The position numbers and the translations under genes were made by a program. 64,000 nt of DNA from an uncultured Latescibacterota bacterium (lineage in GTDB: Bacteria > Latescibacterota > UBA2968). Numbering within the stretch: position 1 is the stretch's first letter; every line of letters begins with the position of its first letter. Under the pieces are notes generated by a model that was given only the letters and a program-made list of their open reading frames with translations, was not told the origin of the DNA and made no database searches. Location of the stretch: positions 4,838,896-4,902,895 of the forward strand of contig OY282377.1 in assembly GCA_958295785.1 (NCBI GenBank). The letters are read 5' to 3'. Below, one piece after another: positions 1 through 64,000 of the stretch.

Positions 1-440
1 AGGGCCGTTTCAGAGGCCGTATCTGAAGGGGTTGCGTTGGCCTTGCTCGGTGTTTATCCCTCGTTTTACGGGATATGTCTCGTGGTTTTTTTGGACCGGA
101 TTTTCTCTGAGAAGATGATCACGTCAGATACCATTCAGGGAGAATTGCCGTCTCATTTCTCAGCGGGTTGTTGTGGGCGTTTTTCTATCCCATCTTGCTC
201 TTGCTCGACCCCGCTGCGATTTCATTGCCGGTTCACACATCGGGCGAGTTTTCAGAGTTGATTTATTTTTTCTTTGTCAGGCTGACCCCTTTGGGGTACG
301 GAGAGATAACGCCGGTGAGTTGGATGGCGCAAAACCTGACCCTGTTAGAAGCCGTTTGGGGTCAGACGTATCTGGTGGTGCGGGTTGCTCGCCTGGTGGG
401 CTTGCATTTGAGTGGGGCCGGTCAATCGGATCACAAATAG
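1..440 (+). pseudogene. Two-transmembrane potassium channel family gene, 3' part, frameshifted
   Basis: The 3' end of an ion-channel gene whose start lies left of the window. Frame 1 is open through about position 140 and encodes a hydrophobic helix followed by a FSEKMITSDTIQG segment. The reading then continues without a break in frame 3 from about 138 to the TAG at 438-440, with a second helix (SGLLWAFFYPILLLLD), a pore segment with selectivity filter TPLGYGEI, and a last helix (TYLVVRVARLVGLHL). This pore plus M2 layout is that of the Ion_trans_2 K+ channel family. Joining the two frames needs one missing base near 139-143 (Q-G-R-I-A-V across the join). Either the gene is inactivated or the base was lost in sequencing or assembly. 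The filter reads TPLGYG where TTLGYG is usual. The family call is from motif recognition only. Confidence 0.72.
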
Positions 441-448
441 GAAGGGTT

Positions 449-550
449 ATGAATGACAGATGGCCTGTTGTGTTTGGCGTTTTCTTTTGGGTGCTCTTAT
501 TGACGCCTGACGTTTGTGCTCAAAGTCAAAAAGAGCACGTTGCTAGCTGA
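449..550 (+). CDS. Short ORF with signal-peptide-like start
   Basis: A 33-codon frame starting 8 bases after the channel gene's stop, with a GAAGGG ribosome-binding-like stretch just before the ATG. The peptide is a basic N-terminus, a hydrophobic core (VVFGVFFWVLLL) and a VCA-Q site, so almost all of it is a signal peptide, followed by about ten residues and a stop. It could be the 5' remnant of a truncated exported protein. I do not recognise the protein. The bidirectional terminator lies about 50 bases downstream. Confidence 0.3.
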   Translation: MNDRWPVVFGVFFWVLLLTPDVCAQSQKEHVAS

Positions 551-598
551 CCTAATTCCCGCATTTGCAATTCATTGAATTTTGTCCATCCAAAAAAT

Positions 599-635
599 AA
601 AAACGCCCGGTCATTGTGCGACTGGGCGTTTTTTT
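599..635. terminator. Bidirectional Rho-independent terminator
   Basis: A 14-bp stem (AAAAACGCCCGGTC with GACTGGGCGTTTTT, one G-T pair) encloses a 7-base loop. It has a T-run on the plus side and an A-run (591-603) that serves the minus strand. It sits between the plus-strand channel gene and 33-codon ORF on one side and the minus-strand gene ending at 651 on the other, so it can terminate both. Confidence 0.85.
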
Positions 636-650
636 GCTCGATTTGCGTTA

Positions 651-1094
651 TCACTCGGTGCTTGGCTTGGTGTGTGTCAATGATGCGGTTGTTGGGGCGT
701 TTGAGGGTTTGGCGAAAAAGTCGGGGATGGCAACAACGGGTTCTCCGAGGGACAGACGCATGAGCGCGTCCTGCATGCAGAATGCGGGTTCGTCGGCGCA
801 GGGCGCGGTGCGATTGTTTGAAGCAGGAAGAAAATGGGATGGCAGATTTGGTTTGGCGCTTGTAAGAGTCGGAACAGACCTTATTTTTTGTCCCGTCCCA
901 CTCGGCACAACGATATCGCCCTGCAAAACATAGACATCAGGAGCAATATCAGGAGCATGAACCTCATTCAATACATTCTGAAAAACCCCCTCATAACGCG
1001 CCACAGAAGCCGGCACCCTATGAGGTTCATTTGTACTCAAGCGACTAATAGACTTGCCAACCTTATGTTTCAAATCCGCTATCATATCCGCCAT
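651..1094 (-). CDS. Hypothetical protein, second gene of the IS-interrupted minus-strand unit
   Basis: A 147-aa frame whose ATG at 1094 is preceded by AAAGGAGAT at good ribosome-binding spacing. It begins 45 bases after the stop (1140-1142) of the upstream IS-split gene and ends 16 bases before the bidirectional terminator, so the two form a plausible transcription unit. The N-terminal half is polar and basic (ADLKHKVGKSISRL), followed by a DVYVLQGDIVVPSG segment. No signal peptide or membrane segment is seen. I do not recognise the family. The neighbour's disruption by an insertion sequence may have cut off its transcription. Confidence 0.45.
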   Translation of the reverse strand: MADMIADLKHKVGKSISRLSTNEPHRVPASVARYEGVFQNVLNEVHAPDIAPDVYVLQGDIVVPSGTGQKIRSVPTLTSAKPNLPSHFLPASNNRTAPCADEPAFCMQDALMRLSLGEPVVAIPDFFAKPSNAPTTASLTHTKPSTE

Positions 1095-1370
1095 TATAGA
1101 TCTCCTTTCTATTCACCCATCACCATCTCATAAACAAGATCAGATCACATCATAGATAGACTTCTCGCCCCCATCCGTCAACTTATCCCACAATATCAAA
1201 ATCTTCCAAGCATCATCCCTCTCGTGTCCTAAATCCATCAATCCCTTGACCAAACGCTTCCGCCAATACAAACTTTCCCTCTTCTCTCCATTTTTCTTTG
1301 TTAGGACTTACGCATGCTGAGTTAAAAAAGGGTGCAATTCCGTAAAATTTATCACTTTGAGGAGGTGTCA

Positions 1371-2387
1371 ATGGACCGACCGACGCGTTTGGATTACTGT
1401 CAGTATCTGCTTAGCAGTCCCCTCAACTATACGCTGACCCATTTCGCCGACCATAGCGAAGGGTTCAGTCATGATATGATCAACCGCTATCTCGCCGGTG
1501 CGCGTATCCCACCCCGCTTGGTGTGGGAACACGTCAAAGACCACATCGCGTTGACGCCTGAAGGCTATGTGATCTTTGATGACACGGTTTTAGACAAGCG
1601 ACACGCACGCAAGATCGCGTTAGTGCGCCGTCAATATAGCGGCAACGCCCAAGGCGTCATCAACGGCATTGGGGTGGTCACCTGTGTCTATGTCAATCCG
1701 CAACAGGATCGGTTCTGGCTGATTGACGATCGGATTTATGACCCTCAAGGCGATGGCAAAACCAAATTGGATCATCTCAAGGACATGCTCTCTGGGTTGG
1801 TCTATCAGAAGGACCTTCCTTTTACCGGGGTCTTGATGGACAGTTGGTATGCGACCAAAACGGTCATGCGACACATAGAGCAGATGCAAAAAACCTATTA
1901 TTGTCCCCTCAAGACGAACCGGCGCGTGGACGATTCGGCAGGCACAATCCCCTACCAGCGCGTAGATAGCTTAACTTGGACTCAAGAGGAGCGCAAACAA
2001 GGCAAGTCCATTAAAATCAGAGGGTTTCCCAAAGACCACAAAGTGAAATTATTCCGGGTGGCGTCTTCTGCCAGACGCACGGCGTATGTCGTGACCAACG
2101 ACCATGCTCAAAACGATTCTTCAGTGGTACAACAGGTGTGTCACCAAAGATGGAAAATTGAGCAATTTCACCGCGAAGTCAAACAAGTGACCGGGCTTGA
2201 AAAGTGTCAATGCCGGTTGGCACGCATTGTACGAAATCATATTGGGTGTGCGATGTTAGTTTGGATTCGACTCGCGCAGGTGGCCTATCAAACAGGACAA
2301 ACCATTTATCAAGTCAAATACCGAGGGCTGGCTGACTTCTTGAGACAACAACTCAAAGCACCTCATATTCCAATGGTGATTGCGTAA
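1371..2387 (+). CDS. IS701-family transposase
   Basis: A DDE-type transposase of 338 aa. The ATG at 1371 follows a strong GAGGAGGTG ribosome-binding site; an upstream in-frame ATG at 1332 lacks one. Motifs typical of this family (well known from cyanobacterial elements) are seen in order: FADHSEGFSHDMINRYL near the N-terminus, YVIFDDTVLDK with the first acidic residues, GVLMDSWYA with the second Asp, YYCPLKTNR, then HQRWKIEQFHREVKQVTGLEKCQCR with the catalytic Glu. The frame is intact from end to end, so the enzyme may be active. The element's right terminal repeat overlaps the last codons. Confidence 0.92.
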   Translation: MDRPTRLDYCQYLLSSPLNYTLTHFADHSEGFSHDMINRYLAGARIPPRLVWEHVKDHIALTPEGYVIFDDTVLDKRHARKIALVRRQYSGNAQGVINGIGVVTCVYVNPQQDRFWLIDDRIYDPQGDGKTKLDHLKDMLSGLVYQKDLPFTGVLMDSWYATKTVMRHIEQMQKTYYCPLKTNRRVDDSAGTIPYQRVDSLTWTQEERKQGKSIKIRGFPKDHKVKLFRVASSARRTAYVVTNDHAQNDSSVVQQVCHQRWKIEQFHREVKQVTGLEKCQCRLARIVRNHIGCAMLVWIRLAQVAYQTGQTIYQVKYRGLADFLRQQLKAPHIPMVIA

Positions 2388-2393
2388 GTCCTA

Positions 2394-2776
2394 TTAAAAT
2401 CAGAGGGTTCCCCAAAGACCACAAAGTGAAATTATTCCGGGTGGCGTCTGCTGCCAGACGCACGGCGTATGTCGTGACTAACGACCATGCTCAAAACGAT
2501 TCTTCAGGGGTACAACAGGTGTGTCACCAAAGATGGAAAATTGAGCCATTTCACCGCGAAGTCAAACAGGTGACCGGGCTTGAAAAGTGTCAATGCCGGT
2601 TGGCACGCATGGTACGAAATCATATTGGGTGTGCGATGTTCGTTTGGATAAGACTCGAGCAGGTGGCCTATCAAACAGGACAAACCATTTATCAAGTCAA
2701 ATACCGAGGGCTGGCTGACTTCTTGAGACAACAACTCAAAGCACCTTATATTCCAATGGTGATTGCGTAAGTCCTA
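2394..2776 (+). repeat. 383-bp tandem partial copy of the IS right end
   Basis: Repeats 2011-2393 at an offset of 383 bp with about a dozen substitutions (roughly 3 percent). It holds the last third of the transposase frame (readable 2426-2770, no proper start) and a second right inverted repeat. AAGTCC occurs at both breakpoints (2004-2009 and 2386-2391), which suggests microhomology-mediated duplication or nested insertion of a related copy. Confidence 0.88.
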
Positions 2777-3026
2777 TTTGTGACAAATATCCGCTTTCCA
2801 TCCAACACTGCAAGCACTTTTCTCTGCAAAAGCAACTCTCTAATACGTCCATCCTCATTTCCCTTTTTTCCTTTCACCACCAAATCTAAAACCCGTGACA
2901 ACAACCCCCCCTTCATCATCCCCTGCATCCCTCCCAACATCCCCCGCCGCTCGTCCTTATCGCCTCCATCTGACGCCTCAACAACACCCAATGTCTGTCT
3001 CACAATGCACCGCCATTTTCTCATAC

Positions 3027-3218
3027 GACAAAAGGCAATAGACTACTATCGCTTTTTCACAAAATTTTCAAATTTTTATCACCAGCACATCTCCACCCCG
3101 GGTCGCTTCCTTCTATATACTAGTGAAAAAACGACCGAAAAATCGAAATTATACAGACTTTACTGCTTATTTTTTTCTGACAGGCACCTCCCGATCATGC
3201 CCATCAGAAAATCCAAAT
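3027..3218. repeat. Dispersed repeat E, copy 1
   Basis: Matches 13769-13948 on the same strand over most of its length, with a diverged middle. Conserved blocks are a GAYAGACTA-type stretch followed by CGCTTTTTCACAAAATTT, then GTGAAAAAACGACCGAAAAATCGAAA, then a hairpin (TTTTCTGACAGGC pairing with GCCCATCAGAAAA). On the minus strand both copies encode a peptide end of the form FGFSDG-DRE-PVRKK followed by a TAA, and then an AT-rich stretch upstream of a minus-strand ATG. Copy 1 has TATAAT there (minus strand of 3148-3153). The repeat looks like a duplicated gene end plus promoter. Confidence 0.7.
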
Positions 3219-3321
3219 TTCAATGAATCTGACACCTGCCATGATACCTAAAAAAACAAATATATCGCCGTTCACTTTCAGCAACAGACAGATAACATTT
3301 TTGCTTTTTGCATCTCTCGAT

Positions 3322-3357
3322 GAGACAGGGCCTATCTTTGAGACAGGGCCTATCTTT
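3322..3357. repeat. 18-bp tandem duplication
   Basis: Two perfect head-to-tail copies of GAGACAGGGCCTATCTTT. It lies in a region where no convincing gene was found, between repeat E copy 1 and the minus-strand ORF at 3458-3730. Confidence 0.85.
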
Positions 3358-3457
3358 GACGGGTTTGACCGGCGTCAATGGCCGAGGAAATGCACAAGAA
3401 AACAAGCTCGACATCATCACTAAAACGCCCAACCAACCCCATCTCGAACACAATCCT

Positions 3458-3730
3458 TTACCCCAACAACCATTCTTTACCTTCAAGACGATTAGTCCCC
3501 ACAAAACTTGACGCTCCTTGATCTACACGCTTTAACGGAGATTTCCCATACCGAGTATAACAGGCCACACAAAAATCGTTCCCAAGGGATGCGACTGCAA
3601 CACGTCCGTCAGCGCGAGGCGCGCCATGCCCTGAACGAGCCCCTGCATCTTCAGAGGTTACCCGCGTGGGCAATTCAGGGGGCATGCGATCCGTTTCGAT
3701 TGCGTTCACGCTCGTTAGGGGATTTGCCAT
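3458..3730 (-). CDS. Hypothetical small protein
   Basis: A 90-aa frame. The start at 3730 is chosen because GGAGAGGAG lies 8 bases upstream of the ATG; the longer frame from 3835 has no such site. Polar N-terminus (NPLTSVNAIETDRMPPELPTRV), then ADGRVAVASLGNDFCVACY and a basic tail. No membrane segment. The DxRVxVxSxG pattern vaguely recalls FlgM-type anti-sigma factors, but this is too weak to name. Downstream (3218-3457) I find no credible gene. Confidence 0.4.
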   Translation of the reverse strand: MANPLTSVNAIETDRMPPELPTRVTSEDAGARSGHGAPRADGRVAVASLGNDFCVACYTRYGKSPLKRVDQGASSFVGTNRLEGKEWLLG

Positions 3731-3862
3731 GACATAGACTCCTCTCCGAATGCGATCCGATCTCGCGCGCTGGCGTGAGTCAGAATGGCAGTTGGGGCGC
3801 GCTTTGTATGATATGATTTCACGCTGGAAACGCATGGGGCGTTTCGCTATATGGATGGGGTC

Positions 3863-4283
3863 TTATACCCATTTGATTTTTCTTTGTCCGTCTCCTGCCT
3901 CCCATCAGGGAGGCCGGAGAAATGAGGAACAGACGCTCCTCAGAGATCATGCGGTGCTTGTCTCAAGCGTTGGGTTCTGCCTCCTCGTGGGTTGCCTTCG
4001 ATGCGTTGGCTACGCCTGTGCCTACGGCGTGCGGCGACCTCCTTTTTTTCAACAGCAAAAAAAGGAAGCAAAAAATGCCGCTCTCATGCGCCGAGAGGCT
4101 TGCACAGCGCAAAGCGCTTTGCGGGTCGCACACCATGCGCTGGCCTGCGAGGTGGGTTGCAAGAGGGAGGTGGGTTGCGAGATGGCCTTGCGCGCTGTGC
4201 GCGATGGTTTTATCGGAGGGTCTTTTGGGATGGCATTTTTGCCATGGCTTTTCTGAATGCCTAGGTAACGTCAAGGGAATCAT
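3863..4283. repeat. Repeat A, copy 1 (MITE-like)
   Basis: The left end TTATACCCATTTGATTTT is followed by a TCCTGCCTCCCATCAGGGAGG block, the GCGTTGGCTACGCCTGTGCCTACGG core, a T7/A7 hairpin with CC/GG closing pairs around CAACAGC, and a GCGCGCTGTGCGCGATGG block. Copies lie at 7447, 12628, 47432 and (partial) 58442. The right end is truncated and joins repeat C. With repeat C it fills the roughly 650-bp gap between the ORF at 3458-3730 and the rhomboid gene. Confidence 0.8.
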
Positions 4284-4286
4284 TAC

Positions 4287-4408
4287 GAAGCCCTCACATA
4301 AAGAAAGCAAGCGTCTGAAACAGAGGAGTGAACACCCGATGGAGAGGAACGCCTCAAAGTTGGCCTCTCACAAATCCAGGGCAACGCTTTTTGTTAGGGA
4401 CTCTAAAA
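4287..4408. repeat. Repeat C, copy 1
   Basis: About 120 bp matching the reverse complement of 13609-13723, from GAAGCCCTCACATAAAG through CAAGCGTCTGAAACAGAGG to GTTAGGGACTCTAA. The two copies face each other across 9.2 kb that carries the rhomboid, M23, foldase, NAD+ synthetase and toxin-antitoxin genes. A short CCGCGCAATCTGC motif follows at about 4443 and recurs at about 7837. Confidence 0.82.
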
Positions 4409-4489
4409 ATCCATGTTCTTTGCACCTGTTGCGATCCCCAATCCGCGCAATCTGCGTCATCCGTTTAATCTGTGATCGCGGCTCGCGTT

Positions 4490-5170
4490 TTAATACTCCC
4501 ACCGCTCGTACACCCTTTTGACCGGCATTCTGTTCACCCATCGGCGCATCAGCACGTATCCCACGACAAAGCCGGCAATATGCGCGTACCAGGCCACATC
4601 GCTCGTATCATTTGAAGCGTTGAGCAGTTGGATGACGAACCACCCGCCCAAGACAATCAGCGCGGGCACGCGGAGGATAAAGTAAAACACCAGCACCAGA
4701 ATCCGCGCGTTGGGAAACGCCGCCAAGTACCCGCCCAAAATTCCCGCAATAGCCCCGCTGGCACCCACCATGGGAATGGTGGATGCCGGGTCGGAAAAGA
4801 CGTGTGCCAGCGTTGCGATCACACCGCAAACTAAATAAAAAAACAAAAACCGCGCATGGCCCATCGCGTCTTCCACTTTGTTCCCAAAAATCCACAAGTA
4901 CAACATGTTGCCACCCAGATGGACTAGCCCGCCGTGCATGAACATCGACGATAGCAAGGTGAGATACAGCGGGACAGGCGTGGGGGAAATTGCGTCAACG
5001 CCGTACACGATCTCAAAGGGAATCGCGCCATACCGCGCGGTGAAGACGTGAAAACCGATATCGCCCAACAGGTAGGCGTACACAAAAACACCCACATTGG
5101 TCAGCAAAACGCCAATGACCAACGCGGGTACGCGGCGGGAAGGGGTCTCGTCTTTGAGGGGAATCATCAT
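4490..5170 (-). CDS. Rhomboid family intramembrane serine protease
   Basis: A 226-aa protein, mostly transmembrane helices. The rhomboid core is clear: MHGGLVHLGGNMLYLWIFG with His84 and Asn88 (oxyanion side), GASGAIAG with the nucleophile Ser138, and a last helix carrying WYAHIAGFVVGY with the catalytic His197. The dyad is therefore intact. Rhomboids cleave membrane proteins within the bilayer; the substrate cannot be told from the sequence. The gene starts 2 bases after the stop of the M23 peptidase gene (5173-7386), so the two are very probably co-transcribed and translationally coupled. Two adjacent Met codons offer starts at 5170 and 5167. Confidence 0.95.
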   Translation of the reverse strand: MMIPLKDETPSRRVPALVIGVLLTNVGVFVYAYLLGDIGFHVFTARYGAIPFEIVYGVDAISPTPVPLYLTLLSSMFMHGGLVHLGGNMLYLWIFGNKVEDAMGHARFLFFYLVCGVIATLAHVFSDPASTIPMVGASGAIAGILGGYLAAFPNARILVLVFYFILRVPALIVLGGWFVIQLLNASNDTSDVAWYAHIAGFVVGYVLMRRWVNRMPVKRVYERWEY

Positions 5171-5172
5171 CG

Positions 5173-7386
5173 CTATTTGATCCTGAAGGTGGTCGTGCGC
5201 CGCGATTCATTGCCCGATATGTCGCGCACCACAATTTCCAATTGATGCGATCCAGGCGTTAGGGGGGTTCGCGGTCTGGCAACCATGCGATTTTCTTCGG
5301 GGTCGTATTCCACAATGAGGGCCTCGTTGTCAATTCGCATTGCAATATCCTCATCGCGCCATATACCCGAAGACCGGTCTTTTACATCTGCCACAACTTT
5401 TGGTCGACGCGATGAGAGCACAGCACCGTGGGGGGGGAACACGTTGGAAATTTTGGGCGGCACATTGTCAATTAGCAACGCAAACAGGCCAAAGTGCTTT
5501 ACTTTTCCCGTCACTGCCCCCAGCGTTGAATCGCGGCCCATATCCACAAAAATCCAACCCTTTCTTTCGTTCCATTTGTAAATGCCGAGTTTATCCACAT
5601 CTGGGTGATCTCGGGGATAGACAAACGCGATCTCGGCCTCTTGGAATGCGACATCCTCTGGCATCAGCCGATACGCAGTTCCCACTACGCGCTCGTCTGT
5701 TGGCAGGGTATCGGGCACAATGCGTCCATAGAGGGTTTCGTAAACGCCTTCTTTTCCAAATCGCGCCCGCGCCATTCCGTCGTCTGAACGGATTTCCCCG
5801 CCCTGTTTTGTCGCGGTTTGCTGGATGATCCGCAAGGGATGTGTCTGTCCATTGACCTCAATTTGCACTTCAATATCGCCGGTGTGCTTTTCGTCAAAGG
5901 CGATGAGGGCCTCGTAAGTTTGCAAATCCGTTTGGCGCACCGCGAGTCCTTGCGATTTGGAAAACCGCGCCCGCACTTTTGGCCTTGCTGTCAGCATTTG
6001 ATCGGCTTTGATGCGAACAAGGGCAAAGGTGGGGAAATACAGCACCTCGCTGGTTATCTGCGGTGAATCGCTGTGAGCGGCAAAGGTTTGAAACGCCTCA
6101 CCCGCGCCCTGTGCCCGTATCCGAAAGGCCGGGGCGCGGGGCAATGTGTGCTGTACTGTGGTGTTCTGTACGTCGCGCCAATGTTTTGCGATAGTCCATG
6201 TTTTGCCACCGTTGACAGATTGCTCAAAGGCCACGCGATGGGCGTCTGTTACCCGCGCCTGTACCTGCACGGTTTTTTTTGACCAGACTGCTTTGAGTGT
6301 TTGAATGGTCGGCTCTTTCGCCACCCGCACGACCAGCACGGCTTCTGCGCGATTTCCCTTTACATCTTCGGCGATGACTTGCACGCGATGCACCCCCGGC
6401 GCGAGTTCATGCCCCACGCCATTTGGCTTTGTTCCCGCAAATAACACGCCTTCCCCTATTTCGCTATCGCCGTAAAAGGGCAGGTGATTGCCCGGTTTGC
6501 GATATAGGCTGTGAAACCGCCCCAGGCCTCGGCGGCTCATAAAAAAGTCATAAGCCAATTCGCCATGGCGCGTCACATCGTATCCAAATTGCCCGAGGGT
6601 TTTTTGAAATACGTCTTTGCCATCCACGAGCAGGCGCGTCCGATACGGGGCCAAGCGGTTGGTGAGCTGCGAGGCGTTTGCGCGGTCGAATACTTTGACG
6701 CCAATGCCCACGCGCCCCCAGATCACTGCGGTATCGGGGTGGGTGAACTGCTTTTCTTTGGCGCGCCATGTCAGCGGATATGACGCGGGATTGTGCCCGG
6801 CATTGACCCGTGCGTCTGCGTCTAAGGGTGCCAGGCCTATGGCCTGTAGGGTCGGCGGCAGTGCGTCTTCAATATCAAATCCGTGGAGGAGTGGATTGAT
6901 GGGGCGGTGGTCGGCATCGCGCATTTCAAAATGCAGATGCGGCACGCCAATGCCCGTGCTGCCCGAATACCCCACGATTTCGCCGCGCTTGACGGGCAAC
7001 TGGTCGGGGCGAAAGTACAGGTTGACGCTATACGCGCCGCGCCGCGCTTGCTCTTGTTGGACGTATTGCTCGATGCGTTTGGAAAATCCCGACAAATGCG
7101 CCCAGAGCGCGAAGCGGCCGTTGTCGAGTTGAACATAGACCACCCGGCCGTATCCCCAAGGCGAGGTTCGCACGCGCCAGACGTGCCCATCGGCGACCGC
7201 TGTGACGGGGTACCCCTCCTTGCCCCATGTTTTCAAATCGATGGCCGCGTGCAGTCGCCCGCCGCGATATTCGCCAAATGTCGATGTCAATGCCGGGGGC
7301 GCGTCCATAGGCCAGTGGTAATCCTCTGCGCTTGCGGAGAGGGTGTAGAATAGGAAAACGAAACTAATGGCACAAAAATAGATCAC
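5173..7386 (-). CDS. M23 family metallopeptidase with large C-terminal extension
   Basis: A 737-aa exported protein. Residues 1-20 form a signal peptide ending ASA. The LytM/M23 domain covers about 30-160 with the zinc ligands and catalytic residues in place: HAAID (His46, Asp50), His97 in LWAHLSG, and HLHFE (His150, His152). Such enzymes cut peptidoglycan cross-bridges in the periplasm. The remaining roughly 570 residues look like beta-sandwich modules (VHRVQVIAEDVKGNRAEAVLVVRV near 350, and a similar ELEIVVRDISGNESRRTTTFRI at the C-terminus), which fits a cell-wall-bound or surface role. It is the first gene of a two-gene unit with the rhomboid protease. An upstream repeat A copy lies at 7447. 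Confidence 0.92.
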   Translation of the reverse strand: MIYFCAISFVFLFYTLSASAEDYHWPMDAPPALTSTFGEYRGGRLHAAIDLKTWGKEGYPVTAVADGHVWRVRTSPWGYGRVVYVQLDNGRFALWAHLSGFSKRIEQYVQQEQARRGAYSVNLYFRPDQLPVKRGEIVGYSGSTGIGVPHLHFEMRDADHRPINPLLHGFDIEDALPPTLQAIGLAPLDADARVNAGHNPASYPLTWRAKEKQFTHPDTAVIWGRVGIGVKVFDRANASQLTNRLAPYRTRLLVDGKDVFQKTLGQFGYDVTRHGELAYDFFMSRRGLGRFHSLYRKPGNHLPFYGDSEIGEGVLFAGTKPNGVGHELAPGVHRVQVIAEDVKGNRAEAVLVVRVAKEPTIQTLKAVWSKKTVQVQARVTDAHRVAFEQSVNGGKTWTIAKHWRDVQNTTVQHTLPRAPAFRIRAQGAGEAFQTFAAHSDSPQITSEVLYFPTFALVRIKADQMLTARPKVRARFSKSQGLAVRQTDLQTYEALIAFDEKHTGDIEVQIEVNGQTHPLRIIQQTATKQGGEIRSDDGMARARFGKEGVYETLYGRIVPDTLPTDERVVGTAYRLMPEDVAFQEAEIAFVYPRDHPDVDKLGIYKWNERKGWIFVDMGRDSTLGAVTGKVKHFGLFALLIDNVPPKISNVFPPHGAVLSSRRPKVVADVKDRSSGIWRDEDIAMRIDNEALIVEYDPEENRMVARPRTPLTPGSHQLEIVVRDISGNESRRTTTFRIK

Positions 7387-7446
7387 GGATTTTCTCGATG
7401 ATAAACAAGCGGTCAGGAAAACAGGCGGTCAGGAAAACAGGCGTTT

Positions 7447-7834
7447 GGTTCTCAAGCGTCGTTTGTTGGCTTTGATGCGTTGGCTACGCCTGTGCCTACG
7501 GCGTGCGGCGACCGACTTTTTTTCAACAGCAAAAAAAAGTAGGCGAGCGGGGTACAACTGCCTTAGCAGTTCAAAAATGCCGCTCTCATGCGCCGAGGGG
7601 TGCTCTGCACAGCGCAAATCGCTTTTGTAACAGAACGACATGCGTTGGCCTGCGAAGAGAGTTGCAAAATGGATGTGGGTTGCGAGACGGCCTTGCGCGC
7701 TGTGCGCGATGGGTTTGTCTGATGGTCTTTTGGGATGGTTGCCATGGCTTCTCTGAATGACTGCGTAAGGTCAAGGGGATCAATGGCTGGTAGCATATCG
7801 CATCACAGCAGGCCAACTGAAAATCAAATTGATA
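7447..7834. repeat. Repeat A, copy 2 (with right terminal inverted repeat)
   Basis: Shares the core, the T7/A7 hairpin (here closed by A-C/G-T pairs: ACTTTTTTT with AAAAAAAGT) and the GCGCGCTGTGCGCGATGG block with the other copies. It has an extra TAGGCGAGCGGGGTACAACT block also present in the copy at 47432. Its right end AAAATCAAATTGATATAA is the inverse of the left end TTATACCAATTTGATTTT of the 47432 copy at all but one position. It occupies most of the gene-free stretch 7387-8142. The rest (7835-8142) shows only the CCGCGCAATCTGC motif and no gene. Confidence 0.78.
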
Positions 7835-8142
7835 TAATCCGCGCAATCTGCTTAATCCGCGCTCCGCCTCTTGGGTCTGCCGTTTTGCGCTTTCCAGTAT
7901 AGGACTTTTCCCAACCCGCGTCAAGCGACTGCTCAAAATCGAGTTGGCCTGCACTTTGGGAAAAAAAACTTGCCAGTCCAGAACCCAACGAGTAGATTAC
8001 AAAATCTGATCGAGAGGGAGCGCGAAACCCAATGCGGGGCGGGTTTGCGAACGCCGCATTCCTCGGTTCCAGCCGCGCATGTGTGGCTGGGTGGTCTCTG
8101 TTCAATCCTGTAAATCCCGTTTCTATCTGGAGGAAAGTCTCA

Positions 8143-9960
8143 ATGCTCGCCCAAATGCGTAGTGCTACTTTTATCAAAGCGATGATGGTTATTGTCGCCG
8201 TTGCTTTTGTCGGCTTGATGGTGTTTGAATGGGGGGCTGATTTTAGCAGCCGGGGGTTTGCCACGGTTGGCGACAATGTCGGGTCTGTGAATGGGCAGGA
8301 AATTTCTGTCAAACAGTTTGAGGCCGAGATTCGGAATGACTTGCAACAGGCCAAAGCGCGGGGCAATGAAGACCCCGAGGTCAGCCAGATTATTTCTCAA
8401 GCATGGGAGCGCGTGGTGACGCAAATTTTGATTGGGCAACAAATTGACAAATACGGCATTGAGGTTTCCGATGCCGAAGTCAATCACGTCAACCGCACGC
8501 AACCCGCCGAGTGGATCCAGCAGCAGGAACTTTTCCAGACCGATGGCGCGTTTGCCCGCGCCAAATACCACCAATTCCTCGACAATCCCAGCACGTACAG
8601 CGACCCCCGGATGAAGCAATTTGTCTTTGCTGCCGAAGCCAATGCGCGGAGCCAATTGCTATCGCAAAAACTCGAAATGCTCATCGCTGGCTCGGTCAAA
8701 GTTACCGATGCCGAAATCGAGCAAACCCATATCGAGCGCAATGAAAAAGTGCGCGTGTCGTATATCGGCTTTGATGCGAGTGACATTCCCGACTCGCTCG
8801 CGCTGATCGCCGAGGCCGAAGTTCAGACCTATTACGATGAGCATTTGGACGAGTACCAGCAAGATGCCGCCGTACGCACGGCTTTTGTGGCGTTGCCCAA
8901 AACAGCCACAGCACGCGATGAAGCCGAAGCCAAAGCCGAGATTGATCGCGTTTTTAAGGAAGCCAAAGCCGGCGAGGATTTTGCCGAACTCGCCCGGGTG
9001 TATTCCGATGGGCCAAGCGGGTCGCGCGGGGGCGACTTGGGCTTTTTTGGCAAGGGGCGCATGGTCAAGCCCTTTGAAGAGGTGGCGTTCGCGCTCAAAG
9101 CGGGTGAGATCTCGGCCCCTGTCAAAACGCAGTTTGGCTGGCATATTATTAAAGCGGAAGAAACGAGGGGGGAAGCCGATAGCCTCGAGGTTCACGCACG
9201 GCATATTCTCATTGAAGTGCGCCCCGGGCGCGACACGTTGGACAGTTTGCGCGTGCTGGCCGAGGAGTTTGCGGAAATTGCCGAGGACATAGGGTTTGAC
9301 GAAGCGGTCAACCAGAAGGATTTGCAGAGTCAGGACTCGGATTTTATCACGGCCGGCAGCTTTTTTCCAATTTTGGGCAACAGCACGTCGGGTTTGGTCA
9401 ACAAATTTCTGCGCGGTTCTCTCGGGGATGTTTCCAGTGTTTATGAAAATGATCGGGGCATCCACGTTTTCGGGTTGCGAGAAATCCGAGACGCAGGGCC
9501 TCGCCCTTTGGAAGAAGTCAAAGCGCAGATTCAGGCCAGCCTAAAAGAAAAAAAGAAAGTGAAAGTTGCAGCGGACCGGTTGACCGAGGTGATGGGGCAG
9601 ATCAAGACGGGCAAATCACTCGAAGAAGCGGCGGCGTTTTTCAATCTCGAGGTGGAGACGCCGCAGGCGTTTGCGCGTATGGGCTTTGTCCCCGGTGTGG
9701 GCAGTCGCAATGCCTTTATCGGCACGGCGTTTCGCTTGGCCGAGGGACAGGTCAGCGACATCGTCACGACGGATCTCGGCGCGTATATTCTCCGCGTGGA
9801 TGAAAAACGAGCTGCGGGTGACTTGGCGTCTGAAAAAGAGGATTTGATGCAGCAGTTGTTGTCGCAAAAACGCCAAGAGGTGATCGAGGCGTGGTTTGCC
9901 GATTTGCGAGAAAACGCCGATATTGTCGATAATCGCCATTTCTTTTACGCCAACTATTAG
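8143..9960 (+). CDS. PpiD/SurA-type membrane-anchored peptidyl-prolyl isomerase
   Basis: A 605-aa protein. The start at 8143 follows GGAGGAAAG; the frame is open further upstream but without a ribosome-binding site. A short cytosolic start is followed by one membrane helix ([21 protein letters not shown], residues 8-28). Then come a SurA_N-like helical chaperone domain ([19 protein letters not shown] onward) and a parvulin/PpiC domain around 290-370, with the family signature [28 protein letters not shown] second parvulin-like part follows ([10 protein letters not shown] and, near 500, [18 protein letters not shown]). The family assists folding of outer-membrane and secreted proteins in the periplasm, which suits a cell exporting a giant autotransporter. 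NAD+ synthetase follows closely. Confidence 0.9.
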
Positions 9961-9972
9961 AGGGTGGGAAAC

Positions 9973-11700
9973 GTGACCCGCGCCATTCGCCTCGCCTTAG
10001 CGCAGATCAATGTCACTGTGGGCGATTTGACGGGCAACCGCAAAAAAATTCTCGACCACATGCACAAAGCGCGCGATTTGGGCGTGCATATTGTCGTTTT
10101 TCCCGAACTCGCGATTGCGGGTTATCCGCCCGAGGATCTGCTGTTTAAGCCCCGGTTTATCCAAGCCAACCGCAGGGTGCTGGACGAACTCGTTCAGGCG
10201 ACGCAGGGCATTGCCGCTGTTTTCGGATTTGTGGATCGGCACGACGATATTTACAATGCCGCGGCCATTGCTTGCGACGGTTGCCTGATCGATGTTTATC
10301 ACAAAACCTACTTGCCCAACTACGGCGTCTTTGACGAAGATCGCTATTTCCAATCTGGCAAGACCGCTGGCGTGTACCGCCTCAACGGCGTCACCTTTGG
10401 CGTCACCATCTGCGAGGATATATGGTATCCCGGCGGTCCCGCACGGCAGCAAGCCCTGGCCGGCGATGCCGAAGTTCTCATCAATATTTCGTCTTCCCCC
10501 TTCCACGATGGCAAGGAGTTGTTGCGCGAGCAGATGATCGCCACGCGCGCCACGGACAACAGCGCGGTCCTCGGGTTTTGCAATTTGGTGGGGGGACAGG
10601 ATGAATTGATTTTCGATGGGGGCAGCCTGATTGTGGATCAAGATGGGCGTGTTACGGCGCGGGCGCCTCGGTTTCGGGAAGACCTGCTCGTGGTCGATGT
10701 CGATGTGGAAGCGGTGTTTCGCAACCGCCTGCACGATTCGCGGCGGCGCAAGGAAAAACGCGATGTTTCCCCGGTGCTCGCCATTGATTTGCCCGACCTA
10801 CAACCCAAATCCGTTCCCCTTTCACCGGTTCAGGCGCCCGAGTTTCCGCATCCTGATGATCGCCTGAAAAATATTTACGATGCCCTGGTTTTGGGCACGC
10901 GCGATTACGTGTTGAAGAACGGGTTTGAAAAGGTCTTTATCGGGCTGTCTGGAGGGATTGATTCGGCGCTTGTCACGGCGATAGCTCGAGACGCGCTTGG
11001 GGAGAGAAATGTCGTGTGCGTGACCATGCCCACGCAATACTCTTCAGAAGGCACGTTTAACGACGCGTTGCAGATGGCGGGCAACCTCGACATTCGCATT
11101 CTCACTCTGCCGATTCAGGACCTGTTCGACCAATACCTCGGTCTGCTCGCCGACGAGTTTGGCGATCTGCCCCCGGATGCGGCGGAAGAAAACATCCAAC
11201 CGCGCATTCGCGGCACGTTGCTTATGGCGCTCGCCAACAAATTTCGCGCTTTGGTGCTCGCGCCCGGCAATAAGAGCGAACTGAGCATGGGCTATGCCAC
11301 GCTGTACGGCGATATGGCCGGCGGGTTCGCGGTTATCAAGGACATCTACAAAACCTTGGTTTACGATCTCGCGCACTATCGCAATGCCCTGTCTGATCAT
11401 CCCGTCATTCCCGTTTCCATTATTGAGCGCCCCCCCACAGCCGAATTGCGCGACAACCAGAAAGACACGGACAGCCTGCCGCCCTATCCGGTGCTCGATC
11501 CCATTCTCAAAGCGTATGTGGAAGACGATGCCAGTTTGCAAGACCTCGTTGCGCTGGGCTATGACGAAGATTTGGTCACGCGCATTATCCGCACGGTTGA
11601 CCGCAACGAATACAAACGCCGCCAAGCCCCTCCGGGCATCAAGATCACGGCCCGCGCGTTCGGGCGCGACAGGCGATTGCCCATTACGAGAGGTGGATAG
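9973..11700 (+). CDS. nadE: Glutamine-dependent NAD+ synthetase
   Basis: About 575 aa, two-domain form. The N-terminal nitrilase-like glutaminase has the Glu-Lys-Cys triad: FPELAIAGYPPEDLL (Glu45), YHKTYLPNYGVFDEDRYF (Lys111) and VTICEDIWYPGG (Cys147). The C-terminal synthetase has the ATP-pyrophosphatase loop GLSGGIDSALV and APGNKSELSMGYATLYGDMAG, and ends with ELRDNQKDTDSLPPYPVLD and YKRRQAPPGIKI as usual for the family. It makes NAD+ from deamido-NAD+, ATP and glutamine-derived ammonia. I choose GTG at 9973 because GAGGG sits 8 bases upstream; an in-frame GTG at 9964 is the alternative. It starts about a dozen bases after the foldase gene, so the two are probably one transcript. Confidence 0.96.
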   Translation: MTRAIRLALAQINVTVGDLTGNRKKILDHMHKARDLGVHIVVFPELAIAGYPPEDLLFKPRFIQANRRVLDELVQATQGIAAVFGFVDRHDDIYNAAAIACDGCLIDVYHKTYLPNYGVFDEDRYFQSGKTAGVYRLNGVTFGVTICEDIWYPGGPARQQALAGDAEVLINISSSPFHDGKELLREQMIATRATDNSAVLGFCNLVGGQDELIFDGGSLIVDQDGRVTARAPRFREDLLVVDVDVEAVFRNRLHDSRRRKEKRDVSPVLAIDLPDLQPKSVPLSPVQAPEFPHPDDRLKNIYDALVLGTRDYVLKNGFEKVFIGLSGGIDSALVTAIARDALGERNVVCVTMPTQYSSEGTFNDALQMAGNLDIRILTLPIQDLFDQYLGLLADEFGDLPPDAAEENIQPRIRGTLLMALANKFRALVLAPGNKSELSMGYATLYGDMAGGFAVIKDIYKTLVYDLAHYRNALSDHPVIPVSIIERPPTAELRDNQKDTDSLPPYPVLDPILKAYVEDDASLQDLVALGYDEDLVTRIIRTVDRNEYKRRQAPPGIKITARAFGRDRRLPITRGG

Positions 11701-11728
11701 GTGAGAGAGGTAAGAAGGGAGGATGGAA

Positions 11729-11887
11729 CCGTAGGGGCGGTGCCCCCGTGCTCGCCCGAAGGTGAGAGGCTGACGAGATGAATCGGGCGTTGGTGCCTGA
11801 TGGGGGCGAACACTTTGCCGTGAATTTGGAAGAAAAAACAAAGCAAAAACGGGTTGCGAGATTTTTTCACAGCCCGTTTTATTTTTT
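11729..11887. repeat. Repeat B, long copy 1
   Basis: Starts with the imperfect palindrome GTAGGGGCGGTGCCCCCGTG, then CTCGCCCGAAGGTGAGAGG and GATGAATCGGGCGTTGGTGC, and ends with a strong hairpin. A second long copy is at 13111-13268. The first about 32 bases alone occur at 60033 and 63852. It lies just after the NAD+ synthetase stop. Confidence 0.82.
11846..11887. terminator. Rho-independent terminator inside repeat B
   Basis: Stem AAAACGGGTTG with CAGCCCGTTTT, 13-base loop, followed by ATTTTTT. It can terminate the foldase-nadE transcript. With its flanking A-run it can also act on the minus strand downstream of the antitoxin gene, which ends at 11898. Confidence 0.75.
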
Positions 11888-11897
11888 CTAATTGGCG

Positions 11898-12197
11898 TCA
11901 TGCAACAGGTATCCGCTCTCCATCTTTTTTTAGAACAATCCGAAATCCGTAGGCTTGCACGATATTCTTGAAGTTCTTTAGGCGAATGTCTTTTTGTTTT
12001 TTAGAACGGATATTTTGAATTGTGTTGGCGGACAAGCCCGCTTCTTTTGCCAACTTTCGAACAGATTTGTCATCCCCTTCCATGAGTGCCAAAAGCAATT
12101 CTGATAGGGCAAATTCCTTGTATTCTTTTTCGTATTCTTTTTGAAACACCGGGTCTTGCATCAGTCGATTGTACGTAGATATTGGTTTTTTATTCAT
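11898..12197 (-). CDS. HigA-type antitoxin, XRE-family helix-turn-helix
   Basis: A 99-aa protein. A long charged N-terminal helix (QDPVFQKEYEKEYKEFALSELLLALM) is followed by an XRE-type helix-turn-helix, SVRKLAKEAGLSANTIQNI, and a basic C-terminal part. In HigBA-like systems the protein binds and neutralises the toxin and represses its own promoter. The order toxin then antitoxin, and the ATGAATAA overlap (12190-12197) between the antitoxin start and the stop of the full toxin frame, are both typical of this group and imply coupled translation. Confidence 0.85.
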   Translation of the reverse strand: MNKKPISTYNRLMQDPVFQKEYEKEYKEFALSELLLALMEGDDKSVRKLAKEAGLSANTIQNIRSKKQKDIRLKNFKNIVQAYGFRIVLKKDGERIPVA

Positions 12198-12576
12198 AAT
12201 AGCGTTTCCTTTCAGTCCGCTGTTCGTAATCCGCTTTGGCCCGCAAAGCCTTTTCCTTTTCCCATTTTGGTCGTTTCTGGGTTTTCTTTTAAAAGGCGTT
12301 GGTTACAATAATCTTCTTTTCTGCATAGAAAAAACAGAGAAAACGGTTGGGTTGGGGTTTAAAAGCATAAATACCATCCCCCTCATTGTTGAATCGTTGC
12401 TTATTTCTTATTACGCCTATGGTCCCCATTATCTCAACAAGCCTGATAAATTTTATCTTTTTTGTCCGATCCAAGCGACCAAAATATGTTAGAGCCTGAC
12501 TTTTACCATTTGATTTGTAATACCATTCAATGGTGAATTGATTCCCCTCAAATAAGATGTATTCTCCAGCAGGCAT
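12190..12576 (-). pseudogene. HigB/Gp49-type RelE-superfamily toxin with in-frame stop
   Basis: The frame from ATG 12576 (a TTG at 12582 is an alternative) encodes ALTYFGRLDR, KKIKFIRLVEIMGTIG, KQRFNNEGDGIYAFK and NRFLCFFYAEKKIIVTNAF. This matches the pattern of phage-derived Gp49-like/HigB toxins, which cleave mRNA on the ribosome. A TAA at 12289-12291 stops it after 95 residues, yet the same frame continues for 32 more codons (KKTQKRPKWEKEKALRAKAD and so on) to a TAA overlapping the antitoxin start. That tail is exactly the basic C-terminus expected for the family. The toxin is therefore probably truncated by one nonsense change, or the base is a sequence error. Whether the short form retains activity is unknown. 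Confidence 0.8.
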
Positions 12577-12627
12577 ATTCAAGTGTACAGTTTAATTTTT
12601 TTGGCAAGGTCAAATTTTTTGCGTCGT

Positions 12628-13105
12628 TATACCCATTTGCTTTCAAGTTGTCCGTATCCTGCCTCCCATCAGGGAGGAATGAGGAATTGGGGACAGACGT
12701 TCCGTAGAGATCGGGCGTTGCTTGTCTCAAGCATTTGGCCTTACAGCATCGTTTGTTGCCTTTGATGCGTTGGCTACGCCTGTGCCTACGGCGTGCGGCG
12801 ACTTCCTTTTTTTCAACAGGAAAAAAAAGGAAGCAAAAAATGCCGCTCTCAAACGCCGAGGGGTGCTCTGCACAGCGCAAATCGCTTTTGTAACAGGAGG
12901 ACATGCGTTGGCCTGCGAAGGGAATTGCAAGAGGGAGGTGGGTTGCGAGACGGCCTTGCGCGCTGTGCGCGATGGCTTTATCGGAGGGTTTTTTGGGATG
13001 GCCTTGTTGCCATGGCTTCTTTGAATGATTGGGTAAGGTCAAGGGGAAAGCTTGCTGGCAACATATCGCATCACATGAGGCCAAGTGAAAATTAAGATGC
13101 GAGTA
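12628..13105. repeat. Repeat A, copy 3 (longest copy)
   Basis: Left end TTATACCCATTTGCTTTC, then the TCCTGCCTCCCATCAGGGAGG block, the GCGTTGGCTACGCCTGTGCC core, a T7/A7 hairpin closed by TTCC/GGAA pairs, GCGCGCTGTGCGCGATGG, and a right part with CATATCGCATCAC shared with copy 2. The right end TGAAAATTAAGATGCGAGTATA is a degenerate inverse of the left end. Several frames are open through it, but none shows a start or a conserved pattern that would make a gene convincing. Confidence 0.8.
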
Positions 13106-13110
13106 TAGAA

Positions 13111-13268
13111 CCGTAGGGCGATGCCCCTGTGCTCGCCCGAAGGTGAGAGGCTGACGAGATGAATCGGGCGTTGGTGCCTGATGGGTGCGAACACTTTGCC
13201 GTGTATTTGGAAGCAAAAAACAAAGCAAAAACGGGCTGCGAGATTTTTTCACAGTCCGTTTTATTTTG
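13111..13268. repeat. Repeat B, long copy 2 (with terminator hairpin)
   Basis: Near-identical to 11729-11887. The hairpin is AAAACGGGCTG with CAGTCCGTTTT (13228-13262); the stem holds although single bases differ from copy 1. It directly follows repeat A copy 3. Confidence 0.82.
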
Positions 13269-13396
13269 CCCACTGGCGCCAGGTGTTTGAAGACCATAAA
13301 ACATACAATTACGACCTCTAAAGCCCGTCTTATATGGCTTGACGCTTATACCCCATTTGGTTATTTTATCTGTAACGCTATCAAAGCATGAGCGCC

Positions 13397-13478
13397 GTTG
13401 TGGCAGTTGGGGGAAGAAGAAGTGAAAAGTTGGAAAAAATCGGGTTATGAACCCCCCCTTTGGTGTGTGGATCGGTTT
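13397..13478. repeat. Repeat D, copy 1
   Basis: About 80 bp, GTTGTGGCAGTTGGGGGAAG through CTTTGGTGTGTGGATCGG, repeated in the same direction at 13955-14037. An 18-base left-end-like piece of repeat A (TTATACCCCATTTGGTTA, about 13347) lies just before it. Confidence 0.78.
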
Positions 13479-13608
13479 GTGAGTGGGTTGTGGGCGTGAG
13501 TTGGGAGTAGAAGGGGTCGCTTTGTTGTGGAAGAAGAGAAACAAGCGCGTGCATGGGCATGGCCTGCGCGCATTGCAGATACGCCTGAGAATATAGCGCG
13601 GGCTGTTC

Positions 13609-13723
13609 TTAGAGTCCCTAACAGAAAGCGTTGCCATGGATTTGTGAGAGGCCGCCTTTGAGGCGTACCTGCGGGTGTTCACTCCTCTGTTTCAGACGCT
13701 TGATTTTTTTATGTTAGGGCTTC
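13609..13723. repeat. Repeat C, inverted copy 2
   Basis: Reverse complement of 4287-4408 with scattered substitutions. It lies between repeats D and E in the second repeat cluster. Confidence 0.82.
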
Positions 13724-13768
13724 TAAGAGGAGGACGCCATGACCCATTGCTCGTATTCCATGCGCTAG

Positions 13769-13948
13769 GACAAAAGACGATAGACTATCGCTTTTTCACA
13801 AAATTTTTGGAGCAGACAGAGCGATTGTCGGGATGGCTTCCTTCTACCCTATAGTGAAAAAACGACCGAAAAATCGAAAATATACAGACTTTACTGCTTA
13901 TTTTTTTCTGACAGGCCCCTCCCGATCCTGCCCGTCAGAAAATCCAAA
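13769..13948. repeat. Repeat E, copy 2
   Basis: Same orientation as 3027-3218. The hairpin arm TTTTCTGAC...GTCAGAAAA pairs better here than in copy 1. On the minus strand it again gives an FGFSDG-DRE-PVRKK peptide end and TAA, then the AT-rich leader, then a minus-strand ATG (about 13762) followed by only a dozen codons. Repeat D copy 2 starts 6 bases further right. Confidence 0.7.
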
Positions 13949-13954
13949 TCTCAC

Positions 13955-14037
13955 GTTGTGGCAGTTGGGTGAAGAAGAAGTGAAAATTTGGAGAAAAATC
14001 GGGTTATGAACACCACCTTTGGTGTGTGGAGCGGTTA
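13955..14037. repeat. Repeat D, copy 2
   Basis: Direct repeat of 13397-13478, about 88 percent alike by eye. Together with A3, B2, D1, C2 and E2 it fills the 1.6-kb gene-free stretch before the giant gene. No gene is supported between 12583 and 14191. Confidence 0.78.
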
Positions 14038-14191
14038 TCCAAATGGCTACAAGACCTTCCATAAAAAGTGCAACCGGGTGCGATTTTAAGCCGGCCGGTT
14101 CTTCTCTCGCAGTTGGTGTATATCCTCCGAAGTCCTCTGTACCCCCCTTAATTTGCAGTGCCACAGTTGGTTGGGATGAAAGGCGTCGTCC

Positions 14192-17100
14192 ATGAACGCG
14201 GGTACAATACATAGCACCCTCTCTCGGTGCGTTCTTCGCCTCGCAATTTTCGCCACCATTGCTTCGCTGTGGTGCGCTATTCCGGTCGAGGCGCAAACCA
14301 CGGCGGTACGCAGCGTGAGGATCACGTCGTCGCCAGAGAACGGCAACTACGCCGCCGGTGATACCATTACCGTGCGGGTGCTCTTCACTCGGGACAGCCG
14401 ATTCACTGTGGATACGTCATCTGGCACGCCCTATCTCGCGCTCGGGATCGGCAGTCAGACGCGCCGGGCGAATTACCACAACACCAGAAACGACTTCCTG
14501 CAATTCAAATATGTCGTACAGGCGTCGGATGAAGATGGCGACGGCATCAGCATCGCCGCCGGTGCGCTGATGCTCAACGGCGGCACCATTGTGGACGCCA
14601 ATGGCATTGCGCCCAATTTTTCCCTGGGTAGCCACGCCATTTCCAACGATGTGCGCCATACGGTGAACGACGCCAGTCCGTCCTTTGGCGCGGCGACTGT
14701 GGAAAGCAAGCTCTACGACACCAACACGCTGATCACGCCTATCGCGTTGCCGCCGGCCACGGGCGGCAATGGCATGTTGACCTACGCGCTGTCGCCGACT
14801 TCGTTGCCGACCGGCCTGACGTATAAGGCTTTGACGCGCACCATTGAAGGGACGCCGACCGCGGTTACGGCCATCAGTACCTACACTTGGAAGGCGACGG
14901 ATGGCGATGGCGATGCCGCGACGCTGACCTTCTCGTTGCGGGTGTGGGCACCCACGGGGCCGGCGATTGTAGGCGTGGGGGTGTCCGCGCCTCCTGCTGA
15001 TTCCACCTACCAGACCGGCGACATCATATACTCCCACCTCATCTATCGCGAGAAGGTGACCGTTACGGGGACGCCGCAACTCACGCTGGTCATCGGCGCA
15101 CACAAGCGCAAGGTCAATTATAGTCGTATCTCGTCCCTATACTTCAACAACTTTTTGCCGCCGGCCCAGCAACTACTGGTGGTCTTTCCCTACACGGTGC
15201 GGGCGAACGACTTCGATGGCGACGGCATCGCCATTCCGGCGGACGCGCTGAGCCTGAACGGGGGGACGATCCAGGCGGTGGCCAATAGCGCGGATGCCAA
15301 GCTCAACTTGGGAACGAATGCGATCAGGAGCGGCGACGCGAGGAGTGTCGAGATGCGGGTGCGGGACACGCAGCCCACTTTCTCCCAGAGCGCGAGTGCC
15401 GCCAACCGGTCGTTCGCGCTGAATGTGGCGACATCTACGACGTTGCCCACGGTGACGGGCGGCGATGGGCGTGTGACCTACAGCGTGTCCCCGGCGTTGC
15501 CCAGCGGTCTCACGCTGGGGAGCACGAGCCCCTCCGTGACCGGGACGCCCACAGTGTCGGGCGCGACCACGCACACGCTGACCGCGACGGATGTCGACGG
15601 CGATCAAGCGACGCTCGGCCCGTTCACTGTCACGGTGGCGGCGGTCAACGCGCCGAAACCGAGTAATCTGACCATCCTATCCCGGCCGTCCGATGGCGAC
15701 TACGCCACCGGCGAAGAGATCTGGGCTATCGTCTCGTTCGACAAGAACGTTACGGTGACCGGCACGCCGCAACTCGCGCTCACCATCGGCGCCAACACCC
15801 GCCAAGCGCCCTTCGACCCTTTCACCGGCGACGGAGACGACAAATCGTTCAAGTACACCGTGACGTCGTCGGACTTCGACGGCGACGGCATCGCCATCGG
15901 CGACGCCGCGTTGACGCTGAACGGCGGTAGCATCGTCGATGCCAGCGCCAGCACGGTGGCCGCCGCGCTCGACCTCAGTGCCCACGTCATTTCCGGCACC
16001 GGGCCCACGGTGAACGATACGCAACCTTCGTTCGGCAGTACCACGGTATCTGCCCAAAACTACCCCACGAGCACGGCGGTGGACGAATCGCTGCCAGTGC
16101 CCACCGGCGGCGACGGGACCCTTCGCTACTCCTTGGCGCCGTCTTTGCCGACGGGCCTCTCCTTTGACGCCACCCAGCACCGCATCCACGGCACGCCCAC
16201 CACGCGAACCGCGTCCGCGACCTATACCTACACGGCGACCGATGGCGATGGCGATGCGGCCTCGCTGAGCTTCTCGCTGGCGGTGACCACCGTTCCCGCG
16301 GTGAGCGCGGTGACCGTCAGTTCCAGCCCGGCGAGCGGCGACGCTTATGGCGCGCTGGAGACGATCAGCGTGGATGTGCGGTTCGACCAGGCGGTGACGG
16401 TTACCAGCCCCGACCCCAGTCTGGCGCTCACCGTCGGCACCTACACGCGCAGCGCGGCCCTGGCCAGCAAGCCCAACGCCAGCACCCTGCGCTTCAGCTA
16501 CCAAGTGCAGGCGTCTGACGATGACGATGACGGCATCAGCGTCGCCGCGGACGCGCTCACGCTGAACAGCACGGGTAAGCTGCGAGACGCGACGAACACC
16601 CGCGACGCCAACCTGTCCCTCGGCAGCTACGCCATCACCAACGCCAGCGCCCACAAGGTGGATACGCCGCCGAAGATCTCCGGCGTCGCCATCACCTCCC
16701 GTCCGACGGACGGCAACTACGCCGCCGGCAACGTGATCTCGGTGCGCCTCACGTTCACCGAGCCGGTGTTCGTGGGTAGCCCTCATCCGACGGTGGCGCT
16801 AACCATCGGCAGCGACCCGCGCACGGCGACGTGGTCCTCCGGCTCCGCGAGCGAGCCCTTCCACGACTTCACCTACACCGTGACGTCGTCGGACTTCGAC
16901 GGCGACGGCATCAGCATCGCCGCCAGCGCAGTGACCGCCAACCGCGGCTTCCGGACCTACCAACACACCGCCGATCCGCTTCGCCAGGCGCAGGTGGGCC
17001 TCGGTAGCCACGCCATCACCGACGACTCGAACCACCGCGTCCGCGACACGTCGCCTGCGTTCAGCGCCGCGGTGGCCGCGCAACACTACGTGGCGGGCAC

Positions 17101-20100
17101 GGCGGCGTCTCTGACCCTGCCCACGGCCACCGGCGACGGCAGCATTTCTTATGAGCTTACCAGCACGTTGCCGGGCGGGCTCACCTACAGCATCACCCGT
17201 AGCGACGACAGCATCACCCACAGCATCAGCGGCACGCCGGCAGCGGCGGCCACCGCCAGCGAGCAGACCTGGGTCGCCACCGACGGCGATGGCGACAAGA
17301 CGACCCTGACCTTCACCATCACCGTGGCGGCGGCCGACGCGCCGAAGGTGTCGGCGTTGATCTTCATTGATTCGCCGAGGAGCAACAACACCTACGTCCT
17401 CGGCGAGGACATCAACGTGGGTCTCAAGTTCGACAAGGCTGTCACGGTGGGCACGCTGCGGCCGTGGCCGCGGCTGGCGTTGACTATCGGTGCCCAGACG
17501 CGCTACGCGAGCTACATCTCGTTGATCGCGAGTGGGCATCTTGTGTTCACCTACACCGTCCAGGCGGACGACCTCGACACCGACGGCATCAGCATCGGCG
17601 CCAGTGCCCTGTCGCTGAACGGCGGCAGCATCGTCCAGTCGAGCGACGCCAGCGTCGCCGCCTCGTTGGCACTGGGTAGCTTCGCGGTTACCGACGACAC
17701 CGACCGCAAGGTAAATGGCGGCACCAACGACGCGCCCTCGGTGAGCTCGGTCAACCTCCAGTCCACGCCCGTGATAAGCGACGGCTACGCCGTGGGCGAA
17801 GTGATCCGCCTCAGCGTCGGGTTCACGGAAGATCTGGCGGTGAACGGATCGCCGCGGTTGGCTATTGACATCGGGGACAGCACGCGGCAGACGACCTTTG
17901 ACCGGGTGGAGGGGCTTAGGACGCTACATTTCCGGTACACGGTGCAAACATCCGACGATGACGCCAACGGCATCAGCGTCGCCGCGGGCGCGCTGACGTT
18001 GCCGGCCGGCGCGACCATCCGGGACCTCTACGGCGAAGACGCGACCCTCGGTCTCGGCAGCCACGCGCTGGCCGATCAGTCGGCTCACAAGGTCCACACG
18101 CCGCCCAAGGTCACGGGGCTCTCTATCGCCTCCACGCCACAGCAAGCCAACACCTATACCCGGGGCGGAACGATCACGGCGCGGGTGACTTTCGACCAGA
18201 AAGTTACCGTGGCCGGCAGTCCCGAACTCGCCCTCACTATCGGCAGCTACACGCGCACGGCGACGGCAGCGGCCGGCGGCGGCAACGCCTATGTCGATTT
18301 CAGCTATACCGTGGTGGCCGCGGATGCGGACACCGATGGCATCGGCATCGCCGCGGGCGCGCTGACCCTGCCGACCGGCGCGACCATCCAGGATGTGGCC
18401 GGCGGCGACGCGGCGCAGGATCTCAGCAGCTACGCCTCAACCCTCTTCGCGGCGACTAAGGTCGATGGCAGCCGCACGGGCCGCTGGCCGGATTTTGGCT
18501 CGGCGACGGGACCGGACTTGCTACTGATGGTGAGCACTGCGGCCTTCTCCAACCTGCCCACGTCTTCTACGGGCGATACGCCGCTGGCCTATACGGTGTC
18601 GCCGGCACTGCCGGCCGGCCTGACCCTGGGCCGCGTCACCGGGGCCATCAGCGGCACCGCGACCGCGGAATCGCCCTCCATCAAGTACACGCTGACGGTG
18701 ACGGACGCCAACGGCGACACCGATACCCTGCCGTTCGCCCTGGGGGTGACCGGCAACCGCCCGACAGTGCGCGGCGTGAGTTTCCTGTCTAGCCCGTCCG
18801 CGGCGAGCACCTATGGACGCTATGATGATATCCTGGTGTCGGTCCGCTTTTGGCGGCAAGGCACAGGTGCCATGGTGGTCAGCGGGGTGCCTCGTCTGGC
18901 GATCAATGTCGGGGGTGTTACCCAGCAGGCCGCCTACTATGCGGTCAGCGGCGACAACGTGCGGTTCCGCTACACTGTGCAGGCGGGGGACAGGGACACC
19001 GACGGCGTCTCTATCGGCGCAGGTGCCCTGACTCTGAACGGCGGTACCATCCGAGACGGCGCCTTGAACAACGCGGTGCTCAGTCTGGGCCGCCACACCG
19101 TCGCCAACCACGCGTCGCACAAGGTGGACGCCACAATCACGCGCGCGCCGAGCGTGGCTGGCGTGACCATCACATCTCGCCCGGCGACCGGCGACACCTA
19201 CAGCCGCGGGGAGACTATCGAGGTTGCGGTTCGCTTCAGCCAGGGCGTGGGCATAACGGGAACGCCGCAACTCGCCCTGAGCATTGGCACTGTCACCCGC
19301 CAAGCGGACTACAACCGCACCACCTCGGCGACGCATTACTTCCGCTATGTGGTGCAACAGGCCGACATGGACATCAACGGCCTCAGCATCGGGACCGGCG
19401 CCCTGACCCTGAACAGAGGCTCCATCCGCAGCAACCAGAATCGCAACGCGGTGCTCGGCCTGGGCAGCCACGCCATCACCAATGCCGCCAACGCCAAGGT
19501 GAACGGCGCCGCGAACTCGCCGGCGGTCGTGACCGGCGTGTCCATCACATCCCGCCCGGCGCGCGGCAACACCTTCATTCTGGGCGAGGAGATCCAGGTG
19601 CGGGTGACGTTCAACAAGGCGGTGACGGTAAACGCCGGTATCTGGAGGGGACTCATTAACAACAGACCGTTTTTCAGATTTCCGTTTTTGGAACTCACTA
19701 TCGGTAGCTTGACGCGACAGGCAGTCAACAAAAACCCGGGGGAATGGCAGGCGGACCCGCCGAGCACCACCCACACGTTCCGCTACACGGTGCAGGTCGG
19801 CGACTATGACAGCGACGGCCTTGGCATCGCCGCCAATGCACTGAAGTTGAACGAAGGCCCCGGCCAAATTCGCAACAATGGCGTGGATGCGAACATCAAC
19901 TTAGGTAGCCACGCGATCAGCGCCTCGGCGTACAAGGTGGACGGGCGCAGGGCGAGCGTGTCCAGGGTGAGAATCACGTCGTCGCCCAGTGCCGACAATA
20001 CCTACGCGGCGGGCGAACACATTTCGGTGGGGATCACGTTCAACATGCCGATCCGCATCACCACGGGGTCCACCGTACCGAAGCTGGATCTCGCCGTCGG

Positions 20101-23100
20101 CAGCCAGACGCGGCAGATGTATTACAACGGCTTCAGCGCGAACGGCTTCTCCTTTCGCTACACCGTGCAGGCGGGCGACCACGACGCCGACGGGGTCAGC
20201 TTCGGCGCGAGCGCGCTGAAGCTGAACGGCGCCGTGATCGAAACGGCGGCCAACGGCAACCGGGCGGTGACCACCATCAGCGGCGTCCAAGGCGGAACCA
20301 GCCACAAGGTGGATGGCTCCATACGGCCGCCGGTGGTGAGAACCCTCTCGATGAACAGCCCGCAGCGCGGTTCGACCTTCGACCTCCACGAGAGGATCAA
20401 GATCACCGTCGGGTTCACCCAGAGCGTGACGGTGACCGGCACCCCGCGCCTGTCCCTCGTCATCGGCTCCTCGTGGAAGACGTTGAACATGAGCTCGCGC
20501 TCCGGGAGCGGGACCACACTCAATTTCGTTTACACGGTGCAGGCCACCGATCTCGACACCGACGGCGTGGAAGTGCCTGCCAACTCGCTGTCGCTGAACG
20601 GCGGCACCATACGCAACCAGCACGGCGTGGATGCGGCGCTGGGCCACAGATCCATACGGAGCTACTTGTACCGCTATAACACCCCTAACGTCGACGGCAG
20701 GACGAACCACCCGCCGGTGGTGACCCGTGCGTATTTCGCGGGCCGTCCGGCCGGTGGCGTGTACGGCCGGGGCGACAGGATCGAAGTCAATATCAACTGG
20801 GGCAAGGCCGTGACCACCACCGGCACGCCGCAGCTCGCCATCGACGTCGGCACCGGCACCCGCCAGGCAGCGCGGCAGAGCGGGAATCAGTACTACACCC
20901 GCTTCCACTACACCGTGCAGGCGGGCGACCTCGACACCGACGGCATCAGCGTCGGCAGCGGCGCCCTGACCCTGAACGGCGGCACGATCAAAGGCCCGGG
21001 CAACACCGACGCCAGCCTGACGTTGCCGGCCATAGGCAGGGACGCCAATCGGCGCGTGGACGGACGGGTGCTGCCACAGCCGACCTTCTCCGAAACGGTG
21101 CCGGCGCTGACGTGGACCGTCGGCTCCAGCGTTAGTCGGTCGCTGCCCGCCGCCACCGGCGCGCGGGGCACCATCAGCTACGCGATCCTGCAGGCGTTGC
21201 CGGCCGGCCTGTCGTTCACCGCCGCGTCCCGGACCATCTCCGGCACGCCGACCACCGTGACCGCGCGGGCCACCTACACGCTGGAGGCGACCGACAGCGT
21301 GACCAACGCCAAGGGCACGCGGGCCTTCACCATCGAGATCACGCCGAGCGCCGTTCCGGTGTTCGTCCCCAACACCTTCGACGCGCAGGTTTACGTCAAG
21401 GACGAACTCCTCACCCCGGTCGCGTTGCCGGCCGCCACCGGCGGCAACGTGCCGTTGAGCTACGCGCTGACCGGGCCTGGCACCGCGACGACCCTGACCC
21501 TGCCCGCTGGCGTCTCCTACACCCAGCCCACCGGTACGACCACCGGCGGCACCCTCTCTGGCACCCCCACCGCGGTGGCCGCCCAGGCCACCTACACGCT
21601 GACCGCCACCGACAGGGACAACGACGAGGCCACGCTCACCTTCACGATTGAGGTGCAGGAAGATGCACAGCCCACCTTCGGGACCGCCACCGTGGCGGAC
21701 CAGTCGTGGAAGAAGAACAAGGCGATCACGGCGATCACGTTGCCGACCGCCACCGGCGGCAATGGCACCTTGTCCTACGCCCTCTCTCCCGCCCTGCCGG
21801 CCGGAGTGGCGAAGGACGCGAGCCACGAGATCAGTGGCACGCCGAGCGTGACTCTCGCGGCGACCACCTACACCTGGACGGCTACGGACGTCGATGGCGA
21901 CAGCGCGGAGTTGACCTTCACCATCACCGTGGCGGACAACAGCCTGCCGGCATTCACGGGCCTTGCGCCCAAGAACCGCGTGTGGACGCGCTACAAGAGT
22001 GCCGGCGCCACTCTTCCTCCGGCGTTCGGCGGCGACGCTCCGTTGACCTACACGCTGTCGCCGGCCCTGCCGGCCGGCATGACGCGCGCCGCCAGCCCGG
22101 GCGATGAGCCCGGCGGGCCGCCGGTGGACACCTACAACCGCGTATTAACCGGCACACCCACGGTGGAGATGGCTAGGACTTCGTACGCCTGGACGGTCAC
22201 CGACGTGGACGGGGACCAGGCGGTGTGGGATTTCACCATCACGGTATTGGACAACGCCCGGCCCGACTTCGGCGCCGCGACTATCGCGGACAAGTCGTGG
22301 ACGCGGCGCAAGGCGATCACGGCGTTCATGCTGCCGACCGCCACCGGCGGCGATGGCAGTGTGTCTTATTCGATCTCTCCCGCCTGGCCGGCTGGGGTGA
22401 CGAAGGCCACCAACCACCAAGTCAGCGGCACGCCGACCACGGCACAGGCGCTGACCTCGTACACCTGGACAGCCACCGACGGGGATGGGGACAAGGCGTC
22501 GCTGACGTTCACCATCACGGTGGTGGATCGGCCGCTGACGACGCTGGTGCTCTCGCCTTCGACTATCGACGAGCACGACGGGACGAACCCCGGCTCGGCG
22601 ACGGTGACCGCGACGCTGAACAAGGCGGCGAGGGCGGCGACGATGGTGACGGTGTCTGCAACGGCGGGGACGAACGCCGAGGCGAGTGACTTCACGTTGA
22701 GCGCGAACAAGACGCTGACAATCGCGGCGGGCGCGACGACGAGTACTGGGACGGTGACGATCACGGCGGTGAACAACGCAGACGTCGAGCCGGACAAGTC
22801 GATCATCGTGTCGGGAAGCGTGGGCAACGACGGGGTGGCCGCCCCGGACGACGTGACGCTGACCATTGACGACGACGACGGGGCGAAGGCGACACTGGTT
22901 CTCACACCTTTGACGATCAGCGAGAGCGGGACGGGCAATGCGACGACGGTGACCGCGACTCTGGACCAGGCGGCGAGGGCGGCGACGATGGTGACGGTGT
23001 CTGCAACGGCGGGGACGAACGCCGAGGCGAGTGACTTCACGCTGAGCGCGAACAAGACGCTGACAATCGCGGCGGGCGCGACGACGAGTACTGGGATCGT

Positions 23101-26100
23101 GACGATCACGGCGGTGAACAACGCAGACGTCGAGCCGGACAAGTCCGTTACCGTGTCGGGAACAGTAGGAAACGCCGATGTGATCGCCCCGGCCGCCGTG
23201 ACGCTGACCATTGAAGACGACGACAGGGCGACGGCGACGCTGGTTCTCACGCCTGCGACGATCAGCGAGAGCGGGACGGGCAATGCGACGACGGTGACCG
23301 CGACTCTGGACCAGGCGGCGAGGGCGGCGACGACGGTGACGGTGTCTGCAACGGCGGGGACGAACGCCGAGTCGGGGGACTTCACGCTGTCGGGCACGAC
23401 GACGCTGACGATAGCGGCGGGCGCGACGACGAGCACCGGTACCGTGACGATCACGGCGGTGAACAACGCAGATGCCGAGCCGGATAAGTCGATCACGGTG
23501 TCGGGAACAGTAGGAAACACCGATGTGGTCGCCCCGGCCGCCGTGACGCTGACCATTGAAGACGACGACAAGGTGCCGTCGAGACTGGTGCTCTCGTCTT
23601 CGACCATCGCCGAGTACGACGGGACGAACGTCGGCTCGGCGACAGTGACCGCGACGCTGGGCCAGGCGGTGAGCGCGGCGACGACGGTGACGGTGTCCGC
23701 AACGGCGGGGACGAACGCCGAGTCGGGGGACTTCACGCTGAGCGCGAACAAGACGCTGACAATCGCGGCGACCGCGACGACGAGCACCGGGACCGTGACG
23801 ATCACGGCGGTGAACAACGCGGCCATGGAACTGGACAAGTCCGTCACTGTGTCGGGAACAGTGGGAAATATCGAGGTATCTGCCCCGGCCGACGTGACGT
23901 TGACTATCACCGACGACGACCGCGATCCTTTGACACCGACGTTTTTCATCGATTCGCCGAGCGTCGCCGAGGGAGGGCCGGGGGACTTTAACTCGCTGGA
24001 CTGGACGGTGACGCTTATTCCGGCGAGCAGCCAGGATGTGCGGGTCGGAATCGCCGTTGACGGGACCGCCAGCACCGCGATCATGGGGACACCTAGGACG
24101 AGGGAGCAAACGGGAGCGGATCACGGTTTTCCGGATGGGCAGGATCTGACTTTCGTGGCGGGACAGACCAGCAGGACTATCGGAGTGACGGTGTACGGCG
24201 ACGCGACGGTGGAGCCGGACGAGACGGTGGTCATGAAGATGAGCGGCCCGTACTTGAGCGACGCGACGCTGGGCAACACGATCGGGACCGGCAAGATCCT
24301 CAACGACGACACGCTGCCGGCGGTGACGCTGGCAGTAGGGACCTCGGCGATCTCAGAGGACGGCGGGACGACGACGGTGACGGCGACGTTGAATCGGGTG
24401 TCGGGCGCGGCGACGACGGTGAAGGTGGCGGGGGTGGCGGGCGCGTACACGGTGGCCATGGACTCGACGATTGTGATTGCGGCCGGCGAAACGTCGAACA
24501 CATCTGACAGCGTGACGATTACCGCGGTGAACGACGACATTGACAATGTGGGCAACCGCTCGACGACGGTGACGGGCACGGCGGAGAACACGGCCGGCGT
24601 GACGGGTGCCGCGCTGACGCTGACCGATGACGAGGCGACGCCGGTGGCGACGCTGGCGTTGTCGGAGCCGAATGTGTCGAAGCCGGACACGATCAATGAG
24701 AGCGGGACAGGGAATGCGAGCACGGTGACGGCGATGCTGAACTGGGCGTCGAGCGAGGATGTGATACTGACGGTCAGCGCGGCGGCCGGTGCAAACGCCG
24801 CGGCGAGTGACTTCACGCTGTCGGGCACGACGACGCTGACGATAGCGGCGGGTGAGACGACGAGCACCGGGACCGTGACGATTACGGCGGTGGACAACAC
24901 TAAAGATGAGCCTGACAAGTCCGTGACCGTGTCGGCAGCGGCGAGTGGCAACAGTGGCGTGGTGAATCCGGTGGACGCGACCCTGACGATTGCCGATGAC
25001 GATGACGCGCCTTCTGTATCGATCAATTCGCCGAGCGTCACAGAGGGTGCGTCCGGTTCGACCGCGACGTTGACGTATGAAGTAACGCTGAGTGCGGCGA
25101 GTGGGAAACAGGTCACGGTGGCTTATGCCGATGCCAGTACGGGCACGGCGTCGCGTGCGGACGACTACACGGCGTTGTCTTCGGGCACGCTGACGTTTGC
25201 AGCGGATGCGACGAGCGCGACGATTGATGTGACGATCACCGGCGATGGGATAGATGAGCCGGATGAGACGATCATAGTCGAGTTGAGCAGTCCGACCAAC
25301 GCGACGTTGGGCACGGCGTCGAGCGGGACAGGGACGATCACCGACGATGACGACGCGCCGAGTGTGACGCTGGTTTTGTCGCATGAGACGATTGATGAGA
25401 GTGGCACGACGACCGCAACGACAGTGACCGCGACATTAGATCATGCGTCGAGCGCGGCAACCACTATAACGGTATCCGCGGCGGCGGGCACGAATGCAGG
25501 ATCGGGCGATTTCACGTTGAGCACGGACAAAACGCTGACCATAGCGGCCGGTGAGACGACGAGCACCGGGACAGTGACGATTGCGGCGGTGGACAATGAC
25601 AAAGATGAGCCGAACAAGGAAGTGACCGTTTCGGGAACAGCGGACAATAGCCAAGGCATAACCGCTCCGACTGACGAGACGCTGACGATTACCGATGACG
25701 ATGCCGCGCCGAGTGTGACGTTGGTTTTGTCGCATGAGACGATTGATGAGAGTGGCACGACGACCGCAACGACAGTGACCGCGACATTGGATCATGCGTC
25801 GAGCGCGGCAACCACTATAACGGTATCCGCGGCGGCGGGCACGAATGCAGGATCGGGCGATTTCACGTTGAGCACGGACAAAACGCTGACCATAGCGGCC
25901 GGTGAGACGACGAGCAGTGGGACAGTGACGATTACGGCGGTGGACAATGACAAAGATGAGCCGAACAAGGAAGTGACCGTTTCGGGAACAGCGGACAATA
26001 GCCAAGGCATAACCGCTCCGTCTGACGAGACGCTGACCATTGCCGATGATGAGAGTACACCGACGGTTTCGCTGTTCTTGTCGCCTGCTACAATTTCAGA

Positions 26101-29100
26101 GAACGGTGGTGTGGCAACAGTGACCGCGACATTGGATCATGCGTCAAGTGCGGCGACAACGATCACAGTCTCAGCGGCGAGTGGTGGTTTCACGTTGAGC
26201 GCGAACAAGACGCTGACGATAGCGGCGGGTGAGACGACGAGCACCGGTAGCGTGACGATCTCAGCGGAGAACAATGACAAAGATGAGCCGGATAAGTCCG
26301 TGACCGTTTCGGGAACAGCGAGCGGTGGTCGTGGTGTGTCTAATCCGTCCGACGTGACGTTGACGATTACCGATGATGAAAGTACACCGACGGTGACGCT
26401 GTCCTTGTCGCCAACGTCGATTTCAGAGAACGGTGGTGTGGCAACAGTGACCGCGACGTTGAGCGGTGCATCGAGTGCGGCGACAACGATCACAGTCTCA
26501 GCGTCGGGTGGCGGTTTCACATTGAGTTCGGACAAGACGCTGACGATAGCGGCGAGCGCGACGACGAGCAGTGGCGCCGTGACGATTTCAGCGGTGGACA
26601 ATGACAAAGATGAGCCAGATAAGTCCGTGACCGTGTCGGGTTCGGCGACGAATAGTCAAGGCATAACTGATCCGACTGACGAGACGTTGACGATTACCGA
26701 TGACGATGACGCGCCTTCGGTATCGATCAATTCGCCGAGCGTCGCAGAGGGTGCGTCCGGTTCGACCGCGACGTTGACGTATGAAGTAACGCTGAGTGCG
26801 GCGAGTGGGAAACAGGTCACGGTGGCTTATGCCGATGCCAGAACGGGCACAGCGTCGCGTGCGGACGACTACACGGCGTTGTCTTCGGGCACGCTGACGT
26901 TTGCGGCGGATGCGACGAGCACGACGATTGATGTGACGATCACCGGCGATGGGATAGATGAGCCGGATGAGACGATCATAGTCGAGTTGAGCAGTCCGAC
27001 CAACGCGACATTGGGCACGGCGAGCGGGACAGGGACGATCACCGATGATGACGACAAGCCAAGTGTGACGCTGTCCTTGTCGCATGCGTCGATTTCAGAG
27101 ACCGGTGGTGTGGCGACAGTGACCGCGACGTTGAGCGGCGCGTCGAGTGCGGCGACGACGATCACAGTCTCAGCGTCGGGTAGCGGTTTCACGTTGAGCG
27201 CGAACCAGACGCTGACGATAGCGGCGGGCGCGACGACGAGCACTGGCAGCGTGACGATTTCAGCGGAGAACAATAACAAAGATGAGCCGGATAAGTCCGT
27301 GACCGTTTCGGGTTCAGCGAGCGGTGGTCGTGGTGTGTCTGATCCGTCGTCCGTGACATTGACGATTACCGATGACGATGACGCGCCTTCGGTATCGATC
27401 AATTCGCCGAGCGTCACAGAGGGTGCGTCCGGTTCGACAGCGACGTTGACGTATAAAGTAACGCTGAGTGCGGCGAGTGGAAAACAAGTCACGGTGGCTT
27501 ACGCCGATGCCGGTACGGGCACGGCGTCGTCGAGTGCGGACTACACGGCGTTGTCTTCTGGCACGCTGACGTTTGCGGCGGGTGAGACGAGCGCGACGAT
27601 TGATGTGACGATCACCGGCGATGGGATAGATGAGCCGGATGAGACGATCATTGTCAAGTTGAGCGGTCCGACCAACGCGACGTTGGGCACGGCGAGCGGG
27701 ACAGGGACGATCACCGATGATGACGACGCGCCGAGTGTGACGCTGGTTTTGTCGTCAACATCAATTTCAGAGAGCGGTGGTGTGGCGACAGTGACCGCGA
27801 CGTTGAGCGGTGCATCGAGTGCGGCGACAACGATCACAGTATCCGCCACGGCAGGCACGCATGCAGAAGCAACCGATTTTACGCTGAGTTCGGACAAGAC
27901 GCTGACGATAGCCGCTGGTCAGACGACGAGCAGTGGCACCGTGACGATTACGACCAATGACAATAACAAAGATGAGCCAGATAAGTCCGTGACCGTGTCG
28001 GGTTCGGCGACGAATAGTCAAGGCATAACTGATCCGACTGACGAGACGTTGACGATTGCCGATGACGATGCCGAGCCTTCGGTATCGATCAATTCGCCGA
28101 GCGTCGCAGAGGGAGCGTCCGGTTCGACAGCGACGTTGACGTATGATGTAACGCTGAGTGCGGCGAGTGGGAATCAGATCACGGTGGCTTATGCCGATGC
28201 CAGTACGGGCACGGCGTCGAGTGCGGACGACTACACGGCGTTGTCTTCTGGCACGCTGACGTTTGCGGCGGGTGAGACGAGCGCGACGATTGATGTGACG
28301 ATCACCGGCGATGGGATAGATGAGCCGGATGAGACGATCATCGTAGAGTTGAGCGGTCCGACCAACGCGACGTTGGGCACGGCGTCGAGCGGGACAGGGA
28401 CGATCACCGACGATGACGCCGCGCCGAGTGTGACGCTGTTTTTGTCGCCTGCGACGATTGATGAGAGTGGCACGACGACCGCAACGACAGTGACCGCGAC
28501 ATTGGATCATGCGTCGAGCGCGGCAACAACGATCACAGTCTCAGCGTCGGGTGGCGATTTCACGTTGAGCACGGCCAAGACGCTGACGATAGCGGCGGGT
28601 GAGACGACGAGCAGTGGCACCGTGACGATTGCGGCGGTGGACAATGACAAAGATGAGCCGGACAAGGAAGTGACCGTTTCGGGAACAGCGGACAATAGCC
28701 AAGGTATAACTGATCCGTCTGACGAGACGCTGACGATTCGCGATGACGATGCCGCGCCGAGTGTGACGCTGTTTTTGTCGCCTGCGACGATTGATGAGAG
28801 TGGTACGACGACCGCAACGACAGTGACCGCGACATTGGATCATGCGTCGAGCGCGGCAACCACTATAACGGTATCCGCGGCGGCGGGCACGAATGCAGGA
28901 TCGGGCGATTTCACGTTGAGCACGGCCAAAACGCTGACCATAGCGGCCGGTGAGACGACGAGCAGTGGGACAGTGACGATTACGGCGGTGGACAATGACA
29001 AAGATGAGCCGAACAAGGAAGTGACCGTTTCGGGTTCGGCGAATAACAGTCAAGGCATAACCGCTCCGTCTTCAGTGACCTTGACGATCCGAGACGACGA

Positions 29101-32100
29101 TGCCAAGCCGAGTGTGACGCTGGTGCTAACGCCAACGGAGATTGACGAAAGTGGCGCGACGACTTCAACGACAGTGACCGCGACATTGGATCATACGTCG
29201 AGCGCGGCAACCACTATAACGGTATCCGCCACGGCAGGTGCGAATGCAGAAGCAACCGATTTCACGTTGAGTTCAGACAAGACGCTGACGATAGCGGCGG
29301 GCGAGACAACGAGCAGTGGGACCGTGACGATTTCAGCGGAGGACAATAACAAAGATGAGCCGAACAAGGAAGTGACCGTTTCGGGAACAGCGGACAATAG
29401 CCAAGGCATAACCGCTCCGACTGACGTGACGTTGACGATTACCGATGATGAGGGGCCGCCGACGGTGAAGTTGGTTTTGACGCCAACGGAGATTGACGAA
29501 AGTGGAGGGACGACCTCGACGACAGTGACCGCGACATTGAACCGAGCGTCGAGCGCGACGACGACGGTCACGGTATCGGCGATGGCGGGCACGAATGCAG
29601 AAGCAACCGATTTCACGTTGAGTTCGGACAAGACGCTGACGATAGCGGCGGGCGAGACAACGAGCAGTGGGACCGTGACGATTGCGGCGGTGGACAACGA
29701 CCAAGATGAGCCGAACAAATCGGTGGTCGTTTCGGGTTCGGCAAATAACAGTCAAGGCATAACCGCTCCGTCTTCAGTGACGCTGACGATCCGAGACGAC
29801 GATGCCAAGCCGAGTGTGACATTGGTGCTAACGCCGACGGAGATCGACGAAAGTGGAGGGACGACCTCAACGACGGTCACGGCGACATTGGATCATACGT
29901 CGAGCGCGGCAACCACTATAACGGTATCCGCCACGGCAGGTGCGAATGCAGAAGCAACCGATTTCACGTTGAGTTCAGACAAGACGCTGACGATAGCGGC
30001 GGGCGAGACAACGAGCAGTGGGACCGTGACGATTTCAGCGGAGGACAATAACAAAGATGAGCCGAACAAGGAAGTGACCGTTTCGGGAACAGCGGACAAT
30101 AGCCAAGGCATAACCGCTCCGACTGACGTGACGTTGACGATTACCGATGATGAGGGGCCGCCGACGGTGAAGTTGGTTTTGACGCCAACGGAGATTGACG
30201 AAAGTGGAGGGACGACGTCAACGACAGTGACCGCGACATTGGATCATACGTCGAGTGCGGCGACAACGATCACAGTCTCCGCTACGGCAGGTGCGAATGC
30301 AGAAGCAACCGATTTCACGTTGAGTTCAGACAAGACGCTGACGATAGCGGCCGGTGAGACGACGAGCAGTGGGACCGTGACGATTGCGGCGGTGAACAAT
30401 GACAAAGATGAGCCGGATAAGTCCGTGACCGTTTCGGGTTCGGCGAATAACAGTCAAGGCATAACCGCTCCGTCTTCAGTGACGCTGACGATCCGAGACG
30501 ACGATGCCAAGCCGAGTGTGACATTGGTGCTAACGCCGACGGAGATCGACGAAAGTGGAGGGACGACCTCAACGACGGTCACGGCGACATTGGATCATAC
30601 GTCGAGCGCGGCAACAACGATCACAGTATCTGCGACGGCGGGCACGAATGCAGGATCGGGCGACTTCACGTTGAGTCCTGACAAGACGCTGACGATAGCG
30701 GCCGGTGCAACGACGAGCAGTGGGACCGTGACGATTACGGCCAATGACAACAACAAAGATGAGCCGAACAAATCAGTGACCGTTTCGGGAACAGCGGACA
30801 ATAGCCAAGGCATAACCGATCCGACTGACGTGACGTTGACGATTACCGATGATGAGGGGTCGCCGACGGTGAAGTTGGTTTTGACGCCAACGGAGATTGA
30901 CGAAAGTGGAGGGACGACCTCAACGACAGTGACCGCGACATTGAACCGAGCGTCGAGCGCGACGACGACGGTCACGGTATCGGCGATGGCGGGCACGAAT
31001 GCAGAAGCAACCGATTTCACGTTGAGTCCTGACAAGACGCTGACGATAGCGGCGGGCGCGACAACGAGCACTGGCACCGTGACAATTACGGCCAATGACA
31101 ATAACAAAGATGAGCCGAACAAGGAAGTGACCGTTTCGGGTTCGGCGAATAACAGTCAAGGCATAACTGATCCGTCTTCAGTGACATTGACTATCCGAGA
31201 CGACGATGCCAAGCCGAGTGTGACATTGGTGCTAACGCCAACGGAGATTGACGAAAGTGGAGGGACGACCTCAACGACGGTCACGGCGACATTGGATCAT
31301 GCGTCGAGTGCGGCGACAACGATCACAGTCTCCGCGACGGCAGGTGCGAATGCAGAAGCAACCGATTTCACGTTGAGTTCGGACAAGACGCTGACGATAG
31401 CGGCGGGCGCGACGGCGAGCAGTGGCACCGTGACGATTTCAGCGGAGAACAATGACCAAGATGAGCCAGATAAGTCCGTGACCGTTTCGGGTTCGGCGAA
31501 TAACAGTCAAGGCATAACCGCTCCGTCTTCAGTGACCTTGACGATCCGAGACGACGATGCCAAGCCGAGTGTGACGTTGGTGCTAACGCCAACGGAGATT
31601 GACGAAAGTGGAGGGACGACGTCAACGACAGTGACCGCGACATTGGATCATGCGTCGAGCGCGGCGACAACGATCACAGTCTCCGCGACGGCAGGCACGA
31701 ATGCAGGATCGGGCGATTTTACGTTGAGTTCGGACAAGACGCTGACGATAGCGGCGGGCGCGACGACGAGCACTGGCACCGTGACGATTTCAGCGGTGGA
31801 CAATAACAAAGATGAGCCGGACAAATCGGTGACCGTTTCGGGTTCGGCGAATAACAGTCAAGGCATAACCGCTCCGTCTTCAGTGACGCTGACGATCCGA
31901 GACGACGATGCCAAGCCGAGTGTGACATTGGTGCTAACGCCGACGGAGATTGACGAAAGCGGAGGGACGACGTCAACGACAGTGACCGCGACATTGGATC
32001 ATACGTCGAGCGCGGCAACCACTATAACGGTATCCGCCACGGCAGGTGCGAATGCAGAAGCAACCGATTTCAGGTTGAGCACGGCCAAGACGCTGACGAT

Positions 32101-35100
32101 AGCGGCGGGTGCGACGACGAGCAGTGGCACCGTGACGATTACGGCGGTGAACAATGACAAAGATGAGCCGAACAAGGAAGTGACGGTTTCGGGTTCGGCG
32201 ACGAATAGTCAAGGTATAACTGATCCGACTGACGAGACGTTGACGATTGCCGATGACGATGCCGAGCCTTCGGTATCGATCAATTCGCCGAGCGTCGCAG
32301 AGGGAGCGTCCGGTTCGACAGCGACGTTGACGTATGATGTAACGCTGAGTGCGGCGAGCGGGAAACAAGTCACGGTGGCTTATGCCGATGCCAGTACGGG
32401 CACGGCGTCGCGTGCGGACTACACGGCGTTGTCTTCTGGCACGCTGACGTTTGCGGCGGATGCGACGAGCACGACGATTGATGTGACGATCACCGGCGAT
32501 GGGATAGATGAGCCGGATGAGACGATCATTGTCAAGTTGAGCGGTCCGACCAACGCGACGTTGGGCACGGCGAGCGGGACAGGGACGATCACCGACGATG
32601 ACGACGCGCCGAGTGTGACGCTGGTTTTGTCGTCAACATCAATTTCAGAGAGCGGTGGTGTGGCGACAGTGACCGCGACGTTGAGCGGCGCGTCGAGTGC
32701 GGCGACAACGATCACAGTATCCGCCACGGCGGGCACGAATGCAGAAGCAACCGATTTCAGGTTGAGCACGGACAAGACGCTGACGATAGCGGCGGGCGCG
32801 ACGACGAGCAGTGGGACCGTGACGATTACGGCGGAGAACAATAACAAAGATGAGCCAGATAAGTCCGTGACCGTGTCGGGTTCGGCGACGAATAGTCAAG
32901 GCATAACTGATCCGACTGACAAGACGCTGACGATTACCGATGACGATGACGCGCCTTCGGTATCGATCAATTCGCCGAGCGTCGCAGAGGGAGCGTCCGG
33001 TTCGACAGCGACTTTGACGTATAAAGTAACGCTGAGTGCGGCGAGTGGGAAACAAGTCACGGTGGCTTATGCCGATGCCAGTACGGGCACAGCGTCGCGT
33101 GCGGACGACTACACGTCGTTGTCTTCGGGCACGCTGACGTTTGCAGCGAATGAGACGAGCACGACGATTGATGTGACGATCACCGGCGATGGGATAGATG
33201 AGCCGGATGAGACGATCATTGTCAAGTTGAGCGGTCCGACCAATGCGACGTTGGGCACGGCGAGCGGGACAGGGACGATCACCGATGATGACGACAAGCC
33301 AAGTGTGACGCTGTCCTTGTCGCATGCGTCGATTTCAGAGAACGGTGGTGTGACGACAGTGACCGCGACATTGAGCGGTGCATCGAGCGCGGCGACGACG
33401 ATCACAGTCTCGGCGTCGGGTGGCGATTTCAGGTTGAGCGCGAATAAGACGCTGACCATAGCGGCAGGTACGACGACGAGCAGTGGCACCGTGACGATTA
33501 CGGCGCAGGACAATAACAAAGATGAGCCGGATAAGTCCGTGACCGTTTCGGGTTCGGCGAGCGGTGGTCATGGTGTGTCTGATCCGTCCGCCGTGACGTT
33601 GACGATTACCGATGATGAGGGTACACCGACGGTTTCATTGGTTTTGTCGCATGCGTCGATTTCAGAGAACGGTGGTGTGGCGACAGTGACCGCGACATTG
33701 AGCGGTGCATCGAGCGCGGCGACGACGATCACAGTCTCGGCGTCGGGTGGCGATTTCACGTTGAGCACGGACAAGACGCTGACCATAGCGGCGAGCGCGA
33801 CGACGAGCACCGGTAGCGTGACGATCTCAGCGGAGAACAATGACAAAGATGAGCCGGATAAGTCCGTGACCGTTTCGGGTTCAGCGAGCGGTGGTCGTGG
33901 TGTGTCTGATCCGTCGTCCGTGACATTGACGATTACCGATGACGATGACGCGCCTTCGGTATCGATCAATTCGCCGAGCGTCGCAGAGGGGGCGTCCGGT
34001 TCGACCGCGACGTTGACGTATGAAGTAACGCTGAGTGCGGCGAGTGGGAAACAGGTCACGGTGGCTTATGCCGATGCCAGTACGGGCACAGCGTCGCGTG
34101 CGGACGACTACACGTCGTTGTCTTCGGGCACGCTGACGTTTGCAGCGAATGAGACGAGCACGACGATTGATGTAACGATCACCGGCGATGGGATAGATGA
34201 GCCGGATGAGACGATCATCGTAGAGTTGAGCGGTCCGACCAACGCGACATTGGGCACGGCGAGTGGGACAGGGACGATCACCGACGATGACGACGCGCCG
34301 AGTGTGACGCTGGTTTTGTCGCATAAGTCAATTGATGAGAGTGGCACGACGACCGCAACGACAGTCACCGCGACGTTGAGCGGTGCATCAAGTGCGGCGA
34401 CGACGATCACAGTCTCAGCGTCGGGTGGTGGTTTCACGTTGAGCACGGACAAGACGCTGACGATAGCGGCCGGTGAGACGACGAGCACCGGCACCGTGAC
34501 GATTACGGCGGTGGACAATGACAAAGATGAGCCGGATAAAGAAGTGACCGTTTCGGGTTCGGCGACGAATAGCCAAGGCATAACTGATCCGTCCGACGAG
34601 ACGCTGACGATTCGCGATGACGAGGGTTCGCCGACGGTGACGCTGGTTTTGTCGCCAACGTCAATTTCAGAGAACGGTGGTGTGGCGACAGTGACCGCGA
34701 CGTTGAGCGGTGCATCGAGCGCGGCGACAACGGTCACAGTCTCAGCGTCGGGTAGCGATTTCACGTTGAGCGCGAACAAGACGCTGACGATTGCGGCGGG
34801 CGCGACGACGAGCAGTGGCACTGTGACGATTACGGCGGTGAACAATGACAAAGATGAGCCGGACAAGGAAGTGACCGTTTCGGGTTCGGCGAATAACAGT
34901 CAAGGCATAACTGATCCGTCCGACGAGACGCTGACGATTACCGATGATGAGGGTTCGCCGACGGTTTCCCTGGTTTTGTCGTCAACATCAATTTCAGAGA
35001 ACGGTGGTGTGGCGACAGTGACCGCGACGTTGAGCGGTGCGTCGAGTGCGGCGACAACGATCACAGTATCCGCCACGGCGGGCACGAATGCAGAAGCAAC

Positions 35101-38100
35101 CGATTTCAGGTTGAGCACGGACAAGACGCTGACGATAGCGGCGGGCGCGACGACGAGCAGTGGCACCGTGACGATTACGGCGGAGAGCAATAACAAAGAT
35201 GAGCCAGATAAGTCCGTGACGGTTTCGGGTTCGGCGACGAATAGTCAAGGTATAACTGATCCGACTGACGAGACGTTGACGATTGCCGATGACGATGACG
35301 CGCCTTCGGTATCGATCAATTCGCCGAGCGTCGCAGAGGGAGCGTCCGGTTCGACAGCGACGTTGGCGTATGAAGTAAAGCTGAGTGCGGCGAGCGGGAA
35401 ACAGGTCATGGTGGCTTATGCCGATGCTGGCACAGGCACAGCGTCGAGTGCGGACGACTACACGGCGTTGTCTTCTGGCACGCTGACGTTTGCTGCGGAT
35501 GCGACGAGCGCGACGATTGATGTGACGATCACCGGCGATGGGATAGATGAGCCGGATGAGACGATCATAGTCGAGTTGAGCGGTCCGACCAACGCGACGT
35601 TGGGCACGGCGAGCGGGACAGGGACGATCACCGATGATGACGACAGGCCGAGTGTGACGCTGTCCTTGTCGCATGCGACGATTTCAGAGAACGGTGGTGT
35701 GACGACAGTGACCGCGACGTTGAGCGGTGCGTCGAGTGCGGCGACAACGATCACAGTATCCGCCACGGCGGGCACGAATGCAGAAGCAACCGATTTCACG
35801 TTGAGCACGGAGAAGACGCTGACCATAGCGGCGGGCGCGACGACGAGCAGTGGCACCGTGACGATTTCAGCGGAGGACAATAACAAAGATGAGCCGGATA
35901 AGTCCGTGACCGTTTCGGGAACAGCGAGCGGTGGTCGTGGTGTGGCGAATCCGGTGGACGTGACGCTGACGATTACCGATGACGATGACGCGCCTTCGGT
36001 ATCGATCAATTCGCCGAGCGTCGCAGAGGGTGCGTCCGGTTCGACAGCGACGTTGACGTATAAAGTAACGCTGAGTGCGGCGAGTGGAAAACAAGTCACG
36101 GTGGCTTACGCCGATGCCGGTACGGGCACGGCGGCGTCGAGTGCGGACTACACGGCGTTGTCTTCGGGCACGCTGACGTTTGCGGCGGATGCGACGAGCG
36201 CGACGATTGATGTGACGATCACCGGCGATGGGATAGATGAGCCGGATGAGACGATCATAGTCGAGTTGAGCGGTCCGACCAACGCGACGTTGGGCACGGC
36301 GAGCGGGACAGGGACGATCACCGATGATGACGACAAGCCGAGTGTGACGCTGGTTTTGTCGCCTGCGTCGATTTCAGAGAACGGTGGTGTGGCGACAGTG
36401 ACCGCGACGTTGAGCGGTGCGTCGAGTGCGGCGACGACGGTCACAGTCTCGGCGGCGGCTGGTGATTTCACGTTGAGCGCGAATAAGACGCTGACGATAG
36501 CGGCGGGCGCGACGACGAGCAGTGGGACCGTGACGATTACGGCCAATGATAACAACCAAGATGAGCCGGACAAGTCCGTGACCGTTTCGGGTTCGGCGAC
36601 GAATAGTCAAGGTATAACTGATCCGTCCGACGAAACGCTGACGATTCGCGATGACGAGGGTTCACCGACGGTGACGCTGGTTCTGTCGCCAACGTCGATT
36701 TCAGAGAACGGTGGTGTGGCGACAGTGACCGCGACGTTGAACCGAGCGTCGAGTGCGGCGACGACGATCACAGTCTCAGCGTCGGCTGGTGATTTCACGT
36801 TGAGCACGGACAAGACGCTGACGATAGCGGCGGGCGCGACGACGAGCAGTGGGACCGTGACGATTACGGCCAATGATAACAACCAAGATGAGCCGGACAA
36901 GTCCGTGACCGTTTCGGGTTTGGCGAATAACAGTCAAGGCATAACTGATCCGTCTGACGTGACGCTGACGATTACCGATGACGAGGGTTCGCCGACGGTG
37001 ACGCTGGTTTTGTCGTCAACGTCAATTTCAGAGAACGGTGGTGTGGCGACAGTGACCGCGACGTTGAACCGAGCGTCGAGCGCGGCGACAACGGTCACAG
37101 TCTCAGCGTCGGCTGGCGACTTCACATTGAGCACGGACAAGACGCTGACCATAGCGGCCGGTGAGACGACGAGTACCGGGACCGTGACGATTTCAGCGGT
37201 GGACAACAACCAAGATGAGCCAGATAAGTCCGTGACCGTTTCGGGTTCGGCGAATAACAGTCAAGGTATAACTGATCCGTCCGACGTGACGCTGACGATT
37301 ACCGATGACGAGGGTTCGCCGAGTGTGACTCTGGTTCTGTCGCCAACGTCAATTTCAGAGAACGGTGGTGTGGCGACAGTGACCGCGACATTGAACCGTG
37401 CGTCGAGTGCGGCGACGACGATCACAGTCTCGGCGTCGGCTGGCGATTTCACATTGAGCACGGACAAGACGCTGACCATAGCGGCCGGTGAGACGACGAG
37501 TACCGGGACCGTGACGATTTCAGCGGTGGACAACAACCAAGATGAGCCAGATAAGTCCGTGACCGTTTCGGGTTCGGCGAATAACAGTCAAGGTATAACT
37601 GATCCGTCCGACGAGACGCTGACGATTACCGATGACGAGGGTTCGCCGAGTGTGACGCTGGTTTTGTCGCCAACGTCAATTTCAGAGAACGGTGGTGTGG
37701 CGACAGTGACCGCGACGTTGAACCGAGCGTCGAGCGCGGCGACAACGGTCACAGTCTCAGCGTCGGCTGGCGACTTCACATTGAGCGCGAACAAAACGCT
37801 GACGATAGCGGCCGGTGAGACGACGAGTACCGGGACCGTGACGATTTCAGCGGTGGACAACAACCAAGATGAGCCGGATAAGTCCGTGACCGTTTCGGGT
37901 TCGGCGAATAACAGTCAAGGTATAACTGATCCGTCCGACGAGACGCTGACGATTACCGATGACGAGGGTTCGCCGACGGTTTCCCTGGTTTTGTCGCCAA
38001 CGTCAATTTCAGAGACCGGTGGTGTGGCGACAGTGACCGCGACATTGAACCGTGCGTCGAGTGCGGCGACGACGATCACAGTCTCGGCGTCGGCTGGCGA

Positions 38101-41100
38101 CTTCACATTGAGCGCGAACAAAACGCTGACGATAGCGGCCGGTGAGACGACGAGTACCGGGACCGTGACGATTACGGCCAATGACAACAACCAAGATGAG
38201 CCGAATAAGTCCGTGACCGTTTCGGGTTCGGCGAATAACAGTCAAGGTATAACTGATCCGTCCGACGTGACGCTGACGATTACCGATGACGAGGGTTCGC
38301 CGACGGTTTCCCTGGTTTTGTCGCCAACGTCAATTTCAGAGACCGGTGGTGTGGCGACAGTGACCGCGACATTGAACCGTGCGTCGAGTGCGGCGACGAC
38401 GATCACAGTCTCAGCGTCGGCGGGCGATTTCACATTGAGCGCGAACAAGACGCTGACGATAGCGGCCGGTGAGACGACGAGTACCGGGACCGTGACGATT
38501 TCAGCGGTGGACAACAACCAAGATGAGCCGGACAAGGAAGTGACCGTTTCGGGTTCGGCGAATAACAGTCAAGGCATAACTGATCCGTCTGACGAGACGC
38601 TGACGATTACCGATGATGAGGGTTCGCCGACGGTTTCCCTGGTTTTGTCGCCAACGTCAATTTCAGAGACCGGTGGTGTGGCGACAGTGACCGCGACATT
38701 GAACCGTGCGTCGAGTGCGGCGACAACGATCACAGTCTCAGCGTCGGCGGGCGATTTCACGTTGAGCGCGAATAAGACGCTGACGATAGCGGCGGGCGCG
38801 ACGACGAGCAGTGGCACCGTAACCATTACGGCCAATGACAACAACCAAGATGAGCCGAATAAGTCCGTGACCGTCTCGGGAACAGCGGACAATAGTCAAG
38901 GTATAACTGATCCGTCTGACGTGACGCTGACGATTACCGATGATGAGGGTACACCGACGGTTTCCCTGGTTTTGTCGCCAACGTCAATTTCAGAGACCGG
39001 TGGTGTGACGACAGTGACCGCGACGTTGAACCGAGCGTCGAGCGCGGCGACAACGGTCACAGTCTCAGCGTCGGCGGGCGATTTCACATTGAGCGCGAAC
39101 AAAACGCTGACGATAGCGGCCGGTGAGACGACGAGTACCGGGACCGTGACGATTTCAGCGGTGGACAACAACCAAGATGAGCCGGATAAGTCAGTGACCG
39201 TTTCGGGTTCGGCGAATAACAGTCAAGGTATAACTGATCCGTCCGACGTGACGCTGACGATTACCGATGACGAGGGTTCGCCGAGTGTGACGCTGGTTCT
39301 GTCGCCAACGTCAATTTCAGAGAACGGTGGTGTGGCGACAGTGACCGCGACATTGAACCGTGCGTCGAGTGCGGCGACGACGATCACAGTCTCGGCGTCG
39401 GCTGGCGATTTCACATTGAGCACGGACAAGACGCTGACGATAGCGGCCGGTCAGACGACGAGCACCGGGACCGTGACGATTACGGCCAATGACAACAACC
39501 AAGATGAGCCAGATAAGTCCGTGACCGTTTCGGGTTCGGCGAATAACAGTCAAGGCATAACTGATCCGTCCGACGTGACGCTGACGATTCGCGATGACGA
39601 GGGTTCGCCGAGTGTGACGCTGGTTTTGTCGCCAACGTCAATTTCAGAGAACGGTGGTGTGGCGACAGTGACCGCGACATTGAACCGTGCGTCGAGTGCG
39701 GCGACAACGATCACGGTCTCAGCGTCGGGTGGCGGTTTCACATTGAGCACGGACAAGACGCTGACGATAGCGGCGGGCGCGACGACGAGCAGTGGCACCG
39801 TGACGATTACGGCGGTGAACAATAACAAAGATGAGTTGAATAAGGAAGTGACGGTCTCGGGTTCGACGACGAATAGCCAAGGTATAACTGATCCGTCTGA
39901 CGTGACGTTGACGATTGCCGATGACGACAATGCACCGTCCTTCTCGGCAACAGTGGATGACCAGACTTGGACACAGCGTCAGCAGATCACGGCGTTCACA
40001 TTGCCCACGGCCAGCGGCGGCGATGGCACAGCGACCTACACCCTGTCGCCTACTCTGCCAAGTGGCGTGTCCAAGGATGCCACTCACCGCGTCAGTGGTA
40101 CGCCGACGGTGGCTTTGGGCGAGACGACTTATACATGGGCGGCGACGGAAACGGATGGCGACAAGGCCGAATTGACGTTCACTATCTCGGTGGATGGGGT
40201 GCCGTCGTTTGGCTCTCAGACGATAGCGGATCAATTTTGGACGCGGAACGAGGCGATCACGGCGTTCACATTGCCGCTGGCGACCGGTGGTGATGGCGGT
40301 TTGTCCTATAGCATCGATCCGGCTTTGCCCGATGGGGTAACGAAGGATGGCACCCACCGCGTCAGCGGTACGCCAAGTGTATCCAAGGCGTTGACGACGT
40401 ACACTTGGACTGCGACGGACGCTGATAACGACACGGCGACACTGACGTTCACGATCACGGTTGGGCAACGGGTTAGCGACGTTGCACTGTCGTTTGGTTC
40501 ACAGACGATAGATGACCAAGAGTGGACGCAGAACGGGGCGATCACGGCGTTCACATTGCCGTCGGCGATCGGCGGGACCGGCACTGTGAGCTACGACCTT
40601 TCCCCTGCACTACCGACGGGTGTCAGCAAGGACGCCGCGCACCGCGTCAGCGGTACGCCGAGTGTATCCAAGGCGTTGACGACGTACACTTGGACTGCGA
40701 CGGACGCAAACGGTGCCACGGCCGCGCTGACGTTCACGATTACGGTGGCTGACCCGGCCCTGGCCGATCTGACGCCGATTTTTAACCCGAATACCTACGC
40801 TGCCCAGCGTTATACCTATCTCAAGACGATCACCCCGGTCACTTTGCCGGCAGCCAGCGGCGGCGATGGTGTTCTGACGTACGCACTGTCGCCGACTTTG
40901 CCGAATGGACTCTCTTTCAGCGAGACGACGCGGGTGCTTTCAGGGAGGCCGACAGAGACGCAAACCGAGACCACCTATACGCTGACCGCGACGGATGTCG
41001 ATGGCGATACAGCGGACTTGACCTTCAGCGTCACGGTGATACTCGCGGCCCCTGATGCGCCTGCCAACTTGCGGGCAGTCGCTGGCAACGAGCAGGCAAC

Positions 41101-44100
41101 TCTCATGTGGGAAAACCCCAATAACCCCACCATCACGCGCTACGAGGTTCGGTACGCGCCCAAGGACGAAGACATTCTCGCTGTCGCTTGGATGGCGATA
41201 ACGGGCAGCGACGCAACGACCACTGAGCACCTGCTGACCGGGTTGACAAATGGCATGGAGTACAGGTTCCATGTGCGGGCGGTGAACGCCGTCAGTGCAG
41301 GGCCGAAGGCCGAAACGTCGGTAATTTTGCAAGATGTGGCAGATGAAGAGCCGCCCAATTCGGTGCCGACATTCACGGATGCAGTGGATTTTCAACGCTA
41401 TCGGCAAGGCACGGCCATCACGCCGCTGGTCTTTCCCCAGGCGATAGATGGTGATGGCACGCTGACGTATGCCCTAACGCCGCCTGCCGGGCTGACTTAT
41501 ACCCCACCTGCCAATGGAGAAGAGGGAGCAGAGCATGGCGGTGTCATGGATGGCACGCCAACCGAGCCAAAGGAAAAGACGCGCTATGACCTGTCGGTGA
41601 CCGATGAGGATGGGGATGAGGCGACCGCGAGTTTCTTCGTTGTGGTGACAGAGGATCTGTTGCCCTCGTTCACAGATGGGGTGGGCACGCAACGCTATGT
41701 GCAGAACCGGGCGATTGAGAAGCTCACGTTGCCCGAAGCGACGGGTGGCGATGGCGTTTTGGAGTACACTTTGACGCCTGATCTGCCCGCTGGACTTGAC
41801 CGAGACGAACGCACCATTTCGGGCACGCCAACCGAGGCGATGACCCTGACGGAATACAGTTGGATTGCGACGGATGAAGATGGGGATACCGCCACGCTGG
41901 TGTTCACGGTTGAGGTGCTGGCGGATCTGGTGCCTGCGTTCACGGATACGGTAGGGGCGCAACAGTTCGTTGAGAACCAAGCGATTTCGCCGGTTAGGTT
42001 GCCCAAGGCGACGGGTGGCGATGGTGTGTTGACCTATACGCTGACGCCTGCGCCTTCTGCTGGCTTGACGTTTGACGCGGCGACGCGCGTGCTTTCGGGG
42101 CTGCCTGTTGAGGCGATGGGTGTGACGGAATGTATCTGGACTGCGACGGATGAAGATGGGGATACCGCCACGCTGGTGTTCACGGTTGAGGTGCTGGCGG
42201 ATCTGGTGCCTGCGTTCACGGATACAGTGGCGGCACAACAGTTCGTTGAGAATCAAGCGATATCGCCTGTCATGTTGCCCGAAGCGACGGGTGGTGATGG
42301 GATGCTGACCTATAAGTTGACGCCTGCTCTGGCCGCTGGACTCGACGAGGAGGGGCGTGTCATTTCAGGGATGCCAACCGAGGCGCTGGGTGTGACCGAA
42401 TACAGTTGGATTGCGACGGATGCCGATGGGGATACGGCGACGCTGGTCTTTACGGTTGAGGTGCTGGCGGATTTGGTGCCTGCGTTCACGGATACAGTGG
42501 CGGCGCAACAGTTCGTTGAGAACCAAGCGATATCGCCTGTCATGTTGCCCGAAGCGACGGGTGGTGATGGGATGCTGACCTATAAGTTGACGCCTGCTCT
42601 GGCCGCTGGACTCGACGAGGAGGGGCGTGTCATTTCAGGGATGCCAACCGAGGCGCTGGGTGTGACCGAATACAGTTGGATTGCGACGGATGCCGATGGG
42701 GATACGGCGACGCTGGTCTTTACGGTTGAGGTGCTGGCGGATTTGGTGCCTGCGTTCACGGATACAGTGGCGGCGCAACAGTTCGTTGAGAACCAAGCGA
42801 TATCGCCTGTCATGTTGCCCGAAGCGACGGGTGGTGATGGGATGCTGACCTATAAGTTGACGCCTGCTCTGGCCGCTGGACTCGACGAGGAGGGGCGTGT
42901 CATTTCAGGGATGCCAACCGAGGTGCTGGGTGTGACCGAATACAGTTGGATTGCGACAGATGCCGATGGGGATACGGCGACGCTGGTCTTTACGGTTGAG
43001 GTGCTGGCGGATTTGGTGCCTGCGTTCACGGATACGGTAGGGTCGCAACAGTTTGTTGAGAACCAAGTGATTTCGCCGGTTAGGTTGCCCAAGGCGACGG
43101 GTGGTGATGGTGTGTTGACCTATACGCTGACGCCTGCGCCTTCTGCGGGGTTGACGTTTGACGCGGCGACGCGCGTGCTTTCGGGTCTGCCTGTTGAAGC
43201 GATGGGTGTGACGGAATGTATCTGGACAGCGACGGATGCCGATGGGGATACCGCCACGCTGGTGTTCACGGTTGAGGTGCTGGCGGATTTGGTGCCTGCG
43301 TTCACGGATACGGTAGGGGCGCAACAGTTTGTTGAGAATCAAGCGATATCGCCTGTCATGTTGCCCGAAGCGACGGGTGGCGATGGCGTGTTGACCTATA
43401 CGCTGACGCCTGCTCTGGCCGCTGGACTCGACGAGGAGGGGCGTGCCATTTCAGGGATGCCAACCGAGGCGATGGGTGTGACCGAATACAGTTGGATTGC
43501 GACGGATGCCGATGGGGATACCGCCACGCTGGTGTTCACGGTTGAGGTGCTGGCGGATTTGGTGCCTGCGTTCACGGATACGGTAGGGTCGCAACAGTTT
43601 GTTGAGAATCAAGCGATTACACCTGTCATGTTGCCCGAAGCGACGGGTGGCGATGGCGTGTTGACCTATACGCTGACGCCTGCGCCTTCTGCTGGCTTGA
43701 CGTTTGACGCGGCGACGCGCGTGCTTTCGGGTCTGCCGACCGAGGCGATGGGTGTGACCGAATACAGTTGGACCGCGACGGATGCCGATGGGGATACGGC
43801 GACACTGGTCTTTACGGTTGAGGTGAAAGCGGATTTGGTGCCTGCGTTCACGGATACGGTAGGGTCGCAACAGTTTGTTGAGAATCAAGTGATTACACCT
43901 GTCATGTTGCCCGAAGCGACGGGTGGTGATGGGATGCTGACCTATAAGTTGACGCCTGCTCTGGCCGCTGGACTCGACGAGGAGGGGCGTGTCATTTCAG
44001 GGATGCCAACCGAGGCGATGGGTGTGACCGAATACAGTTGGATTGCGACGGATGCCGATGGAGATACCGCCACGCTGGTGTTCACGGTTGAGGTGCTGGC

Positions 44101-46840
44101 GGATTTGGTGCCTGTGTTCACGGATACGGTAGGGTCGCAACAGTTTGTTGAGAATCAAGCGATATCGCCTGTCATGTTACCCGAAGCGACAGGTGGTGAT
44201 GGCGTGTTGACCTACGCGCTGACGCCTGCTCTGGCCGCTGGACTCGACGAGGAGGGGCGTGCCATTTCAGGGATGCCAACCGAGGCGATGGGTGTGACCG
44301 AATACAGTTGGATTGCGACGGATGCCGATGGGGATACCGCCACGCTGGTGTTCACGGTTGAGGTGCTGGCGGATTTGGTGCCTGCGTTCACGGATACGGT
44401 AGGGTCGCAACAGTTTGTTGAGAATCAAGCGATATCGCCTGTCATGTTACCCGAAGCGACGGGTGGCGATGGCGTGTTGACCTATACGCTGACGCCTGCT
44501 CTGGCCGCTGGACTCGACGAGGAGGGGCGTGCCATTTCAGGGATGCCAACCGAGGCGATGGGTGTGACCGAATACAGTTGGATTGCGACGGATGCCGATG
44601 GGGATACGGCGACACTGGTCTTTACGGTTGAGGTGAAAGCGGATTTGGTGCCTGCGTTCACGGATACGGTAGGGTCGCAACAGTTCGTTGAGAATCAAGC
44701 GATATCGCCTGTCATGTTGCCCGAAGCGACGGGTGGCGATGGCGTGTTGACCTATACGCTGACGCCTGCGCCTTCTGCTGGCTTGACGTTTGACGTGGCG
44801 ACGCGCATGCTTTCGGGGATGCCAACCGAGGCGCTGGGTGTGACCGAATACAGTTGGATTGCGACGGATGCCGATGGGGATACCGCCACGCTGGTGTTCA
44901 CGGTTGAGGTGCTGGCGGATTTGGTGCCTGCGTTCACGGATACGGTAGGGTCGCAACAGTTCGTTGAGAATCAAGCGATTACACCTGTCATGTTGCCCGA
45001 AGCGACGGGTGGTGATGGCGTGTTGACCTACGCGCTGACGCCTGCTCTGGCCGCTGGACTCGACGAGGAGGGGCGTGTCATTTCAGGGATGCCAACCGAG
45101 GCGATGGGTGTGACCGAATACAGTTGGACCGCGACGGATGTTGATGGGGATACGGCGACGCTGGTCTTTACGGTTGAGGTGCTGGCGGATTTGGTGCCCA
45201 TGTTTACAGAGACGGTCGAGCCACAACGCTACCGGGCAGGTAGGGCGATTGCGCCGCTCACGTTGCCGGTTGCAACGGGTGGCGATGGTGTGCTGACGTA
45301 CGCGCTGACGCCTGCGCCGCCGGAGGGATTGTCGTTGGATGCGGCGACGCGTGTGCTTTCGGGGATGCCGACCACGCCGATGACCGAAGCTGCTTACAAG
45401 TGGGCGGTGACAGATGCGGATGGGGATATGGCGGAACTGATCTTTACTATCGCCATTGAGGTGGCGGACCGCACGCGGCTCAGGGCAATAAACGAGGCGA
45501 TTTTGCCCGAACTCGCACGCGCAATGCGAACGAGCAGCCTCGACGCGCTGACGGGGCGTATTGATCAAGAAGGCATTTCGTCGGGCGTTATGAACGCCGA
45601 AGCGGCCATCATGTCTCTCGCCAATAAGGTGATGGCGAGTGAATACGCGATCCAAGAGGGTCTATGGTCCTTGCAGGAGATGCTCAACGGTTCATCCTTT
45701 GCCCTCCCGCTCTCGAATAAAAATAATGCGGGCGCACCTATTTCTGGCCATTGTCCTGTCGCGCTGTGGGGCGCGAGCGACTTTCGACGCCTGAGCCTCA
45801 ACGGCGACGCGCCGATCTCGTGGGATGGCGACCTCTTCGCCGTGCATCTGGGCGCAGACATGCGTTTTGGCAACGGCTTGATCGCCGGGCTTGCAGGTTC
45901 ATGGTTCGACGGATCGGTTGCGTACACGGATCAGGGTTATGGGGAGGCGATATCCGGCACGCATGAGAGCCGGATGGTGAGTGCCCATCCCTATTTGGGG
46001 TGGTCTTCGCAGATGGGGTCGAACCTGTGGGCGACGGCTGGCTATGGTCGGGGCGAGATCGAAATAGATGACGACAAGGCCGGGGCGCATGCGAGCGACA
46101 GCAACCTGAGGACCGCAGCAGCGGGTGGGCGCGTGCGCCTATCTGGCGTGCCCTCGACGTTCGATTTGAAGGGCGAAGCGTGGGTGACGCGCTTGGCGGT
46201 TGATGACAATGGCGATGGGGTTGAAGGAGTGGCCGCAAATACCCAACGCTTGCGCTTGGCCGGAGAGGTCGCGCATACCTTTGGGTTCGCCTCGGGCACA
46301 TCGTTCACGCCGTCGATGGAACTCGGCGTGCGGATGGATGGCGGCGACGGGCAGACGGGTGCCGGCGTTGAACTCGGCGGTGGGTTGCACTATGTTGCCA
46401 GGCGGCTGACTGTGGAGGCGATGAGCCGGGTTTTGCTCGCGCATGCAGGCGATACGAAGGAATGGAGCGCGGGTCTCTCTGTACAGTTTGAGCCAAAAGA
46501 CAATGGTCGCGGGTTGTCGTTCCTATTGCAGCCGTCTTATGGCGAGCCGGGCAGTGGCGTGGCGCAGTTGTGGGAGCAAGGCGTGATCGGCGCTGGATCG
46601 ATCAGCTTTGCGCCGACGATGCAGATGGATACAGAGGTCGGGTACACAGTGCCGATGTTCGCCGGGATGCTCACGCCTTATAGTGGCTTCAGATTTTCGC
46701 AGGATGGCATGCGGGGCTACCGTTTTGGCGGTCGGATGGAGATCGGCGAATTGGGGACTGTGAGCCTTGAGGGGATGCGCGATAGGGCCAGCGATGAGGC
46801 GACTCACGGGGTGATGATGCAAGGTCATTTGAACTTTTAG
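14192..46840 (+). CDS. Giant multi-domain autotransporter adhesin (10,882 aa)
   Basis: One uninterrupted 32.6-kb frame. The ATG at 14192 has an AAAGG stretch about 10 bases upstream and opens a signal peptide (residues 1-34, cleavage PVEA-QT). Order: 14 modules of about 100 aa with a GxYxxGxxI start and a DxDxDG loop, interleaved with five He_PIG-type Ig domains (35-2289); five He_PIG domains (2290-2779); about 51 Calx-beta-like units (2780-8579); four He_PIG (8580-8950); one fibronectin III (8951-9049); 15 He_PIG (9050-10422); a helical linker; and an autotransporter beta-barrel (about 10518-10882) ending HLNF, a C-terminal Phe as recognised by the BAM machinery. It is rich in Thr, Ser, Ala and Asp, with only about three Cys in the mature chain. 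Calx-beta and the Asp loops imply Ca2+-stiffened fibres. Expected role: a type V-secreted surface adhesin or matrix protein. Predicted mass about 1.1 MDa. Confidence 0.95.
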   Translation: MNAGTIHSTLSRCVLRLAIFATIASLWCAIPVEAQTTAVRSVRITSSPENGNYAAGDTITVRVLFTRDSRFTVDTSSGTPYLALGIGSQTRRANYHNTRNDFLQFKYVVQASDEDGDGISIAAGALMLNGGTIVDANGIAPNFSLGSHAISNDVRHTVNDASPSFGAATVESKLYDTNTLITPIALPPATGGNGMLTYALSPTSLPTGLTYKALTRTIEGTPTAVTAISTYTWKATDGDGDAATLTFSLRVWAPTGPAIVGVGVSAPPADSTYQTGDIIYSHLIYREKVTVTGTPQLTLVIGAHKRKVNYSRISSLYFNNFLPPAQQLLVVFPYTVRANDFDGDGIAIPADALSLNGGTIQAVANSADAKLNLGTNAIRSGDARSVEMRVRDTQPTFSQSASAANRSFALNVATSTTLPTVTGGDGRVTYSVSPALPSGLTLGSTSPSVTGTPTVSGATTHTLTATDVDGDQATLGPFTVTVAAVNAPKPSNLTILSRPSDGDYATGEEIWAIVSFDKNVTVTGTPQLALTIGANTRQAPFDPFTGDGDDKSFKYTVTSSDFDGDGIAIGDAALTLNGGSIVDASASTVAAALDLSAHVISGTGPTVNDTQPSFGSTTVSAQNYPTSTAVDESLPVPTGGDGTLRYSLAPSLPTGLSFDATQHRIHGTPTTRTASATYTYTATDGDGDAASLSFSLAVTTVPAVSAVTVSSSPASGDAYGALETISVDVRFDQAVTVTSPDPSLALTVGTYTRSAALASKPNASTLRFSYQVQASDDDDDGISVAADALTLNSTGKLRDATNTRDANLSLGSYAITNASAHKVDTPPKISGVAITSRPTDGNYAAGNVISVRLTFTEPVFVGSPHPTVALTIGSDPRTATWSSGSASEPFHDFTYTVTSSDFDGDGISIAASAVTANRGFRTYQHTADPLRQAQVGLGSHAITDDSNHRVRDTSPAFSAAVAAQHYVAGTAASLTLPTATGDGSISYELTSTLPGGLTYSITRSDDSITHSISGTPAAAATASEQTWVATDGDGDKTTLTFTITVAAADAPKVSALIFIDSPRSNNTYVLGEDINVGLKFDKAVTVGTLRPWPRLALTIGAQTRYASYISLIASGHLVFTYTVQADDLDTDGISIGASALSLNGGSIVQSSDASVAASLALGSFAVTDDTDRKVNGGTNDAPSVSSVNLQSTPVISDGYAVGEVIRLSVGFTEDLAVNGSPRLAIDIGDSTRQTTFDRVEGLRTLHFRYTVQTSDDDANGISVAAGALTLPAGATIRDLYGEDATLGLGSHALADQSAHKVHTPPKVTGLSIASTPQQANTYTRGGTITARVTFDQKVTVAGSPELALTIGSYTRTATAAAGGGNAYVDFSYTVVAADADTDGIGIAAGALTLPTGATIQDVAGGDAAQDLSSYASTLFAATKVDGSRTGRWPDFGSATGPDLLLMVSTAAFSNLPTSSTGDTPLAYTVSPALPAGLTLGRVTGAISGTATAESPSIKYTLTVTDANGDTDTLPFALGVTGNRPTVRGVSFLSSPSAASTYGRYDDILVSVRFWRQGTGAMVVSGVPRLAINVGGVTQQAAYYAVSGDNVRFRYTVQAGDRDTDGVSIGAGALTLNGGTIRDGALNNAVLSLGRHTVANHASHKVDATITRAPSVAGVTITSRPATGDTYSRGETIEVAVRFSQGVGITGTPQLALSIGTVTRQADYNRTTSATHYFRYVVQQADMDINGLSIGTGALTLNRGSIRSNQNRNAVLGLGSHAITNAANAKVNGAANSPAVVTGVSITSRPARGNTFILGEEIQVRVTFNKAVTVNAGIWRGLINNRPFFRFPFLELTIGSLTRQAVNKNPGEWQADPPSTTHTFRYTVQVGDYDSDGLGIAANALKLNEGPGQIRNNGVDANINLGSHAISASAYKVDGRRASVSRVRITSSPSADNTYAAGEHISVGITFNMPIRITTGSTVPKLDLAVGSQTRQMYYNGFSANGFSFRYTVQAGDHDADGVSFGASALKLNGAVIETAANGNRAVTTISGVQGGTSHKVDGSIRPPVVRTLSMNSPQRGSTFDLHERIKITVGFTQSVTVTGTPRLSLVIGSSWKTLNMSSRSGSGTTLNFVYTVQATDLDTDGVEVPANSLSLNGGTIRNQHGVDAALGHRSIRSYLYRYNTPNVDGRTNHPPVVTRAYFAGRPAGGVYGRGDRIEVNINWGKAVTTTGTPQLAIDVGTGTRQAARQSGNQYYTRFHYTVQAGDLDTDGISVGSGALTLNGGTIKGPGNTDASLTLPAIGRDANRRVDGRVLPQPTFSETVPALTWTVGSSVSRSLPAATGARGTISYAILQALPAGLSFTAASRTISGTPTTVTARATYTLEATDSVTNAKGTRAFTIEITPSAVPVFVPNTFDAQVYVKDELLTPVALPAATGGNVPLSYALTGPGTATTLTLPAGVSYTQPTGTTTGGTLSGTPTAVAAQATYTLTATDRDNDEATLTFTIEVQEDAQPTFGTATVADQSWKKNKAITAITLPTATGGNGTLSYALSPALPAGVAKDASHEISGTPSVTLAATTYTWTATDVDGDSAELTFTITVADNSLPAFTGLAPKNRVWTRYKSAGATLPPAFGGDAPLTYTLSPALPAGMTRAASPGDEPGGPPVDTYNRVLTGTPTVEMARTSYAWTVTDVDGDQAVWDFTITVLDNARPDFGAATIADKSWTRRKAITAFMLPTATGGDGSVSYSISPAWPAGVTKATNHQVSGTPTTAQALTSYTWTATDGDGDKASLTFTITVVDRPLTTLVLSPSTIDEHDGTNPGSATVTATLNKAARAATMVTVSATAGTNAEASDFTLSANKTLTIAAGATTSTGTVTITAVNNADVEPDKSIIVSGSVGNDGVAAPDDVTLTIDDDDGAKATLVLTPLTISESGTGNATTVTATLDQAARAATMVTVSATAGTNAEASDFTLSANKTLTIAAGATTSTGIVTITAVNNADVEPDKSVTVSGTVGNADVIAPAAVTLTIEDDDRATATLVLTPATISESGTGNATTVTATLDQAARAATTVTVSATAGTNAESGDFTLSGTTTLTIAAGATTSTGTVTITAVNNADAEPDKSITVSGTVGNTDVVAPAAVTLTIEDDDKVPSRLVLSSSTIAEYDGTNVGSATVTATLGQAVSAATTVTVSATAGTNAESGDFTLSANKTLTIAATATTSTGTVTITAVNNAAMELDKSVTVSGTVGNIEVSAPADVTLTITDDDRDPLTPTFFIDSPSVAEGGPGDFNSLDWTVTLIPASSQDVRVGIAVDGTASTAIMGTPRTREQTGADHGFPDGQDLTFVAGQTSRTIGVTVYGDATVEPDETVVMKMSGPYLSDATLGNTIGTGKILNDDTLPAVTLAVGTSAISEDGGTTTVTATLNRVSGAATTVKVAGVAGAYTVAMDSTIVIAAGETSNTSDSVTITAVNDDIDNVGNRSTTVTGTAENTAGVTGAALTLTDDEATPVATLALSEPNVSKPDTINESGTGNASTVTAMLNWASSEDVILTVSAAAGANAAASDFTLSGTTTLTIAAGETTSTGTVTITAVDNTKDEPDKSVTVSAAASGNSGVVNPVDATLTIADDDDAPSVSINSPSVTEGASGSTATLTYEVTLSAASGKQVTVAYADASTGTASRADDYTALSSGTLTFAADATSATIDVTITGDGIDEPDETIIVELSSPTNATLGTASSGTGTITDDDDAPSVTLVLSHETIDESGTTTATTVTATLDHASSAATTITVSAAAGTNAGSGDFTLSTDKTLTIAAGETTSTGTVTIAAVDNDKDEPNKEVTVSGTADNSQGITAPTDETLTITDDDAAPSVTLVLSHETIDESGTTTATTVTATLDHASSAATTITVSAAAGTNAGSGDFTLSTDKTLTIAAGETTSSGTVTITAVDNDKDEPNKEVTVSGTADNSQGITAPSDETLTIADDESTPTVSLFLSPATISENGGVATVTATLDHASSAATTITVSAASGGFTLSANKTLTIAAGETTSTGSVTISAENNDKDEPDKSVTVSGTASGGRGVSNPSDVTLTITDDESTPTVTLSLSPTSISENGGVATVTATLSGASSAATTITVSASGGGFTLSSDKTLTIAASATTSSGAVTISAVDNDKDEPDKSVTVSGSATNSQGITDPTDETLTITDDDDAPSVSINSPSVAEGASGSTATLTYEVTLSAASGKQVTVAYADARTGTASRADDYTALSSGTLTFAADATSTTIDVTITGDGIDEPDETIIVELSSPTNATLGTASGTGTITDDDDKPSVTLSLSHASISETGGVATVTATLSGASSAATTITVSASGSGFTLSANQTLTIAAGATTSTGSVTISAENNNKDEPDKSVTVSGSASGGRGVSDPSSVTLTITDDDDAPSVSINSPSVTEGASGSTATLTYKVTLSAASGKQVTVAYADAGTGTASSSADYTALSSGTLTFAAGETSATIDVTITGDGIDEPDETIIVKLSGPTNATLGTASGTGTITDDDDAPSVTLVLSSTSISESGGVATVTATLSGASSAATTITVSATAGTHAEATDFTLSSDKTLTIAAGQTTSSGTVTITTNDNNKDEPDKSVTVSGSATNSQGITDPTDETLTIADDDAEPSVSINSPSVAEGASGSTATLTYDVTLSAASGNQITVAYADASTGTASSADDYTALSSGTLTFAAGETSATIDVTITGDGIDEPDETIIVELSGPTNATLGTASSGTGTITDDDAAPSVTLFLSPATIDESGTTTATTVTATLDHASSAATTITVSASGGDFTLSTAKTLTIAAGETTSSGTVTIAAVDNDKDEPDKEVTVSGTADNSQGITDPSDETLTIRDDDAAPSVTLFLSPATIDESGTTTATTVTATLDHASSAATTITVSAAAGTNAGSGDFTLSTAKTLTIAAGETTSSGTVTITAVDNDKDEPNKEVTVSGSANNSQGITAPSSVTLTIRDDDAKPSVTLVLTPTEIDESGATTSTTVTATLDHTSSAATTITVSATAGANAEATDFTLSSDKTLTIAAGETTSSGTVTISAEDNNKDEPNKEVTVSGTADNSQGITAPTDVTLTITDDEGPPTVKLVLTPTEIDESGGTTSTTVTATLNRASSATTTVTVSAMAGTNAEATDFTLSSDKTLTIAAGETTSSGTVTIAAVDNDQDEPNKSVVVSGSANNSQGITAPSSVTLTIRDDDAKPSVTLVLTPTEIDESGGTTSTTVTATLDHTSSAATTITVSATAGANAEATDFTLSSDKTLTIAAGETTSSGTVTISAEDNNKDEPNKEVTVSGTADNSQGITAPTDVTLTITDDEGPPTVKLVLTPTEIDESGGTTSTTVTATLDHTSSAATTITVSATAGANAEATDFTLSSDKTLTIAAGETTSSGTVTIAAVNNDKDEPDKSVTVSGSANNSQGITAPSSVTLTIRDDDAKPSVTLVLTPTEIDESGGTTSTTVTATLDHTSSAATTITVSATAGTNAGSGDFTLSPDKTLTIAAGATTSSGTVTITANDNNKDEPNKSVTVSGTADNSQGITDPTDVTLTITDDEGSPTVKLVLTPTEIDESGGTTSTTVTATLNRASSATTTVTVSAMAGTNAEATDFTLSPDKTLTIAAGATTSTGTVTITANDNNKDEPNKEVTVSGSANNSQGITDPSSVTLTIRDDDAKPSVTLVLTPTEIDESGGTTSTTVTATLDHASSAATTITVSATAGANAEATDFTLSSDKTLTIAAGATASSGTVTISAENNDQDEPDKSVTVSGSANNSQGITAPSSVTLTIRDDDAKPSVTLVLTPTEIDESGGTTSTTVTATLDHASSAATTITVSATAGTNAGSGDFTLSSDKTLTIAAGATTSTGTVTISAVDNNKDEPDKSVTVSGSANNSQGITAPSSVTLTIRDDDAKPSVTLVLTPTEIDESGGTTSTTVTATLDHTSSAATTITVSATAGANAEATDFRLSTAKTLTIAAGATTSSGTVTITAVNNDKDEPNKEVTVSGSATNSQGITDPTDETLTIADDDAEPSVSINSPSVAEGASGSTATLTYDVTLSAASGKQVTVAYADASTGTASRADYTALSSGTLTFAADATSTTIDVTITGDGIDEPDETIIVKLSGPTNATLGTASGTGTITDDDDAPSVTLVLSSTSISESGGVATVTATLSGASSAATTITVSATAGTNAEATDFRLSTDKTLTIAAGATTSSGTVTITAENNNKDEPDKSVTVSGSATNSQGITDPTDKTLTITDDDDAPSVSINSPSVAEGASGSTATLTYKVTLSAASGKQVTVAYADASTGTASRADDYTSLSSGTLTFAANETSTTIDVTITGDGIDEPDETIIVKLSGPTNATLGTASGTGTITDDDDKPSVTLSLSHASISENGGVTTVTATLSGASSAATTITVSASGGDFRLSANKTLTIAAGTTTSSGTVTITAQDNNKDEPDKSVTVSGSASGGHGVSDPSAVTLTITDDEGTPTVSLVLSHASISENGGVATVTATLSGASSAATTITVSASGGDFTLSTDKTLTIAASATTSTGSVTISAENNDKDEPDKSVTVSGSASGGRGVSDPSSVTLTITDDDDAPSVSINSPSVAEGASGSTATLTYEVTLSAASGKQVTVAYADASTGTASRADDYTSLSSGTLTFAANETSTTIDVTITGDGIDEPDETIIVELSGPTNATLGTASGTGTITDDDDAPSVTLVLSHKSIDESGTTTATTVTATLSGASSAATTITVSASGGGFTLSTDKTLTIAAGETTSTGTVTITAVDNDKDEPDKEVTVSGSATNSQGITDPSDETLTIRDDEGSPTVTLVLSPTSISENGGVATVTATLSGASSAATTVTVSASGSDFTLSANKTLTIAAGATTSSGTVTITAVNNDKDEPDKEVTVSGSANNSQGITDPSDETLTITDDEGSPTVSLVLSSTSISENGGVATVTATLSGASSAATTITVSATAGTNAEATDFRLSTDKTLTIAAGATTSSGTVTITAESNNKDEPDKSVTVSGSATNSQGITDPTDETLTIADDDDAPSVSINSPSVAEGASGSTATLAYEVKLSAASGKQVMVAYADAGTGTASSADDYTALSSGTLTFAADATSATIDVTITGDGIDEPDETIIVELSGPTNATLGTASGTGTITDDDDRPSVTLSLSHATISENGGVTTVTATLSGASSAATTITVSATAGTNAEATDFTLSTEKTLTIAAGATTSSGTVTISAEDNNKDEPDKSVTVSGTASGGRGVANPVDVTLTITDDDDAPSVSINSPSVAEGASGSTATLTYKVTLSAASGKQVTVAYADAGTGTAASSADYTALSSGTLTFAADATSATIDVTITGDGIDEPDETIIVELSGPTNATLGTASGTGTITDDDDKPSVTLVLSPASISENGGVATVTATLSGASSAATTVTVSAAAGDFTLSANKTLTIAAGATTSSGTVTITANDNNQDEPDKSVTVSGSATNSQGITDPSDETLTIRDDEGSPTVTLVLSPTSISENGGVATVTATLNRASSAATTITVSASAGDFTLSTDKTLTIAAGATTSSGTVTITANDNNQDEPDKSVTVSGLANNSQGITDPSDVTLTITDDEGSPTVTLVLSSTSISENGGVATVTATLNRASSAATTVTVSASAGDFTLSTDKTLTIAAGETTSTGTVTISAVDNNQDEPDKSVTVSGSANNSQGITDPSDVTLTITDDEGSPSVTLVLSPTSISENGGVATVTATLNRASSAATTITVSASAGDFTLSTDKTLTIAAGETTSTGTVTISAVDNNQDEPDKSVTVSGSANNSQGITDPSDETLTITDDEGSPSVTLVLSPTSISENGGVATVTATLNRASSAATTVTVSASAGDFTLSANKTLTIAAGETTSTGTVTISAVDNNQDEPDKSVTVSGSANNSQGITDPSDETLTITDDEGSPTVSLVLSPTSISETGGVATVTATLNRASSAATTITVSASAGDFTLSANKTLTIAAGETTSTGTVTITANDNNQDEPNKSVTVSGSANNSQGITDPSDVTLTITDDEGSPTVSLVLSPTSISETGGVATVTATLNRASSAATTITVSASAGDFTLSANKTLTIAAGETTSTGTVTISAVDNNQDEPDKEVTVSGSANNSQGITDPSDETLTITDDEGSPTVSLVLSPTSISETGGVATVTATLNRASSAATTITVSASAGDFTLSANKTLTIAAGATTSSGTVTITANDNNQDEPNKSVTVSGTADNSQGITDPSDVTLTITDDEGTPTVSLVLSPTSISETGGVTTVTATLNRASSAATTVTVSASAGDFTLSANKTLTIAAGETTSTGTVTISAVDNNQDEPDKSVTVSGSANNSQGITDPSDVTLTITDDEGSPSVTLVLSPTSISENGGVATVTATLNRASSAATTITVSASAGDFTLSTDKTLTIAAGQTTSTGTVTITANDNNQDEPDKSVTVSGSANNSQGITDPSDVTLTIRDDEGSPSVTLVLSPTSISENGGVATVTATLNRASSAATTITVSASGGGFTLSTDKTLTIAAGATTSSGTVTITAVNNNKDELNKEVTVSGSTTNSQGITDPSDVTLTIADDDNAPSFSATVDDQTWTQRQQITAFTLPTASGGDGTATYTLSPTLPSGVSKDATHRVSGTPTVALGETTYTWAATETDGDKAELTFTISVDGVPSFGSQTIADQFWTRNEAITAFTLPLATGGDGGLSYSIDPALPDGVTKDGTHRVSGTPSVSKALTTYTWTATDADNDTATLTFTITVGQRVSDVALSFGSQTIDDQEWTQNGAITAFTLPSAIGGTGTVSYDLSPALPTGVSKDAAHRVSGTPSVSKALTTYTWTATDANGATAALTFTITVADPALADLTPIFNPNTYAAQRYTYLKTITPVTLPAASGGDGVLTYALSPTLPNGLSFSETTRVLSGRPTETQTETTYTLTATDVDGDTADLTFSVTVILAAPDAPANLRAVAGNEQATLMWENPNNPTITRYEVRYAPKDEDILAVAWMAITGSDATTTEHLLTGLTNGMEYRFHVRAVNAVSAGPKAETSVILQDVADEEPPNSVPTFTDAVDFQRYRQGTAITPLVFPQAIDGDGTLTYALTPPAGLTYTPPANGEEGAEHGGVMDGTPTEPKEKTRYDLSVTDEDGDEATASFFVVVTEDLLPSFTDGVGTQRYVQNRAIEKLTLPEATGGDGVLEYTLTPDLPAGLDRDERTISGTPTEAMTLTEYSWIATDEDGDTATLVFTVEVLADLVPAFTDTVGAQQFVENQAISPVRLPKATGGDGVLTYTLTPAPSAGLTFDAATRVLSGLPVEAMGVTECIWTATDEDGDTATLVFTVEVLADLVPAFTDTVAAQQFVENQAISPVMLPEATGGDGMLTYKLTPALAAGLDEEGRVISGMPTEALGVTEYSWIATDADGDTATLVFTVEVLADLVPAFTDTVAAQQFVENQAISPVMLPEATGGDGMLTYKLTPALAAGLDEEGRVISGMPTEALGVTEYSWIATDADGDTATLVFTVEVLADLVPAFTDTVAAQQFVENQAISPVMLPEATGGDGMLTYKLTPALAAGLDEEGRVISGMPTEVLGVTEYSWIATDADGDTATLVFTVEVLADLVPAFTDTVGSQQFVENQVISPVRLPKATGGDGVLTYTLTPAPSAGLTFDAATRVLSGLPVEAMGVTECIWTATDADGDTATLVFTVEVLADLVPAFTDTVGAQQFVENQAISPVMLPEATGGDGVLTYTLTPALAAGLDEEGRAISGMPTEAMGVTEYSWIATDADGDTATLVFTVEVLADLVPAFTDTVGSQQFVENQAITPVMLPEATGGDGVLTYTLTPAPSAGLTFDAATRVLSGLPTEAMGVTEYSWTATDADGDTATLVFTVEVKADLVPAFTDTVGSQQFVENQVITPVMLPEATGGDGMLTYKLTPALAAGLDEEGRVISGMPTEAMGVTEYSWIATDADGDTATLVFTVEVLADLVPVFTDTVGSQQFVENQAISPVMLPEATGGDGVLTYALTPALAAGLDEEGRAISGMPTEAMGVTEYSWIATDADGDTATLVFTVEVLADLVPAFTDTVGSQQFVENQAISPVMLPEATGGDGVLTYTLTPALAAGLDEEGRAISGMPTEAMGVTEYSWIATDADGDTATLVFTVEVKADLVPAFTDTVGSQQFVENQAISPVMLPEATGGDGVLTYTLTPAPSAGLTFDVATRMLSGMPTEALGVTEYSWIATDADGDTATLVFTVEVLADLVPAFTDTVGSQQFVENQAITPVMLPEATGGDGVLTYALTPALAAGLDEEGRVISGMPTEAMGVTEYSWTATDVDGDTATLVFTVEVLADLVPMFTETVEPQRYRAGRAIAPLTLPVATGGDGVLTYALTPAPPEGLSLDAATRVLSGMPTTPMTEAAYKWAVTDADGDMAELIFTIAIEVADRTRLRAINEAILPELARAMRTSSLDALTGRIDQEGISSGVMNAEAAIMSLANKVMASEYAIQEGLWSLQEMLNGSSFALPLSNKNNAGAPISGHCPVALWGASDFRRLSLNGDAPISWDGDLFAVHLGADMRFGNGLIAGLAGSWFDGSVAYTDQGYGEAISGTHESRMVSAHPYLGWSSQMGSNLWATAGYGRGEIEIDDDKAGAHASDSNLRTAAAGGRVRLSGVPSTFDLKGEAWVTRLAVDDNGDGVEGVAANTQRLRLAGEVAHTFGFASGTSFTPSMELGVRMDGGDGQTGAGVELGGGLHYVARRLTVEAMSRVLLAHAGDTKEWSAGLSVQFEPKDNGRGLSFLLQPSYGEPGSGVAQLWEQGVIGAGSISFAPTMQMDTEVGYTVPMFAGMLTPYSGFRFSQDGMRGYRFGGRMEIGELGTVSLEGMRDRASDEATHGVMMQGHLNF
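14290..21060 (+). repeat. N-terminal array: 14 DxDxDG modules with interleaved He_PIG domains
   Basis: Each module follows the pattern VxxVxITSxPxxGxxYxxGxxIxVxVxF, VTVTGTPxLxLxIGxxTRxA, FxYTVQAxDxDxDGIxIxAxALxLNGGxI, then LGxHAI. The DxDxDG[IV] motif (for example DEDGDGISI, DLDTDGISI) would suit a Ca2+ loop. He_PIG domains sit after modules 1, 2, 3, 5 and 8. Copies differ widely at DNA level, so the array is old, and it is visibly more GC-rich at third positions than the central array. I do not know an established name for this module. Confidence 0.8.
21060..22530 (+). repeat. Five He_PIG-type Ig domains (block 1)
   Basis: Pattern FxxxTVxxQxWxxxxAITxxTLPxATGGxGxLxYxLSPALPAGxxxDxxxxxISGTPTxxxxxTYTWTATDxDGDxAxLTFTITV, repeated five times with moderate divergence. 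He_PIG domains are cadherin/Ig-like beta sandwiches of surface proteins. The DxDGD loop near the end of each unit is a candidate Ca2+ site between neighbouring domains. Confidence 0.85.
22530..39935 (+). repeat. Array of about 51 Calx-beta-like units
   Basis: Two unit types alternate. Canonical Calx-beta units (SVSINSPSVAEGASGSTATL to LGTASGTGTITDDD) occur about nine times plus one diverged copy. The others run from PSVTLVLSPTSISENGGVAT to SVTVSGSANNSQGITDPSD and TLTITDDE. The latter come in two lengths: 109 aa (327 bp, very regular at 36.66-39.93 kb, ten in a row) and about 116-118 aa, which carry an extra TAGTNAEATDF-type loop. Calx-beta plus neighbour pairs recur every 675-685 bp in places, a higher-order repeat. 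All units end in an acidic DDD/DDE linker, typical of Calx-beta Ca2+ sites. Long antisense frames through this region are by-products of the repeat. Confidence 0.9.
39935..41045 (+). repeat. Four He_PIG-type Ig domains (block 2)
   Basis: Units begin SFSATVDDQTWTQRQQITAF, SFGSQTIADQFWTRNEAITA, SFGSQTIDDQEWTQNGAITA and IFNPNTYAAQRYTYLKTITP, each ending in a TATD/ETDGD-type strand. They bridge the Calx-beta array to the fibronectin domain. Confidence 0.85.
41046..41340 (+). other. Single fibronectin type III domain of the giant protein
   Basis: About 98 residues beginning APDAPANLRAVAGNEQATLM, with W in the B-strand region (MWENP), a YEVRYAPK strand, and the closing LTGLTNGMEYRFHVRAVNAV that is diagnostic of FN3. 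It is the only FN3 domain seen and separates the second and third He_PIG blocks. Confidence 0.88.
41350..45470 (+). repeat. Fifteen He_PIG-type Ig domains (block 3), 12 in 270-bp near-identical units
   Basis: Two diverged units, then 12 units of 90 aa (41.93-45.19 kb) starting LVPAFTDTV(G/A)(A/S)QQFVENQ, then one diverged unit (VPMFTETVEPQRYRAG). Two flavours of the second half alternate: LAAGLDEEGRVISGMPTEA and SAGLTFDAATRVLSGLP. Units starting near 42226, 42496 and 42766 differ by only a few bases, which points to recent duplication or gene conversion. Confidence 0.9.
45748..46840 (+). other. Autotransporter beta-barrel domain (C-terminus of giant protein)
   Basis: About 364 residues of alternating amphipathic strands: LWGASDFRRLSL, GDLFAVHLGADMRFGNGLIA, MVSAHPYLGWSS, NLWATAGYGRGEIEI and so on, finishing in a strand with a terminal Phe. 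It is preceded by a helical linker (INEAILPELARAMRTSSLDA onward), as in classical type Va autotransporters where the helix threads the barrel. No protease motif was noticed that would release the passenger. Confidence 0.9.
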
Positions 46841-46862
46841 GGACACGCGACCACGACAAAAG

Positions 46863-46893
46863 AAACGCGACCTTTGTGGTCGCGTTTTTTGTT
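46863..46893. terminator. Rho-independent terminator of the giant gene
   Basis: 10-bp perfect stem AAACGCGACC / GGTCGCGTTT with a TTTGT loop, followed by a T-run, 22 bases after the giant gene's stop. The A-run on the other side may also help end the convergent ATP synthase transcript. Confidence 0.85.
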
Positions 46894-47008
46894 TTTGCCT
46901 CTGAAAATGAATTTGCGGATCAACCGCAATTCTGCCTCGATAATTTTCCCATTGTCCATATTTAATCCCTCAAAGTCAGAGCATGCGTTCTCATTTTTTG
47001 TGTGTCTC

Positions 47009-47413
47009 TTATTCGGCCCCTGAGACCCGCAGCCGCCCCAGTGCTCGTGACAGCGCGGCGTGTGCGCGTTTCACATCGACATCGGGCGTGCGATTGTTCA
47101 ACCGGTCTTGGGCGCGGTCTCGTGCGGCGCGTGCGCGTTCCACATCGATCTCATCGCCAAATTCGGCGGCCTCGGCCAATATGGTCGCGCCATCGCCCGA
47201 CACATTGGCAAATCCGCCGCCCAAGGCGAGCACGCGCTCGGTGCCATCGGCTTCCCGAAAGCCAACGCGACCCATGCCGAGTGCGGATAGCATGGGTTGG
47301 TGACGCGCCAGCACGCCAAAACTGCCGCCAACACCCGGGGCTTGAAAATGCACGATCTCGCCGGAATACACGGTTTTTTCGGGCGTTACAATGTCCAAGT
47401 GAAAAGTTGTCAT
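47009..47413 (-). CDS. atpC: F1Fo ATP synthase epsilon subunit
   Basis: 134 aa. Beta-sandwich N-domain with the usual FHLDIVTPEKTVYSGEIVHF start and GSFGVLARHQPMLSAL, then a C-terminal helical hairpin (ERARAARDRAQDRL and VKRAHAALSRALGRLRV). It is part of the central stalk and can act as an inhibitor of ATP hydrolysis. Position as last gene of the operon is standard, but about 476 bp with a repeat A element separate it from atpD instead of the usual few bases, so its expression may differ from that of the other subunits. It converges with the giant adhesin gene. Confidence 0.96.
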   Translation of the reverse strand: MTTFHLDIVTPEKTVYSGEIVHFQAPGVGGSFGVLARHQPMLSALGMGRVGFREADGTERVLALGGGFANVSGDGATILAEAAEFGDEIDVERARAARDRAQDRLNNRTPDVDVKRAHAALSRALGRLRVSGAE

Positions 47414-47431
47414 TTTGAGTACTCACTGATG

Positions 47432-47780
47432 TTATACCAATTTGATTTTTATTTGTCTGTATTTCGATGCCTTCGGCGTCAAACGCTCAAATTATTCGCG
47501 TTTTCATACTTGTTTTCAACAGCAAAAAAAAGTAGGCGAGCGGGGTACAACTGCCTTAGCAGTTCAAAAATGCCGCTCTCAAACGCCGAGAGGCTTGCAC
47601 AGCGCAAATCGTTTTTCTGGTAGTACGGCATGCGCTGGCCTTCTATGTTGGTTGCAAGAGGGAGGTGGGTTGCGAGACGGCCTTGCGCGCTGTGCGTGAT
47701 GGGTTTGTCTGATGGCCTTTTGGGATGGCATTTTTGCGATGGCTTATTTGAATACTGCGGAACGTCAGGTACTCAGCTCT
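47432..47780. repeat. Repeat A, copy 4, between atpD and atpC
   Basis: Left end TTATACCAATTTGATTTT starts 19 bases upstream of the atpC start codon. It lacks the GCGTTGGCTACGCCTGTGCC core but keeps the hairpin half CAACAGCAAAAAAAAGTAGG, the GCGAGCGGGGTACAACTGCC block of copy 2, and the GCGCGCTGTGCGTGATGGG block. It fills nearly all of the otherwise gene-free 47414-47889. Confidence 0.8.
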
Positions 47781-47889
47781 CAGCGGTTGGCGTCAGCAAA
47801 AAAAAGAATCGCCTCCAAACCTTGCAATGCGATTGTTTTGGGGCGGGTGGGGCGGGGGGCCTTCTCACGCTTTCGTCTTCCCTCTTGCC

Positions 47890-50122
<2,233 letters not shown>

Positions 50123-50207
50123 ATCTGTTCCTTAAAGATCGGTGGTCCGTTGCCAGTGGTCTGTCCCAACCTCCCCGCTCTCGCGGCTGATCTGCTCGAC
50201 TCCATTT

Positions 50208-51731
50208 TTATGCCGAAACTCGGAATCCGCGTTTGAATTTCTCGATTGCTTCTGTGAGTTGCGCGGCATTTTCATCGCTCAAATTTTCGCTTTGGCGAAT
50301 CTCTGCCATCAATTCGCTGTGGCTGTGGCGCATCGTTGCGATCAACTCCCGCTCAAAGCGGCGCACGTCTTCCGTGGGCAAATCATCGACCAGATTGGCC
50401 GCAAAAAGTGCCACAGTCAGTTCTTCCAGCACCATCGGCGAATACTGGTCTTGCTTGAGAATTTCGATCAATTTCTCGCCGTGATTCAGCAAATTCTGCG
50501 TTGAGGCGTCCAGGCCTTCTGTGCCAAACATCGCAAAGGCTTTGACTTCGTTGTAGCGCGAAATATCGGCCTTGATCGTTTTGGCAACCGCCTTCATCGC
50601 CCCGGTTTGCGCGGAACTGCCCACGCGCGATACGGATGCGCCCACGTCCATTGCCGGGCGGATGCCCGCGTAAAACAACTCGGGCTTGAGCAAAATTTGC
50701 CCATCGGTAATGGAGATGACATTGGTGGGCACAAAGGTCGATACATCGCCCTCCAAAATTTCGATCACGGGCAATGCGGTCAGCGAGCCCGCCCCCTTTT
50801 CATCGCTCATTTTGGCCGCGCGCTCGAGCAGGCGCGAGTGGAGATAAAACACATCGCCCGGATAGGCTTCGCGGCCCGGGGGACGGCGCAAGACCAGCGA
50901 CATTTCGCGGTAGGCCCACGCCTGTTTGGACAGGTCGTCGTAAATGATCAATGCGTGCTCGCCCTTGTCGCGGAAATACTCGCCCATTGAGCACCCGGAA
51001 TAAGGCGCCAAAAATTGGAGTGGCGCGGGTTCGCTCGCCGTCGCGGACACGACAATGGTGTAGTCCATCGCGCCATTGGCCTCCAGTTCGGCCACGACGT
51101 TGGCCACGGTCGAAGCCTTTTGCCCAATGGCGACGTAGATGCACTTGACATCGCTGTTTTTCTGATTGATGATCGCATCCACGCCAATCGCCGTTTTTCC
51201 GGTTTGCCGGTCGCCGATGATCAACTCGCGTTGCCCTCGGCCGATGGGCACGGTTGAATCGATCACTTTCAACCCGGTCATCAGGGCTTCGGTCACGGGT
51301 TGCCGGTCAATGACGCCCGGCGCCTTGCGCTCGATGGGAAGCGCGGCTTCGGCGTCAATGGGGCCTTTGCCATCTATCGGCACGCCCAAGGGATTGACCA
51401 CGCGGCCCAAGAGGGCCTCGCCCACGGGCACTTGGGCAATGCGCTCGGTGCGTTTGGCCTCATCGCCTTCGCGGATTGAGGTGTCGTCGCCAAACAACAC
51501 GCATCCCACATTGTCGGCCTCGAGGTTGAGGGCCATCCCGATAATGCCATTGGGAAACGCGACCAGTTCGCTGGTCTGCACGTTGCCCAACCCCTGCACG
51601 CGGGCCACGCCATCGCCCACTTGTTGTACGCGCCCGCTTTCGTAAACGTCAATTTCGAGCTCGGAATCCAAGATCTGCTGTTTGAGCAATGCCGAAATCT
51701 CGTCGGGGCGAATTTGTAAATTCGTCGCCAT
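50208..51731 (-). CDS. atpA: F1Fo ATP synthase alpha subunit
   Basis: 507 aa, the non-catalytic nucleotide-binding subunit. N-terminal beta-barrel ([20 protein letters not shown]), P-loop [34 protein letters not shown] and the [20 protein letters not shown] stretch are all family hallmarks. The spacing of 17 bases from atpH and the run of small gaps show a single operon. Confidence 0.98.
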
Positions 51732-51748
51732 GTTCTGCCTACCTTCTC

Positions 51749-52288
51749 TTATCCAGACGCCAGACGCTGTCGCAACCGATTGAGTTGCGTCGCCAGCGTG
51801 CCATCAAATACGCGGTCGCCGAGCCGCACGACAAACCCGGCCTTCAAACGTTCATCTACGGTCGTTTCCAATTTCACCTGCTTGCCGGAATAGGCCGACA
51901 GCTTTGCGATCAATCGCGCTTCTTGCTCGGAAGACAGGGGCGCGGCAACCGCGAGTTGGGCGGTGGCTTCGCCGCGCCGATCTTCCAAAATGGACAGGAA
52001 ATCCGCCAGCAATTCGGGCAACAGGCGTTCGCGCCGCTTATCGCAAAGCAGCAGCAAAAATCTGAGGGTTACATCCCCAATTTTTCCGGCGAGCAACTCG
52101 TTCAAAACCGCGCGCTTTTGTTCGGATTGCATCATGGGATCTGCGACAAATTCCCGCAGATCTTCAGACGCATGCAACAACTCCGACAACGCCTGCACAT
52201 CGGCTTCGACCAGGTCGAGCACCCCGCGGGCTTGCGCGGCGTCGATCAACGCGCGGGTATATCGGATGGAAACGGCGGATTGACTCAC
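51749..52288 (-). CDS. atpH: F1Fo ATP synthase delta subunit
   Basis: 179 aa. Helical N-domain ([20 protein letters not shown]) and the conserved C-terminal part [20 protein letters not shown] with [19 protein letters not shown], which are diagnostic. It caps the F1 head and joins it to the b-subunit peripheral stalk. Full length, in the standard operon position. Confidence 0.96.
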
Positions 52289-52313
52289 GACAAACTCCCG
52301 AACTCAGGGATGA

Positions 52314-52808
52314 TCAATTTTGCAGTGGCATGCGGTCGATGAAATCGTTTGCGATTTTGCGGTTGCGCTCATCGTCCAAATTTTCCGCTAGCAATTGCCC
52401 GGCCGCGAGAATCGCCAGTTCAGCGGTTTGCTGACGCAATTCCCGAAGGGCCTGATTGCGCGCCCGATCAATGGTGTGCCGCGCCTGTTCGATGACCTGT
52501 CGGGCTTCGGCTTCGGCGCGTTCCCGCACGTCTCGGGCGATGCGCTCGGCGTCTTCGCGCGCCTTGTCGATCACGGCTTGGGCCTCGGCTTGCGTCCGTG
52601 CGAGGGCCGCCTCGTTCTCTTTGGCGGCGCGTGCGGCTTCGGCACGCGCTTTATCGGCCTGTTCGAGGGCTTCGCGGATGCGCGTTTCTCGCTGATCGAG
52701 TGCGGACAACAACGGCCCCCATGCCCATTTTTTCAACACGAGCAACACGAGCACAAAGGTGATGAGCGTCCAGATGATCAAGCCGGTGTTTGGACTCAAC
52801 AAATCCAT
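52314..52808 (-). CDS. atpF: F1Fo ATP synthase b subunit
   Basis: 164 aa. One N-terminal membrane helix ([20 protein letters not shown]) followed by a long charged coiled coil rich in Ala, Glu and Arg ([20 protein letters not shown] and so on). It forms the peripheral stalk. Only one b gene is present, with no b' paralogue, so the stalk should be a b homodimer. Confidence 0.95.
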
Positions 52809-52836
52809 GCCTTATCTCTCTCCTTCTCAGCGCGAT

Positions 52837-53903
<1,067 letters not shown>

Positions 53904-53914
53904 CCGTCAGACTC

Positions 53915-54295
53915 CTAAGCATTGGTTTTGCCGGACGGGCGCCCGACAAAGAATCGAATCTCTAAAATTTGAAACGCTATAAAAAATAAAAACAGCGAAA
54001 GAGTCAAGCTAAAAACGTGAAGTTTTGCTAATTTTAGAGCCAGAACAAAGAAAAGCAGTACCATAATCAGGCGGACGCCCATCCCGCCGAATACGACTGT
54101 CATGAATGTGCGGTGATCTCGGCGCGTGCCCCAAAGCGCGAGCCATGCCCCAGCGATGGCATTTAGCGTGCAAATCGCACAACCCATGCCCGCGGCGATC
54201 AGCACATCCATCCCCTGCCACAGATATAGCGGATACCCGCCCAGGCCCCACAATACCAGCAAAATCGCCGCAATCTGTTTGGCAAATGTGCTCAC
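53915..54295 (-). CDS. AtpI-like membrane protein
   Basis: 126 aa with four predicted membrane helices (AAILLVLWGLGGYPLYLW, ICTLNAIAGAWLALWG, VVFGGMGVRLIMVLLFFVLA and LTLSLFLFFIAFQILEIRFF). Position between atpZ and atpB and the hydrophobic profile fit the AtpI/ATP-synthase-I family, which helps c-ring assembly or Mg2+ supply. Sequence signals are weak, so the call rests mainly on context. Its start overlaps the end of the upstream gene by 4 bases (ATGA type). Confidence 0.75.
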   Translation of the reverse strand: MSTFAKQIAAILLVLWGLGGYPLYLWQGMDVLIAAGMGCAICTLNAIAGAWLALWGTRRDHRTFMTVVFGGMGVRLIMVLLFFVLALKLAKLHVFSLTLSLFLFFIAFQILEIRFFVGRPSGKTNA

Positions 54296-54546
54296 GCATC
54301 CTCCTTTGATTTGCCGTCCATCTTTAAGACCGCTCGAAAAAAATGGTAAAACCCCGCGGCAATGCCGAGCAACCCACCGATCAAGGTCAAGACGGGCGCC
54401 GAATCAAATTTGCCATCTGCCCAGTGTCCCGCAAACACGCACAGCAAAATTGTGGCGACAAGTTGAATGCCCAGCGCGAGGTAGGCACCGACGCTGCGAT
54501 AGGCATGACCGATTCCCGATTGTTTGTCGGCATTGTGTTTGTTCAT
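54292..54546 (-). CDS. atpZ: AtpZ/AtpI family protein, first gene of the ATP synthase operon
   Basis: 84 aa from the ATG at 54546; the longer frame start at 54567 is less likely. Two membrane helices, GAYLALGIQLVATILLCVFA and VLTLIGGLLGIAAGFYHFFR, with the GxxxDxKxxxxPxxxLIGxxLGxxxGF pattern of AtpZ (ATPase_gene1). Thought to act with AtpI in assembly or Mg2+/Ca2+ transport for the synthase. About 50 bases separate it from the upstream DUF6785 gene, so the operon may be read from that gene's promoter. Confidence 0.82.
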   Translation of the reverse strand: MNKHNADKQSGIGHAYRSVGAYLALGIQLVATILLCVFAGHWADGKFDSAPVLTLIGGLLGIAAGFYHFFRAVLKMDGKSKEDA

Positions 54547-54597
54547 TGTCCGTTCACCCAATCCCATTGCCGGGGGGTAGCAGATCGTTCGGCGTCG

Positions 54598-56583
54598 TTA
54601 CCAATGATGAACCGAATGCCCGCTGCCGGGAAACCAGATTGTATCGACGGTTGCAGAAATCGCCACGCCCAAAATAAATCCCACGAGAATCCCCAAAAAC
54701 AATGGCTGGCCTTTGCGGTACAGGGCAATCCCCCCAATACGCAAAATCAAAAATTTACACAACCACACGAGAAAAATTGTAAAAATCGTCCCGCGCACGG
54801 CTTGTGTTTCCATAATGGCAAATCCGACCGGATGCAAGGGCCACCACGACACGCGATATCGCAACGCGGTCAACAGCGCCATCCCCACTGCGCCAAAACC
54901 AAAAAATCCAATCCGCTTCCAATCCGGCGGGTCGAACGTTTGCATCTGCCGAATCCAGTAATCAAAAATTCGGGGATGAGTGCGAAACTCAAATGCTCTG
55001 AAATTATACGCGCCCGTCTCATAGCCCAAATACAAGGTGAACACCACCGACGAGACCGCCGCTGTTATCCCTGCCAGTGCCAGCGCGATTGCCACCATGC
55101 GTTTGCGGCCTTTAATCGCCGCGGTAATCCACGAGCAATGCGCCATACTCGCCATGGCCAGACTTTTGGCGTCTGTGAAATACGCAAAAGAAAACGCAAA
55201 ATTTGCCATGCTCGCCGCTGGGATATTCGCCGATCCCAGGGTATAGAGCGCGAATGTGGGCGGCATGATGGACCCCCGCAAATACACCAACCCACTCTCG
55301 GCAATGACTCGGGCAATGCCCACATACAAAATCCCCATGCCGATCAAAAAGGGCGCGATCACATATAATGCCATGCCCGATGCGTGCAGCCACCCGATCA
55401 TGAACAACAACCCGGCCAGGCCGCCAATGCCCGCCGTGCGATAGGACATCAATTCTTCGGAATCATCCAACGCCTTTCGTCCTTTGATCGCATTCCAAAC
55501 GCCTTTGAGATGCTCGCGTGCCATCCACAATCCCCAGCACAGCATAAATGCCAAGGCCCCGAATGCCTGCCAGGCATTGGCGGCGTGTGTTGACGACCAC
55601 AACCCCGGCGTTCCAATCGCATATCCGATGCGATTAAACGCGTACACCTCGCCCACAATTAGAAAGTAAAAAAACCAGATTGAAAACAAGACTTCCAAAC
55701 TCGTCCAATACGCAAATCCCGCAATAAAAAACTGAATTCCAACATAAAAATATCGATCTGGAATATATCGGCTAATATGCAAAAATGTAACGCCATCGCC
55801 CGCTCGCGTGATCGGTATTTTTGGAAAATCGGGCATAAAATACGACAGAATATTCCAGCAAATCACCGTGAGGGGAATTGCGACGCCAATCCAAAATGCC
55901 GGACGCCCCACCAGCGGAGGCCATGCGTTTCTCTGTTTTCTTTTTATCAATTCCAACGCCACCTGCGCCGCGGGGAATGGCAGTTTCTCGTGCTCGGCCC
56001 ACTGCCGCCGCAAAATCACGGCAATGCACAAACACGTCCACGTAATCGCGCCTGCAAATGCAAACCACCAAAATAGCGGCCCCACCCACACTTCCCACGG
56101 CAGTTCGCGCCCGGGCGGGAGACCTTCAAAAAAGAGCCTCATCGCGCCACTTTCATCTGTGGGAAACAACCAGCGCGGCAAATGCGGATGCAAAAACTCC
56201 GACCACCGGTTTTGCGCCGAGGCAAAATAATAGGGCGTCGCCAAATGCCCCATGATCAGCCCCGTAAAATTCATCAATGGAAACAATGCCCCCACCAACC
56301 CCATTGAAAACACCACTGCCATCTCGAGGGGCGAAAACGCAGCACGCGGCCAGAATTTTCGCAACAACACATTCAGCCCCAGCGATAGCAACACGAACGG
56401 AATCATCAGTGCCATCGCCATGTAGCTGAATACCATCTGGTTGATGTGAATGACATACAGCCCGTAAATTGGCCAGGTATTCACGCTGACCACCAGCATT
56501 AGCCCCAACAACACGCAGCGAACCGTCACGCGCTCGCGATTGGGCGAGGCTTCAATTTTATATGCAGGTTGCGTTAGTGCCAT
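54598..56583 (-). CDS. DUF6785-type multi-span membrane protein
   Basis: 661 aa with about 14 hydrophobic segments. The layout and phrases such as SPLEMAVVFSMGLVGALFPL, NRWSEFLHPHLPRWLFPTDE, WVGPLFWWFAFAGAITWTCL and LRRQWAEHEKLPFPAAQVAL are those of the DUF6785/DUF6784 membrane family, frequent in Latescibacterota and Poribacteria-like genomes. It resembles oligopeptide-transporter-like folds, but the function is not established. Close spacing to atpZ on the same strand suggests possible read-through into the ATP synthase genes. Confidence 0.85.
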   Translation of the reverse strand: MALTQPAYKIEASPNRERVTVRCVLLGLMLVVSVNTWPIYGLYVIHINQMVFSYMAMALMIPFVLLSLGLNVLLRKFWPRAAFSPLEMAVVFSMGLVGALFPLMNFTGLIMGHLATPYYFASAQNRWSEFLHPHLPRWLFPTDESGAMRLFFEGLPPGRELPWEVWVGPLFWWFAFAGAITWTCLCIAVILRRQWAEHEKLPFPAAQVALELIKRKQRNAWPPLVGRPAFWIGVAIPLTVICWNILSYFMPDFPKIPITRAGDGVTFLHISRYIPDRYFYVGIQFFIAGFAYWTSLEVLFSIWFFYFLIVGEVYAFNRIGYAIGTPGLWSSTHAANAWQAFGALAFMLCWGLWMAREHLKGVWNAIKGRKALDDSEELMSYRTAGIGGLAGLLFMIGWLHASGMALYVIAPFLIGMGILYVGIARVIAESGLVYLRGSIMPPTFALYTLGSANIPAASMANFAFSFAYFTDAKSLAMASMAHCSWITAAIKGRKRMVAIALALAGITAAVSSVVFTLYLGYETGAYNFRAFEFRTHPRIFDYWIRQMQTFDPPDWKRIGFFGFGAVGMALLTALRYRVSWWPLHPVGFAIMETQAVRGTIFTIFLVWLCKFLILRIGGIALYRKGQPLFLGILVGFILGVAISATVDTIWFPGSGHSVHHW

Positions 56584-56946
56584 AAAATACAGTTTTAGCG
56601 GCGGAAGGTGAGGGGTAAAAAAAATTAAGACGCGACGGGTCTTTTATTTTATTTTTCTACTCCGCGATAAAACGAAAAATTTATACGCTTGCAATATTGC
56701 GCGCATTCTTTATGTTTGCGTCACTCGTTTTTTATTTTTTTGAAATCCAAATGAAACAACCTCATCATATATTTGGACGCATTGAAAAGGGCAGGGTGCT
56801 CGTGGGGTTTGACGAGAAAGGAGCAAGCAGGGAACTGAAAGTGCGGGAGTTGAAGTTCAATATGTGGCCTGTGTGGACGCCACGAATTTTGTGCATAGGT
56901 CATGGTGTATCGCGTAGTTAAATCACAAACTCGTCAGGAGGAAATC
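56584..56946. other. Divergent intergenic region
   Basis: 363 AT-rich bases between the DUF6785 gene (minus) and the outer-membrane protein gene (plus), so it should contain promoters for both. TTGCAA (56689-56694), 16 bases, then TATGTT (56711-56716) is a weak plus-strand promoter candidate. A 74-codon plus frame at 56697-56921 is open but has no convincing start site or protein-like pattern. Confidence 0.4.
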
Positions 56947-57663
56947 ATGAAGAAGTGGTTCGGAATTTTGCTTGCGGGCGTTTTGTTGTTCGGATCGGCA
57001 AACGCTCAGGAAGGTGTGTCGTTCGGCATTACGGTTGATCCCATGTACGGTTATATTTGGCGCGGTCAAGAACTGGGGGCCGATGACAAAATCGCGCTCC
57101 AGCCGGGCGTTGAACTGGGGTTCGGTGAATCGGGTTTGACGGTGGGGGCCTGGGGTTCGTGGTTTGTGCAAGATCGCAATATGCTTAAAGGAGCAGATGA
57201 GATTGACCTCTATGCCGACTTTTCAAGGACATTGAGCGAAGAGATTGGCGTGGGCATTTCGATTGGTTTTATTGAATATGTGTTTCCCAATGGGGATCCA
57301 GGAAACAAGCACTCTGAAGAGGCTTATGTGGGGATTTCTCTGGACAATGCCATCGCGCCCGCGCTGACGTTTTATTACGATTTTGGATTGACGGAGAGTT
57401 GGTATCTCGCTTTGTCTGCTGGTGTTGATGTGCCATTGGGGGCAGGCCCCGCACTGAGTTTAGGGGCCAGCGTTGCGGCAAGTGGCGATGCAGATGCCTA
57501 TGGCGGAAAAAATGGATTCAATGATCTGACTGTGACGGCATCTGTTGCTTTGCCTCTGGGACAGATTTCTATTACGCCAATGGTTGGGTTTGCTATTGTG
57601 GACGAGGGCATTAATCCAAATAATGAATTGTATGGCGGCATCAGCATCGGCTTTTCGCCGTAA
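56947..57663 (+). CDS. Outer-membrane beta-barrel-like exported protein
   Basis: 238 aa. The ATG at 56947 follows AGGAGGAAA. Signal peptide KKWFGILLAGVLLFGSANAQ, cleavage after ANA. The rest alternates hydrophobic and polar residues in strands with aromatic girdles (VDPMYGYIWRGQEL, VELGFGESGLTVGAWGSWF, LTFYYDFGLTESWYLALSAG) and ends GGISIGFSP. The YIWRGQ opening and pattern resemble small TorF/Gcw_chp-type porins. No enzyme motif. Its terminator hairpin follows at 57748, inside the convergent uridine kinase frame. Confidence 0.78.
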   Translation: MKKWFGILLAGVLLFGSANAQEGVSFGITVDPMYGYIWRGQELGADDKIALQPGVELGFGESGLTVGAWGSWFVQDRNMLKGADEIDLYADFSRTLSEEIGVGISIGFIEYVFPNGDPGNKHSEEAYVGISLDNAIAPALTFYYDFGLTESWYLALSAGVDVPLGAGPALSLGASVAASGDADAYGGKNGFNDLTVTASVALPLGQISITPMVGFAIVDEGINPNNELYGGISIGFSP

Positions 57664-57670
57664 GTCAGTG

Positions 57671-58405
57671 TCATCGTTTTCTCGGTCCGGGTCGGCATTT
57701 CTGGTTTGCTTCGTGGCGTGGTTGATCAGATGCGACCGGGCGAGATGGGGAGATCTTTTGAGGTCTCCCTTTTTTTTTTGCAAGGATGGTGCAGAGGTGC
57801 GACAGAATCACATTGGCGGCGATGGTGAGGTCGCGGTCGCCGGGCACAATGAGGTCCGCGTGTTTGCGGGAGGGTTCGACATAAGCCTCGTGCATGGGGC
57901 GCGTCGTTTCAAGGTATTGACGGGTGACGGATTCAAGGGTGCGACCGCGTTCATTGACATCGCGGTTGATGCGACGGATCAGGCGAATGTCGGGCGGGAC
58001 ATCTACGAAAATTTTTAGGTTGAGGAGATTGCGTAGTGTTCGTTCGGTCAATAAAAGGATGCCTTCGACGATGATGATAGGGCGAGGGGATATTTTGCGG
58101 GTTTTGGACGTGCGCGTGTGGGTGGTGAAGTCGTAAACGGGTATTGACACGGTTTCGCCTCGTGCCCATGCACGGAGGTGTTGGACGAGCAGGTTTGTTT
58201 CGAGCGCGTCGGGGTGATCAAAGTTGATTTGTGCGCGCTGGTCTGCGGGCAGGTGGGAGAAGACGCGGTAATAGGCGTCGTGGGCGATGCATGCGGCGCG
58301 GTCGTCGCCGAGGTGGTCAAAGAGCATGCGGGCGAGCGTGGTTTTGCCCGCGCCAGTGCCGCCGGCAATGCCAACGATGTAGGGCTTGCGGATGATGTTG
58401 GGCAT
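57671..58405 (-). CDS. udk: Uridine kinase
   Basis: 244 aa from ATG 58405; the frame is open for nine codons further. It phosphorylates uridine and cytidine in pyrimidine salvage. P-loop GIAGGTGAGKTTLARML (residues 12-28), AHDAYYRVFSHL, NFDHPDALETNLLVQHL, PVYDFTTHTR, PIIIVEGILLL and DVPPDIRLIRRINRDVNERG match the family closely. The last 35 or so residues (KKKGRPQKISPSRPVA and on) are basic and Pro-rich, beyond the usual family length. They are encoded by DNA that is also the terminator of the opposite gene. Confidence 0.93.
   Translation of the reverse strand: MPNIIRKPYIVGIAGGTGAGKTTLARMLFDHLGDDRAACIAHDAYYRVFSHLPADQRAQINFDHPDALETNLLVQHLRAWARGETVSIPVYDFTTHTRTSKTRKISPRPIIIVEGILLLTERTLRNLLNLKIFVDVPPDIRLIRRINRDVNERGRTLESVTRQYLETTRPMHEAYVEPSRKHADLIVPGDRDLTIAANVILSHLCTILAKKKGRPQKISPSRPVASDQPRHEANQKCRPGPRKR
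57748..57779 (+). terminator. Rho-independent terminator of the outer-membrane protein gene
   Basis: Stem GGGAGAT / GTCTCCC (one G-T pair) with an 8-9 base loop and a run of ten T. It lies about 85 bases after the plus gene's stop and within the coding sequence of the convergent uridine kinase gene. Confidence 0.8.
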
Positions 58406-58441
58406 GTGTATTATCCAAATGATGTTACGCACAGATTAGCC

Positions 58442-58553
58442 CCTGCGTTGCTTGTCTCAAGCGTTTGGTCATGCACCCTCTTTGTTGCCTTTGATGCGTT
58501 GCTACGGCGTGCGGCGACATCAAAAGGCACTCTCAGACGCCGAGTGGTAGTTT
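58442..58553. repeat. Repeat A, partial copy 5
   Basis: Contains GCGTTGCTTGTCTCAAGCGT, TTTGATGCGTTGCTACGG, CGTGCGGCGACATCAAAA and a CTCAGACGCCGAG remnant; hairpin and right half are lost. It lies between the uridine kinase start and the enolase-superfamily gene. Confidence 0.72.
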
Positions 58554-58596
58554 ATCAACGGAACGGGGTTATTTTCAAATGTAAGGATACAACATT

Positions 58597-59874
58597 ATGC
58601 ACATTGTCGAAACAGATTTGGAAATTCAGCGCGAGCCGTTTGCGCGACCCTTTGGGTTTAAGGGATCGGCGTTTCACGAGAAGTGGAATCTCGTGGTGCG
58701 GTTGAAAGATACCGATGGGTATGAGGCGTTCGGTTTGGGCGGGTTGGCCGTGTTGTGGTCAGATGCCGCAGTGTTTGCGGCGCATACGGAGATGGGCGGC
58801 AATTTGCTTCAGGCGTCTCTTTTGGAATTTGCACTACAGCGAGTTAAGGGGCGTGAGTTTGTCGATCCGATGGCCTTGTTCGATGCGGTTGAAGACGATG
58901 TTTTTTTGTACGGCAAAGCGATTACAGGCCATGCGGATTTGCGGCGCACCTTTGCGCTGATTGCATTGGTTGCATTGGACAATGCCGCTTGGCTTTTGTA
59001 TGCAAAGCGGATGGGATTGACGACATTTGATGCCGCGATGCCAGAAAAATTTCGCGCATTTTTATCCCATCGCCAATCGCATGTCGCGCTTGTGCCTGCC
59101 GTGAGTTATACCCTGCCGATAGATGAATTGCGGGCGATTTTAGATGGCGGTGCGTACATTCTGAAAATCAAAATTGGGCATCCGGGGGATGAAGCCGAAA
59201 TGGTGAAAGAAGATATGGCCTGTCTGTCGCGGGTGCATCGGTTGGCCCGTCAATACGAGACGGAGATGACGGATTCGGGGCATGTGCTTTATTATTTGGA
59301 TGCCAATGGGCGTTACGGAGAAAAGGACAGTCTGGCGCGTTTGTTGGATCACGCGGATCGCGGGGGTTTTTTGGATCGCATTGTGTTGATCGAAGAGCCG
59401 TTTTCGCGCCCGGCAGATGTGGATGTTCACGGCTTGCCCGTGCGGTTTGCCGGGGATGAGAGCATCGAGACGGTCGCAGATGTGAACACCCGTTTGGCGC
59501 AGGGATACGGCGCGATGGCGATCAAACCCGCGGGCAAGACCCTGTCATTGGCTTTTCGCATGATCGAGGCCGCAACCATGGCCGGCGTGCCGTGTTTTGT
59601 GGCGGATAATGCGTGCGTGCCCGTGCTGGTGGAGTGGAACAAAAATGTGGCTGCGCGATTGCCCGCATTCCCAGGCGTGAAAGGGGGATTGATGGAGTCC
59701 AACGGCCCGGAAAATTACGGCACATGGGGACGCATGCTTTCCGAATACCCGATGCCCAACGCGTCGTGGTTGCGACCGCGAAGGGGCGCGTTTGTACTGG
59801 ATGAGAATTACTATCGCCAAAGCGGTGGGATTTTTGAAGAACCGACTGTGTACACGCGGTTGTTTCAAAGGTGA
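58597..59874 (+). CDS. Mandelate racemase/muconate lactonizing enzyme family protein (enolase superfamily)
   Basis: 425 aa. C-terminal TIM-barrel motifs are all present: KIKIG (Lys190, Lys192, the KxK base), YYLDANGRYG (Asp235), LIEEPFS (Glu266), FAGDES (Asp287, Glu288) and AIKP (Lys310), i.e. three metal-binding acids and Lys on both faces, as in MLE-type members. The N-terminal capping domain differs from well-known subgroups (GYEAFGLGGLAVLWSDAAVF). Substrate cannot be deduced. An ATG at 58597 with AAGGATA upstream is the likely start. It stands alone, with the tandem heptamer downstream. Confidence 0.9.
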   Translation: MHIVETDLEIQREPFARPFGFKGSAFHEKWNLVVRLKDTDGYEAFGLGGLAVLWSDAAVFAAHTEMGGNLLQASLLEFALQRVKGREFVDPMALFDAVEDDVFLYGKAITGHADLRRTFALIALVALDNAAWLLYAKRMGLTTFDAAMPEKFRAFLSHRQSHVALVPAVSYTLPIDELRAILDGGAYILKIKIGHPGDEAEMVKEDMACLSRVHRLARQYETEMTDSGHVLYYLDANGRYGEKDSLARLLDHADRGGFLDRIVLIEEPFSRPADVDVHGLPVRFAGDESIETVADVNTRLAQGYGAMAIKPAGKTLSLAFRMIEAATMAGVPCFVADNACVPVLVEWNKNVAARLPAFPGVKGGLMESNGPENYGTWGRMLSEYPMPNASWLRPRRGAFVLDENYYRQSGGIFEEPTVYTRLFQR

Positions 59875-59887
59875 GAGGCAAGAGAAG

Positions 59888-59995
59888 CAGATGTCAGATG
59901 TCAGATGTCAGATGTCAGATGTCAGATGTCAGATGTCAGATGTCAGATGTCAGATGTCAGATGTCAGATGTCAGATGTCAGATGTCAGATGTCAG
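59888..59995. repeat. Heptanucleotide tandem repeat (CAGATGT) x about 15
   Basis: About 15 perfect head-to-tail copies of CAGATGT over 108 bases, directly after the enolase-family gene. As 7 is not a multiple of 3, slippage would shift any frame, so it is taken as noncoding. Confidence 0.97.
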
Positions 59996-60032
59996 TCCCC
60001 GCCCAACACCCCAAAATCGAGACATGAGACCG

Positions 60033-60064
60033 TAGGGGCGATGCCCCCGTGCTCGCCCGAAGAT
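60033..60064. repeat. Repeat B, short copy
   Basis: GTAGGGGCGATGCCCCCGTG followed by CTCGCCCGAAG, the left part of repeat B only. It lies just after the minus-strand gene end at 60075. Confidence 0.8.
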
Positions 60065-60074
60065 ACAAGAGGCT

Positions 60075-61502
60075 TCATTTGCCCAAGCGGAAAAATGCGC
60101 CGAGGATGAGGCCGACTGCGCCGAGCAGAGACAGGATGAAGGCGGCAATGGCGACGTGAATCATTTTGGGTTCCAGGTGGTCAAGCCAGTTTTCGAGTGT
60201 TTCAATGCCCATTCGCAAAGCGCGTTCGATGGGATCAGGGAGATGTTTGACGATGGGCATGTCGCGCTGTTGGGTTTCGTCGATGTAGTGGATGTTTTTG
60301 ATGTTGTGATGGGTGTTGAAGGTGTGTTCGACAAATTTGCAAATCATAAAACGCTGGATTGGATCGCGAATTTCAGACAGGCAAAGGCTCTGGGAGGAAA
60401 CCGCGCCGCGCAGTTTGAAACTGTGGGTGGTCTGGTCGGGGTCGTCGGGGTCGGGTTCGAGGTCGCCTTCAACAACGCGCCCCAAAATGGTGAGATCGTG
60501 ATAGTCGAGATAGTGATGAGGGCCGATCTTTTCGCGGCCCAAGGTGCTTTCAAGGCGTTGGCGCGAGATGTCGGGATCGTCATTGCTTTGGCGCAGGTGT
60601 TCGGAAAATTTGATGTTGAAGCAACGCGCATAAAATTTGAGAAAGTCTCGCACAACGGGCGAAGCATAACTGCCTTTGGCGTTGATGAGGCGACGCACAA
60701 AGCCGAGGTAGCGGGGGTTTGTGTATAGGCGTGCGGCGATGTCAAATGAATAGCTGTTGTACATTGCGGCGATGTCACCGGGCCGGCGCAACGCGCCTTC
60801 GGCAATGGTGGATGAATTTCTGTACACGACTTGCAGTGTTTCACGCACCTGTGTTTTGATGGCTGCGTCGATCTGAACGCTTATTTGGATCAACGCGGCG
60901 TCTTCGTCGCCTTCCCAGCCGAAGGACTGGGTCAGGTCGCCGGGGTTGTCTCGGGTGAGAAAGGGCGCGGTTTCGTCAGCGGCAAAGCTGCCAAGCCCGC
61001 CTTCTATGCCCTGCCCGATCATGATTCGAGATGCGGCTTCTTCGATGCGCGCTTCTGTTTTTGCAATGAGTTCTTCGGGCAGTTGCGAACTTTGTTCGGG
61101 AACGAGTGCCGAGATATTGTCTGCAAAGGTCTGAATCGGAGAGGCGTTGTTGAACACGCTGAGGTAGGGCTGTTGTAGGGCTTCGGGCAAGAGGTGTTGC
61201 GTGAGGGTGTTGCCCTGCTGGCCTTTGAAGGCGGCGTAGAGTGCTTCGTGCAGGGAACTGAAGGGGACCACGCGCGTTGCGACGAGCACGCGGTCCGCGC
61301 CATAGACAAAAACATAGAGGTTTTCCCAATAGCACTTGCGGTGGTATGACCGACCGGTTTTAGAGGAGAAAGCGAAACGATACTTGGGATCGACGATGCG
61401 TTCCATGAATATCTCCGCGCCCTCGGTCGAGCGTCCGAGGGTCAGTCGCTGAATCGAGTTCAGCACATGCTTTGTGCTTTCTGTGCTTTTTGTGGCAATC
61501 AT
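60075..61502 (-). CDS. Hypothetical tail-anchored protein
   Basis: About 475 aa if it starts at the ATG at 61502 (MIATKSTESTKHVLNSIQRL); the frame is open up to 61562. Largely soluble and acidic, with a C-terminal membrane helix (VAIAAFILSLLGAVGLILGAFF) and a short basic tail, so probably anchored with the bulk in the cytosol. Notable stretches are FERIVDPKYRFAF-like text near the start, EEAASRIMIGQGIEGGLGSF and DEDAALIQISVQIDAAIKTQ. I do not recognise the family. It stands alone between repeat B and the divergent FolC fusion. Confidence 0.7.
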   Translation of the reverse strand: MIATKSTESTKHVLNSIQRLTLGRSTEGAEIFMERIVDPKYRFAFSSKTGRSYHRKCYWENLYVFVYGADRVLVATRVVPFSSLHEALYAAFKGQQGNTLTQHLLPEALQQPYLSVFNNASPIQTFADNISALVPEQSSQLPEELIAKTEARIEEAASRIMIGQGIEGGLGSFAADETAPFLTRDNPGDLTQSFGWEGDEDAALIQISVQIDAAIKTQVRETLQVVYRNSSTIAEGALRRPGDIAAMYNSYSFDIAARLYTNPRYLGFVRRLINAKGSYASPVVRDFLKFYARCFNIKFSEHLRQSNDDPDISRQRLESTLGREKIGPHHYLDYHDLTILGRVVEGDLEPDPDDPDQTTHSFKLRGAVSSQSLCLSEIRDPIQRFMICKFVEHTFNTHHNIKNIHYIDETQQRDMPIVKHLPDPIERALRMGIETLENWLDHLEPKMIHVAIAAFILSLLGAVGLILGAFFRLGK

Positions 61503-61697
61503 TACAGTACACGACAAAACGCACATAGACGAATAGACGCACAGGTGTAGCCTACAACGCAATCCCGCCCATCAACTTGTACATCGTTCCATAGATTCGC
61601 GCTGTTGTCGTATATTCTGGGCAATCGTCACAAACTGTCCGAATATGATATGGCAAAAAATTTAGAAATCAACTCGCATTTGATTTGAAAGGGTCAG

Positions 61698-63821
61698 ATG
61701 AATTATTTTCGGAGCAATCGGTATCTCAATACATTGCCCGATTGGGAAACGGGTGAGCCGGCAGAGGGGCCGTTGAAAAATTATTTGCCGCGGGTGCGTG
61801 CGCTGTTGAAGCGTTTGGACAATCCCCAGGCGCGGTTTAACTCTGTTATTGTGGGCGGCACAAATGGCAAGGGCACGGTGAGTTCTCTGCTGGCCGAATT
61901 GTTGCGAGCCGCGGGTTTTCGCGTCGGGCTTTACTCGTCGCCGCATTTGCATACGGTGCGCGAGCGCGTCCGCATTGATGGCGAGGTGATAACGCGGGAT
62001 GTGTGGGCCGAGGGCGTCGCCCATCTTTACGAAAAAAGCCGCGATTTTGAGCGCGAAGGCCAGGGGGCATTTAGCAAATTTGAAGCACTCACGGTGTTGG
62101 CCGCCCATCTCTTTGCACGGGCCAATGTGGATTGGGCGGTTTTTGAGGTGGGATTGGGTGGGCAATTTGACGCGACCAATGCGTGGGATTCACAAGTCGC
62201 TGTATTGACCGCCATTCATCTGGATCACACGGCGGCGTTGGGCGATACGCTGCCCGAAATTGCGGCGGATAAAGTACATATTGCGCGAGCGGGAAGGCCC
62301 TTATTCACGGGGTCGGAACAGGCGTCCGAAGTATTGGCTTTGCTAAAAAAAGAATGCGTGCAGCGAGGGACTGTGTTGCAGGTCATAGACACGGAAATTG
62401 GCGATATGGCGGATCGACCCGTGACATTTCGGGAAAATGCCGCCCTCTCGGTCGAGGTGGCGCGTCGTATTCTGGATGGGCGAGGGATGGAATTGTCGGC
62501 TGAACGGGTGCGGGAGGTGATTTTGAATTGCCATTTGCCCGGGCGGTTTGAAGTGGTTCGGAAAACGCCGCCCCTGATTTTGGATGGCGCGCACAATCCG
62601 GCTGCGGTTCACGCATTGGTCGGGGACTTGCAAGCTCTGTCGAACGAGTGGCTCTTTGTGGTGGGGGTGAATGAAGGGCACGATGCGCGCGGGATTTTGC
62701 AGGCACTATCGCCTTTGGCCGCCGAAGTCATTTTGACGCGGTCCGCGCATCCCAAAGCCATTTCTGCGGAGACCTTAAAATCACATGTTCCCAAAGGGTT
62801 GCGCGTGCGGTGTGAACCAGGTGGCTTGGATTTTTTGACGGATGCGCCCATGCGCCCTGTGTGCGTGACGGGATCGCTGCATCTGATCGCGCTGGCCCGC
62901 GAGGCATTAGATTTGCCCAGGGAACAGGACAGTTTCAGCGAAGATGTGATCCTCGAAAGCCTGCGGTGTCTCGAAATCGCCTGCCGCAATTTGGGCGTAA
63001 AATATGACGCCGTATCGGCAGATGGCAATGTGGTGCGCGTAACAAAATCGGGAAAACCGCTGTACTTTTTGCGAAATAAGCACCCGTTTAACGATTATGT
63101 GTCCGCAAAATTGGCCGAAGACAAAGGCTATCAATACGAGTTGTTTGGGCAGGCGAATCTTGCAATTCCCAAAACCATGACGGTGTTTAATCCGCTGGCT
63201 GACCGGCGATTTGATCGGTATAAGACGCACGCTTCTGTCGCGGATATCGTGGCGGATGCGGTGCAGCGCGTGTCTTTTCCAGTGGTGGTAAAACGCAACC
63301 ACGGGTCTATGGCGCAGGGCGTGTATTTGGAGGCGGATGCCGCGGGCTTGCAGTCGCGTTTGCGCGAATTGTGTATCGACAGCAGCCGATTTGACAATGT
63401 GCTGTTGATCCAAGCGTATATCGAGGGGCCTGAATACCGCATTGTGGGCAGCCGAGACGAGTTGTTGCTCGCCTATCAAAAGCAAAATGGCACGGCCCTT
63501 GAAGGCGCAGATCTCAATCCCCTGCATCGGGCGGGCGGCATTGCCGTGCCGGTTGCAGATGAGGGATTACGGGATGATTTTCGCGTGCTGATCCAAGCGT
63601 TGAATCGGGTATTGGATTTGGGTTTTTACGCGCTGGATCTGATCGCGGGTTGCGATGGGTTTTCCGTTTTGGAAGTCAATCCCAATCCCATTTGCCACTT
63701 CTATAACGCGCACAATGGACGAGGCGACTTTGTGCAAATTTACGAGTACCTGTTGCGGAAGTATTTGCTAAAAGCGGGGCCCTCTGTGCCGGCCTTGTCG
63801 GGAGTGAGTATCCGCAGATGA
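61698..63821 (+). CDS. FolC-type Mur ligase fused to an ATP-grasp domain
   Basis: 707 aa. Residues 1 to about 415 form a folylpolyglutamate/dihydrofolate synthase-like ligase: FNSVIVGGTNGKGTVSSLLA (P-loop 54-60), YSSPHLHTVRERVRIDG, FEVGLGGQFDATNAW, ILTAIHLDHTAALGDTL-like text and PPLILDGAHNPAAVHAL. From about 430 to 700 an ATP-grasp domain follows, with AKLAEDKGYQYELFGQANLA, FPVVVKRNHGSMAQGV, NVLLIQAYIEGPEYRIV and GFSVLEVNPNPICHF (metal-binding Glu/Asn). Cyanophycin synthetase carries the same two folds in the opposite order. The first half may serve folate metabolism, or the fusion may make an amino-acid-linked polymer or peptide; this is open. An apparent RBS (GAAAGGG) precedes the ATG. Confidence 0.88.
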   Translation: MNYFRSNRYLNTLPDWETGEPAEGPLKNYLPRVRALLKRLDNPQARFNSVIVGGTNGKGTVSSLLAELLRAAGFRVGLYSSPHLHTVRERVRIDGEVITRDVWAEGVAHLYEKSRDFEREGQGAFSKFEALTVLAAHLFARANVDWAVFEVGLGGQFDATNAWDSQVAVLTAIHLDHTAALGDTLPEIAADKVHIARAGRPLFTGSEQASEVLALLKKECVQRGTVLQVIDTEIGDMADRPVTFRENAALSVEVARRILDGRGMELSAERVREVILNCHLPGRFEVVRKTPPLILDGAHNPAAVHALVGDLQALSNEWLFVVGVNEGHDARGILQALSPLAAEVILTRSAHPKAISAETLKSHVPKGLRVRCEPGGLDFLTDAPMRPVCVTGSLHLIALAREALDLPREQDSFSEDVILESLRCLEIACRNLGVKYDAVSADGNVVRVTKSGKPLYFLRNKHPFNDYVSAKLAEDKGYQYELFGQANLAIPKTMTVFNPLADRRFDRYKTHASVADIVADAVQRVSFPVVVKRNHGSMAQGVYLEADAAGLQSRLRELCIDSSRFDNVLLIQAYIEGPEYRIVGSRDELLLAYQKQNGTALEGADLNPLHRAGGIAVPVADEGLRDDFRVLIQALNRVLDLGFYALDLIAGCDGFSVLEVNPNPICHFYNAHNGRGDFVQIYEYLLRKYLLKAGPSVPALSGVSIRR

Positions 63822-63851
63822 ACGCATAAGAAAGAGGCGAAAATAAAAACG

Positions 63852-63883
63852 TAGGGGCGGTGCCCCCGTGCCCGCCCGAAGAG
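63852..63883. repeat. Repeat B, short copy 2
   Basis: GTAGGGGCGGTGCCCCCGTG followed by CCCGCCCGAAG, 30 bases after the FolC fusion stop. The rest of the window to 64000 shows no gene I can support. Confidence 0.78.
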
Positions 63884-64000
63884 GTGGGGAGAGAGAGGCG
63901 GGTTTTGCCACAAAAGGCGAGAGGTGAGATGGGGTGGGCAGGCTGATCGCTGATTTTCAGATTTCAACCGGCACCATTTTGTGCGTTCGCGGGTGAAATG

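Follow-up and report, generated by a model that had tools for sequence, protein, structure and literature searches.

The window, the whole 64,000-nucleotide stretch of DNA that was analysed, comes from a Candidatus Latescibacterota bacterium and contains one uninterrupted open reading frame of 10,882 codons, which is a real, intact and extreme gene. The encoded giant is probably a surface adhesin that displays itself by a type Va-like route, with Ig-like modules stiffened by Ca2+, and that has grown by in-frame duplication. The features of the gene and of its surroundings are listed in Table 1.

Table 1. Features of the giant gene and its flanks in the window
Feature	Residues	Position	Strand	Remarks
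SurA/PpiC-type periplasmic chaperone gene		8032..9960	+	upstream of giant
NAD synthase gene		9964..11700	+	left edge of variable interval
Giant ORF		14192..46840	+	10,882 aa, 1.096 MDa, pI 4.06, 5 Cys, 17% Thr
Predicted Sec-type signal peptide	1-34	14192..14293	+	cleavage site VEA/Q; from sequence and hydropathy, by eye
Distal region	41-2279	14312..21028	+	14 repeats of ~105 aa interleaved with 5 He_PIG modules
5 He_PIG (PF05345) Ig-like modules	2297-2777	21080..22522	+	
51 Calx-beta-type modules	2781-8580	22532..39931	+	41 type A, 10 type B
4 He_PIG modules	8582-8949	39935..41038	+	
Single fn3 domain	8955-9041	41054..41314	+	PF00041, E 4e-14
15 He_PIG modules, predicted membrane-proximal	9059-10422	41366..45457	+	270-bp units up to 99% identical
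Predicted alpha-helical linker	10429-10462	45476..45577	+	AlphaFold2 with alignment A1
C-terminal beta-barrel, probably divergent PF03797 family	10,523-10,882	45758..46837	+	~18 predicted strands
Terminator-like hairpin		46860..46890	+	13 pairs, then T run; 20 bp past giant ORF stop
atpC-like ORF (ATP synthase epsilon)		47012..47422	-	right edge of variable interval; from operon position and conservation

The 32.6-kb frame

The frame extends over 32.6 kb from ATG to stop without an internal stop codon. The stop-to-stop frame has 10,886 codons, and therefore any start further upstream lies at most four codons away. The codon positions differ strongly in composition, the third position having 73% GC. 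Among pairs of repeat units that are more than 85% identical in DNA, third positions hold an excess of the differences, and the dN/dS values are 0.28 for Calx A, 0.35 for Calx B, and 0.20 for He_PIG. The third-position pattern and the low dN/dS values indicate that the ORF behaves as a translated and selected gene. Together with the independent giants that carry the same barrel family elsewhere (see below), the third-position GC and the low dN/dS of the repeats also argue against a chance frame. The single intact frame reported in the preliminary description is therefore confirmed, by its uninterrupted codons, by the purifying selection on its repeats, and by its position in a host genome that is 99% complete and consists of one contig of 5,660,449 bases (5.66 Mb).

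It is very unlikely that the frame is an artefact of assembly, in which the arrays were expanded or misjoined and the real gene is shorter or split. Such an error would be favoured by array units of up to 99% identity and by exact repeats of up to 400 bp, but the majority of the repeat units are distinct, the frame is unbroken within the single 5.66-Mb contig, and independent giant frames exist in other single-contig genomes. The longest exact repeat within the gene, at 400 bp, is short relative to long reads. A neutral expansion of repeats, with no present function and heading to decay, is likewise very unlikely. It is in keeping with the lack of the giant gene at the same site in four sister species, and with the lack of the barrel family in most of the sampled genomes of the phylum. 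In contrast, the repeats are under purifying selection, the 10,882 codons are free of stops, and the signal peptide, the barrel, and the terminator are all intact.

Signal peptide, passenger modules, and barrel

The N-terminus of the giant (MNAGTIHSTLSRCVLRLAIFATIASLWCAIPVEA-Q) has an Arg in the n-region, a hydrophobic core, and an AxA-like site (VEA/Q), while the C-terminus (...GVMMQGHLNF) ends in Phe, as expected of a beta-signal strand. The signal peptide and the autotransporter-type barrel that had been described at the two ends are found there, respectively. The passenger between them has about 10,390 residues (about 10,400 in the preliminary description) and ~95 modules. Counted with self-trained HMMs, the protein has 14 repeats in its N-terminal part, 29 He_PIG modules, and 51 Calx-beta modules, which together cover 9,753 residues; Pfam contributes one further module, the fn3 domain. 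The Calx-beta count, 41 of one type and 10 of another, agrees with the earlier estimate of about 50 units. The five kinds of modules reported at the same time are obtained by treating the two Calx-beta types as separate kinds.

The Calx-beta profile (PF03160) is above its cut-off in at least 12 units, the units beyond these matches being counted by the self-trained HMMs. A profile built from the giant's own Calx-beta units, which are up to 98% identical in DNA, retrieves the NCX1 Ca2+ domain structures. The He_PIG profile (PF05345) likewise gives matches above its cut-off. The N-terminal repeats of ~105 aa have no significant match in Pfam or NCBIfam and, in the PDB, a weak one to a single Ig structure (8bl3, E 0.004); their HMM also matches the 7,314-aa relative described below. 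Their appearance had suggested the name SWM, for which there is no support; the SWM_repeat profile (PF13753) has no match in these repeats, but it is also silent in every control genome. Minor Pfam matches within the arrays (DUF3426, IMS_C, and others) are likely artefacts of summing over repeats, as no stretch passes by itself.

The Asp loops noted earlier correspond to acidic motifs of the Ca2+ type with regular spacing. DxDxDG[IVL] occurs 12 times, in 12 of the 14 N-terminal repeats, and TDx[DN]GD occurs 24 times; the 53 DDD/DDE motifs are nearly all at the ends of Calx units. The passenger is without the beta-helix usual for type Va, and no recognised ligand-binding tip domain is found in it; both observations count against the reading as a type Va-like adhesin.

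The barrel of the window alone scores 22.4 bits against PF03797, below the cut-off of 26, and is therefore assigned to this family only via its relatives. PF03797 matches 15 of the 30 tested members of the barrel family (best 2.8e-14). A full-length relative (L014), which is 37% identical to the window barrel (E 2e-66), reaches 53 bits. Through these relatives, the sequence comparisons point to a divergent PF03797 autotransporter domain. Against this assignment stand the score of the window barrel below the cut-off and the lack of any PF03797 match in a search of the giant's own genome; the barrel profile has no match in a sequence search of the PDB.

The last 455 residues were modelled with AlphaFold together with 30 relatives (alignment A1). 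The model (mean pLDDT 65.5) has a helix at residues 2–35, with pLDDT of 72–80 over model residues 1–30, followed by ~18 strands in 360 residues; prediction from the single barrel sequence was useless (pLDDT 33). The closest compact matches found by Foldseek are the autotransporter barrels of BrkA, EspP, and Hbp (TMt 0.54–0.64). Larger barrels (LptD and TonB receptors) are also returned, with poor superposition, and a search of a viral fold library gave no useful match.

According to the model, the barrel would have ~18 strands rather than 12, which may be held with medium confidence; the strand number and the low mean pLDDT count against the type Va-like explanation. The PF03797 match is confined to the first two thirds of the domain, so that the barrel may be an enlarged one; the C-terminal 110 residues are conserved in relatives. 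'Long-type' barrels have been noted earlier for AIDA-I/Ag43 (PMC3419190). It is conceivable, but somewhat doubtful, that the domain is an enlarged (~18-strand) type V-like translocator, which evolved with string-of-Ig passengers, rather than a type Va barrel with the classical 12 strands. The last strands have pLDDT mostly of 50–70, with one loop below 50, and the best Foldseek alignments are to 12-strand barrels. This reading is a refinement of the type Va-like explanation rather than an exclusive rival to it.

Barrel family and genomic site

The preliminary description had proposed a search for the barrel with other passengers in related genomes. Such a search with the last 455 residues finds ~35 loci, which are distributed over 19 of the 64 genomes sampled from the phylum and lie close to frame ends; three of these loci belong to further giants. 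Barrels of the family stand at the end of two frames in one genome (G008), of 11,240 and 6,949 aa, and of a 7,314-aa frame in another (G037). Both are single-contig genomes, and all three giants have signal-like N-terminal segments. A scan of a collection of genome contigs with the window barrel itself gave no match, and no relatives were found in a search of a plasmid collection.

The 11,240-aa frame, on the minus strand at L043:5349-20000 and L044:1-19068 (G008:C1:890348-924067), is longer than the giant of the window. Its product has a leucine-rich repeat near the N-terminus, Calx-beta arrays, DUF7507 modules, and a barrel of the same family. The genome of the window giant also encodes a paralogue of 3,504 aa, on the minus strand at L049:2689-13200 (about C1:4646188-4656699), with 19 He_PIG modules and a barrel 78% identical to that of the giant.

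In a maximum-likelihood tree of the barrels, no two of the four giants fall in the same group, and each is accompanied by smaller relatives of ~3 kaa. The 10,882-aa giant groups with the 3,504-aa paralogue, the 11,240-aa giant with relatives of 2,978–3,303 aa, the 7,314-aa giant with one of 2,926 aa, and the 6,949-aa giant with those of 3,425 and 3,431 aa. The deep forks of the tree are modestly supported. Since the four giants stand on separate branches with small siblings, gigantism appears to have arisen several times, and it is most likely that giant size evolved repeatedly on one kind of barrel.

The matches to a barrel taken from the class-mates are in records of Candidatus Latescibacterota or uncultured Latescibacteria, except for two titled Gemmatimonadota/Gemmatimonadetes. 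By their isolate names, several of the barrel-bearing class-mates would come from sponge or coral projects. It may tentatively be suggested, with some way to go before it could be called probable, that, in sponge- and coral-associated Latescibacterota, a lineage-specific type V class with an enlarged barrel of ~18 strands serves as a standard exit for passengers of as many as 100 Ig-like, Ca2+-binding modules, those of megadalton size having about four independent origins.

The interval from the NAD synthase gene to the ATP synthase operon is 35 kb here; in four sister genomes (G002, G004, G006, and G008) it is 3–12 kb and contains no giant. The flanks of the interval align between the window and the sister species of the genus. 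As the sister species have no giant at this site, the giant is either a lineage-specific gain at a variable interval or has been lost elsewhere. The SurA/PpiC gene was rejected as a dedicated partner of the giant, because species that have no giant at this site retain it beside NAD synthase.

Three other features of the window may be recorded. A tandem duplication of 383 bp (2004-2778, 96% identical) overlaps the 3' end of a DDE transposase ORF (1332-2387). In the gap between two convergently oriented ORFs, downstream of both, the 7-mer CAGATGT is present in 15.4 perfect tandem copies (59888-59995). In an ORF at 61698-63821, a weak RimK ATP-grasp domain comes after the middle and C-terminal domains of a Mur ligase, an order that looks reversed relative to cyanophycin synthetase.

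Proposed secretion route and comparison with known adhesins

In the type Va-like model, the giant would be exported by Sec via its signal peptide. The C-terminal barrel would be folded into the outer membrane by BAM, aided by SurA- and TAM-like factors, with the alpha-helix in the pore; the genome has six Omp85 loci and one TamB locus. The passenger would then exit C-terminus first, which would place the He_PIG array beside the membrane and the N-terminal repeats at the tip. The Ca2+-binding modules would fold stepwise outside, and the Asp-rich loops and junctions would bind Ca2+ and stiffen the ~95 beta-sandwich modules. The coordination of Ca2+ ions in repeat linkers is described in PMC7493085 as stiffening adhesin repeats. 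The gene itself may have originated from a barrel gene copy gained (or kept) in the variable interval that NAD synthase and atpC delimit; the passenger would have grown afterwards as its modules, under purifying selection, were duplicated in tandem and in frame.

With 95 modules at an assumed 4–4.5 nm each, the fibre would be roughly 0.4 μm long and might reach host matrix, particles, or neighbouring cells. The Ca2+-dependent filament of hundreds of nanometres proposed earlier is plausible, and the attachment to host tissue proposed with it might be supposed from the module types and from the presumed sponge or coral origin of class-mates. A function as an adhesive fibre may be supposed by analogy, because the module types are known in Ca2+-dependent adhesins (PMC12153261, and as described in PMC7493085).

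Calx-beta and Ig-like arrays of a similar kind occur in giant adhesins secreted by type I systems, e.g., LapA (PMC12153261), and the T1SS-143 repeat model has matches in the He_PIG arrays, one stretch being above cut-off. There is, nevertheless, little chance that the giant leaves the cell through a type I system, as the LapA/SiiE-type RTX adhesins do, with the C-terminal barrel incidental or a mere anchor. The giant has a cleavable-type N-terminal signal peptide, and the barrel occupies the C-terminus, where a type I signal would sit. The RTX nonapeptide motif (GGxGxD) is absent from all the giants tested, which makes type I secretion unlikely, and the RTX reading was rejected on this ground.

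Among the type I adhesins, LapA, SiiE, and the 1.5-MDa ice-binding adhesin nevertheless resemble the giant in their Calx-beta/Ig-like extender arrays, Ca2+-dependent stiffening, and similar size; the giant differs from them in being without RTX repeats and in having a signal peptide and a C-terminal barrel. BapP of Pseudoalteromonas tunicata also has Calx-beta and Ig-like repeats, a predicted Sec signal, and Ca2+ dependence, but it has just 12 beta-sandwich repeats and its secretion route is not known (PMC12153261). Intimin, invasin, and YeeJ (type Ve) likewise use a barrel in their own chain to display a tandem Ig-like passenger. Their barrel is N-terminal, whereas that of the giant is C-terminal, and the giant is therefore not an inverse autotransporter. 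With the type Va proteins BrkA, EspP, and Hbp (PF03797), the giant shares an alpha-helix before a C-terminal barrel, homology via relatives, and a structural match. In contrast, classical type Va passengers are mostly beta-helical and their barrels have 12 strands, compared with ~18 in the model of the giant.

The extreme size claimed in the preliminary description stands in that the passenger is far above the characterised type Va passengers, which range from 193 to 3,374 aa (PMC9289746). It has a precedent in BigE (10,429 aa), which was described in 2012 as larger than any other known autotransporter (Celik et al. 2012, PMC3419190), and the sister genome has the 11,240-aa frame. BigE resembles the giant in having a one-chain passenger of ~10,000 residues built by internal duplication, a signal sequence, and a C-terminal barrel common to smaller relatives. 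It differs in its BrkA-like passenger with eightfold domain replication, its EstA-type barrel, and its occurrence in beta-proteobacteria, whereas the giant has strings of Ig-like and Calx-beta modules, a divergent and perhaps larger barrel, and a host in a candidate phylum. A full-text search of open-licence papers for Latescibacteria together with autotransporters returned no relevant paper. The new aspects of the protein are thus not its size but its passenger of Ig-like strings, a barrel that is divergent and may be larger, its occurrence in this phylum, and the probable repeated origin of such giants.

If the giant is secreted as read, more than 10,000 residues in ~95 foldable modules cross the outer membrane via one small barrel, with no ATP there, and the protein tests models of the energetics of autotransport. 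Folding of a beta-helix cannot drive its export, but stepwise Ca2+-dependent folding of sandwich modules outside the cell could. The pairs of giants and ~3-kaa proteins in the same barrel groups form a natural series on the limits of passenger size, and a family of putative large adhesins is added for an uncultured phylum found with sponges and corals.

What the first reader, a model, noticed from the sequence alone, without database searches (positions are those of the whole stretch)
14290..21060. Unnamed 100-aa module with DxDxDG loop, 14 copies
The N-terminal module (GxYxxGxxIxVxVxF, then LxLxIGxxTRxA, then DxDxDG[IV]) differs from the Calx-beta and He_PIG modules that dominate the rest and is regularly interleaved with He_PIG domains. 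Low DNA identity shows old divergence under protein-level constraint. I cannot match it to a named domain.
Basis: partly seen in the sequence, partly recalled or inferred. Interest (0 to 1): 0.55.

Follow-up and report, generated by a model that had tools for sequence, protein, structure and literature searches.

The report
Unnamed calcium-loop Ig module, giant autotransporter
Fourteen diverged copies of an unnamed, very widespread immunoglobulin-like building block, each with the same predicted calcium-binding loop, form the outer end of a 10,882-residue bacterial surface protein that appears to be exported and anchored by an autotransporter barrel.

Summary
One ORF (14192-46840 +, 10,882 aa) carries 14 copies of a ~123-aa module at 14306-21064; a genome-wide profile search finds no others. 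Protein identity averages 41%, DNA 54.5%. Dx[DN]x[DN]G occurs 15 times in the ORF: once per module, once in the barrel; shuffles of the region give 0.2. Interleaving with He_PIG is only partly regular.

No Pfam or NCBIfam model passes its cut-off for the 14 copies. AlphaFold2 gives an all-beta, Ig-like model (pLDDT 97.5) with the acidic motif in a loop. Nearest curated families are Big_12 and Big_5; one distant relative passes the Big_5 cut-off. The module is common: 310 places in one pattern scan, kept loci in 13 named phyla, and phages. Two ORFs hold 89 and 92 tandem copies plus a homologous barrel.

The window protein ends in an autotransporter-type barrel (best fold matches EspP, NalP, BrkA), so the modules should be the distal head of a giant surface fibre. 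Similar head layouts occur in Spirochaetia, Binatia and Dehalococcoidia records; the Dehalococcoidia ones end in a Pro/Thr-rich stretch and a hydrophobic segment instead of a barrel.

Ca2+ binding and adhesion are inferred, not shown.

The parts
14192..46840 (+). giant ORF, 10,882 aa
14192..14296 (+). N-terminal hydrophobic segment, likely Sec signal peptide (end approximate)
   Evidence: hydrophobicity only
14306..14671 (+). module M1
14972..15349 (+). module M2
15662..16018 (+). module M3
16298..16666 (+). module M4
16673..17047 (+). module M5
17342..17719 (+). module M6
17738..18100 (+). module M7
18101..18469 (+). module M8
18764..19132 (+). module M9
19142..19507 (+). module M10 (structure predicted, pLDDT 97.5)
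19532..19945 (+). module M11
19958..20317 (+). module M12
20327..20698 (+). module M13
20702..21064 (+). module M14
14528..14545 (+). DxDx[DN]G loop of M1; the other 13 start at 15209, 15872, 16517, 16892, 17570, 17954, 18323, 18989, 19364, 19802, 20177, 20549, 20927
   Evidence: residue numbers converted
14669..14950 (+). He_PIG domain between M1 and M2; further ones within the M region at 15365-15643, 16016-16291, 17045-17332, 18479-18754
21074..22528 (+). run of five He_PIG domains after M14
22520..39601 (+). Calx-beta array: 37 matches of a profile built from nine window copies; 15 of them also found by Pfam's own model at E 0.001
39926..45463 (+). second He_PIG stretch, 19 matches; 41724-45198 is a tandem array of 12.8 copies at 88% DNA match
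41054..41314 (+). one fibronectin type III domain
45473..46837 (+). C-terminal domain with predicted autotransporter translocator fold

Best explanation
The module is an Ig-like domain of a very widespread family that Pfam and NCBIfam do not model. Shown here: 14 copies; the conserved DxDx[DN]G loop; a confident all-beta model whose structural neighbours are Ig-like domains; the family's spread; and a C-terminal domain with the predicted fold of an autotransporter translocator. Inferred: the ORF is a type V (autotransporter-like) surface protein. Its barrel sits in the outer membrane, the Calx-beta and second He_PIG arrays form the stalk, and the 14 modules with interleaved He_PIG domains form the head farthest from the cell. 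In each module the DxDx[DN]G loop most likely binds one Ca2+ in the way described for Dx[DN]xDG motifs in other folds, which stabilises the domain. With 0-4 residues between adjacent copies this gives a stiff rod that presents individually different domain surfaces for attachment to other cells or a host. That Ca2+ stiffens the junctions, and that the head is adhesive, are analogies with Ca2+-dependent extender domains and are the least certain steps.
For: 14 copies, all with the loop, 0.2 expected from shuffles. In seven giant ORFs the loop is in 254 of 264 modules (14/14, 26/26, 8/11, 15/16, 14/16, 86/89, 91/92), and the motif occurs only once outside a module in all seven. In the wider family 529 of 695 distinct modules carry it. 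AlphaFold2 model of M10: pLDDT 97.5, all-beta, residues 75-80 in a loop between strands 64-70 and 81-83. Structure matches include Ig-like, filamin and S-layer domains. Barrel: Foldseek rank 1 BrkA 4.2e-6; VIA Z 18.5 EspP, 17.2 NalP, 17.0 Hbp, 16.9 EstA, 16.6 AIDA-I; N-terminal helix followed by long strands. Two Longimicrobiales ORFs are 89 and 92 tandem modules plus a homologous barrel, linkers mostly 3-4 aa. PMC3123361 (section 5 part 1 of 2 and passages seen) describes Dx[DN]xDG loops binding Ca2+ in 16 structural contexts; PMC7493085 (passages) reports Ca2+ in the linkers of all four RTX extender structures it compares.
Against: No metal is modelled and no coordinates were available, so loop geometry is untested. 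The EF-hand position 12 is Asp in 2 of 14 and Asn in 2. PMC3123361 says each known case has a further ligand after the motif; the best candidates here are N91 (12 of 14) and D97 (6 of 14), neither universal. The loop is missing in 158 of 676 aligned family modules and in all 12 cyanobacterial hits, so the fold does not need it. No solved structure matches at Foldseek E 0.001 or better, and the best VIA Z of 8.2 is in the range seen without true relatives. The barrel model is moderate (pLDDT 70.8), other outer-membrane barrels match it too (CymA Z 16.6, FadL 14.8), and no Pfam or NCBIfam barrel model passes. PMC7493085 states that autotransporter adhesins do not require Ca2+ for rigidity. No ligand-binding domain was identified.
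Confidence: 0.68

Rival explanations
1. Same Ig-like fibre domain, but the DxDx[DN]G loop is a tight acidic turn that does not bind metal with useful affinity; the modules are spacers.
For: The further ligand expected after the motif is not universal; 158 of 676 family modules lack the motif.
Against: The first two Asp and the Gly are invariant in 14 of 14 and the fifth position is always D or N, retained in 254 of 264 modules of seven giants, a pattern expected for a metal site.
Confidence: 0.22
2. The module is a divergent branch of Pfam Big_12 (PF19078) or Big_5 (PF13205) rather than a family of its own.
For: They are the most frequent Pfam neighbours: 13 and 12 of 83 members, best 7.5e-5 and 2.9e-4. 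One Azospirillum relative (L031:4361-4711) passes the Big_5 cut-off (25.0 against 23.6 bits) and nearly reaches Big_12 (24.9 against 27). The match to Big_12 covers the N-terminal strands with the F-S-E-x-V signature.
Against: None of the 14 copies passes either, and that relative is one of the more distant ones. Profile-profile probability with Big_12 is only 39.8%, over 40 columns; Big_5 was not compared by profile. The Big_12 units aligned here are about 90 aa and their consensus has no DxDxDG.
Confidence: 0.28
3. The 14 copies are independent recruitments of unrelated Ig-like domains or a low-complexity artefact.
For: Low pairwise identity, down to 29%.
Against: All 14 align over full length with 11 invariant columns, and the profile, which was built from them, recovers each at over 120 bits; an alignment-independent check is that the same family is found in other genomes.
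Confidence: 0.01

Closest known systems
Pfam Big_12 (PF19078) and Big_5 (PF13205), bacterial Ig-like domains
   Same: Ig-like domains; weak sequence similarity (13 and 12 of 83 members); one distant relative passes Big_5
   Different: none of the 14 copies passes; the module is longer (119-138 aa) and carries the DxDx[DN]G loop
PHROG families 30287 and 11617 (phage proteins, function unknown)
   Same: direct profile matches, 14 of 14 and 10 of 14 copies; Marinobacter phages PS3 and PS6 hold the module
   Different: unnamed; in the two Marinobacter phages one match each, in hypothetical proteins of about 730 aa; the members of the PHROGs themselves were not examined
Ca2+-dependent RTX adhesin extender domains (MpIBP, MhLap, AhLap; BIg domains of SiiE)
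   Same: tandem beta-sandwich domains in giant surface proteins; Ca2+ role proposed by analogy (PMC7493085, passages)
   Different: no RTX nonapeptide in the window ORF; barrel-type anchor rather than type I secretion (inferred); sequence similarity to those domains was not tested beyond the PDB sequence search, which did not list them
Type Va autotransporters (EspP, NalP, BrkA, Hbp, AIDA-I)
   Same: predicted translocator fold of the C-terminal domain
   Different: passenger of about 10,400 aa made of Ig-like domains, not a beta-helix (the usual beta-helix is recalled); no Pfam autotransporter model hit at E 0.01
Dx[DN]xDG calcium loops (EF-hand, integrin calcium blades, gingipain adhesin domain)
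   Same: same linear motif (strict in 12 of 14), all-beta setting (PMC3123361)
   Different: an Ig-like setting is not mentioned in the main text (0 occurrences of immunoglobulin or Ig-like; its Table S1 was not seen); no universal later ligand

Membership tests
Pfam Big_12 (PF19078) | score over the curated 27-bit cut-off | tested here: not met
   no hit for the 14 copies; 13 of 83 family members hit, best 7.5e-5, which by the scores is under 25 bits; ten relatives scanned singly, best 24.9 bits; profile-profile 39.8%
Pfam Big_5 (PF13205) | score over the curated 23.6-bit cut-off | tested here: not met
   no hit for the 14 copies; 12 of 83 members below it (best 2.9e-4; bits inferred); but one of ten plasmid and phage relatives passes at 25.0 bits
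Pfam He_PIG (PF05345) | profile match | tested here: not met
   He_PIG matches the interleaved domains, no M copy on its own; hhalign 4.8%
Pfam Calx-beta (PF03160) | profile match | tested here: not met
   first window match at 24110, after the M region; hhalign 12.5% against nine near-identical copies
Pfam SWM_repeat (PF13753) | profile match | tested here: not met
   no match in own genome; hhalign 0.6%; in G008 it lies next to M modules as a separate domain
Ig-like fold | all-beta model whose structural neighbours are Ig-like domains | tested here: met
   AlphaFold2 pLDDT 97.5, strands throughout with one 3-residue helical turn; VIA rows include Ig, filamin and S-layer domains, Z 5.0-8.2. 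Sheet arrangement not inspected; fold class only
Dx[DN]xDG calcium loop | the linear motif | tested here: met
   strict in 12 of 14; N at the fifth position in 2 (M7, M10)
Dx[DN]xDG calcium loop | further acidic or amide ligand after the motif | tested here: inconclusive
   N91 12 of 14, D97 6 of 14; geometry not available
Dx[DN]xDG calcium loop | Ca2+ bound | not testable with these tools
   needs protein
EF-hand | acidic ligand at position 12 and helix-loop-helix | tested here: not met
   position 12 is D in 2 of 14, never E; flanks are strands
Type V autotransporter | C-terminal translocator barrel (predicted fold) | tested here: met
   model confidence moderate, and other outer-membrane barrels match at lower Z
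Type V autotransporter | N-terminal Sec signal | tested here: inconclusive
   hydrophobic segment at residues 14-32; no dedicated predictor available
RTX adhesin (type I secreted) | GGxGxDxUx repeats | tested here: not met
   none in the window ORF by pattern

The most novel reading that the evidence does not exclude
The M/He_PIG head is one mobile unit that has crossed phyla, including from two-membrane to one-membrane envelopes, keeping much of its domain order while the anchor was exchanged: autotransporter-type barrel in the window genome, Spirochaetia and Binatia; Pro/Thr-rich spacer plus a hydrophobic segment in Dehalococcoidia. The module itself is an Ig-like setting for the Dx[DN]xDG calcium loop that is not mentioned in the main text of the 2011 survey.
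Probability: 0.4. Interest if true: 0.68.

Novelty: new variant of a known kind. Interest (0 to 1): 0.5.

Why it matters
A domain found at 310 places in one pattern scan, with kept loci in 13 named phyla, and up to 92 times in one protein has no curated name, so the annotated records seen here carry labels such as 'Ig-like', 'autotransporter domain-containing' or 'hypothetical'. Naming it would annotate some very large bacterial proteins. If the loop binds Ca2+, it joins the DxDxDG loop to a very common extracellular fold and gives a clear test of how autotransporter fibres are stiffened. If the head moved between phyla with its anchor swapped, it is a surface device tuned to neighbours rather than to lineage.

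Tried and rejected
SWM_repeat was expected from memory to be this module; it is not, it is a separate neighbouring domain. The PDB sequence searches gave only chance-like hits (designed scIg12 at 0.0028, fatty-acid binding proteins, FimA). One row of the fold list, the CLIPPER domain (9ifr, Z 5.2), was followed in PMC12617251 (passages); the module has no invariant Lys for such an isopeptide bond (commonest is K119, 8 of 14).

The argument 'all 14 window modules are closer to another phylum than to any sibling' was tested and weakened: the pool of foreign modules is larger, and Longimicrobiales arrays with a different layout give 12 and 14 of 14 as well. With equal pools of 11 the fractions are 0.78 (Spirochaetia), 0.60 (Binatia), 0.59 and 0.34 (Dehalococcoidia), 0.64 and 0.69 (Longimicrobiales). 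Reciprocal-best order passes for Spirochaetia (8 pairs, 7 in order, p 0.0012) and Binatia (5 of 5, p 0.008) but not for the two Dehalococcoidia proteins (2 pairs, p 1.0; 5 pairs, 4 in order, p 0.14). Binatia and Dehalococcoidia do not pass against each other either (p 0.84, 1.0). In the Dehalococcoidia proteins the last block of six modules is broken by 63 and 114 residues after its third module. So shared descent of the head rests on the tree, the layout, linker lengths and ordered pairs, and is weakest for Dehalococcoidia.

A first viral scan with one module found no relatives. A comparison of motif-bearing and motif-less modules for a further Ca2+ ligand gave no clear candidate. Five short peptide strings searched in the paper library gave 0 papers; naming of this module in print was not otherwise excluded, and UniProt, InterPro and CDD were not available. 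The organism was not identified. Paper searches; papers opened: PMC3123361, PMC12617251, PMC12153261, PMC7493085.
Full report
WHAT IS THERE. The window lies in a 5.66-Mb one-contig genome. One ORF, 14192-46840 +, encodes 10,882 aa. Its first 2,300 residues hold 14 copies of a module (M), found by a self-built profile at 120.9-150.3 bits each and nowhere else in the protein above 0 bits or in the genome at E 0.01. Lengths are 119-138 aa, median 123. The alignment has 11 invariant columns: P10, I21, P42, G49, F67, Y69, V71, D75, D77, G80, V120 in the numbering of the first copy. The loop DxDx[DN]G is in 14 of 14; Dx[DN]x[DN]G occurs 15 times in the whole ORF, once per module and once in the barrel; 1000 shuffles of aa 39-2291 average 0.2 with a maximum of 3.

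TWO REGIMES IN ONE GENE. The 14 modules average 41.4% protein and 54.5% DNA identity over 91 pairs (range 29-52% and 46-62%); third codon positions match at 49.9% against 39.5% expected by composition. The nine best of the 15 Calx-beta matches in the window are 93.1% and 94.7% identical among themselves, and the tandem-repeat finder reports the Calx-beta and second He_PIG arrays but not the M region. The M region is old; the stalk arrays were amplified recently.

FOLD. AlphaFold2 on M10 with an 83-row alignment (14 window copies, 69 from named records) gives mean pLDDT 97.5 and pTM 0.89, strands throughout, with residues 75-80 (the acidic motif) in the loop between strands 64-70 and 81-83. Foldseek finds no PDB chain at E 0.001 or better. 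The second aligner lists SIAE 8f9o (Z 8.2, 2.4 A, 91 aligned), DUF4785 4kh9 (7.6, 3.2 A, 101), S-layer SbsC 2ra1 (7.2, 2.7 A, 92), then among others sulfite dehydrogenase and oxidase, filamin, transglutaminase and antibody domains at Z 5.0-6.2. These are fold-class matches only. Among viral models the best is an 'S-layer domain protein' of Prochlorococcus phage P-SSM7 (E 2.5e-6, TM 0.71, 26% identity).

FAMILY. No Pfam model passes its cut-off for the 14 copies; over 83 members Big_12 is hit by 13 and Big_5 by 12, best E 7.5e-5 and 2.9e-4. Of ten plasmid and phage relatives scanned singly (10 of the 11 in A4), one passes Big_5 (25.0 bits, cut-off 23.6) and none passes Big_12 (best 24.9, cut-off 27). 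NCBIfam gives nothing near a cut-off. Two unnamed phage families match. Profile comparison: A4 relatives 99.9%, Big_12 39.8%, Calx-beta 12.5%, He_PIG 4.8%, SWM_repeat 0.6%. A scan of one genome per species with two short patterns found 386 stretches, 310 with a relative; the best 80 gave 76 loci. With 12 viral loci these hold 767 module hits, 637 near full length; some loci overlap, and 695 long enough hits are distinct. Kept loci fall in 13 named phyla by record title: Gemmatimonadota, Pseudomonadota, Bacillota, Chloroflexota, Bacteroidota, Acidobacteriota, Spirochaetota, Bdellovibrionota, Cyanobacteriota, Binatota, Planctomycetota, Verrucomicrobiota, Campylobacterota; 13 loci have no phylum in that list. 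529 of the 695 distinct modules have Dx[DN]x[DN]G, none of 12 hits in Cyanobacteriota. Plasmid records with the module are annotated 'Ig-like domain-containing', 'DUF4347 domain-containing', 'autotransporter domain-containing' or 'autotransporter-associated beta strand repeat-containing', or have no gene listed there.

THE WHOLE PROTEIN. The C-terminal 453 residues have no Pfam match at E 0.01, no NCBIfam match near a cut-off and no PDB sequence match. An AlphaFold2 model from 12 sequences (pLDDT 70.8; under 50 at 31-63, 68-71, 81-91, 357-379, 438-442) shows an N-terminal helix and long strands. Foldseek's first hit is BrkA (4.2e-6; 62 chains at E 0.001 or better, LptD and TonB-dependent receptors among them); the second aligner puts EspP (Z 18.5, 3.9 A, 263 aligned), NalP (17.2), Hbp (17.0) and EstA (16.9) first, CymA and AIDA-I at 16.6, and other outer-membrane barrels below. 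I conclude that the ORF is an autotransporter-like protein and, from the known topology of that class (recalled), that the M region is its distal end. A second barrel in the genome, 78% identical, sits on a 3,504-aa ORF without M. The window also holds a SurA-like peptidyl-prolyl isomerase gene (8032-9960), which fits an outer-membrane envelope.

RELATED GIANTS. Seven ORFs were read in full. M = module, H = He_PIG, C = Calx-beta. Window: MHMHMHMMHMMMHMMMMMMHHHHH, C array, H array, barrel. Spirochaetia record (11,163 aa): 26 M, ending HMMMMMMHHHHH then ten C with one H, barrel. Binatia record (8,745 aa): 11 M, MHMHMMMHMMMMMMHHHHHHH, C array, H array, barrel. Two Dehalococcoidia records (9,728 and 6,660 aa): 16 M each, HMHMHMHMHMMMHMMMHMMMMMM, then 68 and 36 H; no barrel, and none at E 0.001 in either genome; instead hydrophobic segments near both ends and a Pro/Thr-rich tail (27% and 22% Pro). 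Two Longimicrobiales records (12,557 and 13,298 aa): 89 and 92 M in a row, linkers mostly 3-4 aa, then a homologous barrel. The loop is in 254 of 264 modules across the seven. The last block of six modules has linkers 4-4-1-2-4 in the window, 4-4-1-3-7 in Spirochaetia and 4-4-1-3-8 in Binatia; in Dehalococcoidia it is 4-4-63-6-4 and 4-4-114-12-4, so the block is interrupted there.

SHARED DESCENT OF THE HEAD. In a 74-row tree starred forks join window modules with modules of other records: M3 and M6 with Spirochaetia, M10 with Binatia, M8 with Spirochaetia and Binatia, M9 with Spirochaetia, Binatia and Dehalococcoidia, M2 and M12 with Dehalococcoidia, M5 with Spirochaetia and Dehalococcoidia. 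M11, M13 and M14 are unresolved; M1, M4 and M7 group without a star; the tool warned of few columns. Reciprocal best pairs: window-Spirochaetia 8, 7 in order (M6 and M7 are swapped), p 0.0012, 57% identity; window-Binatia 5 of 5, p 0.008, 57%; window-Dehalococcoidia not significant. A control showed that 'closer to another phylum than to siblings' is no evidence by itself, because Longimicrobiales arrays of another layout give the same. ATP synthase alpha identity to the window genome is 93% within the genus (2 genomes), 64-78% in family, order and class (6), 60 and 64% in two same-phylum genomes, 65 and 55% for two pieces in a third, with only paralogue hits in a fourth; 59% Binatia, 54% Spirochaetia and Dehalococcoidia, 52% Longimicrobiales. 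Paired head modules are thus about as similar across phyla as ATP synthase. Against the window's profile, kin genomes reach at most 108.9 bits (14 of 60 with a match), while the six Spirochaetia, Binatia, Dehalococcoidia and Longimicrobiales records reach 143.7-156.6 bits; four Pseudomonadales records are lower, best E 7e-30 to 7e-34. Those records were picked as the best of a large scan, which favours high scores. This favours transfer between lineages but does not prove it; record labels come from metagenome assemblies and were not checked further, and Binatia is barely outside the same-phylum range.

CALCIUM. PMC3123361 (section 5 part 1 of 2, and passages) reports Dx[DN]xDG loops binding Ca2+ near-identically in 16 structural contexts, with a further acidic or occasionally amide ligand later in the sequence. 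Its main text does not mention an Ig-like context. Here the first two Asp and the Gly are invariant and the fifth position is D (12) or N (2). Later candidates are N91 (12 of 14) and D97 (6 of 14; 52 of 69 outside). The classical EF-hand position 12 is Asp in 2 of 14 and Asn in 2. I put Ca2+ binding at about 0.7 and a role in stiffening at about 0.5. PMC7493085 (passages) shows linker Ca2+ in all four RTX extender structures it compares, and also says autotransporter adhesins do not require it; PMC12153261 (passages) describes a Ca2+-dependent Ig-like adhesin with Calx-beta repeats.

VERDICT. A real, well-bounded and unnamed domain family of an ordinary fold class, in an unusually large surface protein. 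The specialist interest lies in its spread without a name, the very constant acidic loop, and the similar heads with different anchors.

Noticed in passing
G064:C2 about 177637-215310 and G065:C1 about 2156660-2196560 (loci L175-L180): Longimicrobiales ORFs of 12,557 and 13,298 aa made almost wholly of 89 and 92 tandem copies of this module plus an autotransporter-type barrel.
   Followed up: partly
G062 and G063 (loci L170-L173): Dehalococcoidia giants with a similar head layout but hydrophobic segments near both ends and Pro/Thr-rich spacers instead of a barrel.
   Followed up: partly
G000:C1:4646188-4647555 (-): second barrel 78% identical to the window's, on a 3,504-aa ORF without this module: one barrel, different stalks.
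   Followed up: no
window 59888-59995: perfect 7-bp repeat CAGATGT x 15.4 just after the ORF 58597-59874, which has no Pfam match at E 0.001.
   Followed up: no
window 2004-2778: 383-bp tandem duplication, 2 copies, 96% match, overlapping ORF 1332-2387.
   Followed up: no
L029 and L174 (Marinobacter phages PS3 and PS6): the module also occurs in hypothetical phage proteins of about 730 aa; in PS3 the gene lies near the terminase and portal genes.
   Followed up: partly
window 5173-7386 (-): M23 peptidase with a C-terminal sub-threshold Big_13 match.
   Followed up: no
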